Below, piece after piece: positions 1 through 60,807 of a DNA stretch of 60,807 bases; within the stretch, counting starts at the first letter, position 1, and each line of letters opens with the position of its first letter. The DNA is from an uncultured Bacteroidales bacterium (lineage in GTDB: Bacteria; Bacteroidota; Bacteroidia; Bacteroidales; Paludibacteraceae), in the NCBI GenBank assembly GCA_902778935.1, contig CACYZT010000011.1, forward strand, positions 1 to 60,807. Direction: 5' to 3'. The notes below the pieces were generated by a model. That model saw nothing but the letters and a program-made list of their open reading frames with translations. It ran no database searches and was not told where the DNA came from. A program made the translations under genes and the position numbers.

Positions 1-8
1 TGGCGAAG

Positions 9-323
9 ATGTGGGATGACGATTGGCAGTACTATGCTGCGAAAGACGACCTGTATGACTATCTGCGTGACAAACGCGGCTACGATGCCATGGACGAGTA
101 TATCCGCAGAGACGTACTCAAACTCAAAGGCAAGGATTTTGCGATGACCGAAGAACTCGTCAGCGAGTGTGCCTCGCGAGTGCATAACACCTTGATGCAT
201 CAGAATATCGAACCGGGTACCAAAGAGGCTTTCCTTGCCTACGTCGCGTGCTTGCATCAGTTGTTCCTTTTCGGTGCCGCTGTGCAACTCAAACGCATGG
301 CCTACCACATGACGAGAATATAA
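9..323 (+). CDS. Hypothetical protein, possibly cut at its 5' end by the window edge
   Basis: I do not recognise this protein. The frame is open to the window edge with no stop upstream, so the ATG at 9 may be internal and the gene may begin outside. What is visible is a 104-residue, charged, probably helical protein (Asp/Tyr/Arg-rich first half) with a Leu/Phe/Ala-rich stretch near residues 78-95 that could be a buried helix. No signal peptide or known catalytic motif is seen. It is followed 17 bp later by the DUF6512-like gene, so the two may be co-transcribed. Confidence 0.5.
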   Translation: MWDDDWQYYAAKDDLYDYLRDKRGYDAMDEYIRRDVLKLKGKDFAMTEELVSECASRVHNTLMHQNIEPGTKEAFLAYVACLHQLFLFGAAVQLKRMAYHMTRI

Positions 324-340
324 AATATAGTGATTATACT

Positions 341-832
341 ATGACACGCAAAGAAACAATCATAGCAACAATCTTGCTAATCATTTTCGGAACGAGTATG
401 CACTTTGTGCATCATGTGCCGTTCTTCAATCATTTTCTGGGCTATATCTTTCCCGTGACGGAGAGTGTGATGGCGCACATGAAGATGGTGTTTTACCCGA
501 TGCTTTTGCTGGGCATCTATCTGTGCATTTCGCGTCGCGACATCCGCGAGATAGGCGCACCTATATTGGGTGCATTGGCAGTTATGCCGCTCATCGTAGC
601 CGCATTCTTCGGTTATTGGGTCTTCGTGCGCCATGAGTTGATGGTGCTAGATATCGTCATCTACATCGCGTCAATGGTTGGTGCCGTACACCTCGCTAAC
701 CGCTGGCGCACATGTGCTGTTGTGCAACGCCTCTGGCAGCTCTGGATAGTACTCATCGTGCTGGCGATCATCGCCATTGGTGTGCTGACTTACCACGCAC
801 CCGATTGGATCATCTTCGCAGATTTAGGATAA
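341..832 (+). CDS. DUF6512-like integral membrane protein
   Basis: A 163-residue membrane protein with about five hydrophobic segments. The stretch with GTSMHF followed by PVTESVMAHMKMVFYPMLL resembles the conserved core of DUF6512 proteins (Pro-hydrophobic-Glu-Ser-hydrophobic-x-His-hydrophobic-Lys), a family of unknown function. The frame is open back to 248, but that stretch overlaps the previous gene and is charged. ATG 341 begins with a normal Met-Thr-Arg-Lys topology signal and the first membrane helix, so I chose it. It sits in a run with two more small membrane proteins. Family assignment is from motif memory; the membrane nature is visible directly. Confidence 0.7.
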   Translation: MTRKETIIATILLIIFGTSMHFVHHVPFFNHFLGYIFPVTESVMAHMKMVFYPMLLLGIYLCISRRDIREIGAPILGALAVMPLIVAAFFGYWVFVRHELMVLDIVIYIASMVGAVHLANRWRTCAVVQRLWQLWIVLIVLAIIAIGVLTYHAPDWIIFADLG

Positions 833-845
833 TATGAACTGAAGT

Positions 846-1517
846 ATGACAATCAAACTATTCTTACAAGCTCTAACGAAGTTCGTTATCGGACTACTGC
901 TTATCGGACTACTTTTATTCCTTCCTGCCGGGACGTTTGACTTCTGGCAGGCCTGGCTGTTCATAGCCGTGTTGTTTGTACCGATGTTCATAGCCGGTAT
1001 AATGTTGATGATTCGTCAGCCGGAGTTACTGCGCAAGCGGCTGGATGCCAAGGAACAACAGCAAGAGCAGAAATGGGTCGTCGCCTTGAGCGGATTGATG
1101 TTCATCGCTGTGTTCGTCATGGCAGGGCTAAGCCACCATTTCGGATGGTATATGCTGCCCGATTGGGCTGTATATCTTGCTACCGTTGTTTTCCTTGCTG
1201 CATACGCCATGTACGCCGAAGTGATGCGTGAGAACGTGTGGCTGTCACGGACGGTAGAAGTGCAGGAGAATCAACAAGTCGTCACTACCGGTCTGTATGG
1301 AATCGTTCGCCACCCCATGTATGCAGCCACATTGTTACTATTCCTCTCCATGCCGTTAGTCCTTGCTTCATTGTGGTCGTTTGTCATCATGCTCATCTAT
1401 ATTCCCATCATCGCCCTCCGTATCCGGAACGAGGAGCAAGTGCTGGAACGTGAGTTGAAAGGCTATACTGAATACAAGCAACGCGTTCGTTATAAAGTAA
1501 TTCCGTTTATTTGGTAA
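846..1517 (+). CDS. Isoprenylcysteine carboxyl methyltransferase (ICMT/PEMT)-family membrane methyltransferase
   Basis: A 223-residue protein with five or six membrane helices. The C-terminal third carries the family signature: GLYGIVRHPMYAA (the R-H-P SAM-contacting motif), a hydrophobic pair of helices, then RNEEQVLERE and an aromatic/basic end. ICMT/PEMT-fold enzymes transfer a methyl group from S-adenosylmethionine to a small lipid or cysteine substrate at the membrane. The bacterial substrate is generally unknown. The gene starts 13 bp after the DUF6512-like gene and is followed after 1 bp by the next membrane protein, so the three probably form one transcript. Confidence 0.85.
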   Translation: MTIKLFLQALTKFVIGLLLIGLLLFLPAGTFDFWQAWLFIAVLFVPMFIAGIMLMIRQPELLRKRLDAKEQQQEQKWVVALSGLMFIAVFVMAGLSHHFGWYMLPDWAVYLATVVFLAAYAMYAEVMRENVWLSRTVEVQENQQVVTTGLYGIVRHPMYAATLLLFLSMPLVLASLWSFVIMLIYIPIIALRIRNEEQVLERELKGYTEYKQRVRYKVIPFIW

Positions 1518-1518
1518 A

Positions 1519-1932
1519 ATGAACACCTTTCAAAAGATATTAACTTTGTTCATAGGCATCGGCGCAGTAGTCGGTGCGGTAATGATGTGGGTTGACCCGA
1601 CGGGAGTTGCATGGGGCGGAGAACCATTATTAGAATTGCTCCGCGCAAAGATGCCGTGGCCGGATGTGTTCTTTCGCAACTTTATTCCGTCCGGTATAGT
1701 ACTATTGGCGGTAAACGGTCTTACGCAATTCGTAGCAGCTTATCTGCTTTTCAAAAACCATCCGCTGGCATATTGGGCAGTACTGGTTTGGGGTATTATC
1801 CTGATGCTTTGGATTGCGCTCGAATGTTGGATATGGGGCTTCAATCCTGTCGGTAATTTTTACTTCATCCTTGGCCTCGTCGAAACCATTTCAGCAGCAA
1901 TTAGTTTGCATGGAAACAGATATTTAAAATAA
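1519..1932 (+). CDS. Small four-helix membrane protein of unknown function
   Basis: A 137-residue protein with four evident membrane segments (about residues 5-24, 55-75, 82-103 and 112-130). A Trp-rich loop and acidic residues near WIALECWIWG lie in the third or fourth segment. No catalytic motif is recognised. Its start codon lies 1 bp after the methyltransferase stop, which suggests translational coupling. I do not assign a function. Confidence 0.7.
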   Translation: MNTFQKILTLFIGIGAVVGAVMMWVDPTGVAWGGEPLLELLRAKMPWPDVFFRNFIPSGIVLLAVNGLTQFVAAYLLFKNHPLAYWAVLVWGIILMLWIALECWIWGFNPVGNFYFILGLVETISAAISLHGNRYLK

Positions 1933-1969
1933 TGTCCGTTTTTTCATAGTGTATGTCGCCTGAAAGCAG

Positions 1970-1977
1970 TACCTTTG
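1970..1977 (+). promoter_or_regulatory. Bacteroides-type -7 element upstream of the zinc-ribbon gene
   Basis: TACCTTTG, 28 bp before the ATG at 2006, matches the TAnnTTTG -7 consensus. The position 20 bp upstream reads atag rather than TTTG, so the -33 element is weak and this is a less certain promoter than the others listed. Confidence 0.5.
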
Positions 1978-2005
1978 CGGCATCGAAACGTATAATAAAG
2001 ATAGT

Positions 2006-2737
2006 ATGGAACAGAAATTTTGCCAGAGTTGCGGAATGCCGCTCACAGAGCAAGTCCTCGGAACGAACGCCGACGGGAGTAAAAACGCGGATTACTGCAT
2101 ATATTGCTATAAGGACGGCAAGTTCTTGCAGGACTGCACAATGGACGAGATGATTGAGCATTGCGCTCAGTTTGCCAATGAAGTTAATAAAGGGTTGCAG
2201 CAGCCTATTACGAAAGAAGAGTACATCGGACAGATGAAGATGTACTTCCCGCATCTAAAGCGTTGGCGTAAGTCTCTTGCCATAAACAACGATGAGGCTA
2301 TGCCTGAAAATCCGGCACTTTCTGGTGTAAAGGAATTGATAGCCACGATGGCCGACACGTTGCCAATCACCTATATCTCGTCAGTCGATGAAGAGGGATT
2401 CCCCTGCACCAAGGCCATGCTGTCACCACGAGTCCGCGAGAGCATCAAGACGTTCTATTTTACCACAAACACCTTCTCCCTCCGTGTGGCTCACTATAAG
2501 GCCAACCCCAAGGCCTCGATCTATTTCTGCGATGCCGAGGGCTTCAAGGGTATGATGCTGCGCGGCACGATGGAGGTACTGACGGATGCCAAGAGCAAGG
2601 AGATGATTTGGCGCGATGGCGACGAGCAGTACTACCCAAGTGGCGTTACCGACCCGAACTACTGCGTCTTGAAGTTCACCGCCACTGACGGCCGCTTCTA
2701 CAGTGATTTCTATCCACGTAGTTTTGTGATTGAGTAA
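2006..2737 (+). CDS. Zinc-ribbon plus pyridoxamine 5'-phosphate oxidase-like protein
   Basis: A 243-residue two-domain protein. Residues 1-85 form a putative zinc ribbon (zf-ribbon_2 type): CQSCGMPL, then CIYCYKDGKF, with downstream Glu/His-rich helices. Residues about 105-243 form a split-barrel PNPOx-like domain (residues such as PRVRESIKTFYFTTNT and KASIYFCD, ending YSDFYPRSF), which in this superfamily binds a flavin or related cofactor. Such fusions are common in gut anaerobes, but the substrate is unknown. The gene is followed with no gap by a truncated isochorismatase-like gene, often a partner of small redox enzymes. Confidence 0.8.
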   Translation: MEQKFCQSCGMPLTEQVLGTNADGSKNADYCIYCYKDGKFLQDCTMDEMIEHCAQFANEVNKGLQQPITKEEYIGQMKMYFPHLKRWRKSLAINNDEAMPENPALSGVKELIATMADTLPITYISSVDEEGFPCTKAMLSPRVRESIKTFYFTTNTFSLRVAHYKANPKASIYFCDAEGFKGMMLRGTMEVLTDAKSKEMIWRDGDEQYYPSGVTDPNYCVLKFTATDGRFYSDFYPRSFVIE

Positions 2738-2827
2738 ATGAAGAACAATAAAGCACTTGTCGTTATCGACATTCAGAATGATATTACCAAACGATTACAA
2801 ACAATGAAACAAAGGTATGTGCTATAG
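2738..2827 (+). pseudogene. Stub of an isochorismatase/cysteine hydrolase-family gene
   Basis: The 29-codon frame begins MKNNKALVVIDIQNDIT, the classic N-terminus of isochorismatase-like hydrolases (beta strand ending in the catalytic Asp of VIDIQND). After Thr-Lys the sequence leaves the family and hits a stop at 2825-2827. A full gene would be about 180-200 codons. The remainder is missing and the next ORF (2817) begins inside this one. I read it as the 5' remnant left by a deletion that joined it to the next gene. Confidence 0.65.
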
Positions 2828-3185
2828 AGAAGAAGCCATCGAATGTGTAAAAGATCATGTTCTCCAGATACATAAGCAAATATATGCCAAGTATGAAGGG
2901 GATTTTGACAGGATCTATACGGAAGGGTACAACAGCAAGTCCTATACGGGCAGGGTGATTGAAGCAGGAAAGGTTTATGAACTGAGTTATCTGGAATGTA
3001 CGTGCCCTAAAGTAAAATGTGGGCTGAGAAACCATCCGCAACAATGTGAGTGCTCGCGACAGAGCATTCTATATATCTTGTCGCAGCTGGAACCGGATAG
3101 CCAATTCGAAGTTCGGATTGAGAATACGATTCTCAGGGGAAGCGACCGCTGTACTTTCAGAATAACAAAGCATAAAGATGTTTAA
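2817..3185 (+). CDS. Conserved-type Cys-rich protein, probably N-terminally truncated
   Basis: A 122-residue protein with a Cys cluster: ECTCPKVKCGL followed by HPQQCECSRQS, then LEPDSQFEVRIENTILRG and a final C-x-F-x-I strand. This resembles the C-terminal half of a DUF6144-like or thiazoline-carboxylate-hydrolase-like family, recalled from motifs only. Such proteins are usually near 180-200 residues, so the N-terminal part is probably lost. The upstream boundary falls exactly where the isochorismatase stub breaks off, consistent with one deletion truncating both genes. Whether it is still functional is unclear. Confidence 0.5.
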   Translation: MCYREEAIECVKDHVLQIHKQIYAKYEGDFDRIYTEGYNSKSYTGRVIEAGKVYELSYLECTCPKVKCGLRNHPQQCECSRQSILYILSQLEPDSQFEVRIENTILRGSDRCTFRITKHKDV

Positions 3186-3197
3186 GTCATTCGAGTT

Positions 3198-3890
3198 ATG
3201 ACAATAGATAGAATAGATATTACCGCTCAACTATTTGCTTTGCAAGACAAGGCGTATGCGGATTTCCAAAGCAAGTTACTGCCGACTGTCAAACGCGAGA
3301 CGGTGATTGGTGTACGGACTCCGGACTTGCGCAAAATGGCGAAGCAAATCTGCAAGACTCCTGCTGCGCAAGAGTTCATGCAAGCCTTGCCTCATCGCTA
3401 TTTTGACGAGAACCAGCTGCACGCGTTTATCTTGTCGGAAGAGAAAGATTTCGATAGGTGTTTGGAGGAATTGGAGCAGTTCCTTCCGTATGTCGATAAT
3501 TGGGCGACGTGCGACCAGTTATCGCCTCGTTGCTTCAAGAAGCATACTCAAGAACTATTACCGCTTATTCGCAAGTGGATGAGAAGCAAGCACACCTATA
3601 CGAAACGCTTTGGCATAGGGACGCTGATGCGGTATTTCTTGGACGAGGCTTTCCTACCGGAGCACTTGGAATGGGTGGCATCCATCAAGAGCGATGAGTA
3701 TTACATCCGCATGATGCAGGCATGGTTCTTTGCTACGGCTTTCGCCAAACAATGGGATGCCACGCTGCCCTATATTGAGCAACATCATTTAGAGAAGGAT
3801 ACGCACAACAAAACTATTCAGAAAGCCGTTGAGAGTTTCCGTATCACGGACGAACAAAAGGCTTTGCTAAAGACCTTGCGAGTGAAATGA
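3198..3890 (+). CDS. DNA alkylation repair protein, AlkD-like HEAT-repeat glycosylase
   Basis: A 230-residue all-helical protein matching the AlkC/AlkD-like alkylation repair family: an N-terminal helix pair, then GVRTPDLRKMAKQI, then DNWATCDQL (the conserved D-N-W segment lining the DNA cleft in AlkD) and LIRKWMRSKHTYTKRFGIGTL. AlkD-type enzymes excise cationic alkylated bases without base flipping. Its stop overlaps the start of the broken hydrolase gene (ATGA), so the two were once translationally coupled. Confidence 0.88.
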   Translation: MTIDRIDITAQLFALQDKAYADFQSKLLPTVKRETVIGVRTPDLRKMAKQICKTPAAQEFMQALPHRYFDENQLHAFILSEEKDFDRCLEELEQFLPYVDNWATCDQLSPRCFKKHTQELLPLIRKWMRSKHTYTKRFGIGTLMRYFLDEAFLPEHLEWVASIKSDEYYIRMMQAWFFATAFAKQWDATLPYIEQHHLEKDTHNKTIQKAVESFRITDEQKALLKTLRVK

Positions 3891-4424
3891 AAAAGATACT
3901 ATTCCTACATGGCTTTTATGCAAGCGGACAATGTGTTCCTGCTGTTGCGTTACGTGAAGCATTCGCAGGGCGTGCCGATGTTCTGACACCGGACTTTAGG
4001 GAATAGTTGTGGCTCTTTCTACGCGCAGATGATTGCTCCTGTTGTGGACATTCCTGCTTTGCTTGGTAATCCGCATTTTCGAATGTCAGAGTTCCTAAAG
4101 CAGCGCATAGGTCAGCACGAGTATAAATCGCCGCGCAAGGATGGCAAGCAATCATTCGTTATAGATGAAGCCTTGGTTGAAGAGTTTGCTGCACTGGAGG
4201 CAACTCAATTCGATAACTGCAATCCTCAATTCAGCGATCAAGTGTGGGGATTATTCGGTGAGCAAGACACTTTAGCGCATTTCGAATCGCTCTTCTTAGA
4301 GCACTACAACCGTTCATTCCATTTCCCCGGAGGACATACTCCCACCGCTGATGAAGTCCGCACATGGTATGTACCGCTGGCAGAGAGGATGTTAATTGAA
4401 CTATCATACACAAACGAGGTGTGA
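3887..4424 (+). pseudogene. Alpha/beta-fold hydrolase (YqiA/UPF0227-like) broken by an internal deletion and frameshift
   Basis: Two pieces of one hydrolase lie in different frames. The first (3887-4006) starts MKKILFLHGFYASGQ, the oxyanion-hole strand and HG motif, and ends at a stop just after LTPDF. The second reads GNSCGSFYAQM from 3999 in another frame, giving a G-x-S-x-G-like nucleophile elbow, and continues to 4424 with GLFGEQDTLAHF (acid strand) and HFPGGHTPTADEV (catalytic His). Roughly 25-35 codons between the first strand and the nucleophile are missing compared with intact relatives as I remember them. The long 3' frame has a usable ATG at 4029, but a product from there would lack the nucleophile. 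Confidence 0.75.
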
Positions 4425-4478
4425 GGCGTTTGTCGTTTACTATCTAATTCACTTTGACGGTTCCCTTTTAGCGCACGG

Positions 4479-4707
4479 AGACTTTTGAGGTCAATGGAAT
4501 TGCGAAGACTCACACAGCGCGTACAAAGGAGACTTGCAAGGTCGAGCAATGTGAAGACCTTTGAAGCATTAAAAATGAAAGACTTTCAATGTCGTTGCTA
4601 CGAGCAGACTTTTGAAAATGTTTACGCGTGCAGACTTCGGCACTTTTGAAATAAAGAAGACCTTTGCTTTTGGGTCGAGAGCAGTCCTAATTTAGAAATT
4701 TGCGTCT
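4479..4707. repeat. Nine-unit array with AGACTTT-like heads at 24-27 bp spacing
   Basis: AGACT/AGACCT words start at 4479, 4506, 4530, 4555, 4580, 4606, 4632 and 4658, with a decayed AGTCC at 4683. Intervals are 27, 24, 25, 25, 26, 26, 26 and 25. Several units continue as TTTGA or TTTGAA. The bodies between heads are not alike. The period is not a multiple of three, so this is not a coding repeat. Confidence 0.7.
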
Positions 4708-4780
4708 GCATATTCCGCTTTGCAAGACTCGCTCAAATGAGCCGATATAGCAGGGCGGTTGGGGCTCTCCAGAGGGAAAA

Positions 4781-4806
4781 GACGAAAGATTTTGCTATCT
4801 TTCGTC
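4781..4806. repeat. Perfect 10-bp inverted repeat with 6-nt loop
   Basis: GACGAAAGAT (4781-4790), loop TTTGCT, ATCTTTCGTC (4797-4806). There is no T-run on either side, so it is not a classical terminator. Confidence 0.7.
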
Positions 4807-4992
4807 GCTATCTGGCTTATTTACAGCAACTTACGTTTTTATAGACCGGACAAATAGCGAAAACCGGAACAAAATGAGTACTAAAAAGTGGGCTCAGCCC
4901 TTGTAAATACTCGTTGTTCCTCGGGTTTTTGAAATAGCGAAAAACAGGCGTTTTTCTGAAAAATCGAAGAAATACGAAACCGTATTAAACAA

Positions 4993-5083
4993 TTATACCA
5001 CGCTTTTCGGGCGTCAGACCTATATTTTACACGAACGCTCACGATGTTCGTTTGGTCTAATCGTCCTAAAAAGCGTGGTATAA
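4993..5083. repeat. Long three-tier palindrome next to the integrase 3' end
   Basis: Outer arms TTATACCACGCTTTT (4993-5007) and its exact reverse complement (5069-5083); a middle pair AGACC (5016-5020) with GGTCT (5054-5058); an inner pair ACGAAC (5031-5036) with GTTCGT (5046-5051). It ends 10 bp before the integrase stop codon. It could be a recombination site, an invertible segment or a structured terminator. Confidence 0.75.
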
Positions 5084-5093
5084 CTATGCGAAA

Positions 5094-6335
5094 TTAGAAC
5101 TCCGGGGCTATCTTATTGATACGCTCAATAAGGCTTTCATCAATGTGATTGGCGTAGCGATAAGTCATGCTGAGGTCACTATGACCGACTATTTGAACGA
5201 CGTCTAAGTCATTAGCTCCCGCCTTTAGTAAATTGTTTATTCCGCTATCACGGAGAGAATAGAGTTGATACTCTCTTGGCAACTTCAACGCTTCTCTCAT
5301 TCTATCCCAGATGATAGTGAACGAGTGCGATGCAGCGGGAGTCTGACTCGGTTTCCATGTACCTGCACCGAAGACAAAATCATCCGGTTTGGCTCCACAG
5401 ATATGATCGCGAAGCAAGGCTTCCAGTTGCTCATCCATACGACAGTTATGGTCTTTGCCGTTTTTCTTCTGTGAGCCTTTCATTTCGATACAATGTTTCT
5501 CGAAGTTTAACTGCTCAACCTTGACGCGAGTGATCTCAACCGGACGCAGGAAGGATTTGTATACCAGTTGCATGACGATGATGAATGCAGGGTTCTTTTC
5601 GCGGAAGTAAGCTACAATACGGTCGCGAACTTCCTTGGGGATAATGGTTCGATCTTTGCCTTGCGCTTTCTTCTGTTTGAGGTGCTCAAACGGATTGATG
5701 CGGGCATAACTCTTTTCTATCGCCCAACTGAACAACGCGCGCGCGAGCTTTATATTATTATTGTACGTGCGCGGACTTACACGATCTTCCTTAATTTTCT
5801 TGCGGACAGACTTCTTGCCTTTTGAATTATTGCCAAGTAGCACGAACTCCATGTACTGGTTTGCCTGCGTCTGTGAGAAAACGGAAGCGGCGATAGATGG
5901 ACAGTTGTTATGCACCCACTGCTTTAATTGTTTACAGAAGCAACTATAGCTTCGCATAGTCGTTTCTTTTAACTCACTGCAGCGGTCTGCTTCATACAGG
6001 TCTATTACTTGCTCTAACGGAGTGTAATAGCGGACGTTATCGCCAGCATAACTTTCCTGCTGCGTACCTATACCGTAAGCAGGGATGTTTTGTTGGAGGT
6101 TGATAAAACCGGCAGCAAGTTGATTGTTGATTTGAAGCATAATTGCGTTGGCTTGCAGTTTGAACTCGGTAAGAGTCTTGCAACGTTTACGCTCGCGGTT
6201 CATCATAATACGAACGCGCTCCAGGTCTTGAACGATAGGGTTGAATTTGTAGTACTCAATGTACCAACCTTTGGAATTGTGTTTGAGCTCTGCGGGGACA
6301 AATTGCCTTAGGGCTCCGAAATTTTGATTCAACAT
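5094..6335 (-). CDS. Tyrosine-type site-specific recombinase/integrase
   Basis: A 413-residue integrase. The N-terminal part is an arm-binding region. Residues about 110-220 form a SAM-like core-binding domain (YEADRCSELKETTMRSYSCF). The rest is the catalytic domain: first Arg in SFLRPVEITRVKV, second Arg in YSLRDSGINNLL (the usual His three residues before it is Tyr, common in Bacteroidales integrases), GHSDLS, and nucleophile Tyr in MTYRYANH. It catalyses DNA strand exchange via a 3'-phosphotyrosine. It reads away from the 3' end of tRNA-Asp 165 bp upstream, the usual layout for an element integrated in a tRNA gene. No other mobility genes are recognised nearby, so it is either a solitary recombinase or a remnant. 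Confidence 0.9.
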   Translation of the reverse strand: MLNQNFGALRQFVPAELKHNSKGWYIEYYKFNPIVQDLERVRIMMNRERKRCKTLTEFKLQANAIMLQINNQLAAGFINLQQNIPAYGIGTQQESYAGDNVRYYTPLEQVIDLYEADRCSELKETTMRSYSCFCKQLKQWVHNNCPSIAASVFSQTQANQYMEFVLLGNNSKGKKSVRKKIKEDRVSPRTYNNNIKLARALFSWAIEKSYARINPFEHLKQKKAQGKDRTIIPKEVRDRIVAYFREKNPAFIIVMQLVYKSFLRPVEITRVKVEQLNFEKHCIEMKGSQKKNGKDHNCRMDEQLEALLRDHICGAKPDDFVFGAGTWKPSQTPAASHSFTIIWDRMREALKLPREYQLYSLRDSGINNLLKAGANDLDVVQIVGHSDLSMTYRYANHIDESLIERINKIAPEF

Positions 6336-6351
6336 AGTAATTTTTTTTCTT

Positions 6352-6375
6352 CCGCCAAACTTTCCTGATTGGCGG
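6352..6375 (-). promoter_or_regulatory. Stem-loop just upstream of the integrase start
   Basis: CCGCCAA (6352-6358) and TTGGCGG (6369-6375) form a 7-bp stem with a 10-nt loop. On the minus strand it is followed by an A-rich stretch and the integrase ATG 17 bp later, so it may control integrase translation or expression. Confidence 0.4.
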
Positions 6376-6407
6376 GAGAAAAAAGATTAAACTTATGTTA
6401 TAAACGG

Positions 6408-6439
6408 CAAATGACTTCCACATCTGTGAAAGTCATTTG
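6408..6439 (-). terminator. 10-bp stem-loop downstream of tRNA-Asp, possible terminator
   Basis: CAAATGACTT (6408-6417) pairs with AAGTCATTTG (6430-6439), loop 12 nt. It lies about 60 bp beyond the tRNA 3' end in the tRNA's direction and is followed by a modestly T-rich tract. An operator for the integrase is an alternative. Confidence 0.4.
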
Positions 6440-6499
6440 GGCAGATTTTGGGTCGATTTCTACGCGTCTCAAGCGTAACTCCTTGATTTTCAACCCTTG

Positions 6500-6573
6500 C
6501 GGTGCGGACGAGACTCGAACTCGCGACCTACGGCGTGACAGGCCGGTATTCTAACCAACTGAACTACCGCACC
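6500..6573 (-). tRNA. tRNA-Asp (anticodon GTC)
   Basis: Read on the minus strand, the 7-bp acceptor stem is GGTGCGG paired with CCGCACC, with discriminator G (typical for Asp). The D-arm TTCAGTTGGTTAGAA, anticodon arm CGGCCTGTCACGCCG with GTC in the loop, and T-arm GAGTTCGAGTCTC are all intact. CCA is not encoded. The 3' end faces the integrase. A strong promoter lies about 145 bp upstream (6718-6749). Confidence 0.95.
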
Positions 6574-6717
6574 CTCGCGCGAACTACGGCTCGCGCGACT
6601 TCGGGTAAAACCCTCGTGATAGCGCTACGCCATGTTCTCGCTCTTCGTCTTCGAAAGCCAAGCTTCCTCGACGAGGTGTTTTAGTGAAAGATCACTGCCT
6701 TCTCACGAAAGCGGGTG

Positions 6718-6749
6718 CAAAGGTACTGCTTTTTTTTGATATGACCAAA
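6718..6749 (-). promoter_or_regulatory. Bacteroides-type promoter for tRNA-Asp
   Basis: On the minus strand: TTTG (6749-6746), 20 bp, TACCTTTG (6725-6718). It drives a leader of about 138 nt ahead of the tRNA, in which I see only a repeated TCGCGCGA palindrome and no second tRNA. Confidence 0.75.
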
Positions 6750-6767
6750 TATTTTTGAACTTTTTTT

Positions 6768-7568
6768 TCAAAAAAGTGCATTTCGGCTTGATTTTACTGC
6801 CTGATGGGCCGATTTTTGCGTCAATCGACGTTGCTGACACGTCATTTGAGGATTCATATACCGGTTTAGGCGGACATCTTTTCCCGTCAAAATCTCATAC
6901 CAAACGCACGCAGCCGTATAGCGTCCGTACTCATAATTGAGATGGTAACCATCTCGACAAAGAGTGTCTCCGAGTTTTGTCTCCCTTGCATTTTGAACAG
7001 CCAGGCCACAAGGAACAACGATTAATTGATTATTGACGATTTGCCGGACATAGCGCGTACATGTCTGTATGGAATCCCACATTTCCTGCTGGTTATTATG
7101 ATAGCGCGGATAATCGGGATGCTTGGCATCTCGGCTATATGCCCATGTCTGCATCCAACAGAGTTGAGCCTGCGGCTGATAGGCTCGCACGGTATCGACA
7201 AGCATCGAGAGCCAAGGTTCATACGAACTACGAATACCGCTATCATGACTCGCCTGCTGGAGCGAGATGAAATCATACCTGCCGTCAAGAAGTGCTTGGC
7301 GAAGAGTGATGGTATCTTTGACTATTCGACTTTGGCTTTGACCTTTGCTATTCGTACACACGCGATGACTATAAGCAGCTGTGTCGCGCATAAGATAGTC
7401 AGCATGCTGAGACAACGAACAACCGCCATAATAGAGATTATGGACCTCAATATCTATGCCTTTTGCTTCACAAAGCGGCACAAGTTCCTGCTCCACGGCA
7501 TCCCACGAAAAGGAATTACCAATACAAAGGATGCGGATGACGAGTAATGTTAAAAGGGTGCTTTGCAT
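6768..7568 (-). CDS. DUF4886 SGNH/GDSL-like hydrolase
   Basis: A 266-residue protein of the DUF4886 type. It begins with a short hydrophobic segment running straight into ILCIGNSFSW (Ser of block I). Later blocks are the Gly of YYGGCSL, FISLQQASHDS, and CRDGYHLNYEYGRYTAACVW, which supplies the Asp/His pair of the SGNH triad. Such enzymes are esterases or deacetylases acting on carbohydrate esters; substrate unknown. The signal peptide is unusually short and export is uncertain. It is the last gene of the long minus-strand run, separated from polA by a short-period repeat. Confidence 0.8.
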   Translation of the reverse strand: MQSTLLTLLVIRILCIGNSFSWDAVEQELVPLCEAKGIDIEVHNLYYGGCSLSQHADYLMRDTAAYSHRVCTNSKGQSQSRIVKDTITLRQALLDGRYDFISLQQASHDSGIRSSYEPWLSMLVDTVRAYQPQAQLCWMQTWAYSRDAKHPDYPRYHNNQQEMWDSIQTCTRYVRQIVNNQLIVVPCGLAVQNARETKLGDTLCRDGYHLNYEYGRYTAACVWYEILTGKDVRLNRYMNPQMTCQQRRLTQKSAHQAVKSSRNALF

Positions 7569-7576
7569 TTTAAAGG

Positions 7577-7616
7577 GTTTAAGAGTTTAAGAGTTTAAGG
7601 GTTCAAAAGTTAAAAC
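7577..7616. repeat. 8-bp tandem word repeat between polA and the DUF4886 gene
   Basis: Five units: GTTTAAGA, GTTTAAGA, GTTTAAGG, GTTCAAAA, GTTAAAAC. It fills nearly the entire 49-bp gap between the two genes. Confidence 0.8.
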
Positions 7617-7617
7617 G

Positions 7618-9975
7618 TTAGTGAGCCTCAAGCCAGTTCTTCCCTACTCCACATTCTGCGATGAGAGGAATAGAGAGATGAACGGCATTCTGCATTTCAG
7701 ACACAACGATGTCCCGAACGCGCTCCACTTCTGCTTCCGGCACATTGAAGTTCAGTTCATCGTGCACCTGCATAATCATCTGTGCTTTGAGTCCTTCCGC
7801 CTTGAGCCGACGGTGGATAGAGACCATCGCCATCTTGATAATATCGGCTGCCGTGCCTTGAATAGGCGCGTTAACAGCGTTGCGTTCCGCGAACGAACGG
7901 ACCGTTGCGTTCTGGGAATAGATATCCGGCAAGTAACGCTTGCGTCCAAAGAGCGTCTCGGCATATCCTTTCTGACGCGCCAGTTCTTTTTGGCTCTCTA
8001 TATATTGAATCACGCGCGGGAAGGCCGCAAAATAGTCGTCAATGAGTTGCTTGGCTTCGCTGCGAGGGCAGTCCAGTTGCTGAGCAAGGCCAAAAGCCGA
8101 GATACCATAGATAATACCGAAGTTAGCCGTTTTGGCCTGACGACGCTGGTCTTTGGTAATCGACTCTATCGGCTGCTTGAAGATTCGTGCAGCGGTAGCA
8201 GCGTGGATATCCTGTCCCGAACGGAAAGCTGCTAACATGTGTTCGTCCTGACTGAAATGCGCCATCAGGCGTAGCTCTATCTGACTGTAATCGGCGCTCA
8301 AGAAGAGACATCCCTCATCGGGTATGACGGCTTCGCGTATGAAACGTCCGCGCTCCGAACGGATAGGCAGGTTCTGCAGGTTCGGATTTGAACTCGACAG
8401 ACGTCCCGTAGCCGTTACCGTTTGGTTGTACGTCGTGTGGATTTTTCCGTCCGCCGCAATATACCCCGGGAGCGCAGATATATACGTAGTGATGAGCTTA
8501 CTCAATGCTCTAAAGTCTAGGATTAGTCCTACTATCTCATGTTTTTCCTTAAGCGCAACAAGTACTTCCTCAGACGTGGAGTACTGTCCGTTCTTTGATT
8601 TTTTGGCTTTCGCATCGAGTTTGAGTTTGTCGAAAAGCAGCTCTCCTACCTGTTTGGGGCTGTTGATATTAAACGGAGATTCGGCAAGGTCGTAGATGTG
8701 TTGCTCAAGCGCATTCAGTTCTTCGGTAAGCGCGGACTCCGCCTGTTTGAGTTTGGCGACATCGATGCGCACACCAGCCGCCTCCATCTCGCGGAGAACA
8801 GGCACTAAGGGCAGTTCAACTTCAGAGTACAGATTCCACAGGTCTGCGTCTGCCTTTAAGGCTGCGAAATCCGGTTCCTTATAGGGATTAAACGCCACCT
8901 CCGGATTAAGGAGGTATTGACACAGGCGATTTTCTATTGTATCATAGGTAGGCTGTGAGTCTTGGCTATTGATTATTGGCTCTTCGTCATCGCCGAAGAG
9001 AGAAAGGACTCCGGATGTGTCCGGCTTGGATTTCTTCGAACCGGCGGGCGCATTCGGAGTCATGTCGATGCCCTTCTCGGCGGAAGCCGCTCCTCCCGTT
9101 TGTCGGGAGGACGCTCCGGGCAATTTACGCAAAAGCGTATTAAACTCCAACTCGCGGTAGAGAGAAGTGAGCGCCTCGATGTTGGGTTCTTTTTTCGCTA
9201 ACAGCGACTCGTCCAGCGTGACAGGTACATCGGTACGAATAGTAGCGAGGAAACGCGAGAACTTAATCTCCTCTACCTGCGACTCCACTTTCTGGCGCAG
9301 CGCACCCTTGATTTCGTCCGAATGGGCGAGCATATTATCTATTGAGCCGAACTGCTGCAGCAGGGCGACAGCCGTCTTCTCCCCTACTCCTTTGCAACCG
9401 GGTATATTATCGCTGGCATCGCCCATCAGTCCAAGCAGGTCAATAACCTGATGCTGGTTCTGCAATCCGTATTTGTCGCAAACCTCCTTGATACCCATCA
9501 GTTCGAAGCCGCCTGTATGACGGGGACGATACATGAACACATGCTCGGACACGAGTTGTCCATAGTCCTTGTCCGGCGTAGCCATATAGACCTCAAAGCC
9601 GGCTTGCTCTCCCTGCTTGGCGAGCGTACCGATTACATCATCCGCTTCAAAACCCGGCACTTCGAGAACCGGTATATTCATAGCCTCCAGAAGCTGCTTT
9701 ATGACAGGCACAGCTTTCTTGATATCCTCGGGTGTCTCCGGCCGCTGGGCTTTATACTGCTCATACGCCTCGTGCCGGAAAGTACCTCCGGCAGGGTCAA
9801 AAGCTACTGCCAAATGGGTAGGATTGATTTTGCGTAACAGGTCTTCCAGCGTTACGGCAAAGCCAAAGATAGCGGATGTATTCTCTCCCTTACTATTCAT
9901 ACGCGGCGCACGGATGAAAGCGTAGTAAGCCCGGAAAATCATCGCGTAGGCGTCTATAAGCAGAAGCTTTTTCAT
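7618..9975 (-). CDS. polA: DNA polymerase I lacking a 3'-5' exonuclease domain
   Basis: A 785-residue PolA. Residues 1-290 are the 5'-3' flap nuclease (LLIDAYAMIFRAYYAF, EADDVIGTLA, ATPDKDYGQL, GDASDNIPG). Residues about 395-785 are the polymerase: TATGRLSSSNPNLQN, palm Asp in ADYSQIELR, finger helix RRQAKTANFGIIYG, and catalytic Asp in MQVHDELNF. Between them are only about 100 residues, partly Ser/Gly/Lys linker. The roughly 150-residue proofreading domain with its DxE motif is absent. Bacteroides PolA is normally over 900 residues. The frame is uninterrupted, so this is not a frameshift artefact. It functions in Okazaki fragment processing and repair, here presumably without proofreading. 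Confidence 0.93.
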   Translation of the reverse strand: MKKLLLIDAYAMIFRAYYAFIRAPRMNSKGENTSAIFGFAVTLEDLLRKINPTHLAVAFDPAGGTFRHEAYEQYKAQRPETPEDIKKAVPVIKQLLEAMNIPVLEVPGFEADDVIGTLAKQGEQAGFEVYMATPDKDYGQLVSEHVFMYRPRHTGGFELMGIKEVCDKYGLQNQHQVIDLLGLMGDASDNIPGCKGVGEKTAVALLQQFGSIDNMLAHSDEIKGALRQKVESQVEEIKFSRFLATIRTDVPVTLDESLLAKKEPNIEALTSLYRELEFNTLLRKLPGASSRQTGGAASAEKGIDMTPNAPAGSKKSKPDTSGVLSLFGDDEEPIINSQDSQPTYDTIENRLCQYLLNPEVAFNPYKEPDFAALKADADLWNLYSEVELPLVPVLREMEAAGVRIDVAKLKQAESALTEELNALEQHIYDLAESPFNINSPKQVGELLFDKLKLDAKAKKSKNGQYSTSEEVLVALKEKHEIVGLILDFRALSKLITTYISALPGYIAADGKIHTTYNQTVTATGRLSSSNPNLQNLPIRSERGRFIREAVIPDEGCLFLSADYSQIELRLMAHFSQDEHMLAAFRSGQDIHAATAARIFKQPIESITKDQRRQAKTANFGIIYGISAFGLAQQLDCPRSEAKQLIDDYFAAFPRVIQYIESQKELARQKGYAETLFGRKRYLPDIYSQNATVRSFAERNAVNAPIQGTAADIIKMAMVSIHRRLKAEGLKAQMIMQVHDELNFNVPEAEVERVRDIVVSEMQNAVHLSIPLIAECGVGKNWLEAH

Positions 9976-10016
9976 TTACGATTTGACAATTTACAATTTA
10001 CGATTTATTTGACCAT
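9976..10016. repeat. AT-rich short word repeat between ung and polA
   Basis: The 41-bp gap is built from variants of ATTTAC/ATTTACG/ATTTGAC, similar in style to other gap repeats in this window. No promoter is recognised, so polA is probably transcribed with the upstream genes. Confidence 0.6.
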
Positions 10017-10682
10017 TTACCAATTAATGGGCGGGAGGCCGTTTTTAATCAGATAGTTGTTCGCGGCGCTGAAGTGTCCGCAGCCGTCGAAACCGCGATA
10101 GACGGACAGCGGCGATGGGTGCGAAGTCTGGAGAACCAGATGTTTGCGGCGGTCGATAAACTGACCCTTGCGCTGGGCATACGAGCCCCAAAGCATAAAG
10201 ACAAGGTGCTCCCGCTCGTTGTTCAGCGCAGCGATAGCCGCATCGGTCAGTTCTTCCCATCCTTTGCCTTGATGGCTGCCGGCTTTATGCGCTTCTACCG
10301 TCAGTGTGGCGTTGAGCAGCAGCACGCCTTGCTCTGCCCATCGATGAAGATCGCCGGAAGACGGAATAGGTATGCCAAGATCACGGTTAATCTCCTTGTA
10401 TATATTCATCAACGAAGGCGGGATTTGGGTCCCTTCGGGAACAGAGAAAGAGAGCCCCATCGCCTGCCCCGGCTCGTGATAGGGGTCCTGCCCGATGATG
10501 ACCACACGCACGCTCTCAAACGGGCAAGAGTCAAAGGCATTAAAAATAAGTCCTGCCGGAGGATAGCACCGACAGGTCTTATATTGCTGGCGCACATACT
10601 GCGTGAGGAGTTCGAAATAAGGCTTGTCAAACTCCGTCTGCAAAACGCGCTGCCAAGATGGGTCTATTCTAACTTGCATCAA
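10017..10682 (-). CDS. ung: Uracil-DNA glycosylase, family 1
   Basis: A 221-residue Ung. The water-activating Asp is in VVIIGQDPYHEPGQAMGLSF, the uracil-recognition Asn is in LLLNATLTV, and the catalytic/minor-groove His loop is TSHPSPLSVYRGF. It excises uracil from DNA arising from dUTP incorporation or cytosine deamination, starting base excision repair. The start overlaps the queA stop by 4 bp (two adjacent ATG codons are possible), indicating translational coupling. Length is typical for the family. Confidence 0.97.
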   Translation of the reverse strand: MMQVRIDPSWQRVLQTEFDKPYFELLTQYVRQQYKTCRCYPPAGLIFNAFDSCPFESVRVVIIGQDPYHEPGQAMGLSFSVPEGTQIPPSLMNIYKEINRDLGIPIPSSGDLHRWAEQGVLLLNATLTVEAHKAGSHQGKGWEELTDAAIAALNNEREHLVFMLWGSYAQRKGQFIDRRKHLVLQTSHPSPLSVYRGFDGCGHFSAANNYLIKNGLPPINW

Positions 10683-11800
10683 TCAACAATTAACATAGCG
10701 TCTCCGTAGTCCCCGAAACGGTATCCTTCTTTTACCGCCACTTCGTATGCATGCATCGTCTCTTCGAAGCCTGCGAACGCAGCCACCATCACCTGCTGGC
10801 TGGAACAGGGCATATAGAAATTGACAAAGAAAGCGTTCGCGCATGTGAAGTTATAGGGCGGGAAGATGAATTTGTTGGTCCATCCGTCATACTCCTTCAG
10901 CAAGCCATTGGTACCCACCACATGCTCCATTGCGCGCATGACCTCGGTGCCGACGGCGCAGACGCGTTTCTGCGTTTCGTGCGCTTTGTTGACAGCATCG
11001 ACCATCGTCTGCGGCAGGATAATCTGCTCGGACTCCATCTTGTTTTTCGTTAGGTCCTCCACATCTATATCCTTGAATACGCCCAGCGACACATGGCTGG
11101 TCATGAAGGTGATTTCAATACCGCGTATCTCCATTCGTTTCAACAAGTGCTTGGAGAAATGCATACCCGAGGCAGGGGCAGCCACGGCACCAATCTTGCT
11201 GGCAAAAATAGTCTGATAGCGCTCGTTATCCATTTCGCGTACCGGCTGATCATGGAAAACCTCCTCGTATTTCGTTTGCGTCTCAGCATCCATCGGACGA
11301 CGGATATAGCTCGGCAGCGGAGCACTACCCATGGCATACAAGCGCGGAACGAACTCCTCGTTATCGTAGTCCGTCAGGAAGCGGAAGGTACGTCCGCGGC
11401 TGGTAGTATTATCTATCACTTCAGCAACAATAGCGGGGTCTTCCTCAAACGTCAGTTTATTACCGATACGAATCTTACGCGCCGGCTCTACCTGCACATC
11501 CCAATAGCGGTTCTTATGATTCAACTCACGGAGCAGGAATACCTCAATAAGCGCATTCGTCTTCTCCTTACGACCCCAGAGACGAGCCGGAAAGACCTTG
11601 GTATCATTGAGAACGAACAAATCACCCTCATCAAAATACTCAATCAGTTCCGGCATGGTTTTGTGCTCAATCTCCCCTGTCTTGCGATGGAGCACCATCA
11701 GACGGGCGTCATCGCGATAGGGCGCAGGGAACTGAGCAATCAGTTCTTCTGGCAGTTTAAATTTAAACTGGCACAGTCTTATATCATTCGTTTTGTACAT
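10679..11800 (-). CDS. queA: S-adenosylmethionine:tRNA ribosyltransferase-isomerase
   Basis: A 373-residue QueA-family protein. It starts LCQFKFKLPEELIAQFP and contains FVLNDTKVFPARLWG, DVEDLTKNKMESEQ, NKFIFPPYNFTCANA and the C-terminal EGYRFGDYGDAMLI. QueA adds the ribosyl part of SAM to preQ1 at tRNA position 34, forming epoxyqueuosine. Compared with the QueA I remember from Bacteroides, two motifs differ: the usual S/A-LHF is SGMHFS, and the HAGLG segment is HVSLG. This could be a divergent paralogue. The 3' end overlaps ung and the 5' end overlaps truB by 17 bp. Confidence 0.88.
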   Translation of the reverse strand: MYKTNDIRLCQFKFKLPEELIAQFPAPYRDDARLMVLHRKTGEIEHKTMPELIEYFDEGDLFVLNDTKVFPARLWGRKEKTNALIEVFLLRELNHKNRYWDVQVEPARKIRIGNKLTFEEDPAIVAEVIDNTTSRGRTFRFLTDYDNEEFVPRLYAMGSAPLPSYIRRPMDAETQTKYEEVFHDQPVREMDNERYQTIFASKIGAVAAPASGMHFSKHLLKRMEIRGIEITFMTSHVSLGVFKDIDVEDLTKNKMESEQIILPQTMVDAVNKAHETQKRVCAVGTEVMRAMEHVVGTNGLLKEYDGWTNKFIFPPYNFTCANAFFVNFYMPCSSQQVMVAAFAGFEETMHAYEVAVKEGYRFGDYGDAMLIVD

Positions 11801-12494
11801 ATTCTATTTCGTTCAATTGCTCTAAAAAGCGTTCAATCGTCAAGCAGTCTTCCACCCGTGTGTCGCCAACTCTCGTTCGGCGCAAGGCTGTCAAGTAAGC
11901 CCCGGAGTGCAGCCGTTCGCCGATGTCCCGCGCTAGAGCCCGGATATACGTTCCTTTCGAGCACACGACGCGGATAGTCAGCAGCATTGCTTTCTCATCA
12001 AACGAAAGCACCTCAATCTCATCTAACTTAAGCAACTTCGGTTTGAGTTCGACTTCCTGTCCTTTACGCGCCAACTCATACGCCCTTTTGCCGTTAATCT
12101 GCACCGCAGAGAACATAGGCGGCACTTGCCATTGTTCTCCAAGGAACTGCGGGATCGTCTCGTCCACCAGCGCGCGGGTTATATGCTCCGTCGGATAAGT
12201 CGCATCCACCTCTTTCTCCATGTCATAACTGGGAGTGGTAGCACCCAACTGCATCGTAGCTACGTACTCTTTCACGTCGTACTGCAGGCTCTCAATTAGT
12301 TTGGTTTTCTTGCCTGTACAGACAATGACGACTCCGGTTGCTAAAGGGTCTAAAGTGCCGGAATGACCGACTTTCAGTTTCTTCTTTCCTAATTTACGGC
12401 AGAGATTATACCGCACTTTCGCCACGAGGTCAAACGATGTCCACCTCAATGGTTTATCAAAAGCCAGTACTTCTCCTTGCTCGAAATCCCACAT
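11784..12494 (-). CDS. truB: tRNA pseudouridine(55) synthase
   Basis: A 236-residue TruB. It begins MWDFEQGEVLAFDKPLRWTS and carries KVGHSGTLDPLATGV with the catalytic Asp, then YDVKEYVATMQLGA and VVCSKGTYIRALARDIG. It isomerises U55 in the T-loop of tRNAs. The frame is open to 12551, but that extra stretch overlaps uppP coding and does not look like TruB. The ATG at 12494, 1 bp after the uppP stop, gives the normal N-terminus. Confidence 0.95.
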   Translation of the reverse strand: MWDFEQGEVLAFDKPLRWTSFDLVAKVRYNLCRKLGKKKLKVGHSGTLDPLATGVVIVCTGKKTKLIESLQYDVKEYVATMQLGATTPSYDMEKEVDATYPTEHITRALVDETIPQFLGEQWQVPPMFSAVQINGKRAYELARKGQEVELKPKLLKLDEIEVLSFDEKAMLLTIRVVCSKGTYIRALARDIGERLHSGAYLTALRRTRVGDTRVEDCLTIERFLEQLNEIEYVQNE

Positions 12495-12495
12495 A

Positions 12496-13302
12496 TCAGC
12501 AGAGTGTAGCGATGATAGTAGCCGAACCCACGATAGCGCAATACAGCGCAAACCATATCAGTCGCTGACGGCGCACAATCTCTATCATGAAACGGCACGC
12601 GAAACAACCGGAAATGAAGGCCGCTAAGAAACCAACCACCGCGGGAGCGATACCCAGTTCGCTTGTCAACTCGCCTTGCAGCAGTTTCAGCAAGTCGAGA
12701 AACGCTTCACCCAGAATAGGAATGAGAACCATCAAAAACGAGAACTGCGCTACGCTTTCTTTCTTTACACCGCAGAGCAGTCCCGTAGCAATCGTGGTAC
12801 CCGAACGGCTCAAACCCGGCAGAACGGCACACGCCTGCGCTATTCCGATGATGAAAGCGTCCTTATAGGTCACTTCATGCCCCGCGTTCTTGCGCTTCTT
12901 CTGCAACCACTCGCTCAACGCCAGCAGCGTAGCCGTAATCAGCAGACATATACCGACAAGCAGCAAGCCATTGCCGAAGAAAGACTCTACCTGGTCTTTG
13001 AAAAACATACCTACTACGAACACAGGAATCATAGATACCAGTATCTTTGCCACATAGTCTTTCTCTGCATTCCACTGAAGCGTAGTGAACGTACCACGGA
13101 AGAGCTTGTCCACTTCCCGCCATAGCACAACAAGCGTGGAAAGAACCGTTGCCACATGCACCAGAATAGCAAATGTCAGGTTTTCCTCACCGGACGTGCC
13201 AAGCAGCGCCTGACCTATCTCCAGATGGCCGGATGAAGAAACGGGCAAGAACTCTGTCAGTCCCTGCACAATGCCTAATATCAATGCCTCTAACCAACTC
13301 AT
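12496..13302 (-). CDS. uppP: Undecaprenyl-diphosphate phosphatase
   Basis: A 268-residue UppP/BacA membrane protein with about eight hydrophobic segments. The two signature regions are present: [17 protein letters not shown] near the N-terminus and [18 protein letters not shown] in the middle, which supply the Glu, Ser, His and Arg residues of the periplasm-facing active site. It recycles the lipid carrier for peptidoglycan and O-antigen synthesis. Its start overlaps the DUF3098 stop by 4 bp. Confidence 0.97.
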
Positions 13303-13514
13303 TTCTTCTTTCCTCTAAATAAGATTGCAAACAACATAAACACAAAGCCAAAGAGCGATATCATCGGTCCGACTGTGATTCGACGAAAAGAGAAAATATC
13401 CGGATTATAAACTTCACCGGACGGTTCTCCCGCCATCAGCGCAAAACCCAGAATGATGATTGCAACCGAAACCGCAATCAGGATGAGGTTGAGTTTGGGT
13501 AATGTTTGTTTCAT
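13299..13514 (-). CDS. DUF3098 two-helix membrane protein
   Basis: A 71-residue protein with two membrane helices separated by [17 protein letters not shown], the characteristic loop of DUF3098. The family is restricted to Bacteroidota and usually sits between ftsX and uppP, as here. Function unknown; context suggests a cell-envelope or division role. Confidence 0.9.
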
Positions 13515-13525
13515 ATAGTTTTTAT

Positions 13526-14386
13526 TTAAATCTCGTACAACGAGTTATTATCCATGCGAATATAACGTCCGGTCGCTATCAGCGAAGCGAAGAGCGTTAT
13601 CAATAAGCCCGAGCAAAGCACGATTGACGACACAAACAGGATATTTTGCCAGGTCAGCGGGAAGAGTAATATGCCGAGTTTGAAGTCCACATAATAAACC
13701 AAACCGCTCAAGACTGCCAAAGCCACCAAAGCAGCCAAAGCGCCCATTCCCATGTTACGCAACACGAACGGACGTCTCGTGACCCATGACGTAGCACCTA
13801 CGAGCGTCATCGTATTGATGATAAACCGCTTGGAATAAATCTGCAGGCGAATGGTATTGACTATCAGCACCATTGATATCAAGAGTAACGCCAGGGCCAC
13901 CGCCAGCAGGATTAACGAGAAATCATGCACATTGCTGCTCATCAGGTCAGCCAAGTCACGCGGATAAATCACCTCCGTGACAAACGGCAATTCCTCTAAC
14001 TCCTTCGCTATAACCGCAAGGCTATCCGGTGCACTATAGACATCGGTCGGATGGATCTCATAACTGGCACTCAAGGGATTGTATCCCAAGAACGCAGCGG
14101 GGTCTTCGCCCAACGAACGGATATGGTCCTCGAGTGCCTGCTCAGACGAGATATAGGTATATCCGCTAAAGCGCTGCGAGTCGGAGAGTATCGTCTCCAT
14201 ACGCACACATTGCGTACTATCCGTTTCATTAGACAAGACCGCTGTGAGCGTGATATTCTCACGCATGCGCGTAATAAGAGAACCGGCGGAGAGCAATAAA
14301 ATGCACTCCAGCCCGATTAAACACAGCACCAGCGAAACGCTGATAGCTGAGGTTAGATAGGAATTACGAAACCGATGCTTGCGCAT
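13526..14386 (-). CDS. ftsX: Cell-division permease-like protein FtsX
   Basis: A 286-residue FtsX: an N-terminal membrane helix (about residues 12-35), an extracellular domain with YTYISSEQALEDHIR and PFVTEVIYPRDL, then three membrane helices in the C-terminal half. With FtsE (not in this window) it couples ATP hydrolysis to periplasmic peptidoglycan hydrolase activation at the septum. It starts 3 bp after the gldN stop. Confidence 0.92.
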   Translation of the reverse strand: MRKHRFRNSYLTSAISVSLVLCLIGLECILLLSAGSLITRMRENITLTAVLSNETDSTQCVRMETILSDSQRFSGYTYISSEQALEDHIRSLGEDPAAFLGYNPLSASYEIHPTDVYSAPDSLAVIAKELEELPFVTEVIYPRDLADLMSSNVHDFSLILLAVALALLLISMVLIVNTIRLQIYSKRFIINTMTLVGATSWVTRRPFVLRNMGMGALAALVALAVLSGLVYYVDFKLGILLFPLTWQNILFVSSIVLCSGLLITLFASLIATGRYIRMDNNSLYEI

Positions 14387-14389
14387 GTA

Positions 14390-15337
14390 TTAGTATTCCC
14401 AGAGGTCCTGTTCGAAATTAAGCAATTCCGCTGCGATACGATCTTGCTCTTTCTTTATGTCTTGAGCCGACTTGGCGTAATCCGGAATCCAGCGGTTGTA
14501 CATATTTCCTTCCCCGACAATATAGGAGGTAAACAGACGTTTCTGGAAGAACTGGTCATACGTCACACGCTTTACCTCATTGCGGTTCGGAATGGCGTAC
14601 TGCATAGCCATGTACGGACGCAGTTTATCAAACGGTATCCAAAACATGATGGACTCACGCAGCGAAGCCATGACATCCGACTCGTCACGCGTCATAATCA
14701 GATCCGACTGCAGCGGGGCAATAGCCATAATCTTCGTATGCAGACGCGATGTGTGCTTGTCAAAGAACACAACCTCCTGAATCAGATACTTTAACTGGTT
14801 GCGAACAATCGGTTCGAAACGATAGAAGTGGCCGGAGAGCTTGTCATTGATACTATCATAGTGAATGAGCATAGCATCCGAAGACTCGATATCGAAGTGC
14901 GTAGGATCATCGGAGTAGTCAGCCGTCGGGTCATCTGCCATGAACATCATCGGAATCATACTCTTATCGAGCGGTTCCTGCTTGAAGTCCGGCTTGATGG
15001 TCTCCATGTTTTTCTCATAGATAGGCAGACCGTCCACCACTGCATCAGCGATTACCTTAAACAAGTTACGATAATCCGCGTCATCCGATTTGGTCGGGAA
15101 ATAAAGCTGATAGTTCTGTTTGTATCGCATATCGATGACACGATATACATAACGCGCCCAAATCACATCGTCAATACGGTGATCGACCATCACAATCGTA
15201 TCATGAGCCTGCGAGAACTCCTCTGTCTGGATGCGTGCAGTACCCATCTCGTCGAAGAACGAGATAACCTTATGCTGCGCTTGAGCCGTTATCACGCCAA
15301 GCATCAAACATGCAACAATACTAATTTTCTTAATCAT
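14390..15337 (-). CDS. gldN: Type IX secretion/gliding protein GldN (PorN)
   Basis: A 315-residue protein with a signal peptide (residues 1-20, ending AQAQ) and the GldN body: VVMVDHRIDDVIWARYVYRVIDMR, MIPMMFMADD and MFWIPFDKLRPYMAMQYAIP. GldN/PorN forms a large periplasmic ring with the lipoprotein GldK/PorK below the outer membrane, linking the GldLM motor to the translocon. It is last in the gldKLMN cluster. Confidence 0.95.
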   Translation of the reverse strand: MIKKISIVACLMLGVITAQAQHKVISFFDEMGTARIQTEEFSQAHDTIVMVDHRIDDVIWARYVYRVIDMRYKQNYQLYFPTKSDDADYRNLFKVIADAVVDGLPIYEKNMETIKPDFKQEPLDKSMIPMMFMADDPTADYSDDPTHFDIESSDAMLIHYDSINDKLSGHFYRFEPIVRNQLKYLIQEVVFFDKHTSRLHTKIMAIAPLQSDLIMTRDESDVMASLRESIMFWIPFDKLRPYMAMQYAIPNRNEVKRVTYDQFFQKRLFTSYIVGEGNMYNRWIPDYAKSAQDIKKEQDRIAAELLNFEQDLWEY

Positions 15338-15349
15338 ATGCGTTAGCTA

Positions 15350-16921
15350 TTAATTCAGGGTTAGAGGAATAGGCGACAAGCGAATCTCCTTGCCATCCGG
15401 TCCTTTCGCACGGATATCCGTGATAATAACGGAGTTACCCGGTTTGAGTTTACCAAGACGGTCGAGCTGTTCACGAGTGAACTTATTTCCACGGGACTCC
15501 AGATAAACGCCATTGATGTTAGCGCGGAATCCGGATATTTGGAACGGCAGGTCAAGCAGACCGTCGGGACCGTAGGAAGCGATAACGGTTGCGCCGGCGT
15601 TCAGCAATGCGCTACGCGGAATAGCCTTCTCACCGTTGTACTCGTTCTCACCCGATTTGAAGTAAGCACCCGGTCTCGGCAATGCCTTAACGCGATATTC
15701 CCTGCTTCCCATCGGTTGCATCTTTCCATCGAGTTCAGCGGTTACGGAGATAGTTACGCTCTTCGAACCGTCACCCGGCTTGATAATCCACAGTCCGCCC
15801 TGCTGACGAACAGCAGCACCGTTGACGTTCACTTTAACCTTATCGTTTGCAACACCCGGTACGGAGATAGAGAACTTATTGTCATATCCGCGATACATGA
15901 TGTTGAGGTCGGTATTGGAAATCGTCACAGCCGGTTCACCTACACTATACTCACTCGAGAAGGGGAGGTTCTCCATCTCGCCTGTTGAAGGATTCTGGTA
16001 TGCAATCCAACCGGAATATTTGCGCAGACCTGTACCCGAAGCGGCTACTTCGTAGATACCCTGGTCGTTGATGCGCTGACCTTCTACATAGTACTCCGGA
16101 CGCTGGGTTGAGTCAACGGCAGCCAAGATAATCTGTGCCGAGTACTTACCGCCACGAATCACATAATTCGAATTCGGAATCACGTACGCGTTCAGTTTAT
16201 TCACGCGCAGGTCACCTGCGTCCGTGCGATCCATGAGGTATTGAATCAACTGGCTCTCAGTAGCGCGAACATCATTCTGCATCTTGGTCAGAATGGTTAT
16301 CGATGCGCCAACAGGCATACCGTCGAAGATAGCTATTTCCCAATCGCAGGAGTCTTTCTCGTGCGCATTCCATCCACGCTCGGTAGCGAAGTTCTGGAGG
16401 ATAGCGTTTCGCAACTCGGCATCCTGGTCAGCCAGGTCAGCCGCATAGTCACGATAGTAAGCCACTACCTCTTTGAGAATCAGACCGTTACCTTCGTTGA
16501 TGGCATATTGCGCCGTAACGTCCAAGTTATCGTTTGCCTCAATATGTCTTGTAGGATCTACACCTTGCTCTTTCAGCGCAGCCACTTTCTTCTTACCATC
16601 CGCCAAGATAGCGATATGCTCCTTGAAATCCTGGATGTAGTTATAGAGCGAATCCGCACGTACTTGCACCTCATTTGCTTTTTCAAACCACTCTTGCGTT
16701 TTCTCAGGGTTGTCTGCGTTAGCAGCCTTGAAATCGTTATAGAGTTTCTCGTTACGAGTATTCGAAGCAGCGATAGAGGAGTGCAGGCTATTATCCACCA
16801 ATGCAAAACCACTGAGGATATCCGTACTTACGTTCAACGCCAACATGGCGGTGAGCACCAAGTACATCATACCAATCATTTTTTGTCTCGGGGTTTCCGG
16901 ACAGTTTTTTGCTCCACTCAT
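15350..16921 (-). CDS. gldM: Type IX secretion/gliding motor protein GldM (PorM)
   Basis: A 523-residue protein: a short cytoplasmic start, one membrane helix near residues 15-35 (MIGMMYLVLTAMLALNVS), then a long periplasmic part with helical bundle and beta domains ending in a Ser/Pro/Leu-rich C-terminus. The membrane helix contributes to proton-driven rotation with GldL, and the periplasmic rod contacts the GldKN ring. The usual length is about 515-525. Confidence 0.96.
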   Translation of the reverse strand: MSGAKNCPETPRQKMIGMMYLVLTAMLALNVSTDILSGFALVDNSLHSSIAASNTRNEKLYNDFKAANADNPEKTQEWFEKANEVQVRADSLYNYIQDFKEHIAILADGKKKVAALKEQGVDPTRHIEANDNLDVTAQYAINEGNGLILKEVVAYYRDYAADLADQDAELRNAILQNFATERGWNAHEKDSCDWEIAIFDGMPVGASITILTKMQNDVRATESQLIQYLMDRTDAGDLRVNKLNAYVIPNSNYVIRGGKYSAQIILAAVDSTQRPEYYVEGQRINDQGIYEVAASGTGLRKYSGWIAYQNPSTGEMENLPFSSEYSVGEPAVTISNTDLNIMYRGYDNKFSISVPGVANDKVKVNVNGAAVRQQGGLWIIKPGDGSKSVTISVTAELDGKMQPMGSREYRVKALPRPGAYFKSGENEYNGEKAIPRSALLNAGATVIASYGPDGLLDLPFQISGFRANINGVYLESRGNKFTREQLDRLGKLKPGNSVIITDIRAKGPDGKEIRLSPIPLTLN

Positions 16922-16952
16922 TGCTGAAGTGTTTTAATGTTTATAGTTAGAC

Positions 16953-17861
16953 TTATGCCAGTGCGTTCAGCATGTTACCATAGATACTGTTGAGGTCAGC
17001 CACCTGTTTCTGGAGCTGCTTAGCACCCTTAGCGAACTCAACCTGAGCCTGCGAAGCTTCCTTAGCGGCAGCTGCAGCTTCTTTCTGAGCCTCGGTCTGC
17101 GCGTTAACGGCTTGGAGTTGGAGCTCGTAAACCGAATTGAGAGCAGCAATACCCTTGCCTACTTTCTCAACGCCGGCCTTGTAAGCCTTCGTCTCCTCTG
17201 CCACTTGCTGCATGTCTGCACTCACTTTAGCATAGCTGTCTGCGAGGGTAGCAGTAGCTGCGCTATAGCCGTCAGCAGCCGTTCCGGCAGCGGTCAACTT
17301 CGTTGCATAAGTCTCGGTAGCAGCCTCAGCAGCAGCCATTTTCTCTCCGAGTTTAGCACCCGACAGAGCCACTTTGTTCAGTTCGCTCAACTGCGAAGCG
17401 GTCTTAGCCAGGTCATTGATACCTTCTTTCAGGTTCTCAAAGTCTTCTTCTCTGAGCATCGGAGCCTTAGCACCTGTGGTCTCGCCATTCGGCAAAATCG
17501 TTTGCGGTCCTTCTGCCACACCGGCACCCAACAGCGTAGGACGCGGTTGTTTGGATTTCTCCTCGAGCAGTTCGGGTTTAGCACCGTACTCCAGCAGTTG
17601 CGGGAAGACATTCTCCCAGTGGAACTCAGGATGCGGTTTTTCCAATGTACCGATAAGGAACAGGAAAGACTCGGTAAACATACCTACCATCAGCACCGAA
17701 CTTGCACCGGGCCAGTGAAGAATCTTAAACAGCGCACCGATAATAACGACGGATGCACCTGCCGAATAAATGATGTTAACAACATTCTTTCCTTGGTACG
17801 AATCATACCAATGTTTGAATCTTGCGTAAAGACCTTGCTTTGCAGCTTTTTCTGTAGCCAT
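16953..17861 (-). CDS. gldL: Type IX secretion/gliding motor protein GldL (PorL)
   Basis: A 302-residue protein with two membrane helices within residues 28-75 (VVNIIYSAGASVVIIGALFK and LMVGMFTESFLFLIG, then GTLEKP) and a long cytoplasmic coiled coil rich in Ala, Glu, Lys and Gln. The Glu in the second helix of this family is part of the proton path; FTESF supplies it here. GldL and GldM form the inner-membrane motor. Confidence 0.95.
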   Translation of the reverse strand: MATEKAAKQGLYARFKHWYDSYQGKNVVNIIYSAGASVVIIGALFKILHWPGASSVLMVGMFTESFLFLIGTLEKPHPEFHWENVFPQLLEYGAKPELLEEKSKQPRPTLLGAGVAEGPQTILPNGETTGAKAPMLREEDFENLKEGINDLAKTASQLSELNKVALSGAKLGEKMAAAEAATETYATKLTAAGTAADGYSAATATLADSYAKVSADMQQVAEETKAYKAGVEKVGKGIAALNSVYELQLQAVNAQTEAQKEAAAAAKEASQAQVEFAKGAKQLQKQVADLNSIYGNMLNALA

Positions 17862-17900
17862 AATATTTTAATACTTTTAATTGTTTATCTATTGAAATGA

Positions 17901-19247
17901 TTATTCTCCCACATAAGCGCGAACGCAGCGGAAACCGATGTACGGACGGCTCTCATACTGATACTCGTATGTACGGACGCCACATTGCATGAAATAGCTG
18001 ATATCCTTCCAGCTACCACCTTTAACCACTTTGCGCTTGAGGATGTCCGGATCAGCCTTACGAGCCATGTAGCTATAGTCCGGGTTGAGGTCGTGGATGT
18101 ACGCATTGGCAGCACTCTGATAAGCGGAACTGGTCCACTCTGCTACGTTTCCTGCCATATCGAACAAACCGAAGTCATTCGGACGGAACTGAGCCACTTT
18201 CATCGTAGCAGTACCCGTATCATCGTTATACGCACCGCGGTACGGTTTGAAGTTAGCGAAGAAACAACCCTTTGCATCGCGTGCATAGTTGCTACCCCAT
18301 GGGTACATCGCCATCTTACGACCACCACGGGCTGCATATTCCCATTGCGCCTCGGTCGGCAGACGATACTCGTTAGCCTCTACATTCGAATTGGAATTGA
18401 ACAACTTGGTACGCCAGTTGCAGAAAGCGTGTGCCTGCTCCCATGTCACACCGACAACAGGATACTCGGCATAACCCGGGTGCTTGAAATACATGTGAAG
18501 CAGCGGGTCGTTGTACGAGAATTGGAAGTCACGCGCCCATACGAGCGTATCCGGATAAACAGAGATGATTTTCTCCGTCATCAGGTCTTTCGGCTCGCGC
18601 AAAGGACGAACAATCGTAGAGTCGCAAATCTCTCCATGCTCGTTTACCCAGAATGTATCCACACGTGCGGTAGCGCCCTTCGGGTACGTGCTGGTAGCCA
18701 CATCGAACTTGTTACGTTGCGGCAGCGCCTCGTCCATATTCACCCATTTATAGCGGTAATGGAGAGCATTGGTGTTCATCGTTCCATCGGAATAATACAT
18801 CGACTCCAGCGCATCGATCACATCTTCTTCCTTGCTCGTCCAAGGCACTTTCTTTTTCCAGTTGAGGCGGTAATTGTCCTCATCGAACTCCTCGTCTCTG
18901 GACTGAACGGCATAATCGGTCAGACCTGCCTCAACGAGGTTGGTCATAGCGATAGAGTCGCGTACCCAGTTAACGAATTGGCGGTACTCCGAGTTCGTAA
19001 TCTCGGTTTCGTCCATCCAGAAAGCATCGACAGTCACCATCACCACATTGTCCGGTTGCTCGAACACAGCCGACTGGGTGTTAGCGCCCATCATAAACGA
19101 GCCTTTCTTAATAAACAGCATACCATAAGGATTAGCCTCCTTAAAAGTAGTTGATTTGCTTGCTCCCACAAGCTCACCCGCCGGCTTGTTGCATGCAAAC
19201 ATAAGCGCCACGGCGGCAATCAACGACAAAATTTTTGTTACTTTCAT
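17901..19247 (-). CDS. gldK: Type IX secretion/gliding lipoprotein GldK (PorK)
   Basis: A 448-residue lipoprotein (lipobox Cys19 after VALMFA). The mature protein has the sulfatase-modifying-factor/FGE-like fold: FIKKGSFMMGANTQS, VDAFWMDETEITNSEYRQF, EYRLPTEAQWEYAARGG, DMAGNVAEWTSSAY, VVKGGSWKD and RPYIGFRCVRAYVGE. In GldK the FGE fold is structural, forming the periplasmic ring with GldN. First of the gldKLMN set and 2 bp downstream of the PorP gene. Confidence 0.95.
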   Translation of the reverse strand: MKVTKILSLIAAVALMFACNKPAGELVGASKSTTFKEANPYGMLFIKKGSFMMGANTQSAVFEQPDNVVMVTVDAFWMDETEITNSEYRQFVNWVRDSIAMTNLVEAGLTDYAVQSRDEEFDEDNYRLNWKKKVPWTSKEEDVIDALESMYYSDGTMNTNALHYRYKWVNMDEALPQRNKFDVATSTYPKGATARVDTFWVNEHGEICDSTIVRPLREPKDLMTEKIISVYPDTLVWARDFQFSYNDPLLHMYFKHPGYAEYPVVGVTWEQAHAFCNWRTKLFNSNSNVEANEYRLPTEAQWEYAARGGRKMAMYPWGSNYARDAKGCFFANFKPYRGAYNDDTGTATMKVAQFRPNDFGLFDMAGNVAEWTSSAYQSAANAYIHDLNPDYSYMARKADPDILKRKVVKGGSWKDISYFMQCGVRTYEYQYESRPYIGFRCVRAYVGE

Positions 19248-19249
19248 AC

Positions 19250-20221
19250 TTACAAGTATCGTATTGATTTATATTTATTCGTTCTTTTCGGCTTGAGGAT
19301 GTCAAATCCGTACGCCAGATATATCTCATGACTTCCGTAACTCTCCAGCAGCAGCTTGTTAGTCGGTAGTTCGCAACTGTAGCCCAACTGGAGTCCGGAG
19401 ATAATATCCACTCCTAATAGTATATTTACACTTCCTGCGATTCGGTATCCTAATCCCCAGCGGTAACGGTCTTTGAAATCGCACATGAGTGTCAGGTTGA
19501 CATCCCAGCTCACGAAATCACTCATTACCATTGCGCTCGGGGTTAGTACCCATTCGCGGTGATTTTTCAGCCTGAAGCGGTAACCACCGCTCACATACAT
19601 CGTTCCGACCAGCGTCACATCGGAGTGCTCATCCCATTCAATCCTCGGGCGCAACAGGTGACTGTAACTGGCTCCAACCCACCAAACGGGAGTGCAGTAG
19701 TACAATCCGAGGCCCATATCAAATTTCATACCCGATTTGCTGCCCTGGGGTATCTTCTCGTCGTTCGACTCATGATAGTCATCTCCTATCTTACTGAGAT
19801 TGACCGAGTCTCCCTTGAATCCCACATTCGCAAAACCCAAATCGATACCGGCGCTGAGGTAACCTTTACCTAATTTCTGGCGGTAGGCATATTGAACGTA
19901 CAACGCCTGGTTGGTGAACAATCCGTATCGGTCGTTCAGGAATCGGATGCCCGCTCCATGAGAGGTTTTCCCGATGACGAACGGCGAACTGAAACTGAAC
20001 CAAGTGCTCATCGGCGCATTGGAGATGTCCACATATTGCATTCGATGCACGCCGGCTACCTTCATCAAATCGCCTTCTCCCGCTGCAGCTGGATTGTATG
20101 CTGTCGGCAAAAATGTATAATGTCCAATCTGCGGATCGAACTGCGCACTCGCAGTTAACGCCAGGGCAAAAAGCCCCAAAAGCAGACTAGTATTCCTCTT
20201 CGTTAAAGAAGAAATCTTCAT
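19250..20221 (-). CDS. porP: PorP/SprF-family type IX secretion outer-membrane protein
   Basis: A 323-residue protein with a signal peptide (ALTASAQ, then FDPQIGHYTFLPTAYNPAAAG). The phrase Y-N-P-A-x-x-G is the hallmark of PorP/SprF barrel proteins, followed by alternating aromatic beta strands. PorP proteins anchor or assist export through the T9SS. The frame opens at 20263, but the ATG at 20221 directly before a Lys-rich signal peptide is preferred. It overlaps the 3' end of the DUF2795 gene, implying translational coupling. Confidence 0.92.
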   Translation of the reverse strand: MKISSLTKRNTSLLLGLFALALTASAQFDPQIGHYTFLPTAYNPAAAGEGDLMKVAGVHRMQYVDISNAPMSTWFSFSSPFVIGKTSHGAGIRFLNDRYGLFTNQALYVQYAYRQKLGKGYLSAGIDLGFANVGFKGDSVNLSKIGDDYHESNDEKIPQGSKSGMKFDMGLGLYYCTPVWWVGASYSHLLRPRIEWDEHSDVTLVGTMYVSGGYRFRLKNHREWVLTPSAMVMSDFVSWDVNLTLMCDFKDRYRWGLGYRIAGSVNILLGVDIISGLQLGYSCELPTNKLLLESYGSHEIYLAYGFDILKPKRTNKYKSIRYL

Positions 20222-20414
20222 CCTGTGTAGGATATTCCGGCCATATATCCAAAATGCTCTCATACTGCTCCTCGTCTTCGTCCTCCAACTCTTGCAAGTT
20301 CTCTATTACTTCAGCCGGAGCGCCTATACGGTTAGCGTAATCAAGCAATTCATCCTTCGTTGCCGGCCATGGAGCATCGTCCAATTTCGAAGCCAATTCA
20401 AGTGTCCAATACAT
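20187..20414 (-). CDS. DUF2795 small acidic protein
   Basis: A 75-residue, strongly acidic protein starting MYWTLELASKLDDAPWPATK and containing LLDYANRIGAPAEVIENLQEL, the DUF2795 signature. The C-terminal third is nearly all Glu, Asp and aromatics. Found in Bacteroidota; function unknown. It is the first gene after the promoter at 20493-20524 and therefore leads the T9SS operon. Confidence 0.9.
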   Translation of the reverse strand: MYWTLELASKLDDAPWPATKDELLDYANRIGAPAEVIENLQELEDEDEEQYESILDIWPEYPTQDEDFFFNEEEY

Positions 20415-20492
20415 TGTTTTATACTTTAACTTAATGAGTATAATCCATTACAAAACCGACCCAAAATGGGCATAGTGTTTCAAAATATCGTG

Positions 20493-20524
20493 CAAAAGTA
20501 GTAAAAAAGTTCGAAACATGCAAA
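20493..20524 (-). promoter_or_regulatory. Promoter of the DUF2795-porP-gldKLMN run
   Basis: Minus strand: TTTG (20524-20521), 20 bp, TACTTTTG (20500-20493), giving a leader of about 70 nt. It is the only recognised promoter ahead of the long co-directional run that ends with the DUF4886 gene. Confidence 0.75.
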
Positions 20525-20597
20525 TATTTTTTACAATATTTTACATTTTTCGCCATTTTTTACACATTTCGACGATTTTTTGCACTCTTTTGTGACC

Positions 20598-21119
20598 TTA
20601 TTTACTCCAAACGGCTTCGATTTCGCCCTTTTGAGCCCCGCTCCAACGAGCGAACACAAACAAATAATCACTCAACCGATTTATCCATTTGAGAGCGGTT
20701 TCGTCAGCATGTGCTTCGATCATTCTTCGCTCGGCTCTACGGCATATTGTCCGGCACACATGACAGCGACAAACGACTTCTCCACCGGCTGGCAGAACGA
20801 ACGCCCGCAAGGGCGGAACGACGGCTTGCATCTCATCGATCCATCGCTCAAGTTGCGACACATCTTCCGCAGTAATCCATTCTCCCGGAGCGGCACTCAA
20901 CCATGCTCCGAGATTAAAAAGTTTGTTTTGAATCCATGCCAACTGGTCATTTTCAATTTTCAACTTTTCATTTTCAATTTCTGCTCTCAGCAGACCTATC
21001 CAGCTGTTGAGTTCATCGACAGTTCCGTACGCTTCGATGCGCACATCCGTTTTCGCTACACGCTCTCCGCTGGCGAGCGAAGTAGTTCCTTTGTCTCCGG
21101 TCTTCGTGTATATAGCCAT
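20598..21119 (-). CDS. Cob(I)yrinic acid a,c-diamide adenosyltransferase, PduO type
   Basis: A 173-residue PduO-type ATP:cob(I)alamin adenosyltransferase: IYTKTGDKGTTSLASGERV (ATP-binding start), IEAYGTVDELNSWIG, and C-R-T-I-C-R-R-A-E-R followed by LNRLSD-like INRLSDYLFVFAR. It makes adenosylcobalamin, needed by enzymes such as methylmalonyl-CoA mutase. A run of TTTTCA words in the DNA (near 20949-20980) encodes IENEKLKIENDQL in the loop after the second motif and may be a short-period repeat taken into the coding sequence. Confidence 0.93.
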   Translation of the reverse strand: MAIYTKTGDKGTTSLASGERVAKTDVRIEAYGTVDELNSWIGLLRAEIENEKLKIENDQLAWIQNKLFNLGAWLSAAPGEWITAEDVSQLERWIDEMQAVVPPLRAFVLPAGGEVVCRCHVCRTICRRAERRMIEAHADETALKWINRLSDYLFVFARWSGAQKGEIEAVWSK

Positions 21120-21138
21120 AATTCTTAATCTTTGATTC

Positions 21139-21774
21139 TTAATTTGTAATTCGCACCCGGTAATGGCGTTTGAGATAGTGTTTGTCCACGAACAGCAATC
21201 CTGCGTAGAAACAATCGATGCTCGATGTTACGCGCTTATCTGCTTTCAGAACCCGCCATGCTTGCTGTGCCTCGTCCGATTCGTAAAGGCCGTCTATCAC
21301 CAGCACTCCTTTCTCCATAAGGCGGGGAAGGAGAAAATCCGCCATTTTGAGCAGTTGTTCCTGCGAAAAACCGTCATGTATATACGCCACGTCGATTTGT
21401 TGTTCGCGCGCGTATATATATAAGGAGTCCTCACGGGTAACGGTTACTCGGTTTCGGCTATCGGGCCGTTGCAAGTATTCGGTTAGAACGCTTTTCTCTC
21501 CCACTTCGAGGATGTCAAGCGGCCGTTTCAGATGCTGTGTCATGAAATTGACAATACGAAACATCATGCGTCCTTTTGTCCGTTCGTCCTTCGTCAACCG
21601 CCCGTGTGTCCGCTCTATCTCTCCGAACGCATAGAACGAATTTTCATCTCTCAGCACAAAGCGAACAAGATGGAACAGATAGGGCGAGTGAATGGCTTCG
21701 CCTGTCGTGTTCCAAGCCGTCAAAACATGCTTAAAATGCAACCAAAAGTGATATAAACGTCCCGTTTTGCGCAT
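21139..21774 (-). CDS. O-methyltransferase-like protein of unknown substrate
   Basis: A 211-residue protein. The N-terminus (LYHFWLHFKHVLTAWNTTGE, then HSPYLFHLVRF) matches a Bacteroidota family annotated as class I SAM methyltransferases. The glycine loop is reduced (LDILEVGEKSVL), while DVAYIHDGFSQEQLL and KGVLVIDGLYES keep the O-methyltransferase pattern, so SAM binding is uncertain. The frame opens at 21813, but that would start upstream of the -7 box. The ATG at 21774 lies 9 bp after the -7 box and gives the family-like N-terminus, which makes the mRNA nearly leaderless. Confidence 0.72.
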   Translation of the reverse strand: MRKTGRLYHFWLHFKHVLTAWNTTGEAIHSPYLFHLVRFVLRDENSFYAFGEIERTHGRLTKDERTKGRMMFRIVNFMTQHLKRPLDILEVGEKSVLTEYLQRPDSRNRVTVTREDSLYIYAREQQIDVAYIHDGFSQEQLLKMADFLLPRLMEKGVLVIDGLYESDEAQQAWRVLKADKRVTSSIDCFYAGLLFVDKHYLKRHYRVRITN

Positions 21775-21782
21775 AATCGCTG

Positions 21783-21814
21783 CAAAATTACTAAAATATT
21801 TGCATATATGCAAA
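21783..21814 (-). promoter_or_regulatory. Promoter of the methyltransferase-like gene
   Basis: Minus strand: TTTG (21814-21811), 20 bp, TAATTTTG (21790-21783). The -33 element lies in a perfect 16-bp palindrome, TTTGCATATATGCAAA (21799-21814). The coding ATG follows after 8 bp. Confidence 0.75.
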
Positions 21815-21840
21815 AAAATAGTAAAATTTAATCGTTTTTA

Positions 21841-21872
21841 CTTGCGTAAATAGAAAAATTTTACTAATTTTG
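21841..21872 (+). promoter_or_regulatory. Promoter of the SpmAB-like gene, apparently leaderless
   Basis: CTTG (21841-21844), 20 bp, TAATTTTG (21865-21872). Only four bases (CACC) separate the -7 box from the ATG at 21877, so the transcript would start at or next to the start codon. Divergent from the previous promoter. Confidence 0.75.
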
Positions 21873-21876
21873 CACC

Positions 21877-23112
21877 ATGATTTTGAATTATATTTGGATT
21901 TCGCTTATTTTGCTTGCAGTCCTAATGGGTCTGGTCCAAGCAATTTGCTACGGGAATGTGGATATTTTTTCGGCTATCCTCAATTCCACTTTCGATAGTG
22001 CCAAAACGGGTTTCGAACTCTCCCTTGGTTTGACAGGCGTGCTGGCGCTGTGGATGGGAATCATGAAAATAGGAGAGCAAGCCGGCGCGGTCAATACGCT
22101 CGGCAAAGCTATCAACCCGTTCTTCAGCCGTATTTTCCCGGAGATACCGAAAGGGCATCCTGTTTTCGGCTCCATGCTGATGAATATAGCGGCTAACATG
22201 CTTGGTCTGGACAATGCCGCTACCCCGATGGGACTCAAAGCGATGGGCGAGTTGCAGGAACTGAACAAGGACAAGACAAAGGCCTCCAACGCCATGATTA
22301 TGTTCGTCGTTCTCGGAGCAAGCGGATTAACGCTCATCCCGACCACTATCATGGCTTATCGTGCGCAACTCGGCGCAGCCAATCCTGCCGATGTATTCCT
22401 GCCGATTCTTATCGCTACCTACGTGGCTACGCTGGTAGGACTGATTTGCGTTTGTATAGCGCAGAAAATCAAGATGAAAGACCCGGTCGTATTAAGCACG
22501 CTCATCGGTCTGACGGCATTGGTAGGCTTGCTCGTATGGGGTGCAAGCCGTTTGGACCCGCACACGCTCTCCGTCCTTTCCGCAGCCATAGCAGCCATCC
22601 TGCTGTTAGGCGTCATTTGCTGGTTCGTCATACAGGCTATGTGCAAGGGCATCAATGTCTATGACGCCTTCATAGATGGAGCCAAAGGCGGTTTCCAGAC
22701 AGCCATAGGCATCATTCCTTATCTGATTGCCATCCTCGTAGCGGTAGGAATGTTCCGCGCATCGGGTGCAATGGGCCTGCTGGAACAAGGTATCGCGTGG
22801 TGTTTTGCCGCTTGCGGCATCAATCCCGACTTGGCGGGAGCTGTTCCCACAGCACTCATGAAACCGCTCAGCGGTAGCGGAGCACGCGGACTGATGCTCG
22901 AAGCCATGACCACCTACGGAGCAGACAGCCTGGTGGGAAGACTTTGCTGCATCCTGCAAGGAACAACGGACACAACGTTTTATGTGCTTGCCGTCTATTT
23001 CGGAAGTGTGAATATCAAAGACACACGCCACGCCGTAGCCTGCTGCCTCTTGGCAGACTTAGCCGGAGCCATAGCCGCTTTCGCTATCGCACCGATATTC
23101 TTTGCTTCCTAA
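21877..23112 (+). CDS. SpmA/SpmB fusion, nucleoside-recognition (Gate) domain membrane protein
   Basis: A 411-residue membrane protein. Residues 1-200 match SpmA (ALWMGIMKIGEQAG, NIAANMLGLDNAATP, GASGLTLIPTT) and residues about 210-411 match SpmB (DGAKGGFQTAIGIIPYLIAI, LMKPLSGSGARGLM). Each half carries a Gate-type domain. In sporulating Firmicutes the two are separate spore dehydration proteins. Here there is no sporulation context, and the fused form is common in Bacteroidota, so a transport or permeability role is more likely. Start fixed by the promoter immediately upstream. Confidence 0.88.
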   Translation: MILNYIWISLILLAVLMGLVQAICYGNVDIFSAILNSTFDSAKTGFELSLGLTGVLALWMGIMKIGEQAGAVNTLGKAINPFFSRIFPEIPKGHPVFGSMLMNIAANMLGLDNAATPMGLKAMGELQELNKDKTKASNAMIMFVVLGASGLTLIPTTIMAYRAQLGAANPADVFLPILIATYVATLVGLICVCIAQKIKMKDPVVLSTLIGLTALVGLLVWGASRLDPHTLSVLSAAIAAILLLGVICWFVIQAMCKGINVYDAFIDGAKGGFQTAIGIIPYLIAILVAVGMFRASGAMGLLEQGIAWCFAACGINPDLAGAVPTALMKPLSGSGARGLMLEAMTTYGADSLVGRLCCILQGTTDTTFYVLAVYFGSVNIKDTRHAVACCLLADLAGAIAAFAIAPIFFAS

Positions 23113-23113
23113 A

Positions 23114-23157
23114 GCATAACATAAGCATAAGATAAGCATAACATAAGCATAATATAA
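23114..23157. repeat. 11-bp tandem repeat, four units, upstream of ybeY
   Basis: Units GCATAACATAA, GCATAAGATAA, GCATAACATAA, GCATAATATAA. It fills most of the gap between the SpmAB-like gene and ybeY. Confidence 0.9.
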
Positions 23158-23167
23158 GCGTTACATC

Positions 23168-23581
23168 ATGCTGACGTACACGACAGATAGTATTGAGATG
23201 CCTGCGCTCGATGAGCGCAAGGTGACGAGGTGGATTAAGGCGGTAGCGGCGGAATATGGGTTCGCCGTGGGAAATATCAATTATATCTTCTGCTCCGACG
23301 AGCGGGAATTGGAAGTCAACCGTCAGTTCCTCGGGCATGACTACTACACCGATATCATCACGTTCGACTACTCCACGCCTTCGGTGCTCAACGGCGATAT
23401 CTTCATCTCGCTGGACACCGTGCGCTCCAATGCCGAGCAACTCAACATCTCCTTTGATGCCGAACTTCTCCGCATCCTCATCCACGGCGTGCTCCATCTC
23501 ACGGGCCAAGGAGACAAAACGCCCGAAACGAAAGCCAAGATGACAGCCAAAGAAGAAAAAGCACTTGCTAAATGGTCATAA
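23168..23581 (+). CDS. ybeY: Endoribonuclease YbeY, 16S rRNA maturation factor
   Basis: A 137-residue YbeY. The zinc site is ILIHGVLHLTGQGD: two His plus a third ligand that is Asp, as is usual in Bacteroidota. Upstream strands INYIFCSDERELEVNRQFLGHDYYTDIITFDY are typical (shown here only as landmarks at residues about 40-75). YbeY participates in 16S rRNA 3'-end processing and ribosome quality control. Starts 55 bp after the SpmAB-like gene. Confidence 0.95.
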   Translation: MLTYTTDSIEMPALDERKVTRWIKAVAAEYGFAVGNINYIFCSDERELEVNRQFLGHDYYTDIITFDYSTPSVLNGDIFISLDTVRSNAEQLNISFDAELLRILIHGVLHLTGQGDKTPETKAKMTAKEEKALAKWS

Positions 23582-23593
23582 ACGCAAAGACTG

Positions 23594-23625
23594 CTTGCTT
23601 ATATCCAAACGAAGCAGAACCTTTG
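23594..23625 (+). promoter_or_regulatory. Promoter of the pectate lyase gene
   Basis: CTTG (23594-23597), 20 bp, AACCTTTG (23618-23625; one mismatch to TAnnTTTG). The ATG follows 18 bp later. Confidence 0.6.
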
Positions 23626-23643
23626 CAACAATATAAATAAGGT

Positions 23644-25263
23644 ATGAAAAGATTGTTTCTATTGAGCGCGTTGAGCGCCATCACATTCACAATTTACGCT
23701 GTTAACTACTGCGCCGATTCGTCATGGGGTTATGCGGGCAATAATGTTACGGGTGGCGGGAATGCCACGCCTACGCTGGTGAGCAACGAGAGCGAATTGA
23801 AAAATGCGCTCAAGAACAGCGACAAAGTGATTATCATTACGCAGAATATCACCGTTTCCAACCATATCAGTACGGACAAGAGCAACCTGACCATCATGGC
23901 GCTGCCGGGCAAGAAACTGATTTCCAACCAGCAAGTCAAAGAAACTTCAGGTATTCTCTATTTGAAAGGAAGCAACCTCATCCTTCGTAACTTGACGTTC
24001 GAAGGTCCCGGTGCGTATGACTGCGACGGCTGGGACAATCTCTGTCTGGACGGTGCGAAAAACGTGTGGGTGGACCATTGTGATTTTCAGGATGGTTGTG
24101 ACGGCAATTTTGATATCAAGGCCAAATCCGATAATATCAGCGTCACCTGGTGCCGTTTTCGCTATCTCAAAGTTCCTAAAGCGGGCGGTTCAGGCGGTTC
24201 GAACGACCACCGTTTCTCTAATCTCATCGGTTCCGGCAGTTCGGATAAACCGGCGGATGGCACCTATAACATCACGTACGCTTTCTGCTGGTGGGACGAG
24301 GGCTGCAAACAACGAATGACACGTTGCCGTAACTGCGAACTGCATTTCTTGAATTGCTATTGGAACAGCTCCGTAGCGGACTACTACGTCGGTCCGGAGA
24401 ACGCGAAATGCTATTTCGAAGGTTGCACCTTTGCCGGCAAAGCGAACAGTCCTTCGAAGATCTGGAGCGATTCGTATAGCACCAGCAGCCCCAGTTACTG
24501 CACATTCGTTAACTGCACGGGCAATCTGCCGTCGAACACTTCCACACCGGTTGTTGCTCCGACGTATAACTACGATGCGCTCACACCTGCCACGGCAAAG
24601 AACTATGTCACCAACTCCTCCTGCGGCACAGGTGCTACGCTGACGGTAAGCAGTTCTGCAGAAGTATCTTCCTCCTGCGACGGCGATGACCCTCAACCGC
24701 CGACGCACGACACGATTCCCGTTAGCGGAGATTGCTGTGTGAACCTCGGTTTAGGCGAAGCTCCGACTGCCGCGAACAGCGGCATACCGGCTGATTTTGC
24801 CCTACTGAACGTAACTGCGTACATGAGCAAGAGTTCATGGGACCAAGGTTATCTCAATTTAGGCGGTAACGCAGACTATGTGACGTTCGATTTCTCGGCG
24901 TACGAGACGAAGATAGACACGGTGACATTCGATGTAACCATCCCTAACTGGGAGGCAACGAAGAATACTATCGCGTACCATTGGAACGACAACCCGAATA
25001 CAACTTATCCAATCGCGAGTGCAGCCACAGAAACGGTTCAGTTAGTGGCACCCGAGAACGCTATCTCGTTCACTATCCAGCGCTCCGCCGGCACAAGCAC
25101 CCGCATCGCACAGGTATGCTTCGTGCTCAGCGACACAGAACCGATGGATATCGGCCATACGCAGATACCGGCTCTTAATTGCCGCAAAATCATGCACAAC
25201 GGGCGCGTGCTCATCGTGCGCGATAATAAGGTGTACAATCTATTGGGAATCCAAGAAGAATAA
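23644..25263 (+). CDS. Secreted pectate lyase (PL1) with C-terminal sorting-like tail
   Basis: A 539-residue secreted enzyme. Residues 1-19 are a signal peptide (signal peptidase I type, no lipobox). Residues about 20-330 form a PL1 parallel beta-helix: NVWVDHCDFQDGCDG (metal-binding Asp region), SVTWCRFRYL, and QRMTRCRNCELHFLNCYWN carrying the likely catalytic Arg. PL1 cleaves polygalacturonate by beta-elimination. After a Ser/Asp/Pro linker near 345 comes a beta domain of about 135 residues, then the tail (about residues 505-539: KIMHNGRVLIVRDNKVYNLLG). The gene is monocistronic and convergent with the nuclease gene 8 bp away. Not part of the beta-glucan locus. Confidence 0.93.
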   Translation: MKRLFLLSALSAITFTIYAVNYCADSSWGYAGNNVTGGGNATPTLVSNESELKNALKNSDKVIIITQNITVSNHISTDKSNLTIMALPGKKLISNQQVKETSGILYLKGSNLILRNLTFEGPGAYDCDGWDNLCLDGAKNVWVDHCDFQDGCDGNFDIKAKSDNISVTWCRFRYLKVPKAGGSGGSNDHRFSNLIGSGSSDKPADGTYNITYAFCWWDEGCKQRMTRCRNCELHFLNCYWNSSVADYYVGPENAKCYFEGCTFAGKANSPSKIWSDSYSTSSPSYCTFVNCTGNLPSNTSTPVVAPTYNYDALTPATAKNYVTNSSCGTGATLTVSSSAEVSSSCDGDDPQPPTHDTIPVSGDCCVNLGLGEAPTAANSGIPADFALLNVTAYMSKSSWDQGYLNLGGNADYVTFDFSAYETKIDTVTFDVTIPNWEATKNTIAYHWNDNPNTTYPIASAATETVQLVAPENAISFTIQRSAGTSTRIAQVCFVLSDTEPMDIGHTQIPALNCRKIMHNGRVLIVRDNKVYNLLGIQEE

Positions 25264-25271
25264 GACGCTCA

Positions 25272-26297
25272 TCAGCGAACGGGCTGACCTGTTAGCGTAT
25301 ATTCCACTCCGCCTCGGATGATAATCAGTTGTCCGTCGCGGAGTATTTTGGTGGCATTGACGTCGGCGTTGGCATTGGAGATACCTTGCTCCTCTTCACC
25401 CAAGCGCAAACCAACCATGACTGCATCGTGGTCCGAATAGCGGTTACCGTACGAAGCAGAGGTATTAGTGTGCCAAACGGCTGCACCGGTTATCTGCGTA
25501 GCCATTGTGCTGTTCGCGAAAGCGTGGTCAATCAGTTCGTGGGTACGGGAATAGATATAGGAATAGGCGTCCTCATCATAGTAAAGAAGTTGCTCGGTAT
25601 AGTTATTCTCGAGCAGAACGGTCATGCACTCCTCGTCCATCTGCGCATTGAGGTCACCCATAATCAGGATATCCGGGTCTTGCACTTTGTAGGACGAACT
25701 CAGACCATTAATCAGCCACGTAGCATTGTCCACACGCTTCGCTTGAGATTCCTCATCGCTCTTCGCCTTAAAATGGTTCATAGAGAGTGTGAAATGTTCT
25801 CCGGTCGCTAACTCCGTCCATGCCTGAATACGCATGGTATTCCTGTAATAGGTTACGTTGGTTGCGGGATAATTGGAGCCATAGGGTTCCACGGTCGCCG
25901 TGCGATAGACGAATCCCGAGCGAATAGCATTGTCGTGGCTGTCGGTCTCTACATAGATACCATCGTCCACATAGGCGAAGTCCTCTCCGCCGACCTTCGT
26001 ATTGAGCGCGTCCACCAGATATTCAAGGATAATCGGCTTGGCTTCCACTTCGCAGAAAGCAAAGATATCTGCGCCGGAAGCAACCATCATATCCACTATC
26101 TTTCGCGTTTTCTCTGCCCGTCCCGCATCGGTATTGTAGTCCGGACGGGAAGACTCTTCGTAATAGTAATAGTAGTTCTGAAGATTATTGGCAAGCACGA
26201 CCAGCCTCGGATTACCGAGGTCAGGTCGGTTCGGTAAGGCGGCCTGCACGAGAAGTGCAGCCGCCATACCAAGCCAAACGAAGAGAAGTCTTCTCAT
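25272..26297 (-). CDS. Secreted endonuclease/exonuclease/phosphatase-family protein with sorting-like tail
   Basis: A 341-residue protein. Signal peptide at the N-terminus (LFVWLGMAAALLVQA), then an EEP fold: RLVVLANNLQNYY, FAFCEVEAKPI (Glu), LSMNHFKAKSD (N-x-F-K), DPDILIMGDLNAQMDEECM (Asp-x-Asn) and RYSDHDAVMVGL (S-D-H). These are the metal and catalytic residues of extracellular DNases and related phosphoesterases. It ends with the shared tail (KILRDGQLIIIRGGVEYTL). The GTG-led open frame reaches 26372, but the ATG at 26297 gives a clean signal peptide and overlaps the sdhB stop (TAATG), coupling translation to sdhB. Confidence 0.88.
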   Translation of the reverse strand: MRRLLFVWLGMAAALLVQAALPNRPDLGNPRLVVLANNLQNYYYYYEESSRPDYNTDAGRAEKTRKIVDMMVASGADIFAFCEVEAKPIILEYLVDALNTKVGGEDFAYVDDGIYVETDSHDNAIRSGFVYRTATVEPYGSNYPATNVTYYRNTMRIQAWTELATGEHFTLSMNHFKAKSDEESQAKRVDNATWLINGLSSSYKVQDPDILIMGDLNAQMDEECMTVLLENNYTEQLLYYDEDAYSYIYSRTHELIDHAFANSTMATQITGAAVWHTNTSASYGNRYSDHDAVMVGLRLGEEEQGISNANADVNATKILRDGQLIIIRGGVEYTLTGQPVR

Positions 26298-27052
26298 TAG
26301 TCTTTGAATTTCGCAGCGAGGAACTCGCGGTTGAGACGAGCGATGTTCGCAAGCGAAACCGATTTCGGGCACTCAGCGGCGCAAGCACCGGTGTTAGTAC
26401 AGTTACCGAAACCGAGTTCGTCCATCTTAGCCACCATCGCTTTTGCGCGAGCCGCAGCCTCAATCTTACCTTGCGGGAGCAGAGCGAGCTGCGAAACCTT
26501 AGCTGCCACGAAGAGCATCGCCGAACCGTTCTTACAAGCCGCTGCACAAGCGCCGCAACCGATACAAGACGCAGCGTCCATCGCTTCGTCTGCTACGGGC
26601 TTCGGAATAGGAATGGCGTTTGCGTCAGGTACACCACCGGTGTTGACCGAAACGAATCCGCCGGCCTGCATAATCTTGTCGTACGCGCCGCGATCGACCA
26701 TGAGGTCTTTGATTACAGGGAACGCACGGCTACGCCACGGTTCTACAGTGATGGTCTCGCCATCTTTGAACTTACGCATGTGAAGCTGGCAAGTGGTGAT
26801 AGCGCTGTCAGGTCCGTGCGGGTGACCGTTGACGTACATCGAGCACATTCCGCAGATACCCTCACGGCAGTCGTGATCGTAGGTAACGGGATCTTTGTGC
26901 TCCGCAACGAGTTGCTCGTTGAGAATATCAATCATCTCCAGGAACGAAGCGCCTTGGAATACATGTTTGAGCTCATAGGTCTCAAAATGACCTTGTGCTT
27001 TGGGTCCTGCTTGTCTCCAAACACGAACCTTAATATCTATATACTGATCCAT
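26297..27052 (-). CDS. sdhB: Succinate dehydrogenase/fumarate reductase iron-sulfur subunit
   Basis: A 251-residue subunit. The N-terminal 2Fe-2S ferredoxin domain has [15 protein letters not shown] with the last Cys in TCQLHM. The C-terminal domain has [17 protein letters not shown] and [15 protein letters not shown] for the 4Fe-4S and 3Fe-4S clusters. Transfers electrons between the flavin of SdhA and the quinone site in SdhC. Starts 2 bp after sdhA; its stop overlaps the nuclease start. Confidence 0.97.
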
Positions 27053-27054
27053 GA

Positions 27055-29247
27055 TTAGTTTTTGTAGTTACGTGTTTTACGTTCCGTGAATTCGTAGTCA
27101 AGCGGCTCTTTGATGAGTTCGGGCTCGGAGTCCTCGCCTGTGTATTTCCAGCAGCCTACGTATGAGAATTTGTCGTCCTGACGGAGTGCCTCACCTTCCG
27201 GCGTCTGGTATTCCTCGCGGAAGTGACCACCACAAGATTCCTCACGATGGAGAGCATCGACAGCCATCAGACGACCGATCTCGATGAAGTCAGCCAGACG
27301 GAGGGCTTTCTCGAGCTCGTTATTGAGGCTATTAGCCTCACCCGGGATATAGACATTGGTCCAGAACTCTTTCTTGATAGCATCGATTTTCTTGATACCT
27401 TCCTTGAGTCCCTCAGCCGTACGGCCCATACCAACGAAGTCCCACATAACGAGACCAAGCTCTTTATGGATGGAGTCAACCGAACGCTTTCCTTGGATAG
27501 CCATGAGTTTATTGATCTTGTCCTGCACAGCCTTCTCAGCCTCTGCGAACTCAGGCAGGTCAGTACTCATACGCGGTACGCCGATCTGGTCGCTGAGGTA
27601 GTTCTGAATGGTATAAGGCAGTACGAAATAGCCGTCCGCGAGACCTTGCATCAGAGCCGAAGCACCAAGACGGTTAGCTCCGTGGTCGGAGAAGTTTGCC
27701 TCACCGATACAGAACAGACCTTTGACACTGGTCTGCAGCTCGTAGTCCACCCATATACCACCCATCGTATAGTGGATAGCCGGGAAAATCATCATCGGGT
27801 TCTCGTACGGGTTCTCATCGACGATTTTCTCGTACATCTGGAAGAGATTACCATATTTCTGCGCTACCACATCCTTGCCCAGACGCTGGATAGCCTCACT
27901 GAAATCGAGGAACACAGCCAAACCGGTGTTGTTCACGCCGTAGCCCTTGTCGCAACGCTCTTTGGCAGCACGCGAAGCCACGTCACGCGGAACGAGGTTA
28001 CCGAACGCCGGATAGCGACGCTCGAGATAGTAATCGCGGTCCTCTTCAGGGATGTCACGTCCTTTGATCTCACCGGCTTGGAGACGCTTGGCGTCCTCCA
28101 GTTTCTTCGGCACCCATATACGTCCGTCATTACGCAGCGACTCGGACATCAGCGTCAGCTTGGACTGGAAGTCACCGTGCTTCGGGATACAGGTCGGGTG
28201 AATCTGTGCGTAGCAGGGGTTAGCGAAATAAGCTCCATGGCGGTACATCTGCATAGCAGCCGAACCGTTGGAAGCCATGGCGTTGGTGGAAAGGAAGAAA
28301 GTGTTTCCGTAACCGCCGGAACCTACCACTACTGCATGAGCGAAGAAACGCTCGATGCGGCCGGTAACGAGGTTACGGGCGATGATACCACGCGCACGCT
28401 TCTCGCCGTTCTCATCAGCGATGAGCACGATATCCAGCATCTCATAGCGGGTGTACATCTTCACTTTGCCTTTACCGATTTGGCGGCTCAGAGCACTATA
28501 TGCGCCGAGCAGCAACTGCTGGCCGGTCTGACCTTTTGCGTAGAACGTACGGCTTACCTGTGCGCCACCGAAAGAACGGTTGTCCAGCAGACCGCCGTAC
28601 TCACGTGCGAAAGGAACACCCTGTGCTACGCACTGGTCGATAATATTGTTCGATACCTCTGCCAGACGATATACGTTCGCCTCACGAGCGCGGTAGTCAC
28701 CACCTTTGATAGTATCGTAGAACAGACGATAAACGGAGTCACCGTCGTTCTGGTAGTTCTTTGCAGCATTGATACCACCCTGTGCAGCAATCGAGTGCGC
28801 ACGGCGCGGGCTGTCCTGGATACAGAAGTTAAGCACGTTGAATCCCATCTCTGCCAACGAAGCAGCAGCACTGGCACCGGCAAGACCGGTACCGATGACG
28901 ATGACGTCCAGACGACGTTTGTTAGCGGGGTTAACGAGTTTCTGATGGTTCTTGTAGTTGGTCCATTTGAGCTCCAGCGGTCCTGCCGGAATCTTTGCGT
29001 CCGCAGGAGTGATGATTTTGGTCTCTTTCTTGGCAGCAGGTTTAGCCTCAGCCTTGGGTGCCTCAGCCTTGGGAGCTATCAACTCTTCCGCCGCAGCCAC
29101 AGCCGCTTTGCCGGTTTTCTTGGCAGCCGCAGCCACAGCCTCCACAGCCTCTTTGACCTCTTCGCGCTCCGCTACTTGCTCTACTTTCTCTTTAATCACT
29201 TCGGCTGCTTTCTTAGCAGCATTCAGTATATCTTCTTTCTTTGCCAT
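27055..29247 (-). CDS. sdhA: Succinate dehydrogenase/fumarate reductase flavoprotein subunit with an N-terminal extension
   Basis: About 730 residues. From about residue 85 on it is a standard Bacteroidota SdhA/Frd[19 protein letters not shown] (FAD binding), [20 protein letters not shown] (FAD-linking His), [13 protein letters not shown] and the C-terminal RHS-less capping region. Residues 1-85 are an Ala/Lys/Glu-rich, probably helical extension ([19 protein letters not shown], later [17 protein letters not shown]) absent from the roughly 650-residue Bacteroides protein I know. Start chosen at MAKKED (29247); an ATG three codons earlier (29256) is equally possible. In anaerobic Bacteroidales the complex works mainly as a fumarate reductase. 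Confidence 0.95.
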
Positions 29248-29281
29248 AATCTTCAAATTTTTGAATGTTCAAATCTTCAAA

Positions 29282-29971
29282 TTAAAGCATAGCGATTCCC
29301 ATGCCTAAATAGTAAAGAGCAACAACAGTGAACGGCAGCACTACGAGAGTCGCAACGACGGTACTGATTACCTCCACGCGTTTCTGCCATTTGAGATTGT
29401 TGAGTCCCATAGAGGTCATCGCCGAACCCACACCGTGATTGAGGTGGAGCCAGAGGACAACGAACCAGAGCAGATAGAGCACGCAGTACACTTGACCCCA
29501 AATCGGTTCGGTGAACAGCGCCTTGACGTAAGCGGCACCGTTCTGCGGGTCGAAAACGCCGGTCTCGATACCGGTCAACTCAGCAAACTGCATCTTGTAC
29601 CAGAGATTGTAAAGGTGCAAGCAAATGAAACCAAGGATGACAAAGCCCAGCACGAGCATGTTCTCCGACTCCCAGGTCACGCCTTTTTTCTTGTCAGTCA
29701 CCGCATAGCGGTCGTTACCGCGAGCCGCACGGTTCATAACCGTCAGATACAGGCCGTAGCAGAAATGTACCAACACCAGGAACGCAATTCCGAGCGAACC
29801 GATGACGGCATACCAGTTTGCGCCGAGGAAACGGCAGATGGCATTGTAAGCCTCTTCGCTGAATACCAGCGCAAGGTTCATGCAACCGTGGAACAGCAGG
29901 AAAAATACCAACGCAGCTCCACTAAGGGCCATAACGAACTTACGGCCGATGGATGAATCTTTTAACCACAT
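29282..29971 (-). CDS. sdhC: Succinate dehydrogenase/fumarate reductase cytochrome b subunit
   Basis: A 229-residue di-heme cytochrome b type subunit with five membrane helices. Helices contain His residues expected to bind heme (FHGCMNLALVF, HFCYGLYLTV, HLYNLWYKMQF, LWLHLNHGVGSAM). It anchors SdhAB and exchanges electrons with menaquinone. First gene of sdhCAB; promoter at 30034-30065. The 34-bp gap to sdhA consists of CTTCAAAT-like words. Confidence 0.95.
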   Translation of the reverse strand: MWLKDSSIGRKFVMALSGAALVFFLLFHGCMNLALVFSEEAYNAICRFLGANWYAVIGSLGIAFLVLVHFCYGLYLTVMNRAARGNDRYAVTDKKKGVTWESENMLVLGFVILGFICLHLYNLWYKMQFAELTGIETGVFDPQNGAAYVKALFTEPIWGQVYCVLYLLWFVVLWLHLNHGVGSAMTSMGLNNLKWQKRVEVISTVVATLVVLPFTVVALYYLGMGIAML

Positions 29972-30033
29972 AGAGATTGTTTGTTTTTAATGAATATTTA
30001 GTTAATTTTTTGTATACTCACTCTTTGCGGCTG

Positions 30034-30065
30034 CAAAGTTACAACTTTTTTCGCACATATGCAAG
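30034..30065 (-). promoter_or_regulatory. Promoter of sdhCAB
   Basis: Minus strand: CTTG (30065-30062), 20 bp, TAACTTTG (30041-30034). Back-to-back with the porQ promoter. Confidence 0.75.
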
Positions 30066-30070
30066 AAAAA

Positions 30071-30102
30071 TTTGCATAATTAAAAAAAAAGCAGTATCTT
30101 TG
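30071..30102 (+). promoter_or_regulatory. Promoter of porQ
   Basis: TTTG (30071-30074), 20 bp with an A9 tract, TATCTTTG (30095-30102). The ATG at 30117 follows 14 bp later, so the leader is very short. Confidence 0.8.
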
Positions 30103-30116
30103 CACCCGATTTTAAA

Positions 30117-31220
30117 ATGCGGAAGTGTGGACTTGTCATATTAGCATGCCTGTTGATAGGGGCGAATAGCGTCTTGGGACAGGTGTCGAACGCAGGGCGG
30201 TCGGTATTCTCATTCATGGGATTGCCGGCGTCATCGAAGCTCAATGCCCTCGGCGGTTCGAACGTCAGCCTCAGCGATGGAGACATCTCCATGGCTATGT
30301 GCAATCCTGCGTTGCTGCATGCTACGTCCCACATGACGCTCCAACTCAACTATTCCTATTATCTGCCCGGCACGATGTTCGGCTCTGCGCTCTACGGGCA
30401 TAACTTCGGACGCTCGAAGATAGAGAAACCCTATTCGGGCGACGGAGAACCCGACAAGCCCAATTACTTCGCCGTCGGAATTCACTATCTCGATTACGGC
30501 ACGATGAAGTATGCAGACGAGTACGGCAACCAGACGGGCGGTTCGTTCGGCGCACGCGATATCCTTATAGATGTGATGTACGCGCGTCAGCTCCATCCGT
30601 GCTGGAAAGTGGGCGTGACGCTCAAGCCGGTCTATAGCATCTACGAGAGCTATACATCTTTCGCCATCGGAGCCGATGTAGGCGCCCATTTCCAGACGAA
30701 GGACTCCACCTTCCAAATGGGCCTGGTTCTGCAGAATATCGGTTGGCAAATCAAGAGTTTCTATTCCCACGAAGACGGTACGGGGCACGAGATATTGCCG
30801 CTCAACCTGCAGCTCGGTCTGACCTACCGCGTCAAGCACGCTCCGCTGCGATTCCATCTGCAGATACACAATATGCAGACCTGGTATCTGAACTACGAAT
30901 GGACAAGTCTGGACAAGAGTCCGACGACCGGCGATATCGTTCCGCACAACATACCGTGGTACGATATGCTGTTCCGCCATACGATTTGGTCCATCGAAGT
31001 GGTGCCCAAGAGCGAACGATTCTATATCGCGCTCAGTTACAACCACCGTCGTCGTGCGGAGTTGCAGCTCCTTGACCAGCGTTCGCTGGCAGGTTTTGCG
31101 TTAGGTGCCGGCGTGCGTATCAAACAGGTACGCATAGGTTTTGCCATCAGCCAGATGACCAAGTCCAATTTCTCCTACCAGGCGGGCGTTACACTCGATA
31201 TCAATTCGATGATGAAGTAA
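30117..31220 (+). CDS. porQ: Type IX secretion system protein PorQ
   Basis: A 367-residue outer-membrane beta-barrel protein with signal peptide (LIGANSVLGQ). The mature start is VSNAGRSVFSFMGLPASSKL, then ALGGSNVSLSDGD and alternating aromatic strands typical of PorQ/PorV-like FadL-fold barrels. PorQ belongs to the T9SS attachment/release module on the outer membrane. It overlaps the next gene by one base (TAATG), so it is translationally coupled to cmk-ispH. Confidence 0.85.
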   Translation: MRKCGLVILACLLIGANSVLGQVSNAGRSVFSFMGLPASSKLNALGGSNVSLSDGDISMAMCNPALLHATSHMTLQLNYSYYLPGTMFGSALYGHNFGRSKIEKPYSGDGEPDKPNYFAVGIHYLDYGTMKYADEYGNQTGGSFGARDILIDVMYARQLHPCWKVGVTLKPVYSIYESYTSFAIGADVGAHFQTKDSTFQMGLVLQNIGWQIKSFYSHEDGTGHEILPLNLQLGLTYRVKHAPLRFHLQIHNMQTWYLNYEWTSLDKSPTTGDIVPHNIPWYDMLFRHTIWSIEVVPKSERFYIALSYNHRRRAELQLLDQRSLAGFALGAGVRIKQVRIGFAISQMTKSNFSYQAGVTLDINSMMK

Positions 31221-32782
31221 TGAAAAAGATCATTGTTGCCATAGACGGATATAGCAGTTGCGGCAAGTCCACGATTGCGAAAGCGCTGGCTAAGCACGCC
31301 GGTTATACCTATGTCGATACGGGAGCGATGTACCGCGCCATCGGGCTTTATACCTTGCGCCACGGACTGACCGAACCCGCAGACATCATCGCTGCGCTGC
31401 CGCAAATAGAGGTCGGTTTCATACTCGCAGATGGGGCACAGCACGTGACGCTCAACGGCGAAGATGTAGAGTCGCAGATTCGTACACTTGAGGCAGGAAA
31501 CTGCGCCAGCCGTATCTCGCAGATCAAAGAGGTGCGTGCGTATCTCGTTGCGCAGCAGCAACGGATGGGCAATGACAAAGGTATCGTCATGGACGGTCGC
31601 GACATCGGTACGGTCGTGTTCCCGAACGCCGAGCTCAAGCTGTTCCTTACCGCTTCGCCGGAAGTGCGTGCACAACGCCGTTACGACGAATTGGTTTCCA
31701 AAGGCGAGCAACCCGATTACGAGGCAGTGCTGGCGGATGTGAATGACCGCGATTACCGCGATACCCATCGTGCCGAGTCTCCGCTCCGCCAAGCCGAAGA
31801 TGCGGTGGTTGTTGATAACAGTCACATGACACCCGATGAGCAGATGACACTCATTTGCAATATATTTGACAAAATCGTCCAATCGTCAATGATTGTATCG
31901 ATAGATACCCATAGTGGTTTTTGTTTTGGCGTGACGCGCGCCATCAAAACGGCAGAGAGCGAGTTGCAAAACGGCTCTCTTTGTTGTTTGGGCGATATCG
32001 TTCATAACGGTCAGGAAGTGGCGCGTCTTGAAGTTCTGGGTCTGGCTACTATTGATTATGATGACTTACGCACGATGCCCGCTCACTCGCGCGTGTTGCT
32101 CCGCGCACACGGCGAACCGCCTTCCACCTATTGGATTGCGAAGCAACGGGGTATCGAAATCATCGACGCCACCTGTCCGGTGGTGAAGAAACTGCAGGAC
32201 CGTATCCACGCGTGTTATGAGCAGCATAAGAACGACGAGGCCGTTCCGCCGCAGATTGTCATCTATGGTAAGCCCGGTCACGCCGAAGTCATCGGTTTGC
32301 AGGGCCAAACGAACAATACCGCCGTTGTCATCGAGTCTGTTGACCAACTCGACCGGCTCGACTTCACCCGCTCTATCTATCTCTTCTCCCAGACAACCAA
32401 GTCCGTGGAGGGTTTCAAGGCTTTGGTAGAGGCGATACAAGAGAAAGCACAGCGGTCCTTTGAATACCACGACACCATCTGCCGCAATGTAGCGAACCGC
32501 GTGGAGCAGTTGCAGTCCTTCGCCCGCGCGAACGATATCGTTCTCTTCGTGGGCGGCACCAAGTCCTCGAACGCGCGCGTATTATATAATAAGTGTCTGG
32601 AAGCCAATCCGCACACTTTGTTCGTCAGCTCGCCCGACGAAGTAGAAGACAAACTCAAATCTTCCAATCTTCAAATTCTCAAATCAGCCGACCTTACCAT
32701 CGGTATCTGCGGCGCGACCAGCACGCCTCTGTGGTTGATGGAACAAGTAAGGGACAAGCTTTCGCTCATCCCTTCCCTTTAA
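31220..32782 (+). CDS. Fused cytidylate kinase and HMB-PP reductase
   Basis: A 520-residue two-enzyme protein. Residues 1-223 are CMP kinase: IAIDG-type P-loop GYSSCGKSTIAKALA, DTGAMYRA, MDGRDIGTVVFPNA, RDYRDTHRAESPL. Residues 224-520 are IspH/LytB starting MIVSIDTHSGFCFGVTRA, with cluster Cys in GFCFGV, DATCPVV and DTICRNVANR, and LCICGATSTP-like GICGATSTPLW near the end. It provides CDP for nucleotide synthesis and the last step of the MEP isoprenoid pathway. There is no stop between domains, although an internal ATG at the junction could give free IspH. Words of the CTTCAAAT type encode KSSNLQILK near residue 487. Confidence 0.93.
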   Translation: MKKIIVAIDGYSSCGKSTIAKALAKHAGYTYVDTGAMYRAIGLYTLRHGLTEPADIIAALPQIEVGFILADGAQHVTLNGEDVESQIRTLEAGNCASRISQIKEVRAYLVAQQQRMGNDKGIVMDGRDIGTVVFPNAELKLFLTASPEVRAQRRYDELVSKGEQPDYEAVLADVNDRDYRDTHRAESPLRQAEDAVVVDNSHMTPDEQMTLICNIFDKIVQSSMIVSIDTHSGFCFGVTRAIKTAESELQNGSLCCLGDIVHNGQEVARLEVLGLATIDYDDLRTMPAHSRVLLRAHGEPPSTYWIAKQRGIEIIDATCPVVKKLQDRIHACYEQHKNDEAVPPQIVIYGKPGHAEVIGLQGQTNNTAVVIESVDQLDRLDFTRSIYLFSQTTKSVEGFKALVEAIQEKAQRSFEYHDTICRNVANRVEQLQSFARANDIVLFVGGTKSSNARVLYNKCLEANPHTLFVSSPDEVEDKLKSSNLQILKSADLTIGICGATSTPLWLMEQVRDKLSLIPSL

Positions 32783-32788
32783 TAATTC

Positions 32789-32837
32789 GTACTTAGTACT
32801 TAGTACTTGGTACTTGATACTTGGTCCTTTGTCCTTT
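32789..32837. repeat. 7-bp tandem word repeat between two convergent genes
   Basis: Seven units: GTACTTA twice, GTACTTG twice, ATACTTG, GTCCTTT twice. It fills the gap between the cmk-ispH and malQ 3' ends and touches the malQ stop. Confidence 0.85.
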
Positions 32838-35481
32838 ACCTGACGCTTGTCAGCTTCTTGATTTTCTCGTTCAGCTTATCGCATTTCATCAGGTCCTCTA
32901 TCTTGAGGTGCATGCGGTAGTTCCAGAAATGGCGCGGGTTGGACGGCAAGTTGATACGGTCGGCGAACTGGTCTTTGATACGCACGTCGCCATCGATAGC
33001 CAACCAGTCTTGTAGCGGCAGGATGGTCCACATAGCGGGACTGTACATGTGCTGATTGATGATGAACTCGGCAATCTCCGGCGTCATCTCTTTGGGTGCA
33101 TCGCCCCACCAGCCCATCTGCTCGTTGTAGAAACGCTGTGTGACATCGCGGTCCTCCTCCCACCATGCGCGGAGCGGGTTCATATCGTGCGTACCGGTGG
33201 TGCAGACACTCTGATACGGTGCGTCAGCCGGGTGGGCGAATTTAACCGTCGGGTCTTTAGGCATACGCTGGATCTCGAGGCTGAGAATCTGCAACTCGTG
33301 CATCACATCGGGCACGCAAGCCGGAACCATACCAAGGTCCTCTCCGCAGCACAACATGTGCGTAGCCGCTAAGAGCGTCGGCAGTTTGCGCATCGCCGAG
33401 TCGCGCCAGAACTGGGTATGACGGCGGTAGAAATAATCGTTGTAGATGCGCATCAGCACCTCTTTCTGGTCGCTATAGAGCTCGGTGAACGAGTGGCTCT
33501 GATAGATGGAGATACGCGGGTGCAGCCATCCCGGACGACGCTGGTCTTCAACAAACAGCACTTCGCAATGGAGATAAATGAGTCCGTTGCAGATATTTTT
33601 CGCCGCTACAGCACTCAGTCCGCTGGCTTTGAGCTGTTTCTCGTCGCTCATGAGGCGGTCGTACCATTCCTGTACTTTGACCTGTGTGTCGAATTCCGGT
33701 TTGAAGAAATAGATATAGCCGTCGTTGGTGTTGAGAGCGTTTTTCTTCGCCCACTCCAGGTCGTAACCGAATACATCGCCGAGGAAGTTCGAGCGGATAT
33801 AGGGTTTGGTCAGACGGTCCCAGTCGAGGCATATACCTTGTGCGCAGAGGTCATCGTAAGTGTAGGGCAACGCCGGAACGAAATGTCCGCAGAGGCCCCA
33901 TACATCGGTCTTGCGCATCTGCCATATACGGAAGAAGCCGAGGATATGGTCCACGCGGTAGGCATCGAAATAATCCTGCATCTTGCGGAATCGCGCCTGC
34001 CACCATGCGAAGTTATCCTCCGCCATCTTATCCCAGTTATAGGTCGGGAAGCCCCAGTTCTGTCCGCGTGCATCGAAGTCATCGGGCGGAGCACCGGCAC
34101 TGGCGTCAAGATTGAACAGCTCCGGATAGACCGCTGCATCCACGGAGTCGGGACTGATACCGATAGGTATATCGCCCTTCATGGCTACACCAATGCTATG
34201 GGCGTATGCTACTGCGTCCGCCAGTTGTTTGTCGGCATGGAACTGCAGATATTTGTAGTACTCTTTGGGCTGCTTGTCGCGCTTGCTGAGGAAAGCGGCA
34301 TACGGCTCCAGCCATGACGCGTTCTTTGCCTCAAAAGCTTTGTATTCGTCCGAAGCGAAGAGCTCCTCTTTGTCCTGCTTGAACAGCGCCTTGAAGAAGA
34401 CCGTCTTCGCGTCATACACATTCTGATAGTCGGCAATCGTCAGCGCATTCAGTTCGGCTTTCTTCGCCTCGTATTTCTTGCGCATCGCCGGCGTCAGCTT
34501 GCCCATCTTCTCGATGTTGATGTATATCGGGTGCAGGGCGAAGACGGACACGGCGTTGTAGGGATAGCTGTCGAGGTTGTTATGGCGCAGCGTGGTATCG
34601 TTGATGGGCAGAGTCTGAATCATCTTCTGCCCCGTGGCAGCCGCCCAGTCCGCCATCTTCTTCAGGTCTTGGAACTCGCCTATACCGAATCCTTCGTCCG
34701 TACGGAGGGAGAAGACAGGCACAGCTACACCTGCCCCTTTCCAGCGCGGCTGGGTGCGGCGGAAACAACGGTCGTTCTGGAAGATAAGCATCGTCTTGTC
34801 GATACCCCATATCTGACGGTTCTCACCCCACTCGGTGTCGATTACCGCACCGGACTGCAGGTCATAGATGACATATTTGTACTCAACGATGTCCTGGCCC
34901 TCCACATCGATGGCTGCGCGCCAAACGGGGAAGTCAGCATCGGTCATCGGCAGTTTCTTCGTCGGGTCCCAGTTACCTAAGGCCTCGCAGTTACCGATGA
35001 TAGCTACGCCCTGCGACGGCAGTATCTGCGGCAGGTCTATCGAGAAACGGACTGCGCCCTTTGAACTCTTTGAACCCTTTGAACTCTTTGAACCCTTAAA
35101 CTCTTGAACTCCTTTTTGCCGCGCAAAAAGCGACTTGAGGAACACGGTGGTGTAGAAACTGTCCTCGTAGGTGCTCGCCTGCCATGCATCGCGTACGACG
35201 AGCAGACGCTTGACGGTCAGGTCCTCATCGCTCACGTCCAGCGTACGCGGAGCACCGGCTTCGTAGATGTAGCCGCCGTCCTGCAAACGGATGGCATATT
35301 TGTAATGAATCACGCCGGCGAAATCGCTTACCTGTACGCGTACTTGCCAGAAATCTGTTCCCTGGCAATCCATCACAAGCGGCTCTTTCTCTGTCCATCC
35401 CAAAACCGACTCCTGCATCTCTATCACGCATAGCGACTGCCCGAACTCGGCACGATAGTGTATTTGAAAATTGATGTCCAT
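32836..35481 (-). CDS. malQ: 4-alpha-glucanotransferase (amylomaltase, GH77) with two N-terminal starch-binding-like domains
   Basis: An 881-residue enzyme. Residues 1-115 and about 143-245 are CBM20-like beta domains (second: GVAIIGNCEALGNWDP, typical CBM20). They are joined by a repeat linker, KGSKSSKGSKSSKG, encoded by a 9-bp DNA repeat. The GH77 barrel follows: PVFSLRTDEGFGIGEFQDL, DIPIGISPDSVDAAVYPELF, FDAYRVDHILGFFRIW (nucleophile Asp region), CCGEDLGMVPACVP (acid/base Glu) and TTGTHDMNPLRAWWEE. It transfers glucan chains between alpha-1,4-glucans in maltodextrin or glycogen metabolism. Cytoplasmic (no signal peptide). Confidence 0.95.
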   Translation of the reverse strand: MDINFQIHYRAEFGQSLCVIEMQESVLGWTEKEPLVMDCQGTDFWQVRVQVSDFAGVIHYKYAIRLQDGGYIYEAGAPRTLDVSDEDLTVKRLLVVRDAWQASTYEDSFYTTVFLKSLFARQKGVQEFKGSKSSKGSKSSKGAVRFSIDLPQILPSQGVAIIGNCEALGNWDPTKKLPMTDADFPVWRAAIDVEGQDIVEYKYVIYDLQSGAVIDTEWGENRQIWGIDKTMLIFQNDRCFRRTQPRWKGAGVAVPVFSLRTDEGFGIGEFQDLKKMADWAAATGQKMIQTLPINDTTLRHNNLDSYPYNAVSVFALHPIYINIEKMGKLTPAMRKKYEAKKAELNALTIADYQNVYDAKTVFFKALFKQDKEELFASDEYKAFEAKNASWLEPYAAFLSKRDKQPKEYYKYLQFHADKQLADAVAYAHSIGVAMKGDIPIGISPDSVDAAVYPELFNLDASAGAPPDDFDARGQNWGFPTYNWDKMAEDNFAWWQARFRKMQDYFDAYRVDHILGFFRIWQMRKTDVWGLCGHFVPALPYTYDDLCAQGICLDWDRLTKPYIRSNFLGDVFGYDLEWAKKNALNTNDGYIYFFKPEFDTQVKVQEWYDRLMSDEKQLKASGLSAVAAKNICNGLIYLHCEVLFVEDQRRPGWLHPRISIYQSHSFTELYSDQKEVLMRIYNDYFYRRHTQFWRDSAMRKLPTLLAATHMLCCGEDLGMVPACVPDVMHELQILSLEIQRMPKDPTVKFAHPADAPYQSVCTTGTHDMNPLRAWWEEDRDVTQRFYNEQMGWWGDAPKEMTPEIAEFIINQHMYSPAMWTILPLQDWLAIDGDVRIKDQFADRINLPSNPRHFWNYRMHLKIEDLMKCDKLNEKIKKLTSVR
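35059..35112. repeat. 9-bp tandem repeat inside malQ coding for a linker
   Basis: Six units of CTTTGAACT/CTTTGAACC (the last two degenerate). Nine bases equals three codons, so the repeat stays in frame and encodes KGS/KSS triplets. Confidence 0.9.
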
Positions 35482-35516
35482 GATATTGTTGATTTATTGA
35501 TTTACGTTTTACGCCG

Positions 35517-35548
35517 CAAAGGTACAACTTTTTTTTGATATACGCAAG
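35517..35548 (-). promoter_or_regulatory. Promoter of malQ
   Basis: Minus strand: CTTG (35548-35545), 20 bp with an A-tract, TACCTTTG (35524-35517). Divergent from the next promoter. Confidence 0.8.
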
Positions 35549-35564
35549 AAAAAACGCCCGAAAA

Positions 35565-35596
35565 TTTGCATGTATGCAAAAAAAGCAGTACCTTTG
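35565..35596 (+). promoter_or_regulatory. Promoter of the HHH protein gene, apparently leaderless
   Basis: TTTG (35565-35568), 20 bp, TACCTTTG (35589-35596). The -33 region is an inverted repeat, TTTGCAT-GT-ATGCAAA. Only TCGC separates the -7 box from the ATG at 35601. Confidence 0.8.
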
Positions 35597-35600
35597 TCGC

Positions 35601-37460
35601 ATGAAATCCGTTATAGCTATCATTCTGCTGGTTGCGCAAGTCTCGCTGGACGAGGTAATAATGGATATATACCGAGCAGCGACGGAGGTCGGGGAAGTGG
35701 ACTACGAGCAGTTGCAGACAGACCTGTATGCGCTGCACGACAATCCTATCGATTTGAATAACACATCGGATGAAGAGTTAGCTCAACTCCTTTTTCTTTC
35801 CCCTCGGCAGATAGACGATATCCTGCTGTACGCCGACAAACATCCGTTCGAATCGCTTTACGAACTGCGGATGATTGCCAGCCTGACGGACTATGAGATT
35901 CGCGACCTGTTGCCCTTCGTCACTATCTTCTCTAATCCTCTAACCTCTAACCCCCTAACCCCTTACCCCAAAGAAGTTTTTCGGGGCGCGACTCATGAAG
36001 TGCTTGCGCGTGTCGATGCGCGGAATATTGAGAACTACGAAGGCACAGACCCTGTCTATACGCAGACCCGATATAGGTTTGATTACCGTCGCCGTGTGGT
36101 TTTCGGAGCGCAGTTACGCCGTCCGGCAGGCGGAGGAGCACGCGATTTGCAGTACGGCGCATACTTCCAACTCAAGGATATCGGCTGTCTGCACACTCTC
36201 GTTGCCGGCAATTATCAGGCATCTTTCGGTCAAGGTCTGGTCTTCGCTCCGGTCTTTCGTACCGGCAAATCGGCTTACGTCTCTTCGGTAGGTCAGACAC
36301 AGGAAGGACTGCGGTATTACTCCTCTGTCGACGGGGAGAGTCTGCACGGCGCAGGCGCCACCTTTCGCAAACAATGGAGCAAGTCCACTCGTCTGGATAT
36401 CAGCGCGTTATACTCCATGAAACGTGCAAACGACAGCACGTGGCATCATCTGGTCGGAGCGAACCTGACGATGCGTCACAACCGTCTGCAAGTGGAGCTG
36501 ACGGCCGCCGAGAATATCTGGACAGACAGCATTCATCCCTATCGCAATACGGGTTACAACGAACATTATTTTCGCGGTTACCGCCAAGCCGTCCTTGGTG
36601 CGTCCGTACGGTATAACCACGGGTGGTTCGATGCGTTCGCCGAAGTAGCGGCTTCGCAGAACCGGCGATGGGGCGCAGGTGTGCTGGCGGGCAGTCGTTT
36701 TTACCCGACGGAGGGTGTGTCGCTCGTAGCGCTATACCGCTATTACTCGCCTTGGTTCGACAACGCGTTGGGTTACGCTTTCTCGGAGAGTTCGCGTATA
36801 GGCGACGAGAACGGCGGTTATCTCGGTTTCGACATCACCCGTTTGTCCCGCTGGCGTTTCTCGGGTTATGCGGATGTATTCTATTTCAGCGGCATCAAAT
36901 ACGGTATTCCGTACGCGCCTTCGATGGGATATGACGTACTCGGCGAAGTGCAGTACCATGCGCCGAAAGAATGGTGGTTGGCTTTTCGTCTTCGCGCCAG
37001 AGAGAAAGGCGGCGACGGCACCTACTCTGCCCGTTTTCAGTTCGACTGGATGCGCAGCGGATGGAGTCTGCGCACGACCGCGGATGCGAATATAACGACT
37101 GAAAGAGGGAATGCGTTACCGCGCGAACGAATACCGTACGGTGTGTCGATAGCGCAAGATATAGGTTATACGTTTTCTAACGTGCCGCTGGCGCTGAAAG
37201 GGAGGGTGCAGTTCTTCGATGCCCGCGAATGGGCGAACCGTATCTATCTGTATGAGAACGATGTGCTCTATGCGTTCTCCGTTCCGGCGAGTTACGGTTT
37301 AGGCGGACGGATGTACCTGTGTCTGCGCTGGCAGATCATTCCGCAACTGGCGCTTTACTTCCGTGCATCGGAAACGGTCTATGCTCCAACGTGGGCTTCG
37401 GGACATGACCGAAAAACGACGCGAACGGACCTCCATCTGCTTCTGAGAGCAAAATTATAA
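35601..37460 (+). CDS. Helix-hairpin-helix domain protein with outer-membrane barrel-like C-terminal part
   Basis: About 619 residues. After a hydrophobic signal peptide come paired HhH motifs near residues 45-115 (IDLNNTSDEELAQLLFLSPR, FESLYELRMIASL). The remaining 480 residues are aromatic-rich beta strands (YQASFGQGLVFAPVF, GYAFSESSRIGDENGGY) consistent with an outer-membrane beta barrel. Such ComEA-like N-terminal fusions are frequent in Bacteroidota; the role may be DNA binding or uptake, but this is inference. The start is the ATG at 35601, right after the -7 box; the longer frame from 35535 would begin upstream of transcription. A CTAACCC-like DNA repeat encodes SNPLTSNPLTPYP between the two parts. 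Confidence 0.82.
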   Translation: MKSVIAIILLVAQVSLDEVIMDIYRAATEVGEVDYEQLQTDLYALHDNPIDLNNTSDEELAQLLFLSPRQIDDILLYADKHPFESLYELRMIASLTDYEIRDLLPFVTIFSNPLTSNPLTPYPKEVFRGATHEVLARVDARNIENYEGTDPVYTQTRYRFDYRRRVVFGAQLRRPAGGGARDLQYGAYFQLKDIGCLHTLVAGNYQASFGQGLVFAPVFRTGKSAYVSSVGQTQEGLRYYSSVDGESLHGAGATFRKQWSKSTRLDISALYSMKRANDSTWHHLVGANLTMRHNRLQVELTAAENIWTDSIHPYRNTGYNEHYFRGYRQAVLGASVRYNHGWFDAFAEVAASQNRRWGAGVLAGSRFYPTEGVSLVALYRYYSPWFDNALGYAFSESSRIGDENGGYLGFDITRLSRWRFSGYADVFYFSGIKYGIPYAPSMGYDVLGEVQYHAPKEWWLAFRLRAREKGGDGTYSARFQFDWMRSGWSLRTTADANITTERGNALPRERIPYGVSIAQDIGYTFSNVPLALKGRVQFFDAREWANRIYLYENDVLYAFSVPASYGLGGRMYLCLRWQIIPQLALYFRASETVYAPTWASGHDRKTTRTDLHLLLRAKL

Positions 37461-37509
37461 GCCTAATTGTCGCATTTTTGCCCGTTTTGGTTAAAAAAGA
37501 AAAATTTCT

Positions 37510-37541
37510 CTTGCATATCTCAGATTTTTTTTGTACCTTTG
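37510..37541 (+). promoter_or_regulatory. Promoter of pnp
   Basis: CTTG (37510-37513), 20 bp with a T-tract, TACCTTTG (37534-37541). The leader is about 95 nt and holds a small stem, GGTCGAAAAGACC, near 37606. Confidence 0.75.
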
Positions 37542-37641
37542 CGCGACTTTTTGTGGGTCTATTAATTAACCGGTCGCAAACGGCGGCCAAAATGTAAATA
37601 GTCGAAGGTCGAAAAGACCGAAGACACAAGCTGTATTTAAG

Positions 37642-39906
37642 ATGAATATTGTAACAAAAGAGATTGCTCTCCCCGACGGACGAGTAATCAAACTGGAGAC
37701 AGGCAAACTCGCCAAGCAAGCCGACGGCGCTGTGATGGCCACGTTAGGCAACACGATGATTTTGGCTACTGTCTGCTCCGCCAAAGATGCAGTTCCGGGT
37801 ACGGATTTTATGCCCCTTACTGTAGAGTACAAAGAGAAATTTGCGTCCGCAGGACGTTTCCCGGGTGGTTTCACCCGTCGCGAAGGTAAAGCATCGGATT
37901 ATGAAATCCTTATTGCCCGTCTGATTGACCGCGCCCTTCGTCCCCTCTTCCCTTCCAACTATCACGCAGAGACATTCGTCAACGTAACCATGTATTCGGC
38001 CGACGGCATTGACATGCCGGAGTCGATTGCCGGTCTGGCAGCAGGTGCTGCGCTGGCATGCTCCGATATCCCATTCGAGGGTCCGGTGAGCGAAGTACGC
38101 GTAGCCCGCGTAGATGGCAAGATGGTTATCAACCCGACGTTCGAGCAATGCGAGCACGCAGACCTCGAGCTGATGGTAGCTGCTACGTACGACAACATTA
38201 TGATGGTTGAGGGCGAGATGAAAGAGGTGCCGGAGAGCGTTATGCTGGAGGCTATCAAGGCTGCGCACGAGGCTATCAAGCCGCAGTGTCTGGCTATCAA
38301 CGAGATGATGAAGGCTTACGGCAAAGAGACGAAGCGTGAGTACTGCCATGAGGTGAATGACGATGAGTTGAAGCAGGCTGTTCACGACTATTCGTACGCC
38401 CGTGCTTATGCACAGGCTACTTCTGCCGACACAGACAAACACCACCGCGAGGCTATGTTCAGCCAGATTTGCGAAGATTTCAAGACCGAGAAAGCCGATT
38501 ATATGGCAGCCCGCGCAGAAGCACTGGGAGTAGATGTAGATGAGGTAGCTGCGTTGGTTGACCGCTACTATCACGATGTAGAGAAAGAGGCTATGCGCCG
38601 CGCTGTACTCGACGAGGGCAAGCGTCTGGATGGTCGTAAGACGACGGAGATTCGTCCTATCTGGTGCGAAGTAAGTCCGCTGCCGGGACCTCACGGAAGC
38701 TCTATCTTCACCCGCGGTGAGACTCAGAGTCTCTCGACCGTTACGCTCGGTACGAGCCGTGACGAGAAGATCGTGGATGAGGCGCTTATCCAAGGGACCG
38801 ACAAATTCCTGCTGCACTATAACTTCCCGCCGTTCTCAACGGGTGAGGCAAAGGCACAGCGCGGTGTAGGCCGTCGTGAGATTGGTCACGGTAACCTCGC
38901 TTGCCGTGCGCTGAAGAACATGATTCCGGAGGACTTCCCTTATACCGTACGCGTTGTTTCGGATATTCTGGAGTCGAACGGTTCGAGCTCTATGGCAACC
39001 GTTTGCGCCGGTACGCTGGCTCTGATGGACGCAGGTGTGCCGATGAAGAAGCCTGTGAGCGGTATTGCGATGGGACTTATCTCGGAGAACCAGGGTAAGA
39101 ACTACGCTATCCTGAGCGATATCCTCGGCGATGAGGACCACCTCGGTGACATGGACTTCAAGACCACGGGTACGAAAGACGGTCTGACGGCTTGCCAGAT
39201 GGATATCAAGGTTGACGGTCTGAGTTATGAGATATTAGAGAACGCGCTGGCACAAGCTCACGAGGCACGCATGTATATCCTCGGAAAGATCTTAGAGTGT
39301 ATGCCTGCTCCGCGTGCAGACCTCAAGCCGCACGCTCCGCGTATCGTCAGCTTCTATATCCCGAAAGATATGATTGGTGCTGTCATTGGCCCGGGCGGAA
39401 AGATTATCCAAGGTATTCAGGCTGAGACAGGTGCTGTCATCTCGATTGACGAAGACGAGAAGGGCGGCAAGGTAGAAGTAGCATCCAACAACGGCGACCA
39501 GATGCAGGCAGCTATCGCTAAGATCAAAGCGATTGTAGCACTGCCGGAGGTAGGCGAAGTCTATGACTCCGTCGTAAAGAGCCTCATGCCGTACGGCTGC
39601 TTCGTAGAGTTCATGCCGGGCAAGGAAGGTCTGCTGCATATCAGCGAGATTGACTGGAAGCGCTATGAGACGATGGAAGAGACCGGAATCAAGGAAGGCG
39701 ATCATATCCGCATTAAGCTGTTGGAAATCGACCCGAAGACCGGTAAGTTCCGTCTGAGCGCCAAGGCTCTGAAAGAGAAACCGGAAGGTTATGTTGAGCC
39801 GGAGAAGCGTGAGCGCGCACCGCGCGGCGAGCGTCATTCAGACGGCGCACGTCTCGACAGAGGTCCGCGCCCAGAGCGTCGCGGTCCGCGTCCCGAGAAG
39901 CACTAA
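37642..39906 (+). CDS. pnp: Polyribonucleotide nucleotidyltransferase (PNPase)
   Basis: A 754-residue PNPase: two RNase PH domains (first includes [21 protein letters not shown] and DRALRPLFP; second includes [13 protein letters not shown] and [18 protein letters not shown]), an all-alpha domain between them, a KH domain ([22 protein letters not shown]) and an S1 domain ([22 protein letters not shown]). The C-terminus is a basic Arg/Gly/Pro tail. It performs phosphorolytic 3'-5' mRNA decay. Its stop codon overlaps the stop of the convergent DUF6377 gene, leaving no room for a separate terminator. Confidence 0.98.
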
Positions 39907-41447
39907 TTGGTGATATTCTTACCTATTTGTTGCACTCGTTGCTCAAAGGTGTCACGGTCTCCGATGGCACCTTTTTTCATTTTCACACGGTAGTTGCTGA
40001 TGGTATTGGGGCTGTAGCAGAGGAGTTCGGCTATCTTCGAGCTGCTGGTAATACCGAGCAGGATAAGGGCGAAGATACGCATCTCGACCGTCAGGCGCTC
40101 TCCGGGTTTGGGAGTGACTTGTGCTTCGGGTTTGAGCAAGGCATTGAAGTCCTGCACGAACGTGCCGTAGAGGGAAAGGAAGGTATCATCGAAGGAGCGG
40201 TAGAAATTTTCCATCTCGCGCTCCATGAAGGCGGTGGCATCTTTCTCTCCCGCCCTGCGCGCCATAGTCGTGAGGCGGCGGATATAATCGTTGTACACCT
40301 CAAGATAGCGGCAGATATACTGCTCTTTGACTTTATCGGCTTCTTTGAGTTCGCGGTTGATGGTTCGCAGTTTCTCGTTCATCGCTTTCATCTCGCTGTT
40401 GAGGACGTGGAGACGTCTGTTCTGATGAAGGCTGTAGATAGCGATAAACACCATGGCGATGAGCACGACACCCAAGAGAAGTAGCGCGATAGCGAGGCTG
40501 ATAGAGGACTGGCGGAGCTCGTATTCATAACGGCTAGCGATAAGGTGTCCGGGTGTAAAATTCTGGATAAAACGCGTTGGGGCGTTAAAGAAGGTTGCGT
40601 TAGTAAGGGAGTAATCGCTGAAATGGTATGCGTGCGTGAGGTCTCCGTCATCAAAACAATCCTGCGCGACGAGCCATGAAGAGCCGTTATCAGTTATACC
40701 GAGCCGCACATCGGTAATGGCGGAGCGGACGAGCCATTCGCGGCGCATGAGGCTGTCTCCGGCGGCTTCGTACAACATCGCGTGTCCGTAGGTCAAGATG
40801 GCATATAGGTGTTCGTCAGGGGAAGTGAGGGATAGCAGTTGTTCGCTATGATGAAGGGCAGTTTCCCAATCGCCTCTGTCCTGGGCGCGGTAGAGCTCGA
40901 GCCAATGATAGTATTCGGGCGAAGTACGCGCTTCGCGCTCCATAGCCTCGAGCATCTGATGGTAGTATTGGTCAGCGACAGCTTGCTTCTGTTCTTTGAA
41001 CGCAGGGACAAGCATGCCATCAGCCACATCGGCGTAAAGGAGCCAAGCCATTTTAAATTCCTCGGCGGTACGGAGCGATGGAGAAGACTCGTCTTCGAGC
41101 ATCGTAACGGCGTCAGCGTGATAACCGGAAGAGGCAAGGAGCTTGACGAAGCCGAAGAAGGCTTCTCTGCGGATGGGTTCTTCGGCATATTGTAATTTAA
41201 GGAACCACGCGCGCGAGGAGTCACACTGGAAATGCTGATACTCACGGGCTATGCGGAGTTGCAAATCGGGCGTCATGGGTTTCATGGCGCAGAGAGACTC
41301 AATAAAAGCCTTCTTCCGGGCGGTATAAACATCCGCCTGCGCGATTTCCTGGTCCAAGACATAGATGAGAGAGTCAAGCGTGGACTCAGCTGCGCTACCG
41401 AAGATAGCGTTGAACAAAAACAGAGCGATAAAAAGGCGTCTTCTCAT
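39903..41447 (-). CDS. DUF6377 membrane-anchored helix-turn-helix regulator
   Basis: A 514-residue protein: signal peptide or N-terminal helix, a TPR-like helical periplasmic domain (residues about 25-310), one membrane helix ([20 protein letters not shown]), a coiled coil ([21 protein letters not shown]) and a C-terminal LuxR-like HTH ([33 protein letters not shown]). This is the DUF6377 layout: an extracytoplasmic sensor coupled to a cytoplasmic DNA-binding end. The open frame reaches 41531, but the promoter at 41469-41500 lies within that stretch, so MRRRL at 41447 is the start. Its target is unknown; the beta-glucan locus 1.4 kb away is a candidate. Confidence 0.85.
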
Positions 41448-41468
41448 GGTGTGTAAAAATTGACGGTG

Positions 41469-41500
41469 CAAAGGTACTACAATTTTTCCATATATGCAAA
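41469..41500 (-). promoter_or_regulatory. Promoter of the DUF6377 regulator
   Basis: Minus strand: TTTG (41500-41497), 20 bp, TACCTTTG (41476-41469). The start codon follows 21 bp later. Confidence 0.8.
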
Positions 41501-41649
41501 TGTTTTTCATTTTTTTTGCACATTTGTTCATTCATAAGGGCGTACTTAATACGTACTTTTTTTGCCTTTCGAAAAAATCTAACTTTCTGATTATCAGCCA
41601 TAGCACTCGTACTATGACGTACTTTGCGATTGCAAAGCGTAGTTTACAA

Positions 41650-41681
41650 TTTGGTTATTCCAAAAAAATGTACTATCTTTG
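41650..41681 (+). promoter_or_regulatory. Promoter of the aldo/keto reductase gene
   Basis: TTTG (41650-41653), 20 bp, TATCTTTG (41674-41681). Leader about 35 nt. The 150 bp between this and the divergent promoter holds nothing else I recognise. Confidence 0.8.
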
Positions 41682-41721
41682 CACCAGATTTAACAAGTTA
41701 AACTCCAAAACGGCTAATGCC

Positions 41722-42684
41722 ATGACAAAAGAATCGCAGTACATAGCTTCCCCAGAGCGTTACAAAAACAGTTCATCGCTGTACAACCGTTGTGGTAACA
41801 GTGGTGTGTTGCTGCCGAAAGTGAGTTTAGGTTTCTGGCATAATTTCGGACAAGAAGGTCCGTTTGAGCGGAGCCGAGCTATCACTCGTTTTGCGTTTGA
41901 CCATGGGATTACGCATTTTGATTTTGCGAACAACTACGGTATTCCTGCCGGTAGTGCGGAAGAGACGTTCGGACGGCTGATGGATGAAGATTTCCGTCCG
42001 TACAGAGATGAGTTGTTTATCTCGACGAAGGCGGGTTATTTGATGTGGGACGGTCCTTACGGCGAATGGGGTAGCCGTAAGTATCTGATGTCGAGTCTGG
42101 ACCAGTCTCTCAAGAGGATGCATCTGGATTATGTGGACTTGTTTTATTCGCATCGTTTTGACCCGAACACGCCGATAGAGGAGACTCTTCAGGCATTGGT
42201 GGATATCGTTCGTCAAGGCAAGGCATTGTATGTAGGTATCTCCAATTGGCCGTTGGAGCCTTTGCGCAAGGCACATGCGTACCTGCGTGAGCGCGACGTA
42301 CCTTTATTAATATATCAGGGACGTCTGAACATGCTGAACCGCGAACCGATAGAGCAAGGTATATTGGATTTCTGCCATGAGCAGGGAGTCGGATTTATTG
42401 CTTTCTCGCCGCTGGCGCAAGGTCTGCTGACCGACCGCTATCTGGATGGAATACCTGCTGACAGCCGCATGGCGAAGGAGCATTTCCTGAAATCGGAGCG
42501 CCGTACGCCTCAGTTACTGAGTTATCTGCATGAGTTGGAGGCAAAAGGAAAGGCCAATGGTCGCACGATAGCTCAAGAGGCGCTGAACTGGGTGCTGGAG
42601 CAAAAAGGCGTGGCATCGGTACTGGTGGGAGCAAGCAGTGTGGAGCAACTCGCACAAAACATTGCTATTATTGAAAGTAAATAA
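41722..42684 (+). CDS. Aldo/keto reductase, YghZ/L-glyceraldehyde-3-phosphate reductase-like
   Basis: A 320-residue TIM-barrel reductase: GFWHNFG, THFDFANNYGIPAGSAEETFG (catalytic Asp and Tyr), FISTKAGY (Lys), DYVDLFYSHRFDPNTPIEET (His) and the NADPH end GASSVEQLAQNI. It matches the branch that includes E. coli YghZ. The longer frame from 41494 begins upstream of the promoter, so the ATG at 41722 is preferred. Monocistronic; followed by a 180-bp gap before the glucan locus. Confidence 0.92.
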   Translation: MTKESQYIASPERYKNSSSLYNRCGNSGVLLPKVSLGFWHNFGQEGPFERSRAITRFAFDHGITHFDFANNYGIPAGSAEETFGRLMDEDFRPYRDELFISTKAGYLMWDGPYGEWGSRKYLMSSLDQSLKRMHLDYVDLFYSHRFDPNTPIEETLQALVDIVRQGKALYVGISNWPLEPLRKAHAYLRERDVPLLIYQGRLNMLNREPIEQGILDFCHEQGVGFIAFSPLAQGLLTDRYLDGIPADSRMAKEHFLKSERRTPQLLSYLHELEAKGKANGRTIAQEALNWVLEQKGVASVLVGASSVEQLAQNIAIIESK

Positions 42685-42796
42685 ACATAGATAAACACTA
42701 ATTAATTAGCGATAAACCAAGATAAAATTCGCAGCTGATACAAACGGCAAAAAAGGACGGGAAATAGTGCGACATTAGGGGTTATCTAACGGTAAT

Positions 42797-42840
42797 GACT
42801 CGAGAATGATTCGAGATTGGTTCGAGAACGACTCGGTGAA
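42797..42840. repeat. 11-bp tandem repeat, four units, 25 bp before the first glucan-locus gene
   Basis: Units GACTCGAGAAT, GATTCGAGATT, GGTTCGAGAAC, GACTCGGTGAA. The rest of the gap 42685-42865 contains no recognised promoter of the TAnnTTTG type. Confidence 0.85.
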
Positions 42841-42865
42841 GTAACGAAAACAAATAGCAAAGATT

Positions 42866-43729
42866 ATGAAAAAATTATTCTTTTTAACTGCGCTTTTATG
42901 CGCAAGTATGATGAGTTGGGGCATTGACTGGAATGCTTATGATTATTTAGGCGACGGCGCCGGTGAAGGAGCATACAGCAATAAATACAAGGTAGCCGCA
43001 GCTTTCGGACAGACGGTAGTGAATATCCAGCCGAGTTTGAATGGCGGGATTGCCTCGATCTATACGTATTTCTCGGCAGCCGTTACAGATTGTTCGTTGG
43101 CAACCGACCAATTTGCGCTGAACGGAGCCGGTATATATCTCTATCTGAGTGCTTTTAGCGCCAAAGAGACAGCCGTAACCGTAACAGCAGGAGGTTTAGA
43201 TTATGCTTTCACGGTCTTTTATGCAGACGGTACAGGTGAAGTGACTCCCGGCGGTGACGACGATGATGAGCATGGTCAAGGCGATTTGACACCGGCTACG
43301 TATTATGGTCAGAGCATTAAGCCGGTTAACGGAACAGATGTCGTTTTTGACTGGAGTATCACGCGTAATGCCGACTCTACGCTGACTTTTGCTATCAGTT
43401 GGGACAAGGAGATACAGGGTGTCGTTCCGCAAGTGAATATCAACGAGGTTTATACGACTATGCCGTGTGTAGGCCGCGAGGCACATTTCACGACGAGTGC
43501 CACATATACGGACGGCGAAGAACTGACTATTTTCTTCCTTGTGGCTTATACCGGCAATGCAGCGCGAATAGACCTGACGTACACGGTTGGCTCGTCGAAT
43601 GAAAAGCCGGAAGGCATAGAAAACACCGTTGTTAAAGGCACACACACGCGCAAAGTGATTGAAAACGGAACGCTGTATTTTATCAAAGATGGGGTGCGAT
43701 TTAATGTTCTCGGCACGGAGGTTCGTTAA
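42866..43729 (+). CDS. Secreted protein with sorting-like tail, paralogue of the next gene
   Basis: A 287-residue protein, family not recognised. Signal peptide (FFLTALLCASMMSWG), then a beta domain beginning DWNAYDYLGDGAGEGAYSNK (about residues 20-125), an Asp/Glu-rich linker near 130-145, a second beta domain, and the shared tail (KVIENGTLYFIKDGVRFNVLG). The first 130 residues are closely similar to those of the next gene, and the first 48 bp of the two genes are nearly identical, so they are recent duplicates. Position ahead of susC suggests a secreted glucan-binding or accessory role; that is inference. Confidence 0.75.
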   Translation: MKKLFFLTALLCASMMSWGIDWNAYDYLGDGAGEGAYSNKYKVAAAFGQTVVNIQPSLNGGIASIYTYFSAAVTDCSLATDQFALNGAGIYLYLSAFSAKETAVTVTAGGLDYAFTVFYADGTGEVTPGGDDDDEHGQGDLTPATYYGQSIKPVNGTDVVFDWSITRNADSTLTFAISWDKEIQGVVPQVNINEVYTTMPCVGREAHFTTSATYTDGEELTIFFLVAYTGNAARIDLTYTVGSSNEKPEGIENTVVKGTHTRKVIENGTLYFIKDGVRFNVLGTEVR

Positions 43730-43748
43730 AAATCACATAAGGGAAAGA

Positions 43749-43781
43749 CCACGGAACAACCACGGAACAACCACGGAACAA
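43749..43781. repeat. Perfect 11-bp tandem repeat, three units
   Basis: CCACGGAACAA three times, 45 bp upstream of the second paralogue. Confidence 0.9.
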
Positions 43782-43825
43782 TATCTTAAAACAAACATAT
43801 TTACTAACAAAAAAATCAAATTATT

Positions 43826-44887
43826 ATGAAAAAATTATTCTTTTTAACAGCGCTTTTATGCGCAAGTGTGATGGCTTTTGCTGCTATTGATTGGAACAAC
43901 TATGAGTGGCTTGGTGATGGCGCCGGTGGTGGTGCTTACAGCAACAAGTACAAAATTGCTCTGGCGTCAGGACAAGCAGTTGTTAACATTCAAAAGCCCG
44001 GTTTCGCTGATGAAGCAGGCATCTACACAACTTTCCCAGCTGGTATCATCAGTTGTACTCTTGCTGATGGTCAGTATGCAGTCCAAGGCGCAGGTGCCGT
44101 ACTTTATCTAAGCGCATTTACGAAACAAGAAACTGAAGTAACAGTTGTGCATGGCACGGGTACATGCGTATTCACTGTATATTATGTAGATGGCGAAGCA
44201 TCATCATCCGGGAAAGCAGACCCTGAATTGAGTTTGAATAAGACCGCTGATACATTGAGTGCTGAATCTCCAGCAGAAACTTTCCAAATTATACCAACTA
44301 AAAAAGGCAATGGTGCTATCTCATACTCGTCAAACAACTCGGGCATAGCTTCTGTTTCCGAAACAGGTTTAGTAACTGCAGTTGGCCGCGGTATAGCGAG
44401 AATCACAGTAAGCCTGGCTGAAACAGATGACTATGCAGACGCAGTAGCAACGCTAGTAGTAACGGTTACCGGTCCGATTAACTGGGATGCTATCAGTTGG
44501 TTGTCTGGCAGCAATGACAAATACAAATTAGTAATTGATCCAGATATCGACAATAAATTTGGAGGAAAGAAAATCGAAGGCGAAAATTTATGGGTAGGTT
44601 TCCCTTCTGCAGTATTTGGCGAATGCTCAATTGAATATTCCGCACTTGGTGCAGGCGTAAGTTTTGCTCTGAGCAACTTCCCTCAAAAGACTAAGAATCA
44701 ATTTACTATGGTCTGCGAAGGTATTACATATACGTTTTATGTATATAATGATAATGGCACAGACTCAGCTACTGCCATTGAGAATGTTGAGGTGGGTGCA
44801 AAGGCTATTAAGATTTTTGAGAATGGTCAGTTGATTATTATCAAGAATGGAGTTCGTTACAGCGCTTTGGGTAACGAAATCAAGTAA
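43826..44887 (+). CDS. Secreted protein with Ig-like domain, internal duplication and sorting-like tail
   Basis: A 353-residue paralogue of the preceding gene. Signal peptide, first beta domain (DWNNYEWLGDGAGGGAYSNK to about residue 125), a bacterial Ig-like (BIG2-type) domain (residues about 140-215; NSGIASVSETGLVTAVGRG), a divergent second copy of the first domain (INWDAISWLSGSNDKYKLV, about 217-315), then the tail (KIFENGQLIIIKNGVRYSALG). Repeated small beta domains plus BIG2 suit carbohydrate binding at the cell surface. No catalytic motif seen. Confidence 0.75.
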   Translation: MKKLFFLTALLCASVMAFAAIDWNNYEWLGDGAGGGAYSNKYKIALASGQAVVNIQKPGFADEAGIYTTFPAGIISCTLADGQYAVQGAGAVLYLSAFTKQETEVTVVHGTGTCVFTVYYVDGEASSSGKADPELSLNKTADTLSAESPAETFQIIPTKKGNGAISYSSNNSGIASVSETGLVTAVGRGIARITVSLAETDDYADAVATLVVTVTGPINWDAISWLSGSNDKYKLVIDPDIDNKFGGKKIEGENLWVGFPSAVFGECSIEYSALGAGVSFALSNFPQKTKNQFTMVCEGITYTFYVYNDNGTDSATAIENVEVGAKAIKIFENGQLIIIKNGVRYSALGNEIK

Positions 44888-44893
44888 TCAAAG

Positions 44894-44919
44894 GCATGAG
44901 TCATTGGTTTGGCTCATGC
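44894..44919 (+). other. Stem-loop in the intergenic gap before susC
   Basis: GCATGAG (44894-44900) pairs with CTCATGC (44913-44919). There is no T-run after it, so it looks like an mRNA processing or attenuation hairpin rather than a terminator. Confidence 0.45.
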
Positions 44920-44951
44920 TTGCCAATATACACAAACAATCCTAATTTATC

Positions 44952-47900
44952 ATGAAACAGAGAATCTTTACAATCGCTATGCTGTCATGGATGACACTTG
45001 CTGCATTTGCGCAGACACTGACCGTGACGGGTGTAGTGATGGCTCAGGACGAGCCGGATCCTGTGATTGGCGCGAATGTGATGGTGAAGGGCACGACGAA
45101 CGGTACGATAACCGATTTCGACGGAAACTTCTCCATTCAAGCCAATGCAGGCGATGTACTGCAAGTGAGCTTCATGGGTTACAAGCCTTTTGAAGTGAAA
45201 ATTCAGAACGCAGGTCCGATTCGCGTGACGCTCGTGCCGGACAATGTGCAGTTGCAGGAAGTGGTGGCCATCGGTTATGGTACGATGAAGAAAAGCGACC
45301 TGACAGGTGCTGTTACTTCTGTTAAGTCAGAAGATCTGCTCAAAGCGCCGGTATCGGGTCTGGACCAAGCGCTTCAAGGCCGTGCAGCGGGTGTGACAGT
45401 GACGAGTGAGTCAGGTCAGCCCGGAGAGGGAGCCGTCATCCGTATCCGTGGTATTGGTTCGGCTCTTGCCGGTAACGACCCGCTCTATGTTGTCGATGGA
45501 GTTATTGTGAGCGATATCAAGTGGCTCTCGCCCAACGACATCAAATCGATGGAGATTCTGAAGGACGCTTCGGCAACCGCCATCTATGGTAGCCGTGGTG
45601 CGAATGGTGTGATTCTTATTACGACCAAGTCCGGCGGCGAAGGCAAAGTGAACATCAGTTTTGATGCCTATTGGGGTTTCCAGAACCGTTGGAAGAAGCT
45701 GGATGTGATGGGTTCGCGTGACCATGCAGAGACGGAACTTCGCATCGGAGCTATGCGTGATGGTGCTTCTCAGATTTCCGATTATTACAAATACGGCTTT
45801 TCGCAATGGTTGCAGGATTACAAGCTGGGTACATCTAAGTTCTACCCCACCAATTTCGATTACGCTAACCAAGAGACCGACTGGCAGGACGAGGTATTCA
45901 ACCGCAATGCATTCATGCATAACTACAATCTCGCTTTTGATGGCGGTAGTGACAAAGGTCACTATGCGATGTCGGCATCTTATTTCGGTCAGAACGGTAC
46001 GATTATCGGTAGTAACTACCGCCGTTTCACACTGCGTCTGAACTCGGACTTCCAGATTCGCAAATGGTTGAAGGTGGGCGAACATTTCTCGTTGATGGCG
46101 AGCACAGGTCGCAATGCGATGAACAACAGTTCCTCTGCAGGAGCTTCCGTTATCTCTGCCGCCCTGGCTATGTCTCCATGGGATCCGGTTTATTATCCCA
46201 AAGGCTCTGTAAATGCGGATGGCGAGGACATCGGCGGTCACTATTCGGCAGGTTCGAACTTCAAGAATGTGACGAACCCGTATCAAATGGTTTATAACGG
46301 CGAGCCGAATAAGAAGACGGAGCGTTTTGTGGGTGACTTGTATTTTGAAATAACGCCGATAGAAGGCCTGACTATCCGTCCGTCTATCTCCGCCAACTAC
46401 CAACTCGTCCGTGAGCGCAACTACACAGCGCCGAACACATACACGAGTTATAACTACTCGGAGAAGAACTTCATCTCCTCCAATATGGAGCGTCAGTTGT
46501 CGCTGCTGGAGGAGACCACTATCACTTATGCCCGCCAAATCGGTAGACATAACTTCAGCGTGATGGCCGGTCAGACATGGGAAGAATGGAATCAATACGG
46601 TATCGGCGGTTCAGGTGCTACTATCCTCAACCCGATTCCGAGCAACTGGTATCTAAACAACGCCACAACAGATAGAAATCCTGCCGGCGATTGGGTAGCG
46701 CGTGTACGCCGTCTATCGTTCCTCGGCCGTGTATTCTATAACTACGACAGCCGTTATATGATAACCGCTAACTTCCGTGCAGATGCTTCGTCTAAGTTCT
46801 CCAAGAACCCTTGGGGATTCTTCCCGTCGGTAGCATTGGCTTGGCGTTTGAGCGAAGAGCATTTCCTCAAGGACAAAGACCTGACATGGTTGGACAATAT
46901 CAAGATTCGTGCCGGTTGGGGTCAGGTAGGTAACGAGGCCGTTCCTTCGGGTTCGTTCGTAGCTACGATGAATCATGGTAATGACCTGAACACCGGTTAT
47001 CCGTTGGGTAATAACAACAGCGAGGCTACTTCCGGTGCCGCTGTGCTGAGTCAGGTGAACGAGTCCGGCAAATGGGAGACCAACGAACAATGGGACGCAG
47101 GTATCGACTTCGGCTTCTGGAACGGGATGTTGAGCGGTTCGGTTGACTTCTACTGCCGTGACACGAAGGATGCACTTCTCTATGTTGTTGCTCCGGCACA
47201 TGTCGGCAACCGTGTGAAGATGATCAGCAATGTGGGTAACATCCGCAATATGGGTGTGGAAGTAACGCTGAACCACGAGAATAAAGTAGGAGCTGTTCAT
47301 TATAATATCGGCGGTAATTTCAGTTATCTGCACAATGAGCTGACTGCGCTGAACGGCGGTTCGCGTCTGCCGGCAGACGGCTATGTGATGACCGACTACA
47401 AGCTGCCGCTTCGCGCTTTCTGGGGCTATACCTATGAGGGCGTGTATAGTTCCGATGAGGAAGCGTTGGCGCACCTGACCGCCTATGACGCAACGACGAT
47501 TCCGGTACACGCCGGTGATGCACGTTATACCGACCTCAACGGCGATGGCAAGATAGATGATAATGACCAGCACTATATCGGTAACCCGTTCCCGAAAATT
47601 TCGTACGGTATCAACCTCGGAGCAGATTTCTACGGTGTGGATGTTCAAATCTTCTTCCAGGGCGTAGCCGGTATTGATGTCTATAACGCAGCCCGAATGC
47701 GTCTGGAAGGCGACGGTTCATCCAACGCGTTGGCACCGTACATGAAAGACCAAGTATGGGTAGGCTACTCGGAAGGCGTACAGAATGCGATGTTGGCAAA
47801 AGGTATCAACTACATGGAGTTGGAAAACCGCAACGGTACGATTCCTAATCCGCTCGGTTCGGCATCCAACACAGCAGCATCTACCCGTTTCCTCGAGGAT

Positions 47901-48122
47901 GCCAGCTATCTGCGTCTGAAGAACCTGCAGATCGGTTATACGTTCCCGCTCAAGTGGACACAGAAATTCCGTTGTTCTCGTCTGCGTCTCTATGCTACGG
48001 CAACGAACTTGTTCACTATTACCAAGTACAAAGGTTATGACCCGGAAGTGGGCAACAGTATCGACTACGGAAACTATCCGCAGAGCCGTACGTTTACCTT
48101 TGGTTTGAATGCGAATTTCTAA
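44952..48122 (+). CDS. SusC-like TonB-dependent outer-membrane transporter
   Basis: A 1056-residue SusC-family protein: signal peptide ending AAFAQ, a carboxypeptidase-regulatory-like domain (GANVMVKGTTNGTITDFDGN to residue about 95), the SusC plug with VVAIGYGTMKKSDLTGAV, IRIRGIGSALAGNDPLYVVDG, and KDASATAIYGSRGANGVILI, then a 22-strand barrel ending in FTFGLNANF. It imports oligosaccharides across the outer membrane with TonB-ExbBD energy. There is no N-terminal sigma-regulator signalling domain. Paired with the SusD gene 17 bp downstream. Confidence 0.97.
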   Translation: MKQRIFTIAMLSWMTLAAFAQTLTVTGVVMAQDEPDPVIGANVMVKGTTNGTITDFDGNFSIQANAGDVLQVSFMGYKPFEVKIQNAGPIRVTLVPDNVQLQEVVAIGYGTMKKSDLTGAVTSVKSEDLLKAPVSGLDQALQGRAAGVTVTSESGQPGEGAVIRIRGIGSALAGNDPLYVVDGVIVSDIKWLSPNDIKSMEILKDASATAIYGSRGANGVILITTKSGGEGKVNISFDAYWGFQNRWKKLDVMGSRDHAETELRIGAMRDGASQISDYYKYGFSQWLQDYKLGTSKFYPTNFDYANQETDWQDEVFNRNAFMHNYNLAFDGGSDKGHYAMSASYFGQNGTIIGSNYRRFTLRLNSDFQIRKWLKVGEHFSLMASTGRNAMNNSSSAGASVISAALAMSPWDPVYYPKGSVNADGEDIGGHYSAGSNFKNVTNPYQMVYNGEPNKKTERFVGDLYFEITPIEGLTIRPSISANYQLVRERNYTAPNTYTSYNYSEKNFISSNMERQLSLLEETTITYARQIGRHNFSVMAGQTWEEWNQYGIGGSGATILNPIPSNWYLNNATTDRNPAGDWVARVRRLSFLGRVFYNYDSRYMITANFRADASSKFSKNPWGFFPSVALAWRLSEEHFLKDKDLTWLDNIKIRAGWGQVGNEAVPSGSFVATMNHGNDLNTGYPLGNNNSEATSGAAVLSQVNESGKWETNEQWDAGIDFGFWNGMLSGSVDFYCRDTKDALLYVVAPAHVGNRVKMISNVGNIRNMGVEVTLNHENKVGAVHYNIGGNFSYLHNELTALNGGSRLPADGYVMTDYKLPLRAFWGYTYEGVYSSDEEALAHLTAYDATTIPVHAGDARYTDLNGDGKIDDNDQHYIGNPFPKISYGINLGADFYGVDVQIFFQGVAGIDVYNAARMRLEGDGSSNALAPYMKDQVWVGYSEGVQNAMLAKGINYMELENRNGTIPNPLGSASNTAASTRFLEDASYLRLKNLQIGYTFPLKWTQKFRCSRLRLYATATNLFTITKYKGYDPEVGNSIDYGNYPQSRTFTFGLNANF

Positions 48123-48139
48123 AGGAAAGGGACAAAGAT

Positions 48140-49745
48140 ATGAAAACGAAACTATTTATAATCAGTATTCTCTGTTCAGCACTTTGCCTCACAGGCTGCA
48201 AAGATTACCTGACGGAGATAGAGCCGGGAACAACGCTGTTGGGCGACTATTTCACTTCCACGGCCGCGGCTCAGGAGAACTTAGTCGGTTGTTATGTGCC
48301 GCTAATGTGGGAATATAACACGACCTATTGCTCGGAATGGTTCATCGGCGATGTGGCGAGTGATGACGCCCTCAAAGGCGGCGGCAGCACTACCGATATG
48401 GCCGATGCCTATGACTTTGAAAACTGGCGTACGGAGTCGTCCAGCGCGCTACTGCACGATTTCTATATTGCGCAGTATCAAGGTATCGCGCGTTGTAACC
48501 TGTCGATCAAATACATCACCGATATGCCGGTGGGTATCGATGCCGATTTCACACAATCGATGAAAAACCGTTTGTTAGGTGAGGCATATTTTCTGCGTGC
48601 GTACTATTATTTCCGTATGGTACGCGTGTTCGCCGGAGTGCCGTTGGTGCTGAAAGTGGTTGACAACACCGAAGATTGGCACCAACCTCGCGCTTCAGTA
48701 GCTGCTATCTACGACCAGATTTTGGCCGACCTTGAGTTGGCTAACAAATACCTGTGGAAGAAGAGCGAGTATTTGCCTGCCGATGCCGGTCGTGCTACCA
48801 AAGGTGCCGCACAGGCGATGCTGATGAAAGTCAACCTATATATGGGTTCGCCGTACTGGCAGGAATATAACCCGAGCAAGACTGCTTCCCAATGCTTCAG
48901 CGATGCGAAAGCATGGGGCGACTCTATCATCGCTTCCGGCGAATATGACCTCTGTCCTAATTACGAGGATAACTTCACCATCGAAGGCGAGAACGGCATA
49001 GAGTCTGTATTCGAGATTCAATACGCAGAAGTAACATGGGGTGACTACACCTGGGACTATGACTACAAGGGCTTCGGCCGTACGGCAGGCAGTTTCACGC
49101 AGATTCTGACGCGCAGCCGCTCCAGTAAAATAGGCGGCGGATGGGGCTTCAACCACCCGACGCAGAACCTGTACGATGAGTTCGAGGCAGGCGATATTCG
49201 TCGTGAGGTAGCGATTCTCAACCCTGAGGATAGTCTCATCGAGACACCTGCGGTACAACAAACTGCTGAACAACAAATACGCCATGTATCGCGACTCGAC
49301 TTATGCGGGTGCAGGCTTCGGACAATGGGGTATCCACGCGAGCCGTGGTCCGCTGAACAACCGTCAGATCCGCTATGCGGATGTGCTGCTGATGCATGCG
49401 GAGGCATGCCTCGGTATGGGCGATGCAGGTACAGCCAAGAACGATATCGACCAAGTGCGTGCCCGCGTAGGTTTAGCGGCTATTCCGGCTGCTACCGATG
49501 CCGCTTTGCGCCACGAGCGTCGCTGCGAGTTGGCGATGGAAGGTCACCGTTGGTTCGACCTCGTTCGCTGGAAAGGCGTAGCAGGCACAGGACTTAAACA
49601 ACACATGGATGCGTACAAGGCTACCGAGACCACGGATGCCCAATCGCACATGCGTGAGTTCATCTCCGGCAAACACGAGATATTCCCTATCCCGTATGAA
49701 GAGCGTATCCTTAATCCCGACATGGATCAAAACCCCGGCTATTAA
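48140..49745 (+). pseudogene. SusD/RagB-like glycan-binding lipoprotein interrupted by a frameshift
   Basis: The lipobox (Cys20 in LCLTGC) and TPR-rich SusD fold are clear up to about residue 371 (YFLRAYYYFRMVRVF, AAQAMLMKVNLYMGSPYW, FNHPTQNLYDEFEAGD). At 49248-49254 the frame changes: the original frame runs into unrelated sequence to 49597, while the frame from 49254 continues as a normal SusD C-terminus (LLNNKYAMYRDS, NNRQIRYADVLLMHAEACLG, RRCELAMEGHRWFDLVRW, IPYEERILNPDMDQNPGY) to 49745. Either one base was gained or two lost. Rejoined length is about 534, normal for SusD. It may be a real mutation or an assembly error. Confidence 0.85.
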
Positions 49746-49808
49746 TAAATAGACAAACAAAACAACTAGGCAACTAGATATTATTAACCAACTAAAATTT
49801 AAAACATT

Positions 49809-50756
49809 ATGAAAGCAAACAAATTTTTTGCTGTAGCGCTTGCAGCGCTGGCACTGATGGCTTGTAACAAGAAAGATGAGCCGAAACAAGATCCGTTGAA
49901 ACTGGAACCGACATCACTGACTCTCAAAGTAGGTGAAACCGGACAAATCACCGCGAATGTAGGTGCTACATGGGCATCGAACAACGAGGCTGTAGCAACT
50001 GTTGCTCCGGGTAATGACGGCGGCAAGACCGCTATTGTAACGGCTGTAGCAGAAGGTAATGCTATCATCTCCGCTACCGCTAACGGCGAGACCAAGACTT
50101 GTGTTATTCTGGTAGAAAAGGCTGTAGACCCGAGCGGTGACAAGACCATTGATGCAAAACGTATCTGGCCGGTAATTCTGGATGCTGTAACGGCAGAAAA
50201 ATATGCCAGTCTGATAGCAGGTGATGTCCGTGTAAATGAAGCAGAAGGCAACAACCTTTACATCTGGGCTGCTGGCGAGACATACACCGCTGGTGATGCT
50301 ACCGGAAAGAACTTCTTTGGTAACACCGAAGGATATTTGGCACTGACCGTTGTTGCTCCTGCTGGTTGGTCCGGATTCGGTATTCACATTGAGAACGCCG
50401 CTTCTGTTGAAGCTATGCAAGCTATAAAAGACGCAGTAGCTGCTAATCCCGACAAAATGTTCTTGCATATTGCTATCAAGGCTGCAAATGCAGGCAACCA
50501 TCAGATGTACCTGTTCGCAGACAAACCCAATACTTCCTTCGCTATTGGTACAGCAACTATTGAGAATGGTGAAGTAATCGGCGACTTCCCACGCGATGGT
50601 GAGTGGCATGAGTTCGATGTGCCTCTGGCTAAGTTCGCATCTGCAATATCTGCTATTACCATGAAGGCTGACATGGATGTATTCTCGGTTCTTTCCGGCG
50701 CTACTGTAGGAGCTCAGTTGAATCTGGATGCAATCTACTTCTACGAGAAGAAGTAA
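49809..50756 (+). CDS. Surface lipoprotein with Ig-like domain, probable glycan-binding protein of the locus
   Basis: A 315-residue lipoprotein (Cys19 after LALMA). Residues about 25-110 are a BIG2-like Ig domain (LEPTSLTLKVGETGQITANV, AVATVAPGNDGG). Residues about 115-315 form a beta-rich domain of unknown family ending DAIYFYEKK. In Bacteroidota loci the gene after susD often encodes a SusE/SusF-type or other surface glycan-binding protein; this one sits there and has the export features, so I infer that role. Confidence 0.75.
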   Translation: MKANKFFAVALAALALMACNKKDEPKQDPLKLEPTSLTLKVGETGQITANVGATWASNNEAVATVAPGNDGGKTAIVTAVAEGNAIISATANGETKTCVILVEKAVDPSGDKTIDAKRIWPVILDAVTAEKYASLIAGDVRVNEAEGNNLYIWAAGETYTAGDATGKNFFGNTEGYLALTVVAPAGWSGFGIHIENAASVEAMQAIKDAVAANPDKMFLHIAIKAANAGNHQMYLFADKPNTSFAIGTATIENGEVIGDFPRDGEWHEFDVPLAKFASAISAITMKADMDVFSVLSGATVGAQLNLDAIYFYEKK

Positions 50757-50774
50757 TCGTACCATCTATTGCTT

Positions 50775-50796
50775 TGGGGGAATTGGTTTTCCCCCA
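50775..50796 (+). other. Strong stem-loop between the lipoprotein and the first GH16 gene
   Basis: TGGGGGAA (50775-50782), loop TTGGTT, TTCCCCCA (50789-50796). No T-run follows. It probably stabilises the upstream mRNA or partly attenuates transcription within the locus. Confidence 0.6.
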
Positions 50797-50820
50797 TTGC
50801 CCAAATAAATATTCACTATT

Positions 50821-52080
50821 ATGCACAAAATTTGCAAGTTGTTTGTATGTATTGCGGCCATTGTGTTGGCTGCATGTGAGAAACAAGAGGCGCCGATTGT
50901 ATTGAATCAGACGGTGCTCCAAATGAAACCCGGAGAACTCCAGACACTGGAGGTGGTGGGTTCGGTACCTAATGTGGAATGGACGAGTTCTAACCCCGAT
51001 GTGGCAACCGTGTATTATGGAGTTGTAACGGCGCAAGCTATCGGTAAGGCCATTATTACTGCGTCCACCGGAAAACAATCCGCTACATGCGAGGTATTCG
51101 TCACGGGTTCAGACGGCGCAACGCTGCGTATCACGCCTGCTTTAGTGAGTATGAAAACAGGAGAGACTTTCCAATTTAGCTATGGCAACACCTATGATTT
51201 GGAACTTACATGGTCCAGCGACAACGAGGCGGTGGCTACTATTGACCAGAATGGTTTGGTCACAGCGCACAAAGCCGGCAATGCGACCATCACATTGGCA
51301 ACAAACGTAGGTTCTGTAACAGCTATCGTCGCCGTTGAGCACACATGGGGTGCATACCATTTGGTATGGAGCGATGAGTTCGATGGTTCGGCGTTAGACG
51401 AGAGTAACTGGACACCTCAGATAGGCGGTAACGGCTGGGGTAACCAAGAAGCGCAGTATTACACCAATCGCCCGGAGAATCTGCGTGTGGAGGACGGATG
51501 TTTGGTTATCGAAGCACGGAAAGAACAATACGAGGCCAACGAATATACTTCAGCTCGAATCTATTCCAAAGGCAAACGCGAGTTCACCTACGGTAAACTA
51601 GAAGCACGTATCTCCCTTCCCTCAGGAGGAGGTCTATGGCCTGCCTTCTGGACGCTTGGCAACCGTGGCGGCTGGCCTAATTGCGGCGAGATAGATATTA
51701 TGGAGTATGTGGGTAATGTGCCGAATCGTATATTAGGCACCCTCCATACAATCAAGGACAAATCCGGCAGCAGGAGCAGTCGCGCTTACACTGGTCTGAC
51801 GAACATAGAGAACAATTTCCATGTATATGGTGTAGAATGGACCTGCGAAGAGAAAAATGGAAAAGATGTGATTCGTTTCTATGTGGATGATGTGGTGTAT
51901 TCCGAGCAAGTGGAAGAAGTGATAGATGACGATGAGTATTGGCCGTTTAATCGACCCAACTATTTCATCATCAATATGGCTGTCGGTGGTACACTGGGCG
52001 GCAGAATCGACGATGGAATATGGGCTTCTCCAAGACTGATGAAGGTGGATTGGGTACGCGTTTACCAGCGTGAAGAATAA
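50821..52080 (+). CDS. GH16 beta-glucanase lipoprotein with two Ig-like domains
   Basis: A 419-residue lipoprotein (Cys19). Two BIG2-like domains (residues about 27-95 and 100-178; each has the SSNPDVATV or SSDNEAVATI core) precede a GH16 domain (about 182-419): LVWSDEFDGSALDESNW, WGNQEAQYYT, and the catalytic GEIDIMEYVG where the two Glu act as nucleophile and acid/base. This is the laminarinase-like GH16_3 pattern cleaving beta-1,3 (or mixed-linkage) glucan. It lacks the sorting tail, as expected for a lipoprotein. Confidence 0.92.
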   Translation: MHKICKLFVCIAAIVLAACEKQEAPIVLNQTVLQMKPGELQTLEVVGSVPNVEWTSSNPDVATVYYGVVTAQAIGKAIITASTGKQSATCEVFVTGSDGATLRITPALVSMKTGETFQFSYGNTYDLELTWSSDNEAVATIDQNGLVTAHKAGNATITLATNVGSVTAIVAVEHTWGAYHLVWSDEFDGSALDESNWTPQIGGNGWGNQEAQYYTNRPENLRVEDGCLVIEARKEQYEANEYTSARIYSKGKREFTYGKLEARISLPSGGGLWPAFWTLGNRGGWPNCGEIDIMEYVGNVPNRILGTLHTIKDKSGSRSSRAYTGLTNIENNFHVYGVEWTCEEKNGKDVIRFYVDDVVYSEQVEEVIDDDEYWPFNRPNYFIINMAVGGTLGGRIDDGIWASPRLMKVDWVRVYQREE

Positions 52081-52105
52081 ATAACACGATTGAAACAATA
52101 TTATC

Positions 52106-53143
52106 ATGAAACAGTTACTTACATTATTATCTGCAGTGTGCCTTTACGGACTGATGCAGGCGCAGGTATACACCCTTGTCTGGAACGAAGATTTCACGGA
52201 TGGCAGTCTGGACCGCACGGTTTGGAATATAGAGGTGAACGGCGACGGCGGCGGAAACAACGAGTTGCAGTATTACTGCGAGAAAGGTGTGACTGTTGGT
52301 ATCGAGCCGACGACCGGCAAGCACTGTCTTATTTTAACCGCAACTAAAGAAGATTATCAGGGTAAGAAATGCACCTCCGGACGCGTGAACAGCAAGAACA
52401 AGATGTACTACACCTTCGGTCGCATTGACGCACGAATCAAGTTCCCGCGTACCGCTAATGGCCTCTGGCCTGCTTTCTGGCAAATGGGCAATAACTTCGA
52501 CCAGGTCGGCTGGCCTAAATGCGGCGAGACAGACATCATCGAGATGGGACATCAGAATGGCTTCAACGGCAAGCAGGATAGGTTCTTCAACGGCGCGATG
52601 CATGTTGGCAGGGCATGGAATGCCGACTGGTGCGATGCGCAAGAAGCCACTTGGTCCTATTCGCTGCAAGATACATTCCATATCGTCACGCTGATTTGGA
52701 CGCCTTCAACGATTGACATGTATATGGATAAAGACGCACACCCCGAGAACGGAGCCTATTTCCATGCAGATTTGGAACCCAATGAAGACGCGGACTACAA
52801 CCGTCAACTGGTGTTCGGCAAACCGAACTTCGTAATAGCGAACCTGGCAGTCGGAGGTAATTTCCCCGGCATATTCAATATTGATGGTATCACGGCTCTG
52901 AACAACGGACCACAGTCCCTGTATATCGACTGGATTCGTATCTACCAGCGCGGAGATGCAGGCGAGTCGTTTGTATGCCCTTCGGCGTCCGACCCCATAG
53001 AACCGGAAAGAACAGAGAACAACCTCTCCCCGACCCTCCCCTCAAGGAAGGGAGAGAAGGTGCTTCGCAACGGGCAGTTGTTGATCCGCCTTGGAGAGAA
53101 GATGTATGATATAATGGGAAAAGAGGTGACGGTTAAGTATTAA
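52106..53143 (+). CDS. Secreted GH16 beta-glucanase with sorting-like tail
   Basis: A 345-residue enzyme with a signal peptidase I signal (ends LMQAQ, no lipobox). The GH16 domain (20-285) has LVWNEDFTDGSLDRTVWN, NNELQYYCEKG, and catalytic GETDIIEMGHQN. It ends in YIDWIRIYQRG. Then comes a linker with the in-frame inverted-repeat element (NLSPTLPSRKGEK) and the shared tail (KVLRNGQLLIRLGEKMYDIMG). It is the only GH16 here without a lipobox and the only one with the tail. It probably acts free or attached outside the cell. Confidence 0.92.
   Translation: MKQLLTLLSAVCLYGLMQAQVYTLVWNEDFTDGSLDRTVWNIEVNGDGGGNNELQYYCEKGVTVGIEPTTGKHCLILTATKEDYQGKKCTSGRVNSKNKMYYTFGRIDARIKFPRTANGLWPAFWQMGNNFDQVGWPKCGETDIIEMGHQNGFNGKQDRFFNGAMHVGRAWNADWCDAQEATWSYSLQDTFHIVTLIWTPSTIDMYMDKDAHPENGAYFHADLEPNEDADYNRQLVFGKPNFVIANLAVGGNFPGIFNIDGITALNNGPQSLYIDWIRIYQRGDAGESFVCPSASDPIEPERTENNLSPTLPSRKGEKVLRNGQLLIRLGEKMYDIMGKEVTVKY
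53023..53060. repeat. Short inverted-repeat element inside the GH16 coding sequence
   Basis: CTCTCCC (53024-53030) pairs with GGGAGAG (53050-53056). The segment, pyrimidine-rich then purine-rich around CTCAAGGAA, resembles the small CCTCCCC/AAGGGAGG repeats seen across Bacteroidota genomes. Here it is read in frame as a linker. Confidence 0.6.
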
Positions 53144-53148
53144 ATAGT

Positions 53149-54135
53149 ATGAAATCAAAAATGAGAAAGACAATCTTCTGTATTCTGTCAGCGATAGCGG
53201 TCTGTACTCTGTATTCTTGTTCCAAGCCGGAGTGGCAACTCGTTTGGTCGGATGAGTTCGACTCCGAGACGCTGAACACCGCATTTTGGAATGTGGAGGA
53301 CAATGCCCGCGGCGGAGGAAACGCCGAGTTGCAGTACTATGCGCCGAAGAATGTGACGATAGAGCGTCACCCCGTTTCTGGCGAGAGTTGCCTGGTGCTT
53401 AATGCGCAACGCGAAGACTATAAGAATCGTCCCTGTACCTCTGCGCGCCTGAACACGCAGGATAAAGTGACAGTCGAGTACGGCAAGGTCGAAGCACGTA
53501 TCGCCTTCCCGCACACGGCCGATGGACTCTGGCCTGCCTTCTGGATGCTGGGAAACAACCTTGCTACCAACCTTGGTGACAATGACGATATCGACAAACG
53601 GATGGCGGAACTGGAGGCACAAGGTCGTGTCGTGTGGCCCAAATGCGGCGAGATAGACATCTGCGAGATGGGACATCATACCGGCATTGAGAATGGTACA
53701 CAGGACCGCTATTTCAACGGCGCGTGCCATTGGGGCGAGTCGTTCAACAACGGTGCTTATCCTAACGTAGGCGGATTCTACACAGCCGACTATCCCGTGC
53801 AGGGCGATTTCCATTTGTTCACGCTCATCTGGACGGAGGACTCCATCGCTATGTATCTGGACCAAGACCGCTTCCCGAAAGCGGAACCGTATTTCCAGTT
53901 GTCGCTGCGAGGCAAGGACATCAACGAACCGGGGCACTATTTCAACCATCCCTTCTATCTGGTGCTCAACCTCTCCGTCGGCGGCTTCTTCCCTGCTATG
54001 CCTGCGGCAGAGAAATATCCGGAACTGATTACGGCGGACGACCCTTCGTTCCAACGCGTAACGGCCCTGCCTGCAGACGGAACTCCTGTTAAAATGTATG
54101 TAGATTATATTCGAGTATATGAAGCTAAGTATTAA
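53149..54135 (+). CDS. GH16 beta-glucanase lipoprotein
   Basis: A 328-residue lipoprotein (Cys24 in LYSCSK; Cys20 if the second ATG at 53161 is used). Single GH16 domain: LVWSDEFDSETLNTAFWN, NAELQYYAPKN, an insertion near residues 140-165 (LGDNDDIDKRMAELEAQG), catalytic GEIDICEMGHHTG, and YVDYIRVYEAKY at the end. Close in sequence to the preceding GH16, so the two probably arose by duplication. The signal-peptide codons contain one CTGTCAG...CGGTCTGT word (53185-53205). The 3' end overlaps the transporter start by 17 bp. Confidence 0.92.
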   Translation: MKSKMRKTIFCILSAIAVCTLYSCSKPEWQLVWSDEFDSETLNTAFWNVEDNARGGGNAELQYYAPKNVTIERHPVSGESCLVLNAQREDYKNRPCTSARLNTQDKVTVEYGKVEARIAFPHTADGLWPAFWMLGNNLATNLGDNDDIDKRMAELEAQGRVVWPKCGEIDICEMGHHTGIENGTQDRYFNGACHWGESFNNGAYPNVGGFYTADYPVQGDFHLFTLIWTEDSIAMYLDQDRFPKAEPYFQLSLRGKDINEPGHYFNHPFYLVLNLSVGGFFPAMPAAEKYPELITADDPSFQRVTALPADGTPVKMYVDYIRVYEAKY

Positions 54136-55477
54136 AGAGAAATTAGGTTACAGCCTTGGTGACACCGCCTCGCATTTTGTGTGGGACCTGGTGGGTTTCT
54201 GGTTATTGATTTTTTACACCGACATCTATGGTCTTTCGCCGGCTCTGGCAGGCGTAATCATGTTCGTCGGCAGTATATGGGATGCTATCATGGACCCGGT
54301 AGTGGGTATTATCTCCGATCGAACGAACAGCCGTTGGGGTAAGTTCCGTCCGTATCTCTTGTACGGATCTGTGCCGTACGCTATCCTCGCGGTCATGGCC
54401 TTTACCACGCCGGAGTTCGGACTGAACGGTAAGTTCGTCTATGCGCTCATCACCTGCTTGCTGCTCCGTACGGCGTACGCCTTCGTCAACCTGCCCTACT
54501 CTTCCCTGTCGGCAGTCATGACGGATGACAGTAATGAACGCGCAGGACTGAACACCTATCGTTTCATAGCGGCGTACATCGGTCAGTTCATCGTTACCGG
54601 TGCAGCACTCTATCTCGTCAAATGGCTGGGTGCCATCGGCAACAACGGCATGGTCAACCAGGCGCAGGGATACCAATACACGGTCGGCCTGTTCGGCATA
54701 CTCAGTATTGCGTTCTTCCTCATCGCCTTTGTCTCCACCAAAGAGCGGGTACCGCAACCCGAGAAACAGGACACCAATGTGCTCAAGGACTTCAAATATC
54801 TGTTTATGAACAAGGCATGGATAGTGCTGACCTGCGTCGGTATCGTGTCGTTTATCATGTTCGCCATGCAGAATGCCGCTATCGCTTATTATTTCAAATA
54901 CTATATCCACGATGCGGAGAACGTACAGCTGTTCAACGTGCTCGGTACGGTTGCGCTGATAGTGGCATTGCCTGCCTCCAAACCGCTTGCCAAACGATTT
55001 GGCAACAAAACGGTCTATATCATGTCTTCCGTGGTATCGGGTGTGTTCTTTGCGCTCATCTTCGCTGCGGGTGATAACCTGCCGCTGGTCTATACCTTCA
55101 ATATTCTCGCCAAGATGGCGTACGCACCGGCCGTACCGCTGCTGTGGACCATGCTGGCGGATGTAGCCGATTACGGCGAGTGGAAATTCAACCGACGCAC
55201 CACAGGACTTTGTTTCTCGGCATCCGTGCTGGCGCAGAAACTCGGTTGGGCCATCGGAGCCGCAGCTGCCGGATGGATTCTGTCCGTCACCCATTTCATA
55301 GCGAACGCCGATGTGCAGAGCGACTCGGCTATGATGGGTATTCGTCTCTTGGTTAGCGTCATTCCGGGTGTGTTGTATGCTTCCTGCGCACTGGTGATGA
55401 TGTTCTACAACCTCGATAACGCAACGATGGAGCAGATGAAAAATGAACTGGAAGCCCGCCGCGGCAACACCAAATAG
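54119..55477 (+). CDS. GPH-family (MelB-like) sugar:cation symporter
   Basis: A 452-residue, 12-helix transporter. The family signatures are GYSLGDTASHFVWDL near the N-terminus, then DPVVGIISDRTNSRWGKFRP (the MFS loop 2-3 motif in GPH form), FVNLPYSSLSAVM, and AIAYYFKYYI. GPH proteins move glycosides or oligosaccharides with Na+ or H+ across the inner membrane. Between the GH16 enzymes and the phosphorylase, the natural cargo is beta-glucan oligomers imported to the cytosol. Translation overlaps the GH16 stop. Confidence 0.93.
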   Translation: MKLSIKEKLGYSLGDTASHFVWDLVGFWLLIFYTDIYGLSPALAGVIMFVGSIWDAIMDPVVGIISDRTNSRWGKFRPYLLYGSVPYAILAVMAFTTPEFGLNGKFVYALITCLLLRTAYAFVNLPYSSLSAVMTDDSNERAGLNTYRFIAAYIGQFIVTGAALYLVKWLGAIGNNGMVNQAQGYQYTVGLFGILSIAFFLIAFVSTKERVPQPEKQDTNVLKDFKYLFMNKAWIVLTCVGIVSFIMFAMQNAAIAYYFKYYIHDAENVQLFNVLGTVALIVALPASKPLAKRFGNKTVYIMSSVVSGVFFALIFAAGDNLPLVYTFNILAKMAYAPAVPLLWTMLADVADYGEWKFNRRTTGLCFSASVLAQKLGWAIGAAAAGWILSVTHFIANADVQSDSAMMGIRLLVSVIPGVLYASCALVMMFYNLDNATMEQMKNELEARRGNTK

Positions 55478-55510
55478 TACATTGTGAATGGTTAAATAGT
55501 AAATGACTTT

Positions 55511-58510
55511 ATGGTAAACGGACAATTTATATCGATTAACGGCGAGCGTTTCTATGAGATAGCCAATTATGACGAGATGCAACCGTTCTTCATCTCGCTC
55601 GCATCGGATACGGACCTGTGGATGTACCTGGCTTCCACCGGAGGCCTTACCTGCGGCCGGCGTTCGCCTAACGAAGCACTCTTCCCGTATTATACAGATG
55701 ATAAGATAACTGAGAGCTATGAGTTCACCGGCCCCAAGACCGTGATTAAGGTCAAAGGCGAACCGTTCCAAGTGAACGGGGACCTGCTCTGGCGACCCTT
55801 CTCTGCCCAACAGCAGGATGTGTTCGTTCTCTCCCGTAAGATTGCCAAATCGACGGTAGGCAACCAAATCGTCTTTTGTGAAGAGAACCATACCCTCAAA
55901 CTGCGTTTCTCCTATGTCTGGGCACCGGCAGGCAAACACGGATGGGTACGCCGCGCCACGCTGGAGAACTTAGGCAACAGAGCTACGGATGTAGCGATTG
56001 ACGACCGTCTGCAGAACGTGCTGCCGGCTGGGGTGGAACGCAAGACGCAGAACGAATTTTCCACCCTCGTCGATGGATATAAGAAAACCGAACTGGTGCC
56101 CGGCACATCGCTCGCGCTCTTCCGCATGGAGGCTATCCTCGTGGACAGAGCCGAACCATCCGAATCGCTTACATGCAATACCGTTTATTGCCTGGGCCTG
56201 CCGAAAGCCTCGTATGACCAAACGCCCTCGAAAGGTGTGCGTGGTGCTTTTGTCGCCCAAGCTAAACTTCGTTTGCCGGCACGCGGGGCGCAGACGTGGT
56301 ATAACGTCCTCGACGTAAGTCAGGATGCCGTAGCCGTACATGACTTGATTCATTTCATCGCCCTGCCGGACGCTATCGACCGGATAGAAGCGGCCATGAA
56401 ACAATCGACCGAGACGCTCAAGCGCATCGTGGCGCAGAACGACGGCGTGCAGCATACCGGCGATGAGCACAACGATGCTCGCCATTTCGCCAACGTCCTG
56501 TTTAACACCATGCGCGGCGGATACTATCTCACCTATCCGCCTACCTCGCCAACGCAGGACCTGCCGCTCACGTTCGGTCGTCGTCACGGTGACCCTTCAC
56601 GCCCGTGGAACCTGTTCGACATCCGCGTGCAGGACGAGCAGGGCAATCCTGTCGTGGCGTATCAGGGTAACTGGAGGGATATATTCCAGAACTGGGAAGC
56701 GCTCTCCGTTTCCTACCCGCTTTTCATCAATCATATCATCGCCAAGTTCCTCAATGCCACCACCGCAGACGGGTATAATCCCTATCGTATCACGGACAAA
56801 GGTATTGACTGGGAGGTGATTGAACCCGAGAACCCGTGGTCGAACATCGGTTATTGGGGAGACCATCAGATTATCTACTTACTTAAACTGCTGGAACTGA
56901 GTCACGCCCATGACCCTAAGGCACTAACCGAACTGCTGAACCGCCGTATCTACGCGTTCGCTAACGTGCCGTACCGCATCAAGTCGTATGCAGAGATAGT
57001 GGCGGACCCGAAGAACAGTATTTGGTTCGATACCGACTTGCACAACCGTATCATGGCGCTCGTGCCGAAGATGGGTGCTGATGCCAAACTGGTGCTGGAC
57101 GAGCACGGTAAGGTCTATACCACTACCATGGCTGACAAACTGCTCATCACCCTGCTAACCAAACTGTCTAATTTCATTCCTAACGCAGGTATATGGATGA
57201 ATACGCTCCGTCCGGAATGGAACGATGCCAACAATGCCCTTGTCGGTTACGGCGCTTCGATGGTAACGCTCTGTTACATGCGCCGCTATGTCGCTTTCCT
57301 GCAAAACCTCATTAAGACCGACGTGCAAATCGGCGCAGAGACCCTTACCTTCCTGCGTGCTATCCGACATGCGTATATGAACGGAAACCGCAAGCAGTTC
57401 ACGGATATCGTCGGCACAGCGGGAGAGACTTACCGCAATAGCGTCTATGCCGGTCTGAGCGGACAAACGGAGACCTTGGAGAATAGCGAACTGCAGGAGT
57501 TCTGTACCGCTACGCTCCATAAGATTGACGAGTCCATCCGAGCAAACAAACGCGCCGACGGATTGTACGAAGCATACAATCTCATCCGCTTCACGGAGAA
57601 CGATATAGAGATAAGTCATCTCTATCAGATGTTGGAGGGTCAGGTAGCCGTGCTATCGTCCGGATTGCTTACAGCGGAGGAAGCGGCAGACTTGCTGGAT
57701 GCTATGCGTGCGTCTGACCTCTATCGCGAAGACCAACGAAGCTACATGCTCTATCCGAACCGCCAACGCAAAACATTCCTCGAACTCAACAACCTGCCCG
57801 AGGAAGCCAAACAGCTGCCGGTCGTACAGAAATACCTCGGTTCTATTCTCAAGCAGGACTGCGACGGAGGTATTCATTTCGATGCCCGTTACCGCAATGC
57901 CAATGAGTTGCCCGATGAACTCAAAGACCTCTATGAGCAGGTCTTCAACCATCATGCCTTCACCGGTCGAAGCGGTACATTCTACAAATACGAAGGACTC
58001 GGTTGCATCTACTGGCACATGGTTTCCAAACTGCTCCTCGCCGTCGGCGAAGTAATTCAGTCTGTCAGTCCAAAGGACGGTCTGTCTTCTGTCAGTGCAG
58101 CGGTCCTGTCGCGCTTGCGCAATCATTATTTCGCCATCCGCGAAGGACTGGGCAGTCACAAGCAGCCTGCCGAATACGGTTCCTTCCCCTTCGACCCCTA
58201 TTCGCATACACCGTCCATGGCGGGCGTACAGCAACCCGGTATGACCGGACAAGTGAAAGAAGATATCCTCAATCGCTTCTTCGAACTCGGTGTCTCCGTC
58301 CATGACGGACAGATTACCTTCTGCCCCACCATGCTTACCGACAGCGATTTCAAAGACGGCGAACTGCATTTCACCTATTGCGGCACGGAGATTATCTATC
58401 GTCTATCTAAATCAGTCTGTCAGTGCAGCGGTCTGACCTTATCCAAAGAACAGAGCGCCCATATCTTTGCCCGCGACGGACAAATCAAACAACTAATTAT
58501 TGAATTATGA
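55511..58510 (+). CDS. Large clan GH-Q-type phosphorylase, probable beta-1,3-glucan phosphorylase (GH94/GH149/GH161-like)
   Basis: A 999-residue cytoplasmic protein (no signal peptide). The N-terminal 280 residues are a beta-sandwich (FYEIANYDEMQPFFISLASD, GLTCGRRSPNEALFPYYTDD), followed by a helical (alpha/alpha)6-type barrel: YWGDHQIIYLLKLLEL, RPEWNDANNALVGYGASMV with a candidate catalytic Asp near 572, YKYEGLGCIYWHMVSKLLLA and GMTGQVKEDILNRF. The layout and the W-N-D motif resemble GH94-related phosphorylases, and the context (GH16, GH30, transporter) points to beta-1,3-glucan oligomers. Exact family is uncertain. Two CTGTCAG-type DNA words lie in the C-terminal coding part. It overlaps the GH30 start by 4 bp. 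Confidence 0.7.
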   Translation: MVNGQFISINGERFYEIANYDEMQPFFISLASDTDLWMYLASTGGLTCGRRSPNEALFPYYTDDKITESYEFTGPKTVIKVKGEPFQVNGDLLWRPFSAQQQDVFVLSRKIAKSTVGNQIVFCEENHTLKLRFSYVWAPAGKHGWVRRATLENLGNRATDVAIDDRLQNVLPAGVERKTQNEFSTLVDGYKKTELVPGTSLALFRMEAILVDRAEPSESLTCNTVYCLGLPKASYDQTPSKGVRGAFVAQAKLRLPARGAQTWYNVLDVSQDAVAVHDLIHFIALPDAIDRIEAAMKQSTETLKRIVAQNDGVQHTGDEHNDARHFANVLFNTMRGGYYLTYPPTSPTQDLPLTFGRRHGDPSRPWNLFDIRVQDEQGNPVVAYQGNWRDIFQNWEALSVSYPLFINHIIAKFLNATTADGYNPYRITDKGIDWEVIEPENPWSNIGYWGDHQIIYLLKLLELSHAHDPKALTELLNRRIYAFANVPYRIKSYAEIVADPKNSIWFDTDLHNRIMALVPKMGADAKLVLDEHGKVYTTTMADKLLITLLTKLSNFIPNAGIWMNTLRPEWNDANNALVGYGASMVTLCYMRRYVAFLQNLIKTDVQIGAETLTFLRAIRHAYMNGNRKQFTDIVGTAGETYRNSVYAGLSGQTETLENSELQEFCTATLHKIDESIRANKRADGLYEAYNLIRFTENDIEISHLYQMLEGQVAVLSSGLLTAEEAADLLDAMRASDLYREDQRSYMLYPNRQRKTFLELNNLPEEAKQLPVVQKYLGSILKQDCDGGIHFDARYRNANELPDELKDLYEQVFNHHAFTGRSGTFYKYEGLGCIYWHMVSKLLLAVGEVIQSVSPKDGLSSVSAAVLSRLRNHYFAIREGLGSHKQPAEYGSFPFDPYSHTPSMAGVQQPGMTGQVKEDILNRFFELGVSVHDGQITFCPTMLTDSDFKDGELHFTYCGTEIIYRLSKSVCQCSGLTLSKEQSAHIFARDGQIKQLIIEL
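58062..58109 (+). repeat. Two CTGTCAG-type dispersed repeat units inside the phosphorylase gene
   Basis: CTGTCAG-N9-CGGTCTGT (58062-58085) and CTGTCAG-TG-CAG-CGGTCCTGT (58089-58109). The 30 bp at 58057-58086 match 60595-60624 exactly on the opposite strand. A third copy lies at 58417-58435. Confidence 0.8.
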
Positions 58511-60114
58511 ACCGTTCATTCATTCACGCATTCATTCTTTCATGCGTTATCCTGACTGCTTGTACGGCCAAAGTGCCTTCTGCCGATGTATGGTTGCTGG
58601 CAGAGAATGCCGAAACGAAACCCGCACCCGTTCAGTTCCGTAAAGCCCATGTCAGTGGCAACGCTGTGGTCATCGACCTCAACGACCGACGCCAGACGAT
58701 CGACGGGTTCGGCAACTCCATCACCGAGTCGTCCGTGTTCGTCTTAGCCTGCCTCACGCCCGAGAAACGCCATGCCGTACTGGAAGAGATGTACGGCGAG
58801 AACGGCGCTAACTTCTCCGCTTCCCGTACCGTCGTCGGCGCATCGGATTTTGCACTCAAAGGACATTATTCGTTCGATGATGTGGACGGGGACGACGCCT
58901 TGACGCATTTCTCCATGCAGGTTCACAAAGACGGCTTCTCCAAAGCCGAGTACCCGCAGATCAAAGACGAGCAGTACGATATGTGGCAATGTCTGCATGA
59001 GATAGCCGCTATCAAAGACGGACAGAAAGACCACGAGTGGCGTCTGGTCGCTTCACCATGGACGGCACCGGCTTGGATGAAAGATAACAAACAGTTCTTT
59101 GACAAGCTCAACCGCTATGGCGGTGCTTTGCTGCCGGAGTACTACGATGCTTTCGCGCGTTACTACGTCAAATACCTGCAGGCGTATCGCGAGTCCGGCA
59201 TTGAGTTCTGGGCTATCACGCCGGAGAACGAACCAATGGGTAATGACGGCAGCTGGGAGTCGATGCATCTGTCGCCGGCTGCCGAGACGGCACTCATCGG
59301 ACGCTATCTCGGACCGGAGATGGAGAACAACGGCTTTGGCGAAGTGAAGATTCTGGGCTTTGACCAGAATACCTTTGAGGCAGCACCTTATACGGCTGCT
59401 ATCTTCGGCGATTCGCTGGCGAACGCTTATACGGACGGTACGGCGCTGCATTGGTATGGCTCTACCGTCAGCTGCTTCCCCGATGTGCTGGATTCGCTCC
59501 ATGCCGCGCACCCCGACAAACGGCTCATCCATACCGAGGGTTGCGTGGACAACCTGGGACGCGACGGTTGGCCCGGTGTGTCGGATTATGAAGGATACAA
59601 AGAGTGCTGCTGGTTCAATAACGATGCTTTCTGGTGGAACCCCAATGCTACCGACTGGGCATATTCAACACCCTGGTGGCCCGAATGGCATCCTAAATAT
59701 GCGGTTGTTCATCGCTATGCGAGTTATATCATCGATGGCCTGAACCACTGGCTCACCGGCTATATCGACTGGAATGCAGTACTCGATTCAATCGGCGGAC
59801 CGACGCATGTGAACAATAACTGCGGCGCCATGCTTATGGTCGATTATGAGCATGACCATCTCTATTTCACACCCTATTACTATGTGCTCAAGCATTTCAG
59901 CCGCTCCATGCGACCGGGTGATGTGGTATTAGGTGTTACGCAGAGTCCGGATACCGAGCTCCATGTCTGCGCCGTCGAGAAACAGGACGGTTCGTATGCT
60001 GTCAATATCCTCAATACCGGAGCCGAGAAACAGTTCCCGCTCCAGATAGGCGAATATGCCGCAACTATCTCCCTGCCGGCTAACTGCGTAGAAACGCTTA
60101 TCGTCAAACTGTAA
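58507..60114 (+). CDS. GH30-family beta-glycosidase lipoprotein (candidate beta-1,6-glucanase)
   Basis: A 535-residue lipoprotein (Cys19 in ILTAC). GH30: QTIDGFGNSITESSVFVLAC, SASRTVVGASDFAL, ASPWTAPAWMKDN, acid/base Glu in WAITPENEP, nucleophile Glu in RLIHTEGCVD, and a C-terminal beta domain (ALHVCAVEK-like strands ending ETLIVKL). Subfamilies that share a laminarin-type locus usually hydrolyse beta-1,6 branches (GH30_3) or beta-glucosides (GH30_1). It probably debranches the glucan at the cell surface. Last gene of the locus; terminator follows. Confidence 0.9.
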   Translation: MNRSFIHAFILSCVILTACTAKVPSADVWLLAENAETKPAPVQFRKAHVSGNAVVIDLNDRRQTIDGFGNSITESSVFVLACLTPEKRHAVLEEMYGENGANFSASRTVVGASDFALKGHYSFDDVDGDDALTHFSMQVHKDGFSKAEYPQIKDEQYDMWQCLHEIAAIKDGQKDHEWRLVASPWTAPAWMKDNKQFFDKLNRYGGALLPEYYDAFARYYVKYLQAYRESGIEFWAITPENEPMGNDGSWESMHLSPAAETALIGRYLGPEMENNGFGEVKILGFDQNTFEAAPYTAAIFGDSLANAYTDGTALHWYGSTVSCFPDVLDSLHAAHPDKRLIHTEGCVDNLGRDGWPGVSDYEGYKECCWFNNDAFWWNPNATDWAYSTPWWPEWHPKYAVVHRYASYIIDGLNHWLTGYIDWNAVLDSIGGPTHVNNNCGAMLMVDYEHDHLYFTPYYYVLKHFSRSMRPGDVVLGVTQSPDTELHVCAVEKQDGSYAVNILNTGAEKQFPLQIGEYAATISLPANCVETLIVKL

Positions 60115-60144
60115 GAAAAATAAACGCGTCTTTAATAAAAACAG

Positions 60145-60171
60145 AAAAAGCGCACGAAAAATGCGCTTTTT
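60145..60171 (+). terminator. Rho-independent terminator of the glucan locus
   Basis: AAAAAGCGCA (60145-60154), loop CGAAAAA, TGCGCTTTTT (60162-60171). A perfect 10-bp stem with a 3' T-run on the plus strand and a matching T-run on the minus strand, so it could act in both directions. Confidence 0.92.
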
Positions 60172-60198
60172 CCTTTCAACTAATAACCACGGAGGCGA

Positions 60199-60523
60199 TT
60201 AGTCTTGCGACTCATCATATTCTCTGCCACATACCAGCCAGAGGTAGGCGTTCATGGTCTTCTTGCCGTTGGCAAGGTCCTTCTGAGCGAGGAAGTCAAT
60301 CTGGTCCTGGGTGACCTTGGTCAGGTCTTCCTTACGCGCAGCGACCATAGCACGTACGGCTTGGAAGCGCTGACGGATGGATACCTCTTTCGGTTTGAGC
60401 GGAGACGTGCGTTTGTAGCGGTCTGCGTCAAACGAATACACGCGCTGGCAGTTCTCGTTGGAGCTGTTTCATGGCGCCGCTGATGGTCTCGATACCTGCT
60501 GCGCCTACTTTCATAATTGCCAT
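60199..60523 (-). pseudogene. Small conserved-type protein gene with an internal frameshift/deletion
   Basis: From the ATG at 60523 the frame reads MAIMKVGAAGIETISGAMK and then ends at 60428 in unrelated residues. Another frame continues from about 60462 as NSSNENCQRVYSFDADRYKRTSPLKP (described here as residues around the Cys-Gln-Arg-Val-Tyr motif) to 60199, ending YLWLVCGREYDESQD. The two parts look like one protein from which some codons around position 20 were lost. I recall gut Bacteroidales proteins of this kind (basic, with a Y-L-W-x-x-C-G-x-x-Y-D end), but no function. The 80-residue ORF from 60441 could be translated alone. Confidence 0.5.
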
Positions 60524-60544
60524 GGGATGTTCGGCGTTTGCCGA

Positions 60545-60651
60545 ACAGACCGCTCTTCGAGCTGACAGAAGACAGACCGCTCGTTTTACTCGCTGACAGA
60601 CCGTCCTTTGGACTGACAGACTGATATACATACAGGTCTCTCTGCTGACAG
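60545..60651 (-). repeat. Array of four CTGTCAG...CGGTCTGT units
   Basis: On the minus strand, units at 60651-60632, 60619-60596, 60599-60572 and 60568-60545, each CTGTCAG, a 4-12 bp core, then CGGTCTGT (the first unit degenerate). Cores include the mini-palindromes TCCAAAGGA and CTCGAAGAG. It lies just upstream of the small broken gene. Confidence 0.8.
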
Positions 60652-60712
60652 ACTGATTAAGCCTGCTCGGAACCCTACGCCGTGAGGGGGTTAAGGTTGG
60701 TTAATTTGATAG

Positions 60713-60807
60713 TTAAAGTTTCCGTGAAGCGTCGTAGCTTTCTACGGTGCGAGTCTGGATGACGGCGGAGGTGTCTCCGCGTTGCCAGTACTCGGACTTG
60801 GTCGTCA
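60713..60807 (-). CDS. C-terminal end of a protein running off the window
   Basis: On the minus strand an open frame from the window edge reads TTKSEYWQRGDTSAVIQTRT, then VESYDASRKL and a stop at 60713-60715. The composition looks like genuine coding sequence, but it is too short to identify. Confidence 0.4.
   Translation of the reverse strand, partial: TTKSEYWQRGDTSAVIQTRTVESYDASRKL

Follow-up and report, generated by a model that had tools for sequence, protein, structure and literature searches.

The window, that is, the whole stretch of 60,807 nt analysed here, belongs to an uncultured gut-type Bacteroidales bacterium of the Paludibacteraceae (GCA_902778935.1, contig CACYZT010000011.1). 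It encodes components of the type IX secretion system (T9SS) and five secreted proteins which end in a common short tail. The relevant features are the following:

14390-15337, minus strand, GldN
15350-16921, minus strand, GldM
16953-17861, minus strand, GldL
17901-19247, minus strand, GldK
19250-20263, minus strand, PorP family
25186..25260, plus strand, tail of the pectate lyase (gene 23644-25263), matched by the HMM, cleavage motif absent by pattern
25275..25349, minus strand, tail of the EEP nuclease (gene ends at 25272), matched by the HMM
25350..25385, minus strand, the 12 residues preceding the EEP tail, starting GISN, cleavage-like by eye and not by pattern
30117..31220, plus strand, PorQ (NF033711, 298.8 bits, cut-off 220)
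43613..43726, plus strand, module of paralogue 1 (gene 42866-43729), a GIEN motif plus the tail proper (43652-43726)
44774..44884, plus strand, module of paralogue 2 (gene 43826-44887), an AIEN motif plus the tail proper (44810-44884)
53057..53140, plus strand, tail of the signal peptidase I (SPI)-type GH16 (gene 52106-53143), matched by the HMM, cleavage motif absent by pattern

PorP, GldKLMN, and PorQ, which an initial annotation had assigned to the window, each scored above the curated NCBIfam cut-off. The same annotation had described the common tail, and all five copies were found at the gene ends that it gave; the five lipoproteins of the window lack the tail, as it had also reported, and so does the second piece of the broken SusD frame, which ends DQNPGY. 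Its statement that the rest of the five proteins is unrelated must be corrected for the two paralogues preceding susC, because these are related to each other. The observation of the tail is right, and its extent is larger than was stated.

An HMM of the five tails was run against the whole genome (2.18 Mb), a check that had been proposed from the outset. At E ≤ 10 there were 69 matches, of which 5 lie in the window, 60 were retrieved, and 4, in frames of 26-47 aa, were left out. Of those retrieved, 59 have the match separated from the stop by 0-6 residues; the exception (L092) bears a different tail. The carriers in this genome therefore number 64 (5 in the window and 59 others), dozens of secreted enzymes mostly unrelated to one another. 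One further carrier, L288 (1184 aa), absent from the list of HMM matches, was seen in a later survey covering 400 kb of the genome (341 called ORFs), which revealed five C-terminal tails along with two weak matches at internal positions (E 0.12 and 0.28). In alignment A2, which holds 62 of the 64 carriers in 62 rows (L071 and L072 were left out, as was L092), K in column 9 and G in column 29 are invariant (62/62 each) and column 25 is always Y or F (62/62), while I occupies column 18 in 60 rows and G column 14 in 58.

A second conserved element, missed in the initial annotation, lies upstream of the invariant K, at a distance that is usually 12-15 residues. The pattern [GAST]-[ILVFM]-[DEN]-[DEN...] was sought within 24 residues before this K in 62 of 63 tails (L068 was unplaceable) and was present in 42 of them, in 35 of the 42 at a distance of 12-15 residues. 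In six stretches further upstream the same pattern occurred in 3/61, 6/61, 12/61, 7/59, 6/58, and 4/57. It was not found in 20 of the 62 tails, among them three of the window's five. The second residue of the motif is Ile in 19 of the 42, and PT precedes it in 6 of the 42. By sequence, this element resembles the PorU cleavage consensus which PMC11969387 reports for Prevotella intermedia (PT/GI, with Ile at +2). The module measures about 37 residues (range 35-48 and median 37 in the 42 tails that have the cleavage-like motif).

With regard to export, a readable signal peptide, almost always of the signal peptidase I type, was found in 57 of the 64 carriers; the other seven, without a signal by the rule used, comprise three fragments and four carriers truncated by contig ends. 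L067 was scored as SPI, and it resembles a fragment. A strict lipobox (Cys at position 14 or later) occurs in none of the 57 carriers with a readable signal, against 9/122 in the background when one rule was applied to both sets (p 0.03). Looser rules gave 1/57 vs. 16/122 (p 0.01) and 3/57 vs. 18/122 (p 0.05); under such rules L049, L055, and L072 show lipobox-like strings, each followed by more hydrophobic residues. The exclusion of the tail from lipoproteins is real, if statistically modest, and the equal occurrence on lipoproteins that would have spoken against a sorting role was not seen. The tail thus occupies the position of a cargo signal, at the extreme C-terminus of Sec-exported non-lipoproteins.

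The genome of the window encodes SprA, PorU, PorV (L287:18365-19567), GldKLMN, PorP, and PorQ, and PorU is present in 40 of 41 genomes of its genus. In a sample of 201 genomes from a second family, that of the Prevotella-labelled record behind L248, the tail was detected in 39 of 155 SprA-positive genomes and in none of 46 SprA-negative ones (Fisher p 1e-5, relatedness not corrected); when the seed genome G823, chosen for having the tail, was removed, the count was 38 of 154 SprA-positive genomes (p 1.4e-5). All 39 genomes with the tail in this family are SprA-positive, so that the tail was seen only where T9SS machinery is present and is not common where it is absent. At the threshold used, the tail was not found in the other 116 SprA-positive genomes of that family. 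A sample of the order is uninformative alone: its 6 tail genomes are all SprA-positive (p 0.70), and this says nothing because 233 of 247 members have SprA. The tail had been called lineage-specific, which agrees with its massive presence in one genus and fails for its occurrence in the second family.

T9SS cargo proteins carry C-terminal domains (CTDs), and the usual type A and type B domains have 70-100 residues. Type A CTD matches have a median of 4 per genome in 13 genomes of the window's genus vs. 32 in 137 others of the family (highest counts at least 35), and the tail has at least 48 matches in 10 of the 13. Of 30 loci for M6-type proteases, two come from the genus and have the tail at their ends; another 25, from other genera, have type-A-like CTDs there, and 3 are cut off; these ends, like the EEP ends, were classed by eye, and the genus genomes G293, G313, and G330, which have an M6-type match, were left out of the comparison. 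In this genus the type A domain has largely given way to the tail, in both M6 proteases examined as well. In addition, DNA identity between three of the tails is 78-87% although the genes that carry them are otherwise unrelated, and the tail therefore appears to be a moving module.

The module, where it lies and how it is distributed, the genes of the machinery, and the profile match described below are direct observations. Beyond these, we consider it very probable that the tail is a miniature and reordered T9SS signal for Sec-exported cargo. The earlier proposal of a T9SS sorting tag is supported by the co-occurrence with SprA, PorU, and PorV, the replacement of the type A CTD, and the cleavage-like motif.

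The reordering can be appreciated by comparison with the short T9SS CTDs of 43-55 residues published in 2025 for P. intermedia. According to the text of PMC11969387, these follow the order cleavage-B-D-E, with motif B, in which Tyr is strongly conserved and Gly invariant, 6-11 residues after the cleavage motif; the same text reports a three-stranded sheet modelled on PorV, as well as PorU cleavage and C-terminal glycosylation. A template profile of nine short-CTD sequences, rearranged so that the D/E hairpin precedes B, aligned with the tail profile at a score of 31.7 (95%, 24 columns), vs. 20.8 in the native B-D-E order, where motif B only was aligned. Shuffles (n = 100) scored at most 15.0, and the null maximum across 40 shuffles and 7 cuts was 14.6. 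In all nine leave-one-out runs the reordered profile scored 28.4-33.1 and the native one 20.0-21.2, although one of the nine template sequences favours the native order. The two hairpin orientations are not separated by the scores (D-E-B 31.2, E-D-B 30.5). Judged against the text of PMC11969387, the tail is most likely a short C-terminal T9SS signal of a new, reordered kind, although similar tails may be among the 48 of that paper. A search for papers joining circular permutation and type IX secretion found none (most subscription journals and all bioRxiv preprints were outside its scope).

On balance, we lean slightly toward a complete reading in which the T9SS signal has been reordered by circular permutation (D-E-B) or full reversal (E-D-B), has spread as a mobile 38-residue module, and has come to predominate among the cargo signals of most members of the genus sampled, with PorU retaining a canonical type A CTD. 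It is possible, though less probable, that the tail is a genuine T9SS signal of independent origin, whose likeness to a reordered short CTD comes from small NG-turn beta hairpins that converged. The 24 columns, the nine template sequences, and the unseparated hairpin orientations leave room for such convergence, and the long CTD gives no support to reordering; nevertheless, the distance of 31.7 from the null maximum and the agreement of the nine leave-one-out runs argue against it.

Less plausible still, the tail may be the remnant of a type A or short CTD that retains B, having lost D and E through simple truncation or decay; the preceding strands would then only resemble a D/E hairpin. A straightforward relationship to the long type A CTD was rejected: hhalign against 15 CTDs of the same family aligned 12 columns (7.7%), comprising motif B (YxxxG) alone, as truncation would predict. 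Reordering the long type A CTD also brought no gain (15.1, against 15.2 with the pieces left in their native order), and the claim of reordering therefore rests on the short CTDs only. However, the K, G, and I ahead of motif B are highly conserved in A2, the short-CTD match covers the hairpin as well as B, and the tail does not look like decay because 10 of the 13 genus genomes hold at least 48 matches. If the tail had nothing to do with T9SS and served to anchor proteins at the surface or in the periplasm, or to bind a partner, the lack of matches of 37 tails to T9SS models would fit, but this reading is very improbable given the co-occurrence with SprA, the smaller number of type A CTDs in genomes rich in the tail, the swap in M6-type proteases, the cleavage-like motif, and the Prevotella-labelled pectate lyase relatives that carry either the tail or a B-D-E short CTD.

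Under the preferred reading of a reordered T9SS signal, the cargo would reach the periplasm by Sec, using its signal peptidase I signal, and the tail would fold as a small three-stranded beta unit. The folded tail would be taken up at the SprA/PorV translocon, probably by binding PorV. PorU may then cut before the [GAST]-[ILVFM]-[DEN]-[DEN...] motif, and the enzyme would be released or possibly joined to surface polysaccharide. The three strands would be the elements of the P. intermedia short CTD in another order, with the D/E hairpin first and motif B last. With a full reversal (E-D-B), the strands would keep the spatial arrangement beta7-beta6-beta3 found in the canonical sheet.

The feature of the cargo that the T9SS translocon recognises, whether motif, fold, or last strands, is still debated. 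In this regard, a naturally occurring signal whose conserved elements are rearranged within some 37 residues would serve directly as a test of recognition; if the signal is indeed reordered and mobile, the translocon would read a small three-strand surface and not the chain order or a beta-sandwich. The tail marks dozens of secreted enzymes per genome in several genomes, overlooked by the T9SS models of Pfam and NCBIfam, and it is a compact candidate tag for enzyme surface display in Bacteroidota.

Among known systems, the type A CTD (PF18962, TIGR04183) shares with the tail its position, the kind of cargo, a PorU in the genome, and motif B, but with about 75 model positions it is much longer, and few are found in the window's genus. 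None of 37 tails matched these two models or any other T9SS model in Pfam and NCBIfam, type B and type C included; ten families were matched, each by one tail, none of them T9SS. A search of solved structures with the tail profile gave two chance matches (E 1.4 and 1.5). Seven strands and late GxY and KxxxK motifs are described for the type A CTD in PMC5445135; neither motif follows motif B in the tail, since 61/61 placed tails end 3-8 residues after its glycine. Type B and type C (ChiA type) CTDs are, like the tail, alternative T9SS signals, of about 100 residues according to PMC10202324.

Short B-D-E ends were found on L092 of the same genome and on the Prevotella-labelled L244, L246, L247, L252, and L253. 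The genomes G344 and G354 have both kinds of signal. Four of the Prevotella-labelled pectate lyase relatives end in the tail and five in such a short CTD, and AT[AG][IV] precedes the signal in 7 of these 9 ends of both kinds (not in L244 and L251). The B-D-E ends differ in their order and reach merely 1.1-5.9 bits with the tail HMM; of the 32 tails scored alongside, one (L216) reached just 17.7 bits. Finally, the P. intermedia short CTD of PMC11969387 has in common with the tail its C-terminal place on Sec-exported proteins, its shortness, and the Y..G motif B, whose Y/F and G are present in all 62 aligned tails. The tail had rightly been called very short, although short T9SS CTDs were already published, its module having 35-48 residues vs. 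43-55. The two also differ in order: cleavage-B-D-E in P. intermedia, and a cleavage-like motif, the presumed D/E hairpin, and then B in the tail, which ends after motif B.

The window encodes GldK, GldL, GldM, GldN, a PorP-family protein and PorQ, each exceeding its curated cut-off, and elsewhere in the 2.18 Mb genome that holds it SprA and the adjacent PorU and PorV were found. This PorU retains a type A C-terminal domain (CTD), the usual long form (PF18962, TIGR04183), and PorU was detected in 40 of the 41 genomes of the genus, the sole exception being 83% complete. The initial annotation had described a short C-terminal tail on five window proteins (a pectate lyase, an EEP nuclease, two paralogues before susC and one GH16) and had read it as a signal of the type IX secretion system (T9SS). 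The five tails lie exactly where it placed them, and the reading was right in substance: the tail very probably functions as a T9SS short CTD.

An HMM built from the five tails gave 69 matches (E ≤ 10) in this genome. Outside the window there were 64 matches; 60 were retrieved for inspection, and in 59 of these a stop codon followed 0 to 6 residues beyond the match; since chance matches would not fall at protein ends, they are unlikely to account for this placement. The alignment of 62 of the 64 carriers in the genome (L071 and L072 left out) yielded the consensus K-h-h-x-[ND]-G-[QK]-L-h-I-x-[RK]-x-G-x-x-[YF]-[TNDS]-x-x-G-x-x-[VLI], in which the K and the final G of the tail pattern were invariant. 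In four carriers (L065, L068, L078 and L085), of which three are very large (frames of 1323–3141 aa), the tail diverges in a common way: NN or QN replaces the NG turn, and the ending is YDVTGKKL or YDITGKKLND. At locus L071 (G000:C2:243036-243104) the tail lies within an open frame of 24 residues with a stop immediately upstream, and may be left over from a broken carrier gene.

Judged by eye from their sequences, the carriers range from pectate lyases, glycosidases and nucleases to M6- and C10-like proteases and very large repeat proteins; the family search covered the window proteins only. By our rule, 57 of the 64 carriers have a signal, that of L067 being doubtful; of the seven without one, four are cut at contig ends and three are fragments. 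The tail had also been described as missing from lipoproteins. A strict lipobox (Cys no earlier than position 14) was present in none of the 57 signal-bearing carriers and, under one rule for both sets, in 9 of 122 signal-bearing ORFs from a 400 kb survey (p 0.03), while looser rules gave 1/57 against 16/122 or 3/57 against 18/122 in the same survey. According to these counts the exclusion is present, but the contrast is modest. Within the polysaccharide locus of the window, one GH16 combines an SPI-type signal with the tail and the neighbouring GH16 (53149-54135) carries a lipobox but lacks the tail. In the same window, the pectate lyase and EEP nuclease genes (23644-26372) are convergent and 8 bases apart. 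The susD-like gene (48140-49745) appears to be frameshifted: the ORF at 48140-49597 ends in unrelated sequence, and the SusD-like C-terminus (ending DQNPGY) resumes in a different frame at 49284-49745.

In most of the sampled members of one genus the tail is the dominant signal. Across 395 genomes of the phylum, the only match (E ≤ 1e-4) was the genome under study. In the order sample (247 genomes) the tail was found in six, all with SprA, which says little because SprA is present in 233 of the 247. In the family sample it occurred in 43 of 150 genomes, including 13/13 of the genus; these 13 carry from 9 to at least 53 copies, with at least 48 in ten of them, and the other 30 positive genomes 1–9 copies each. 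The type A CTD model matched 149 of the same 150 genomes, with 0–21 matches (median 4) in the 13 genus members and a median of 32 in the 137 others, counts being capped at 35. G344 has both kinds (10 tails and 18 type A CTDs), and so has G354 (9 and 21). As the records of pectate lyase relatives are labelled Paludibacteraceae bacterium or uncultured Bacteroidales bacterium, several with the rumen or another ruminant gut site as source, we infer that the genus belongs to ruminant-gut Paludibacteraceae. SprA was matched in all six Prevotella-type genomes behind the pectate lyase loci, in one over 299 of 2319 positions only. Among 201 genomes of the family of G823, which is one of these six and a seed genome chosen for having the tail, 39 contained it (E ≤ 1e-3), all with SprA, and none of the 46 SprA-negative genomes did (Fisher p 1e-5, or 1.4e-5 without the seed genome, relatedness being ignored).

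The tail moves as a module. The last 114 bases of three carriers (L050, L051 and L062) are 78–87% identical to one another and the region 150–300 bases before the end 27–30% identical, the common part starting, by eye, about one codon upstream of a GIEN motif. Homologous enzymes show a domain swap: of 30 loci encoding relatives of an M6-type protease that carries the tail, two belong to the genus and terminate in the tail, 25 belong to other genera and terminate in CTDs judged type-A-like by eye, and three are cut off. All 13 EEP nuclease homologues flanking pectate lyase loci end in the tail. The pectate lyase relatives comprised 43 loci, six cut off and 37 with closed ends; 32 of the latter end in the tail (28 labelled Bacteroidales or Paludibacteraceae, four Prevotella or Prevotellaceae) and five, all labelled Prevotella or Prevotellaceae, in a short tail with the motif order B-D-E. 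The second PF18962 match of the genome under study, L002 (G000:C2:125840-126007), lies under the curated cut-off at a protein end; this protein adjoins L064, a 166-aa carrier of the tail with a body that, by eye, is similar to the L002 end.

With respect to cleavage, [GAST]-[ILVMF]-[DEN]-[DENSQHT] was found within 24 residues before the invariant K in 42 of the 62 tails, at a distance of 12–15 residues in 35 of them; six equal-length stretches further upstream gave 3/61, 6/61, 12/61, 7/59, 6/58 and 4/57. Measured from this motif, the signal is 35–48 residues long (median 37). The two preceding residues are PT in six of the 42 and PQ in four, and the second motif residue is I in 19, L in 9, V in 6, F in 5 and M in 3. 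Set against the PorU cleavage consensus PT/GI described for P. intermedia, in which Ile is the most conserved residue (PMC11969387, section 3.5), the likeness is good although not exact. Most likely, carriers leave the cytoplasm by Sec export; following what is described for known T9SS (PMC10994853; PMC11969387), the small beta unit would then be taken up at SprA/PorV for transport, and PorU would cut upstream of the GIEN-like motif, the cut protein being then released or attached to surface glycan.

None of 37 tails matched the T9SS models in Pfam and NCBIfam, and against 15 of the family's type A CTDs only motif B aligned. For P. intermedia, PMC11969387 describes 48 predicted short CTDs of 43–55 residues in the order cleavage-B-D-E, five with an experimental cleavage site; it reports glycosylation with both short and long kinds, and models the short kind as a three-stranded sheet on PorV. 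The genome under study also contains such a tail (L092). Nine B-D-E tails were combined into a profile: two from this genome (L092 and a frame of 77 residues in L090), one from L257 and six from Prevotella-labelled loci. Kept in native order, this profile aligned with the tail profile over 13 columns, all in motif B (score 20.8, 71%); once the D/E hairpin was placed before B, the alignment extended over 24 columns (score 31.7, 95.2%, 42% identity). Column shuffles reached at most 15.0 (100 shuffles), or 14.6 with seven cuts (40 shuffles). The difference persisted in 9/9 leave-one-out runs, eight of the nine single template sequences favoured the reordered form, and reordering the long type A CTD in this way gave no gain. 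Scores for D-E-B (31.2) and E-D-B with a turn (30.5) were alike. The canonical four-stranded sheet is reported in the order beta4-beta3-beta6-beta7 (PMC11285876), and short-CTD strands 1–3 as counterparts of strands 3, 6 and 7 (PMC11969387); we favour E-D-B on geometry, because this chain would retain the canonical spatial order and all strand directions. We lean, with some reserve, towards a new, reordered architecture of the short CTD. Its novelty is lowered by the short CTDs already known in P. intermedia and raised by the reordering, by the shuffling of the module and by its taking the place of type A CTDs.
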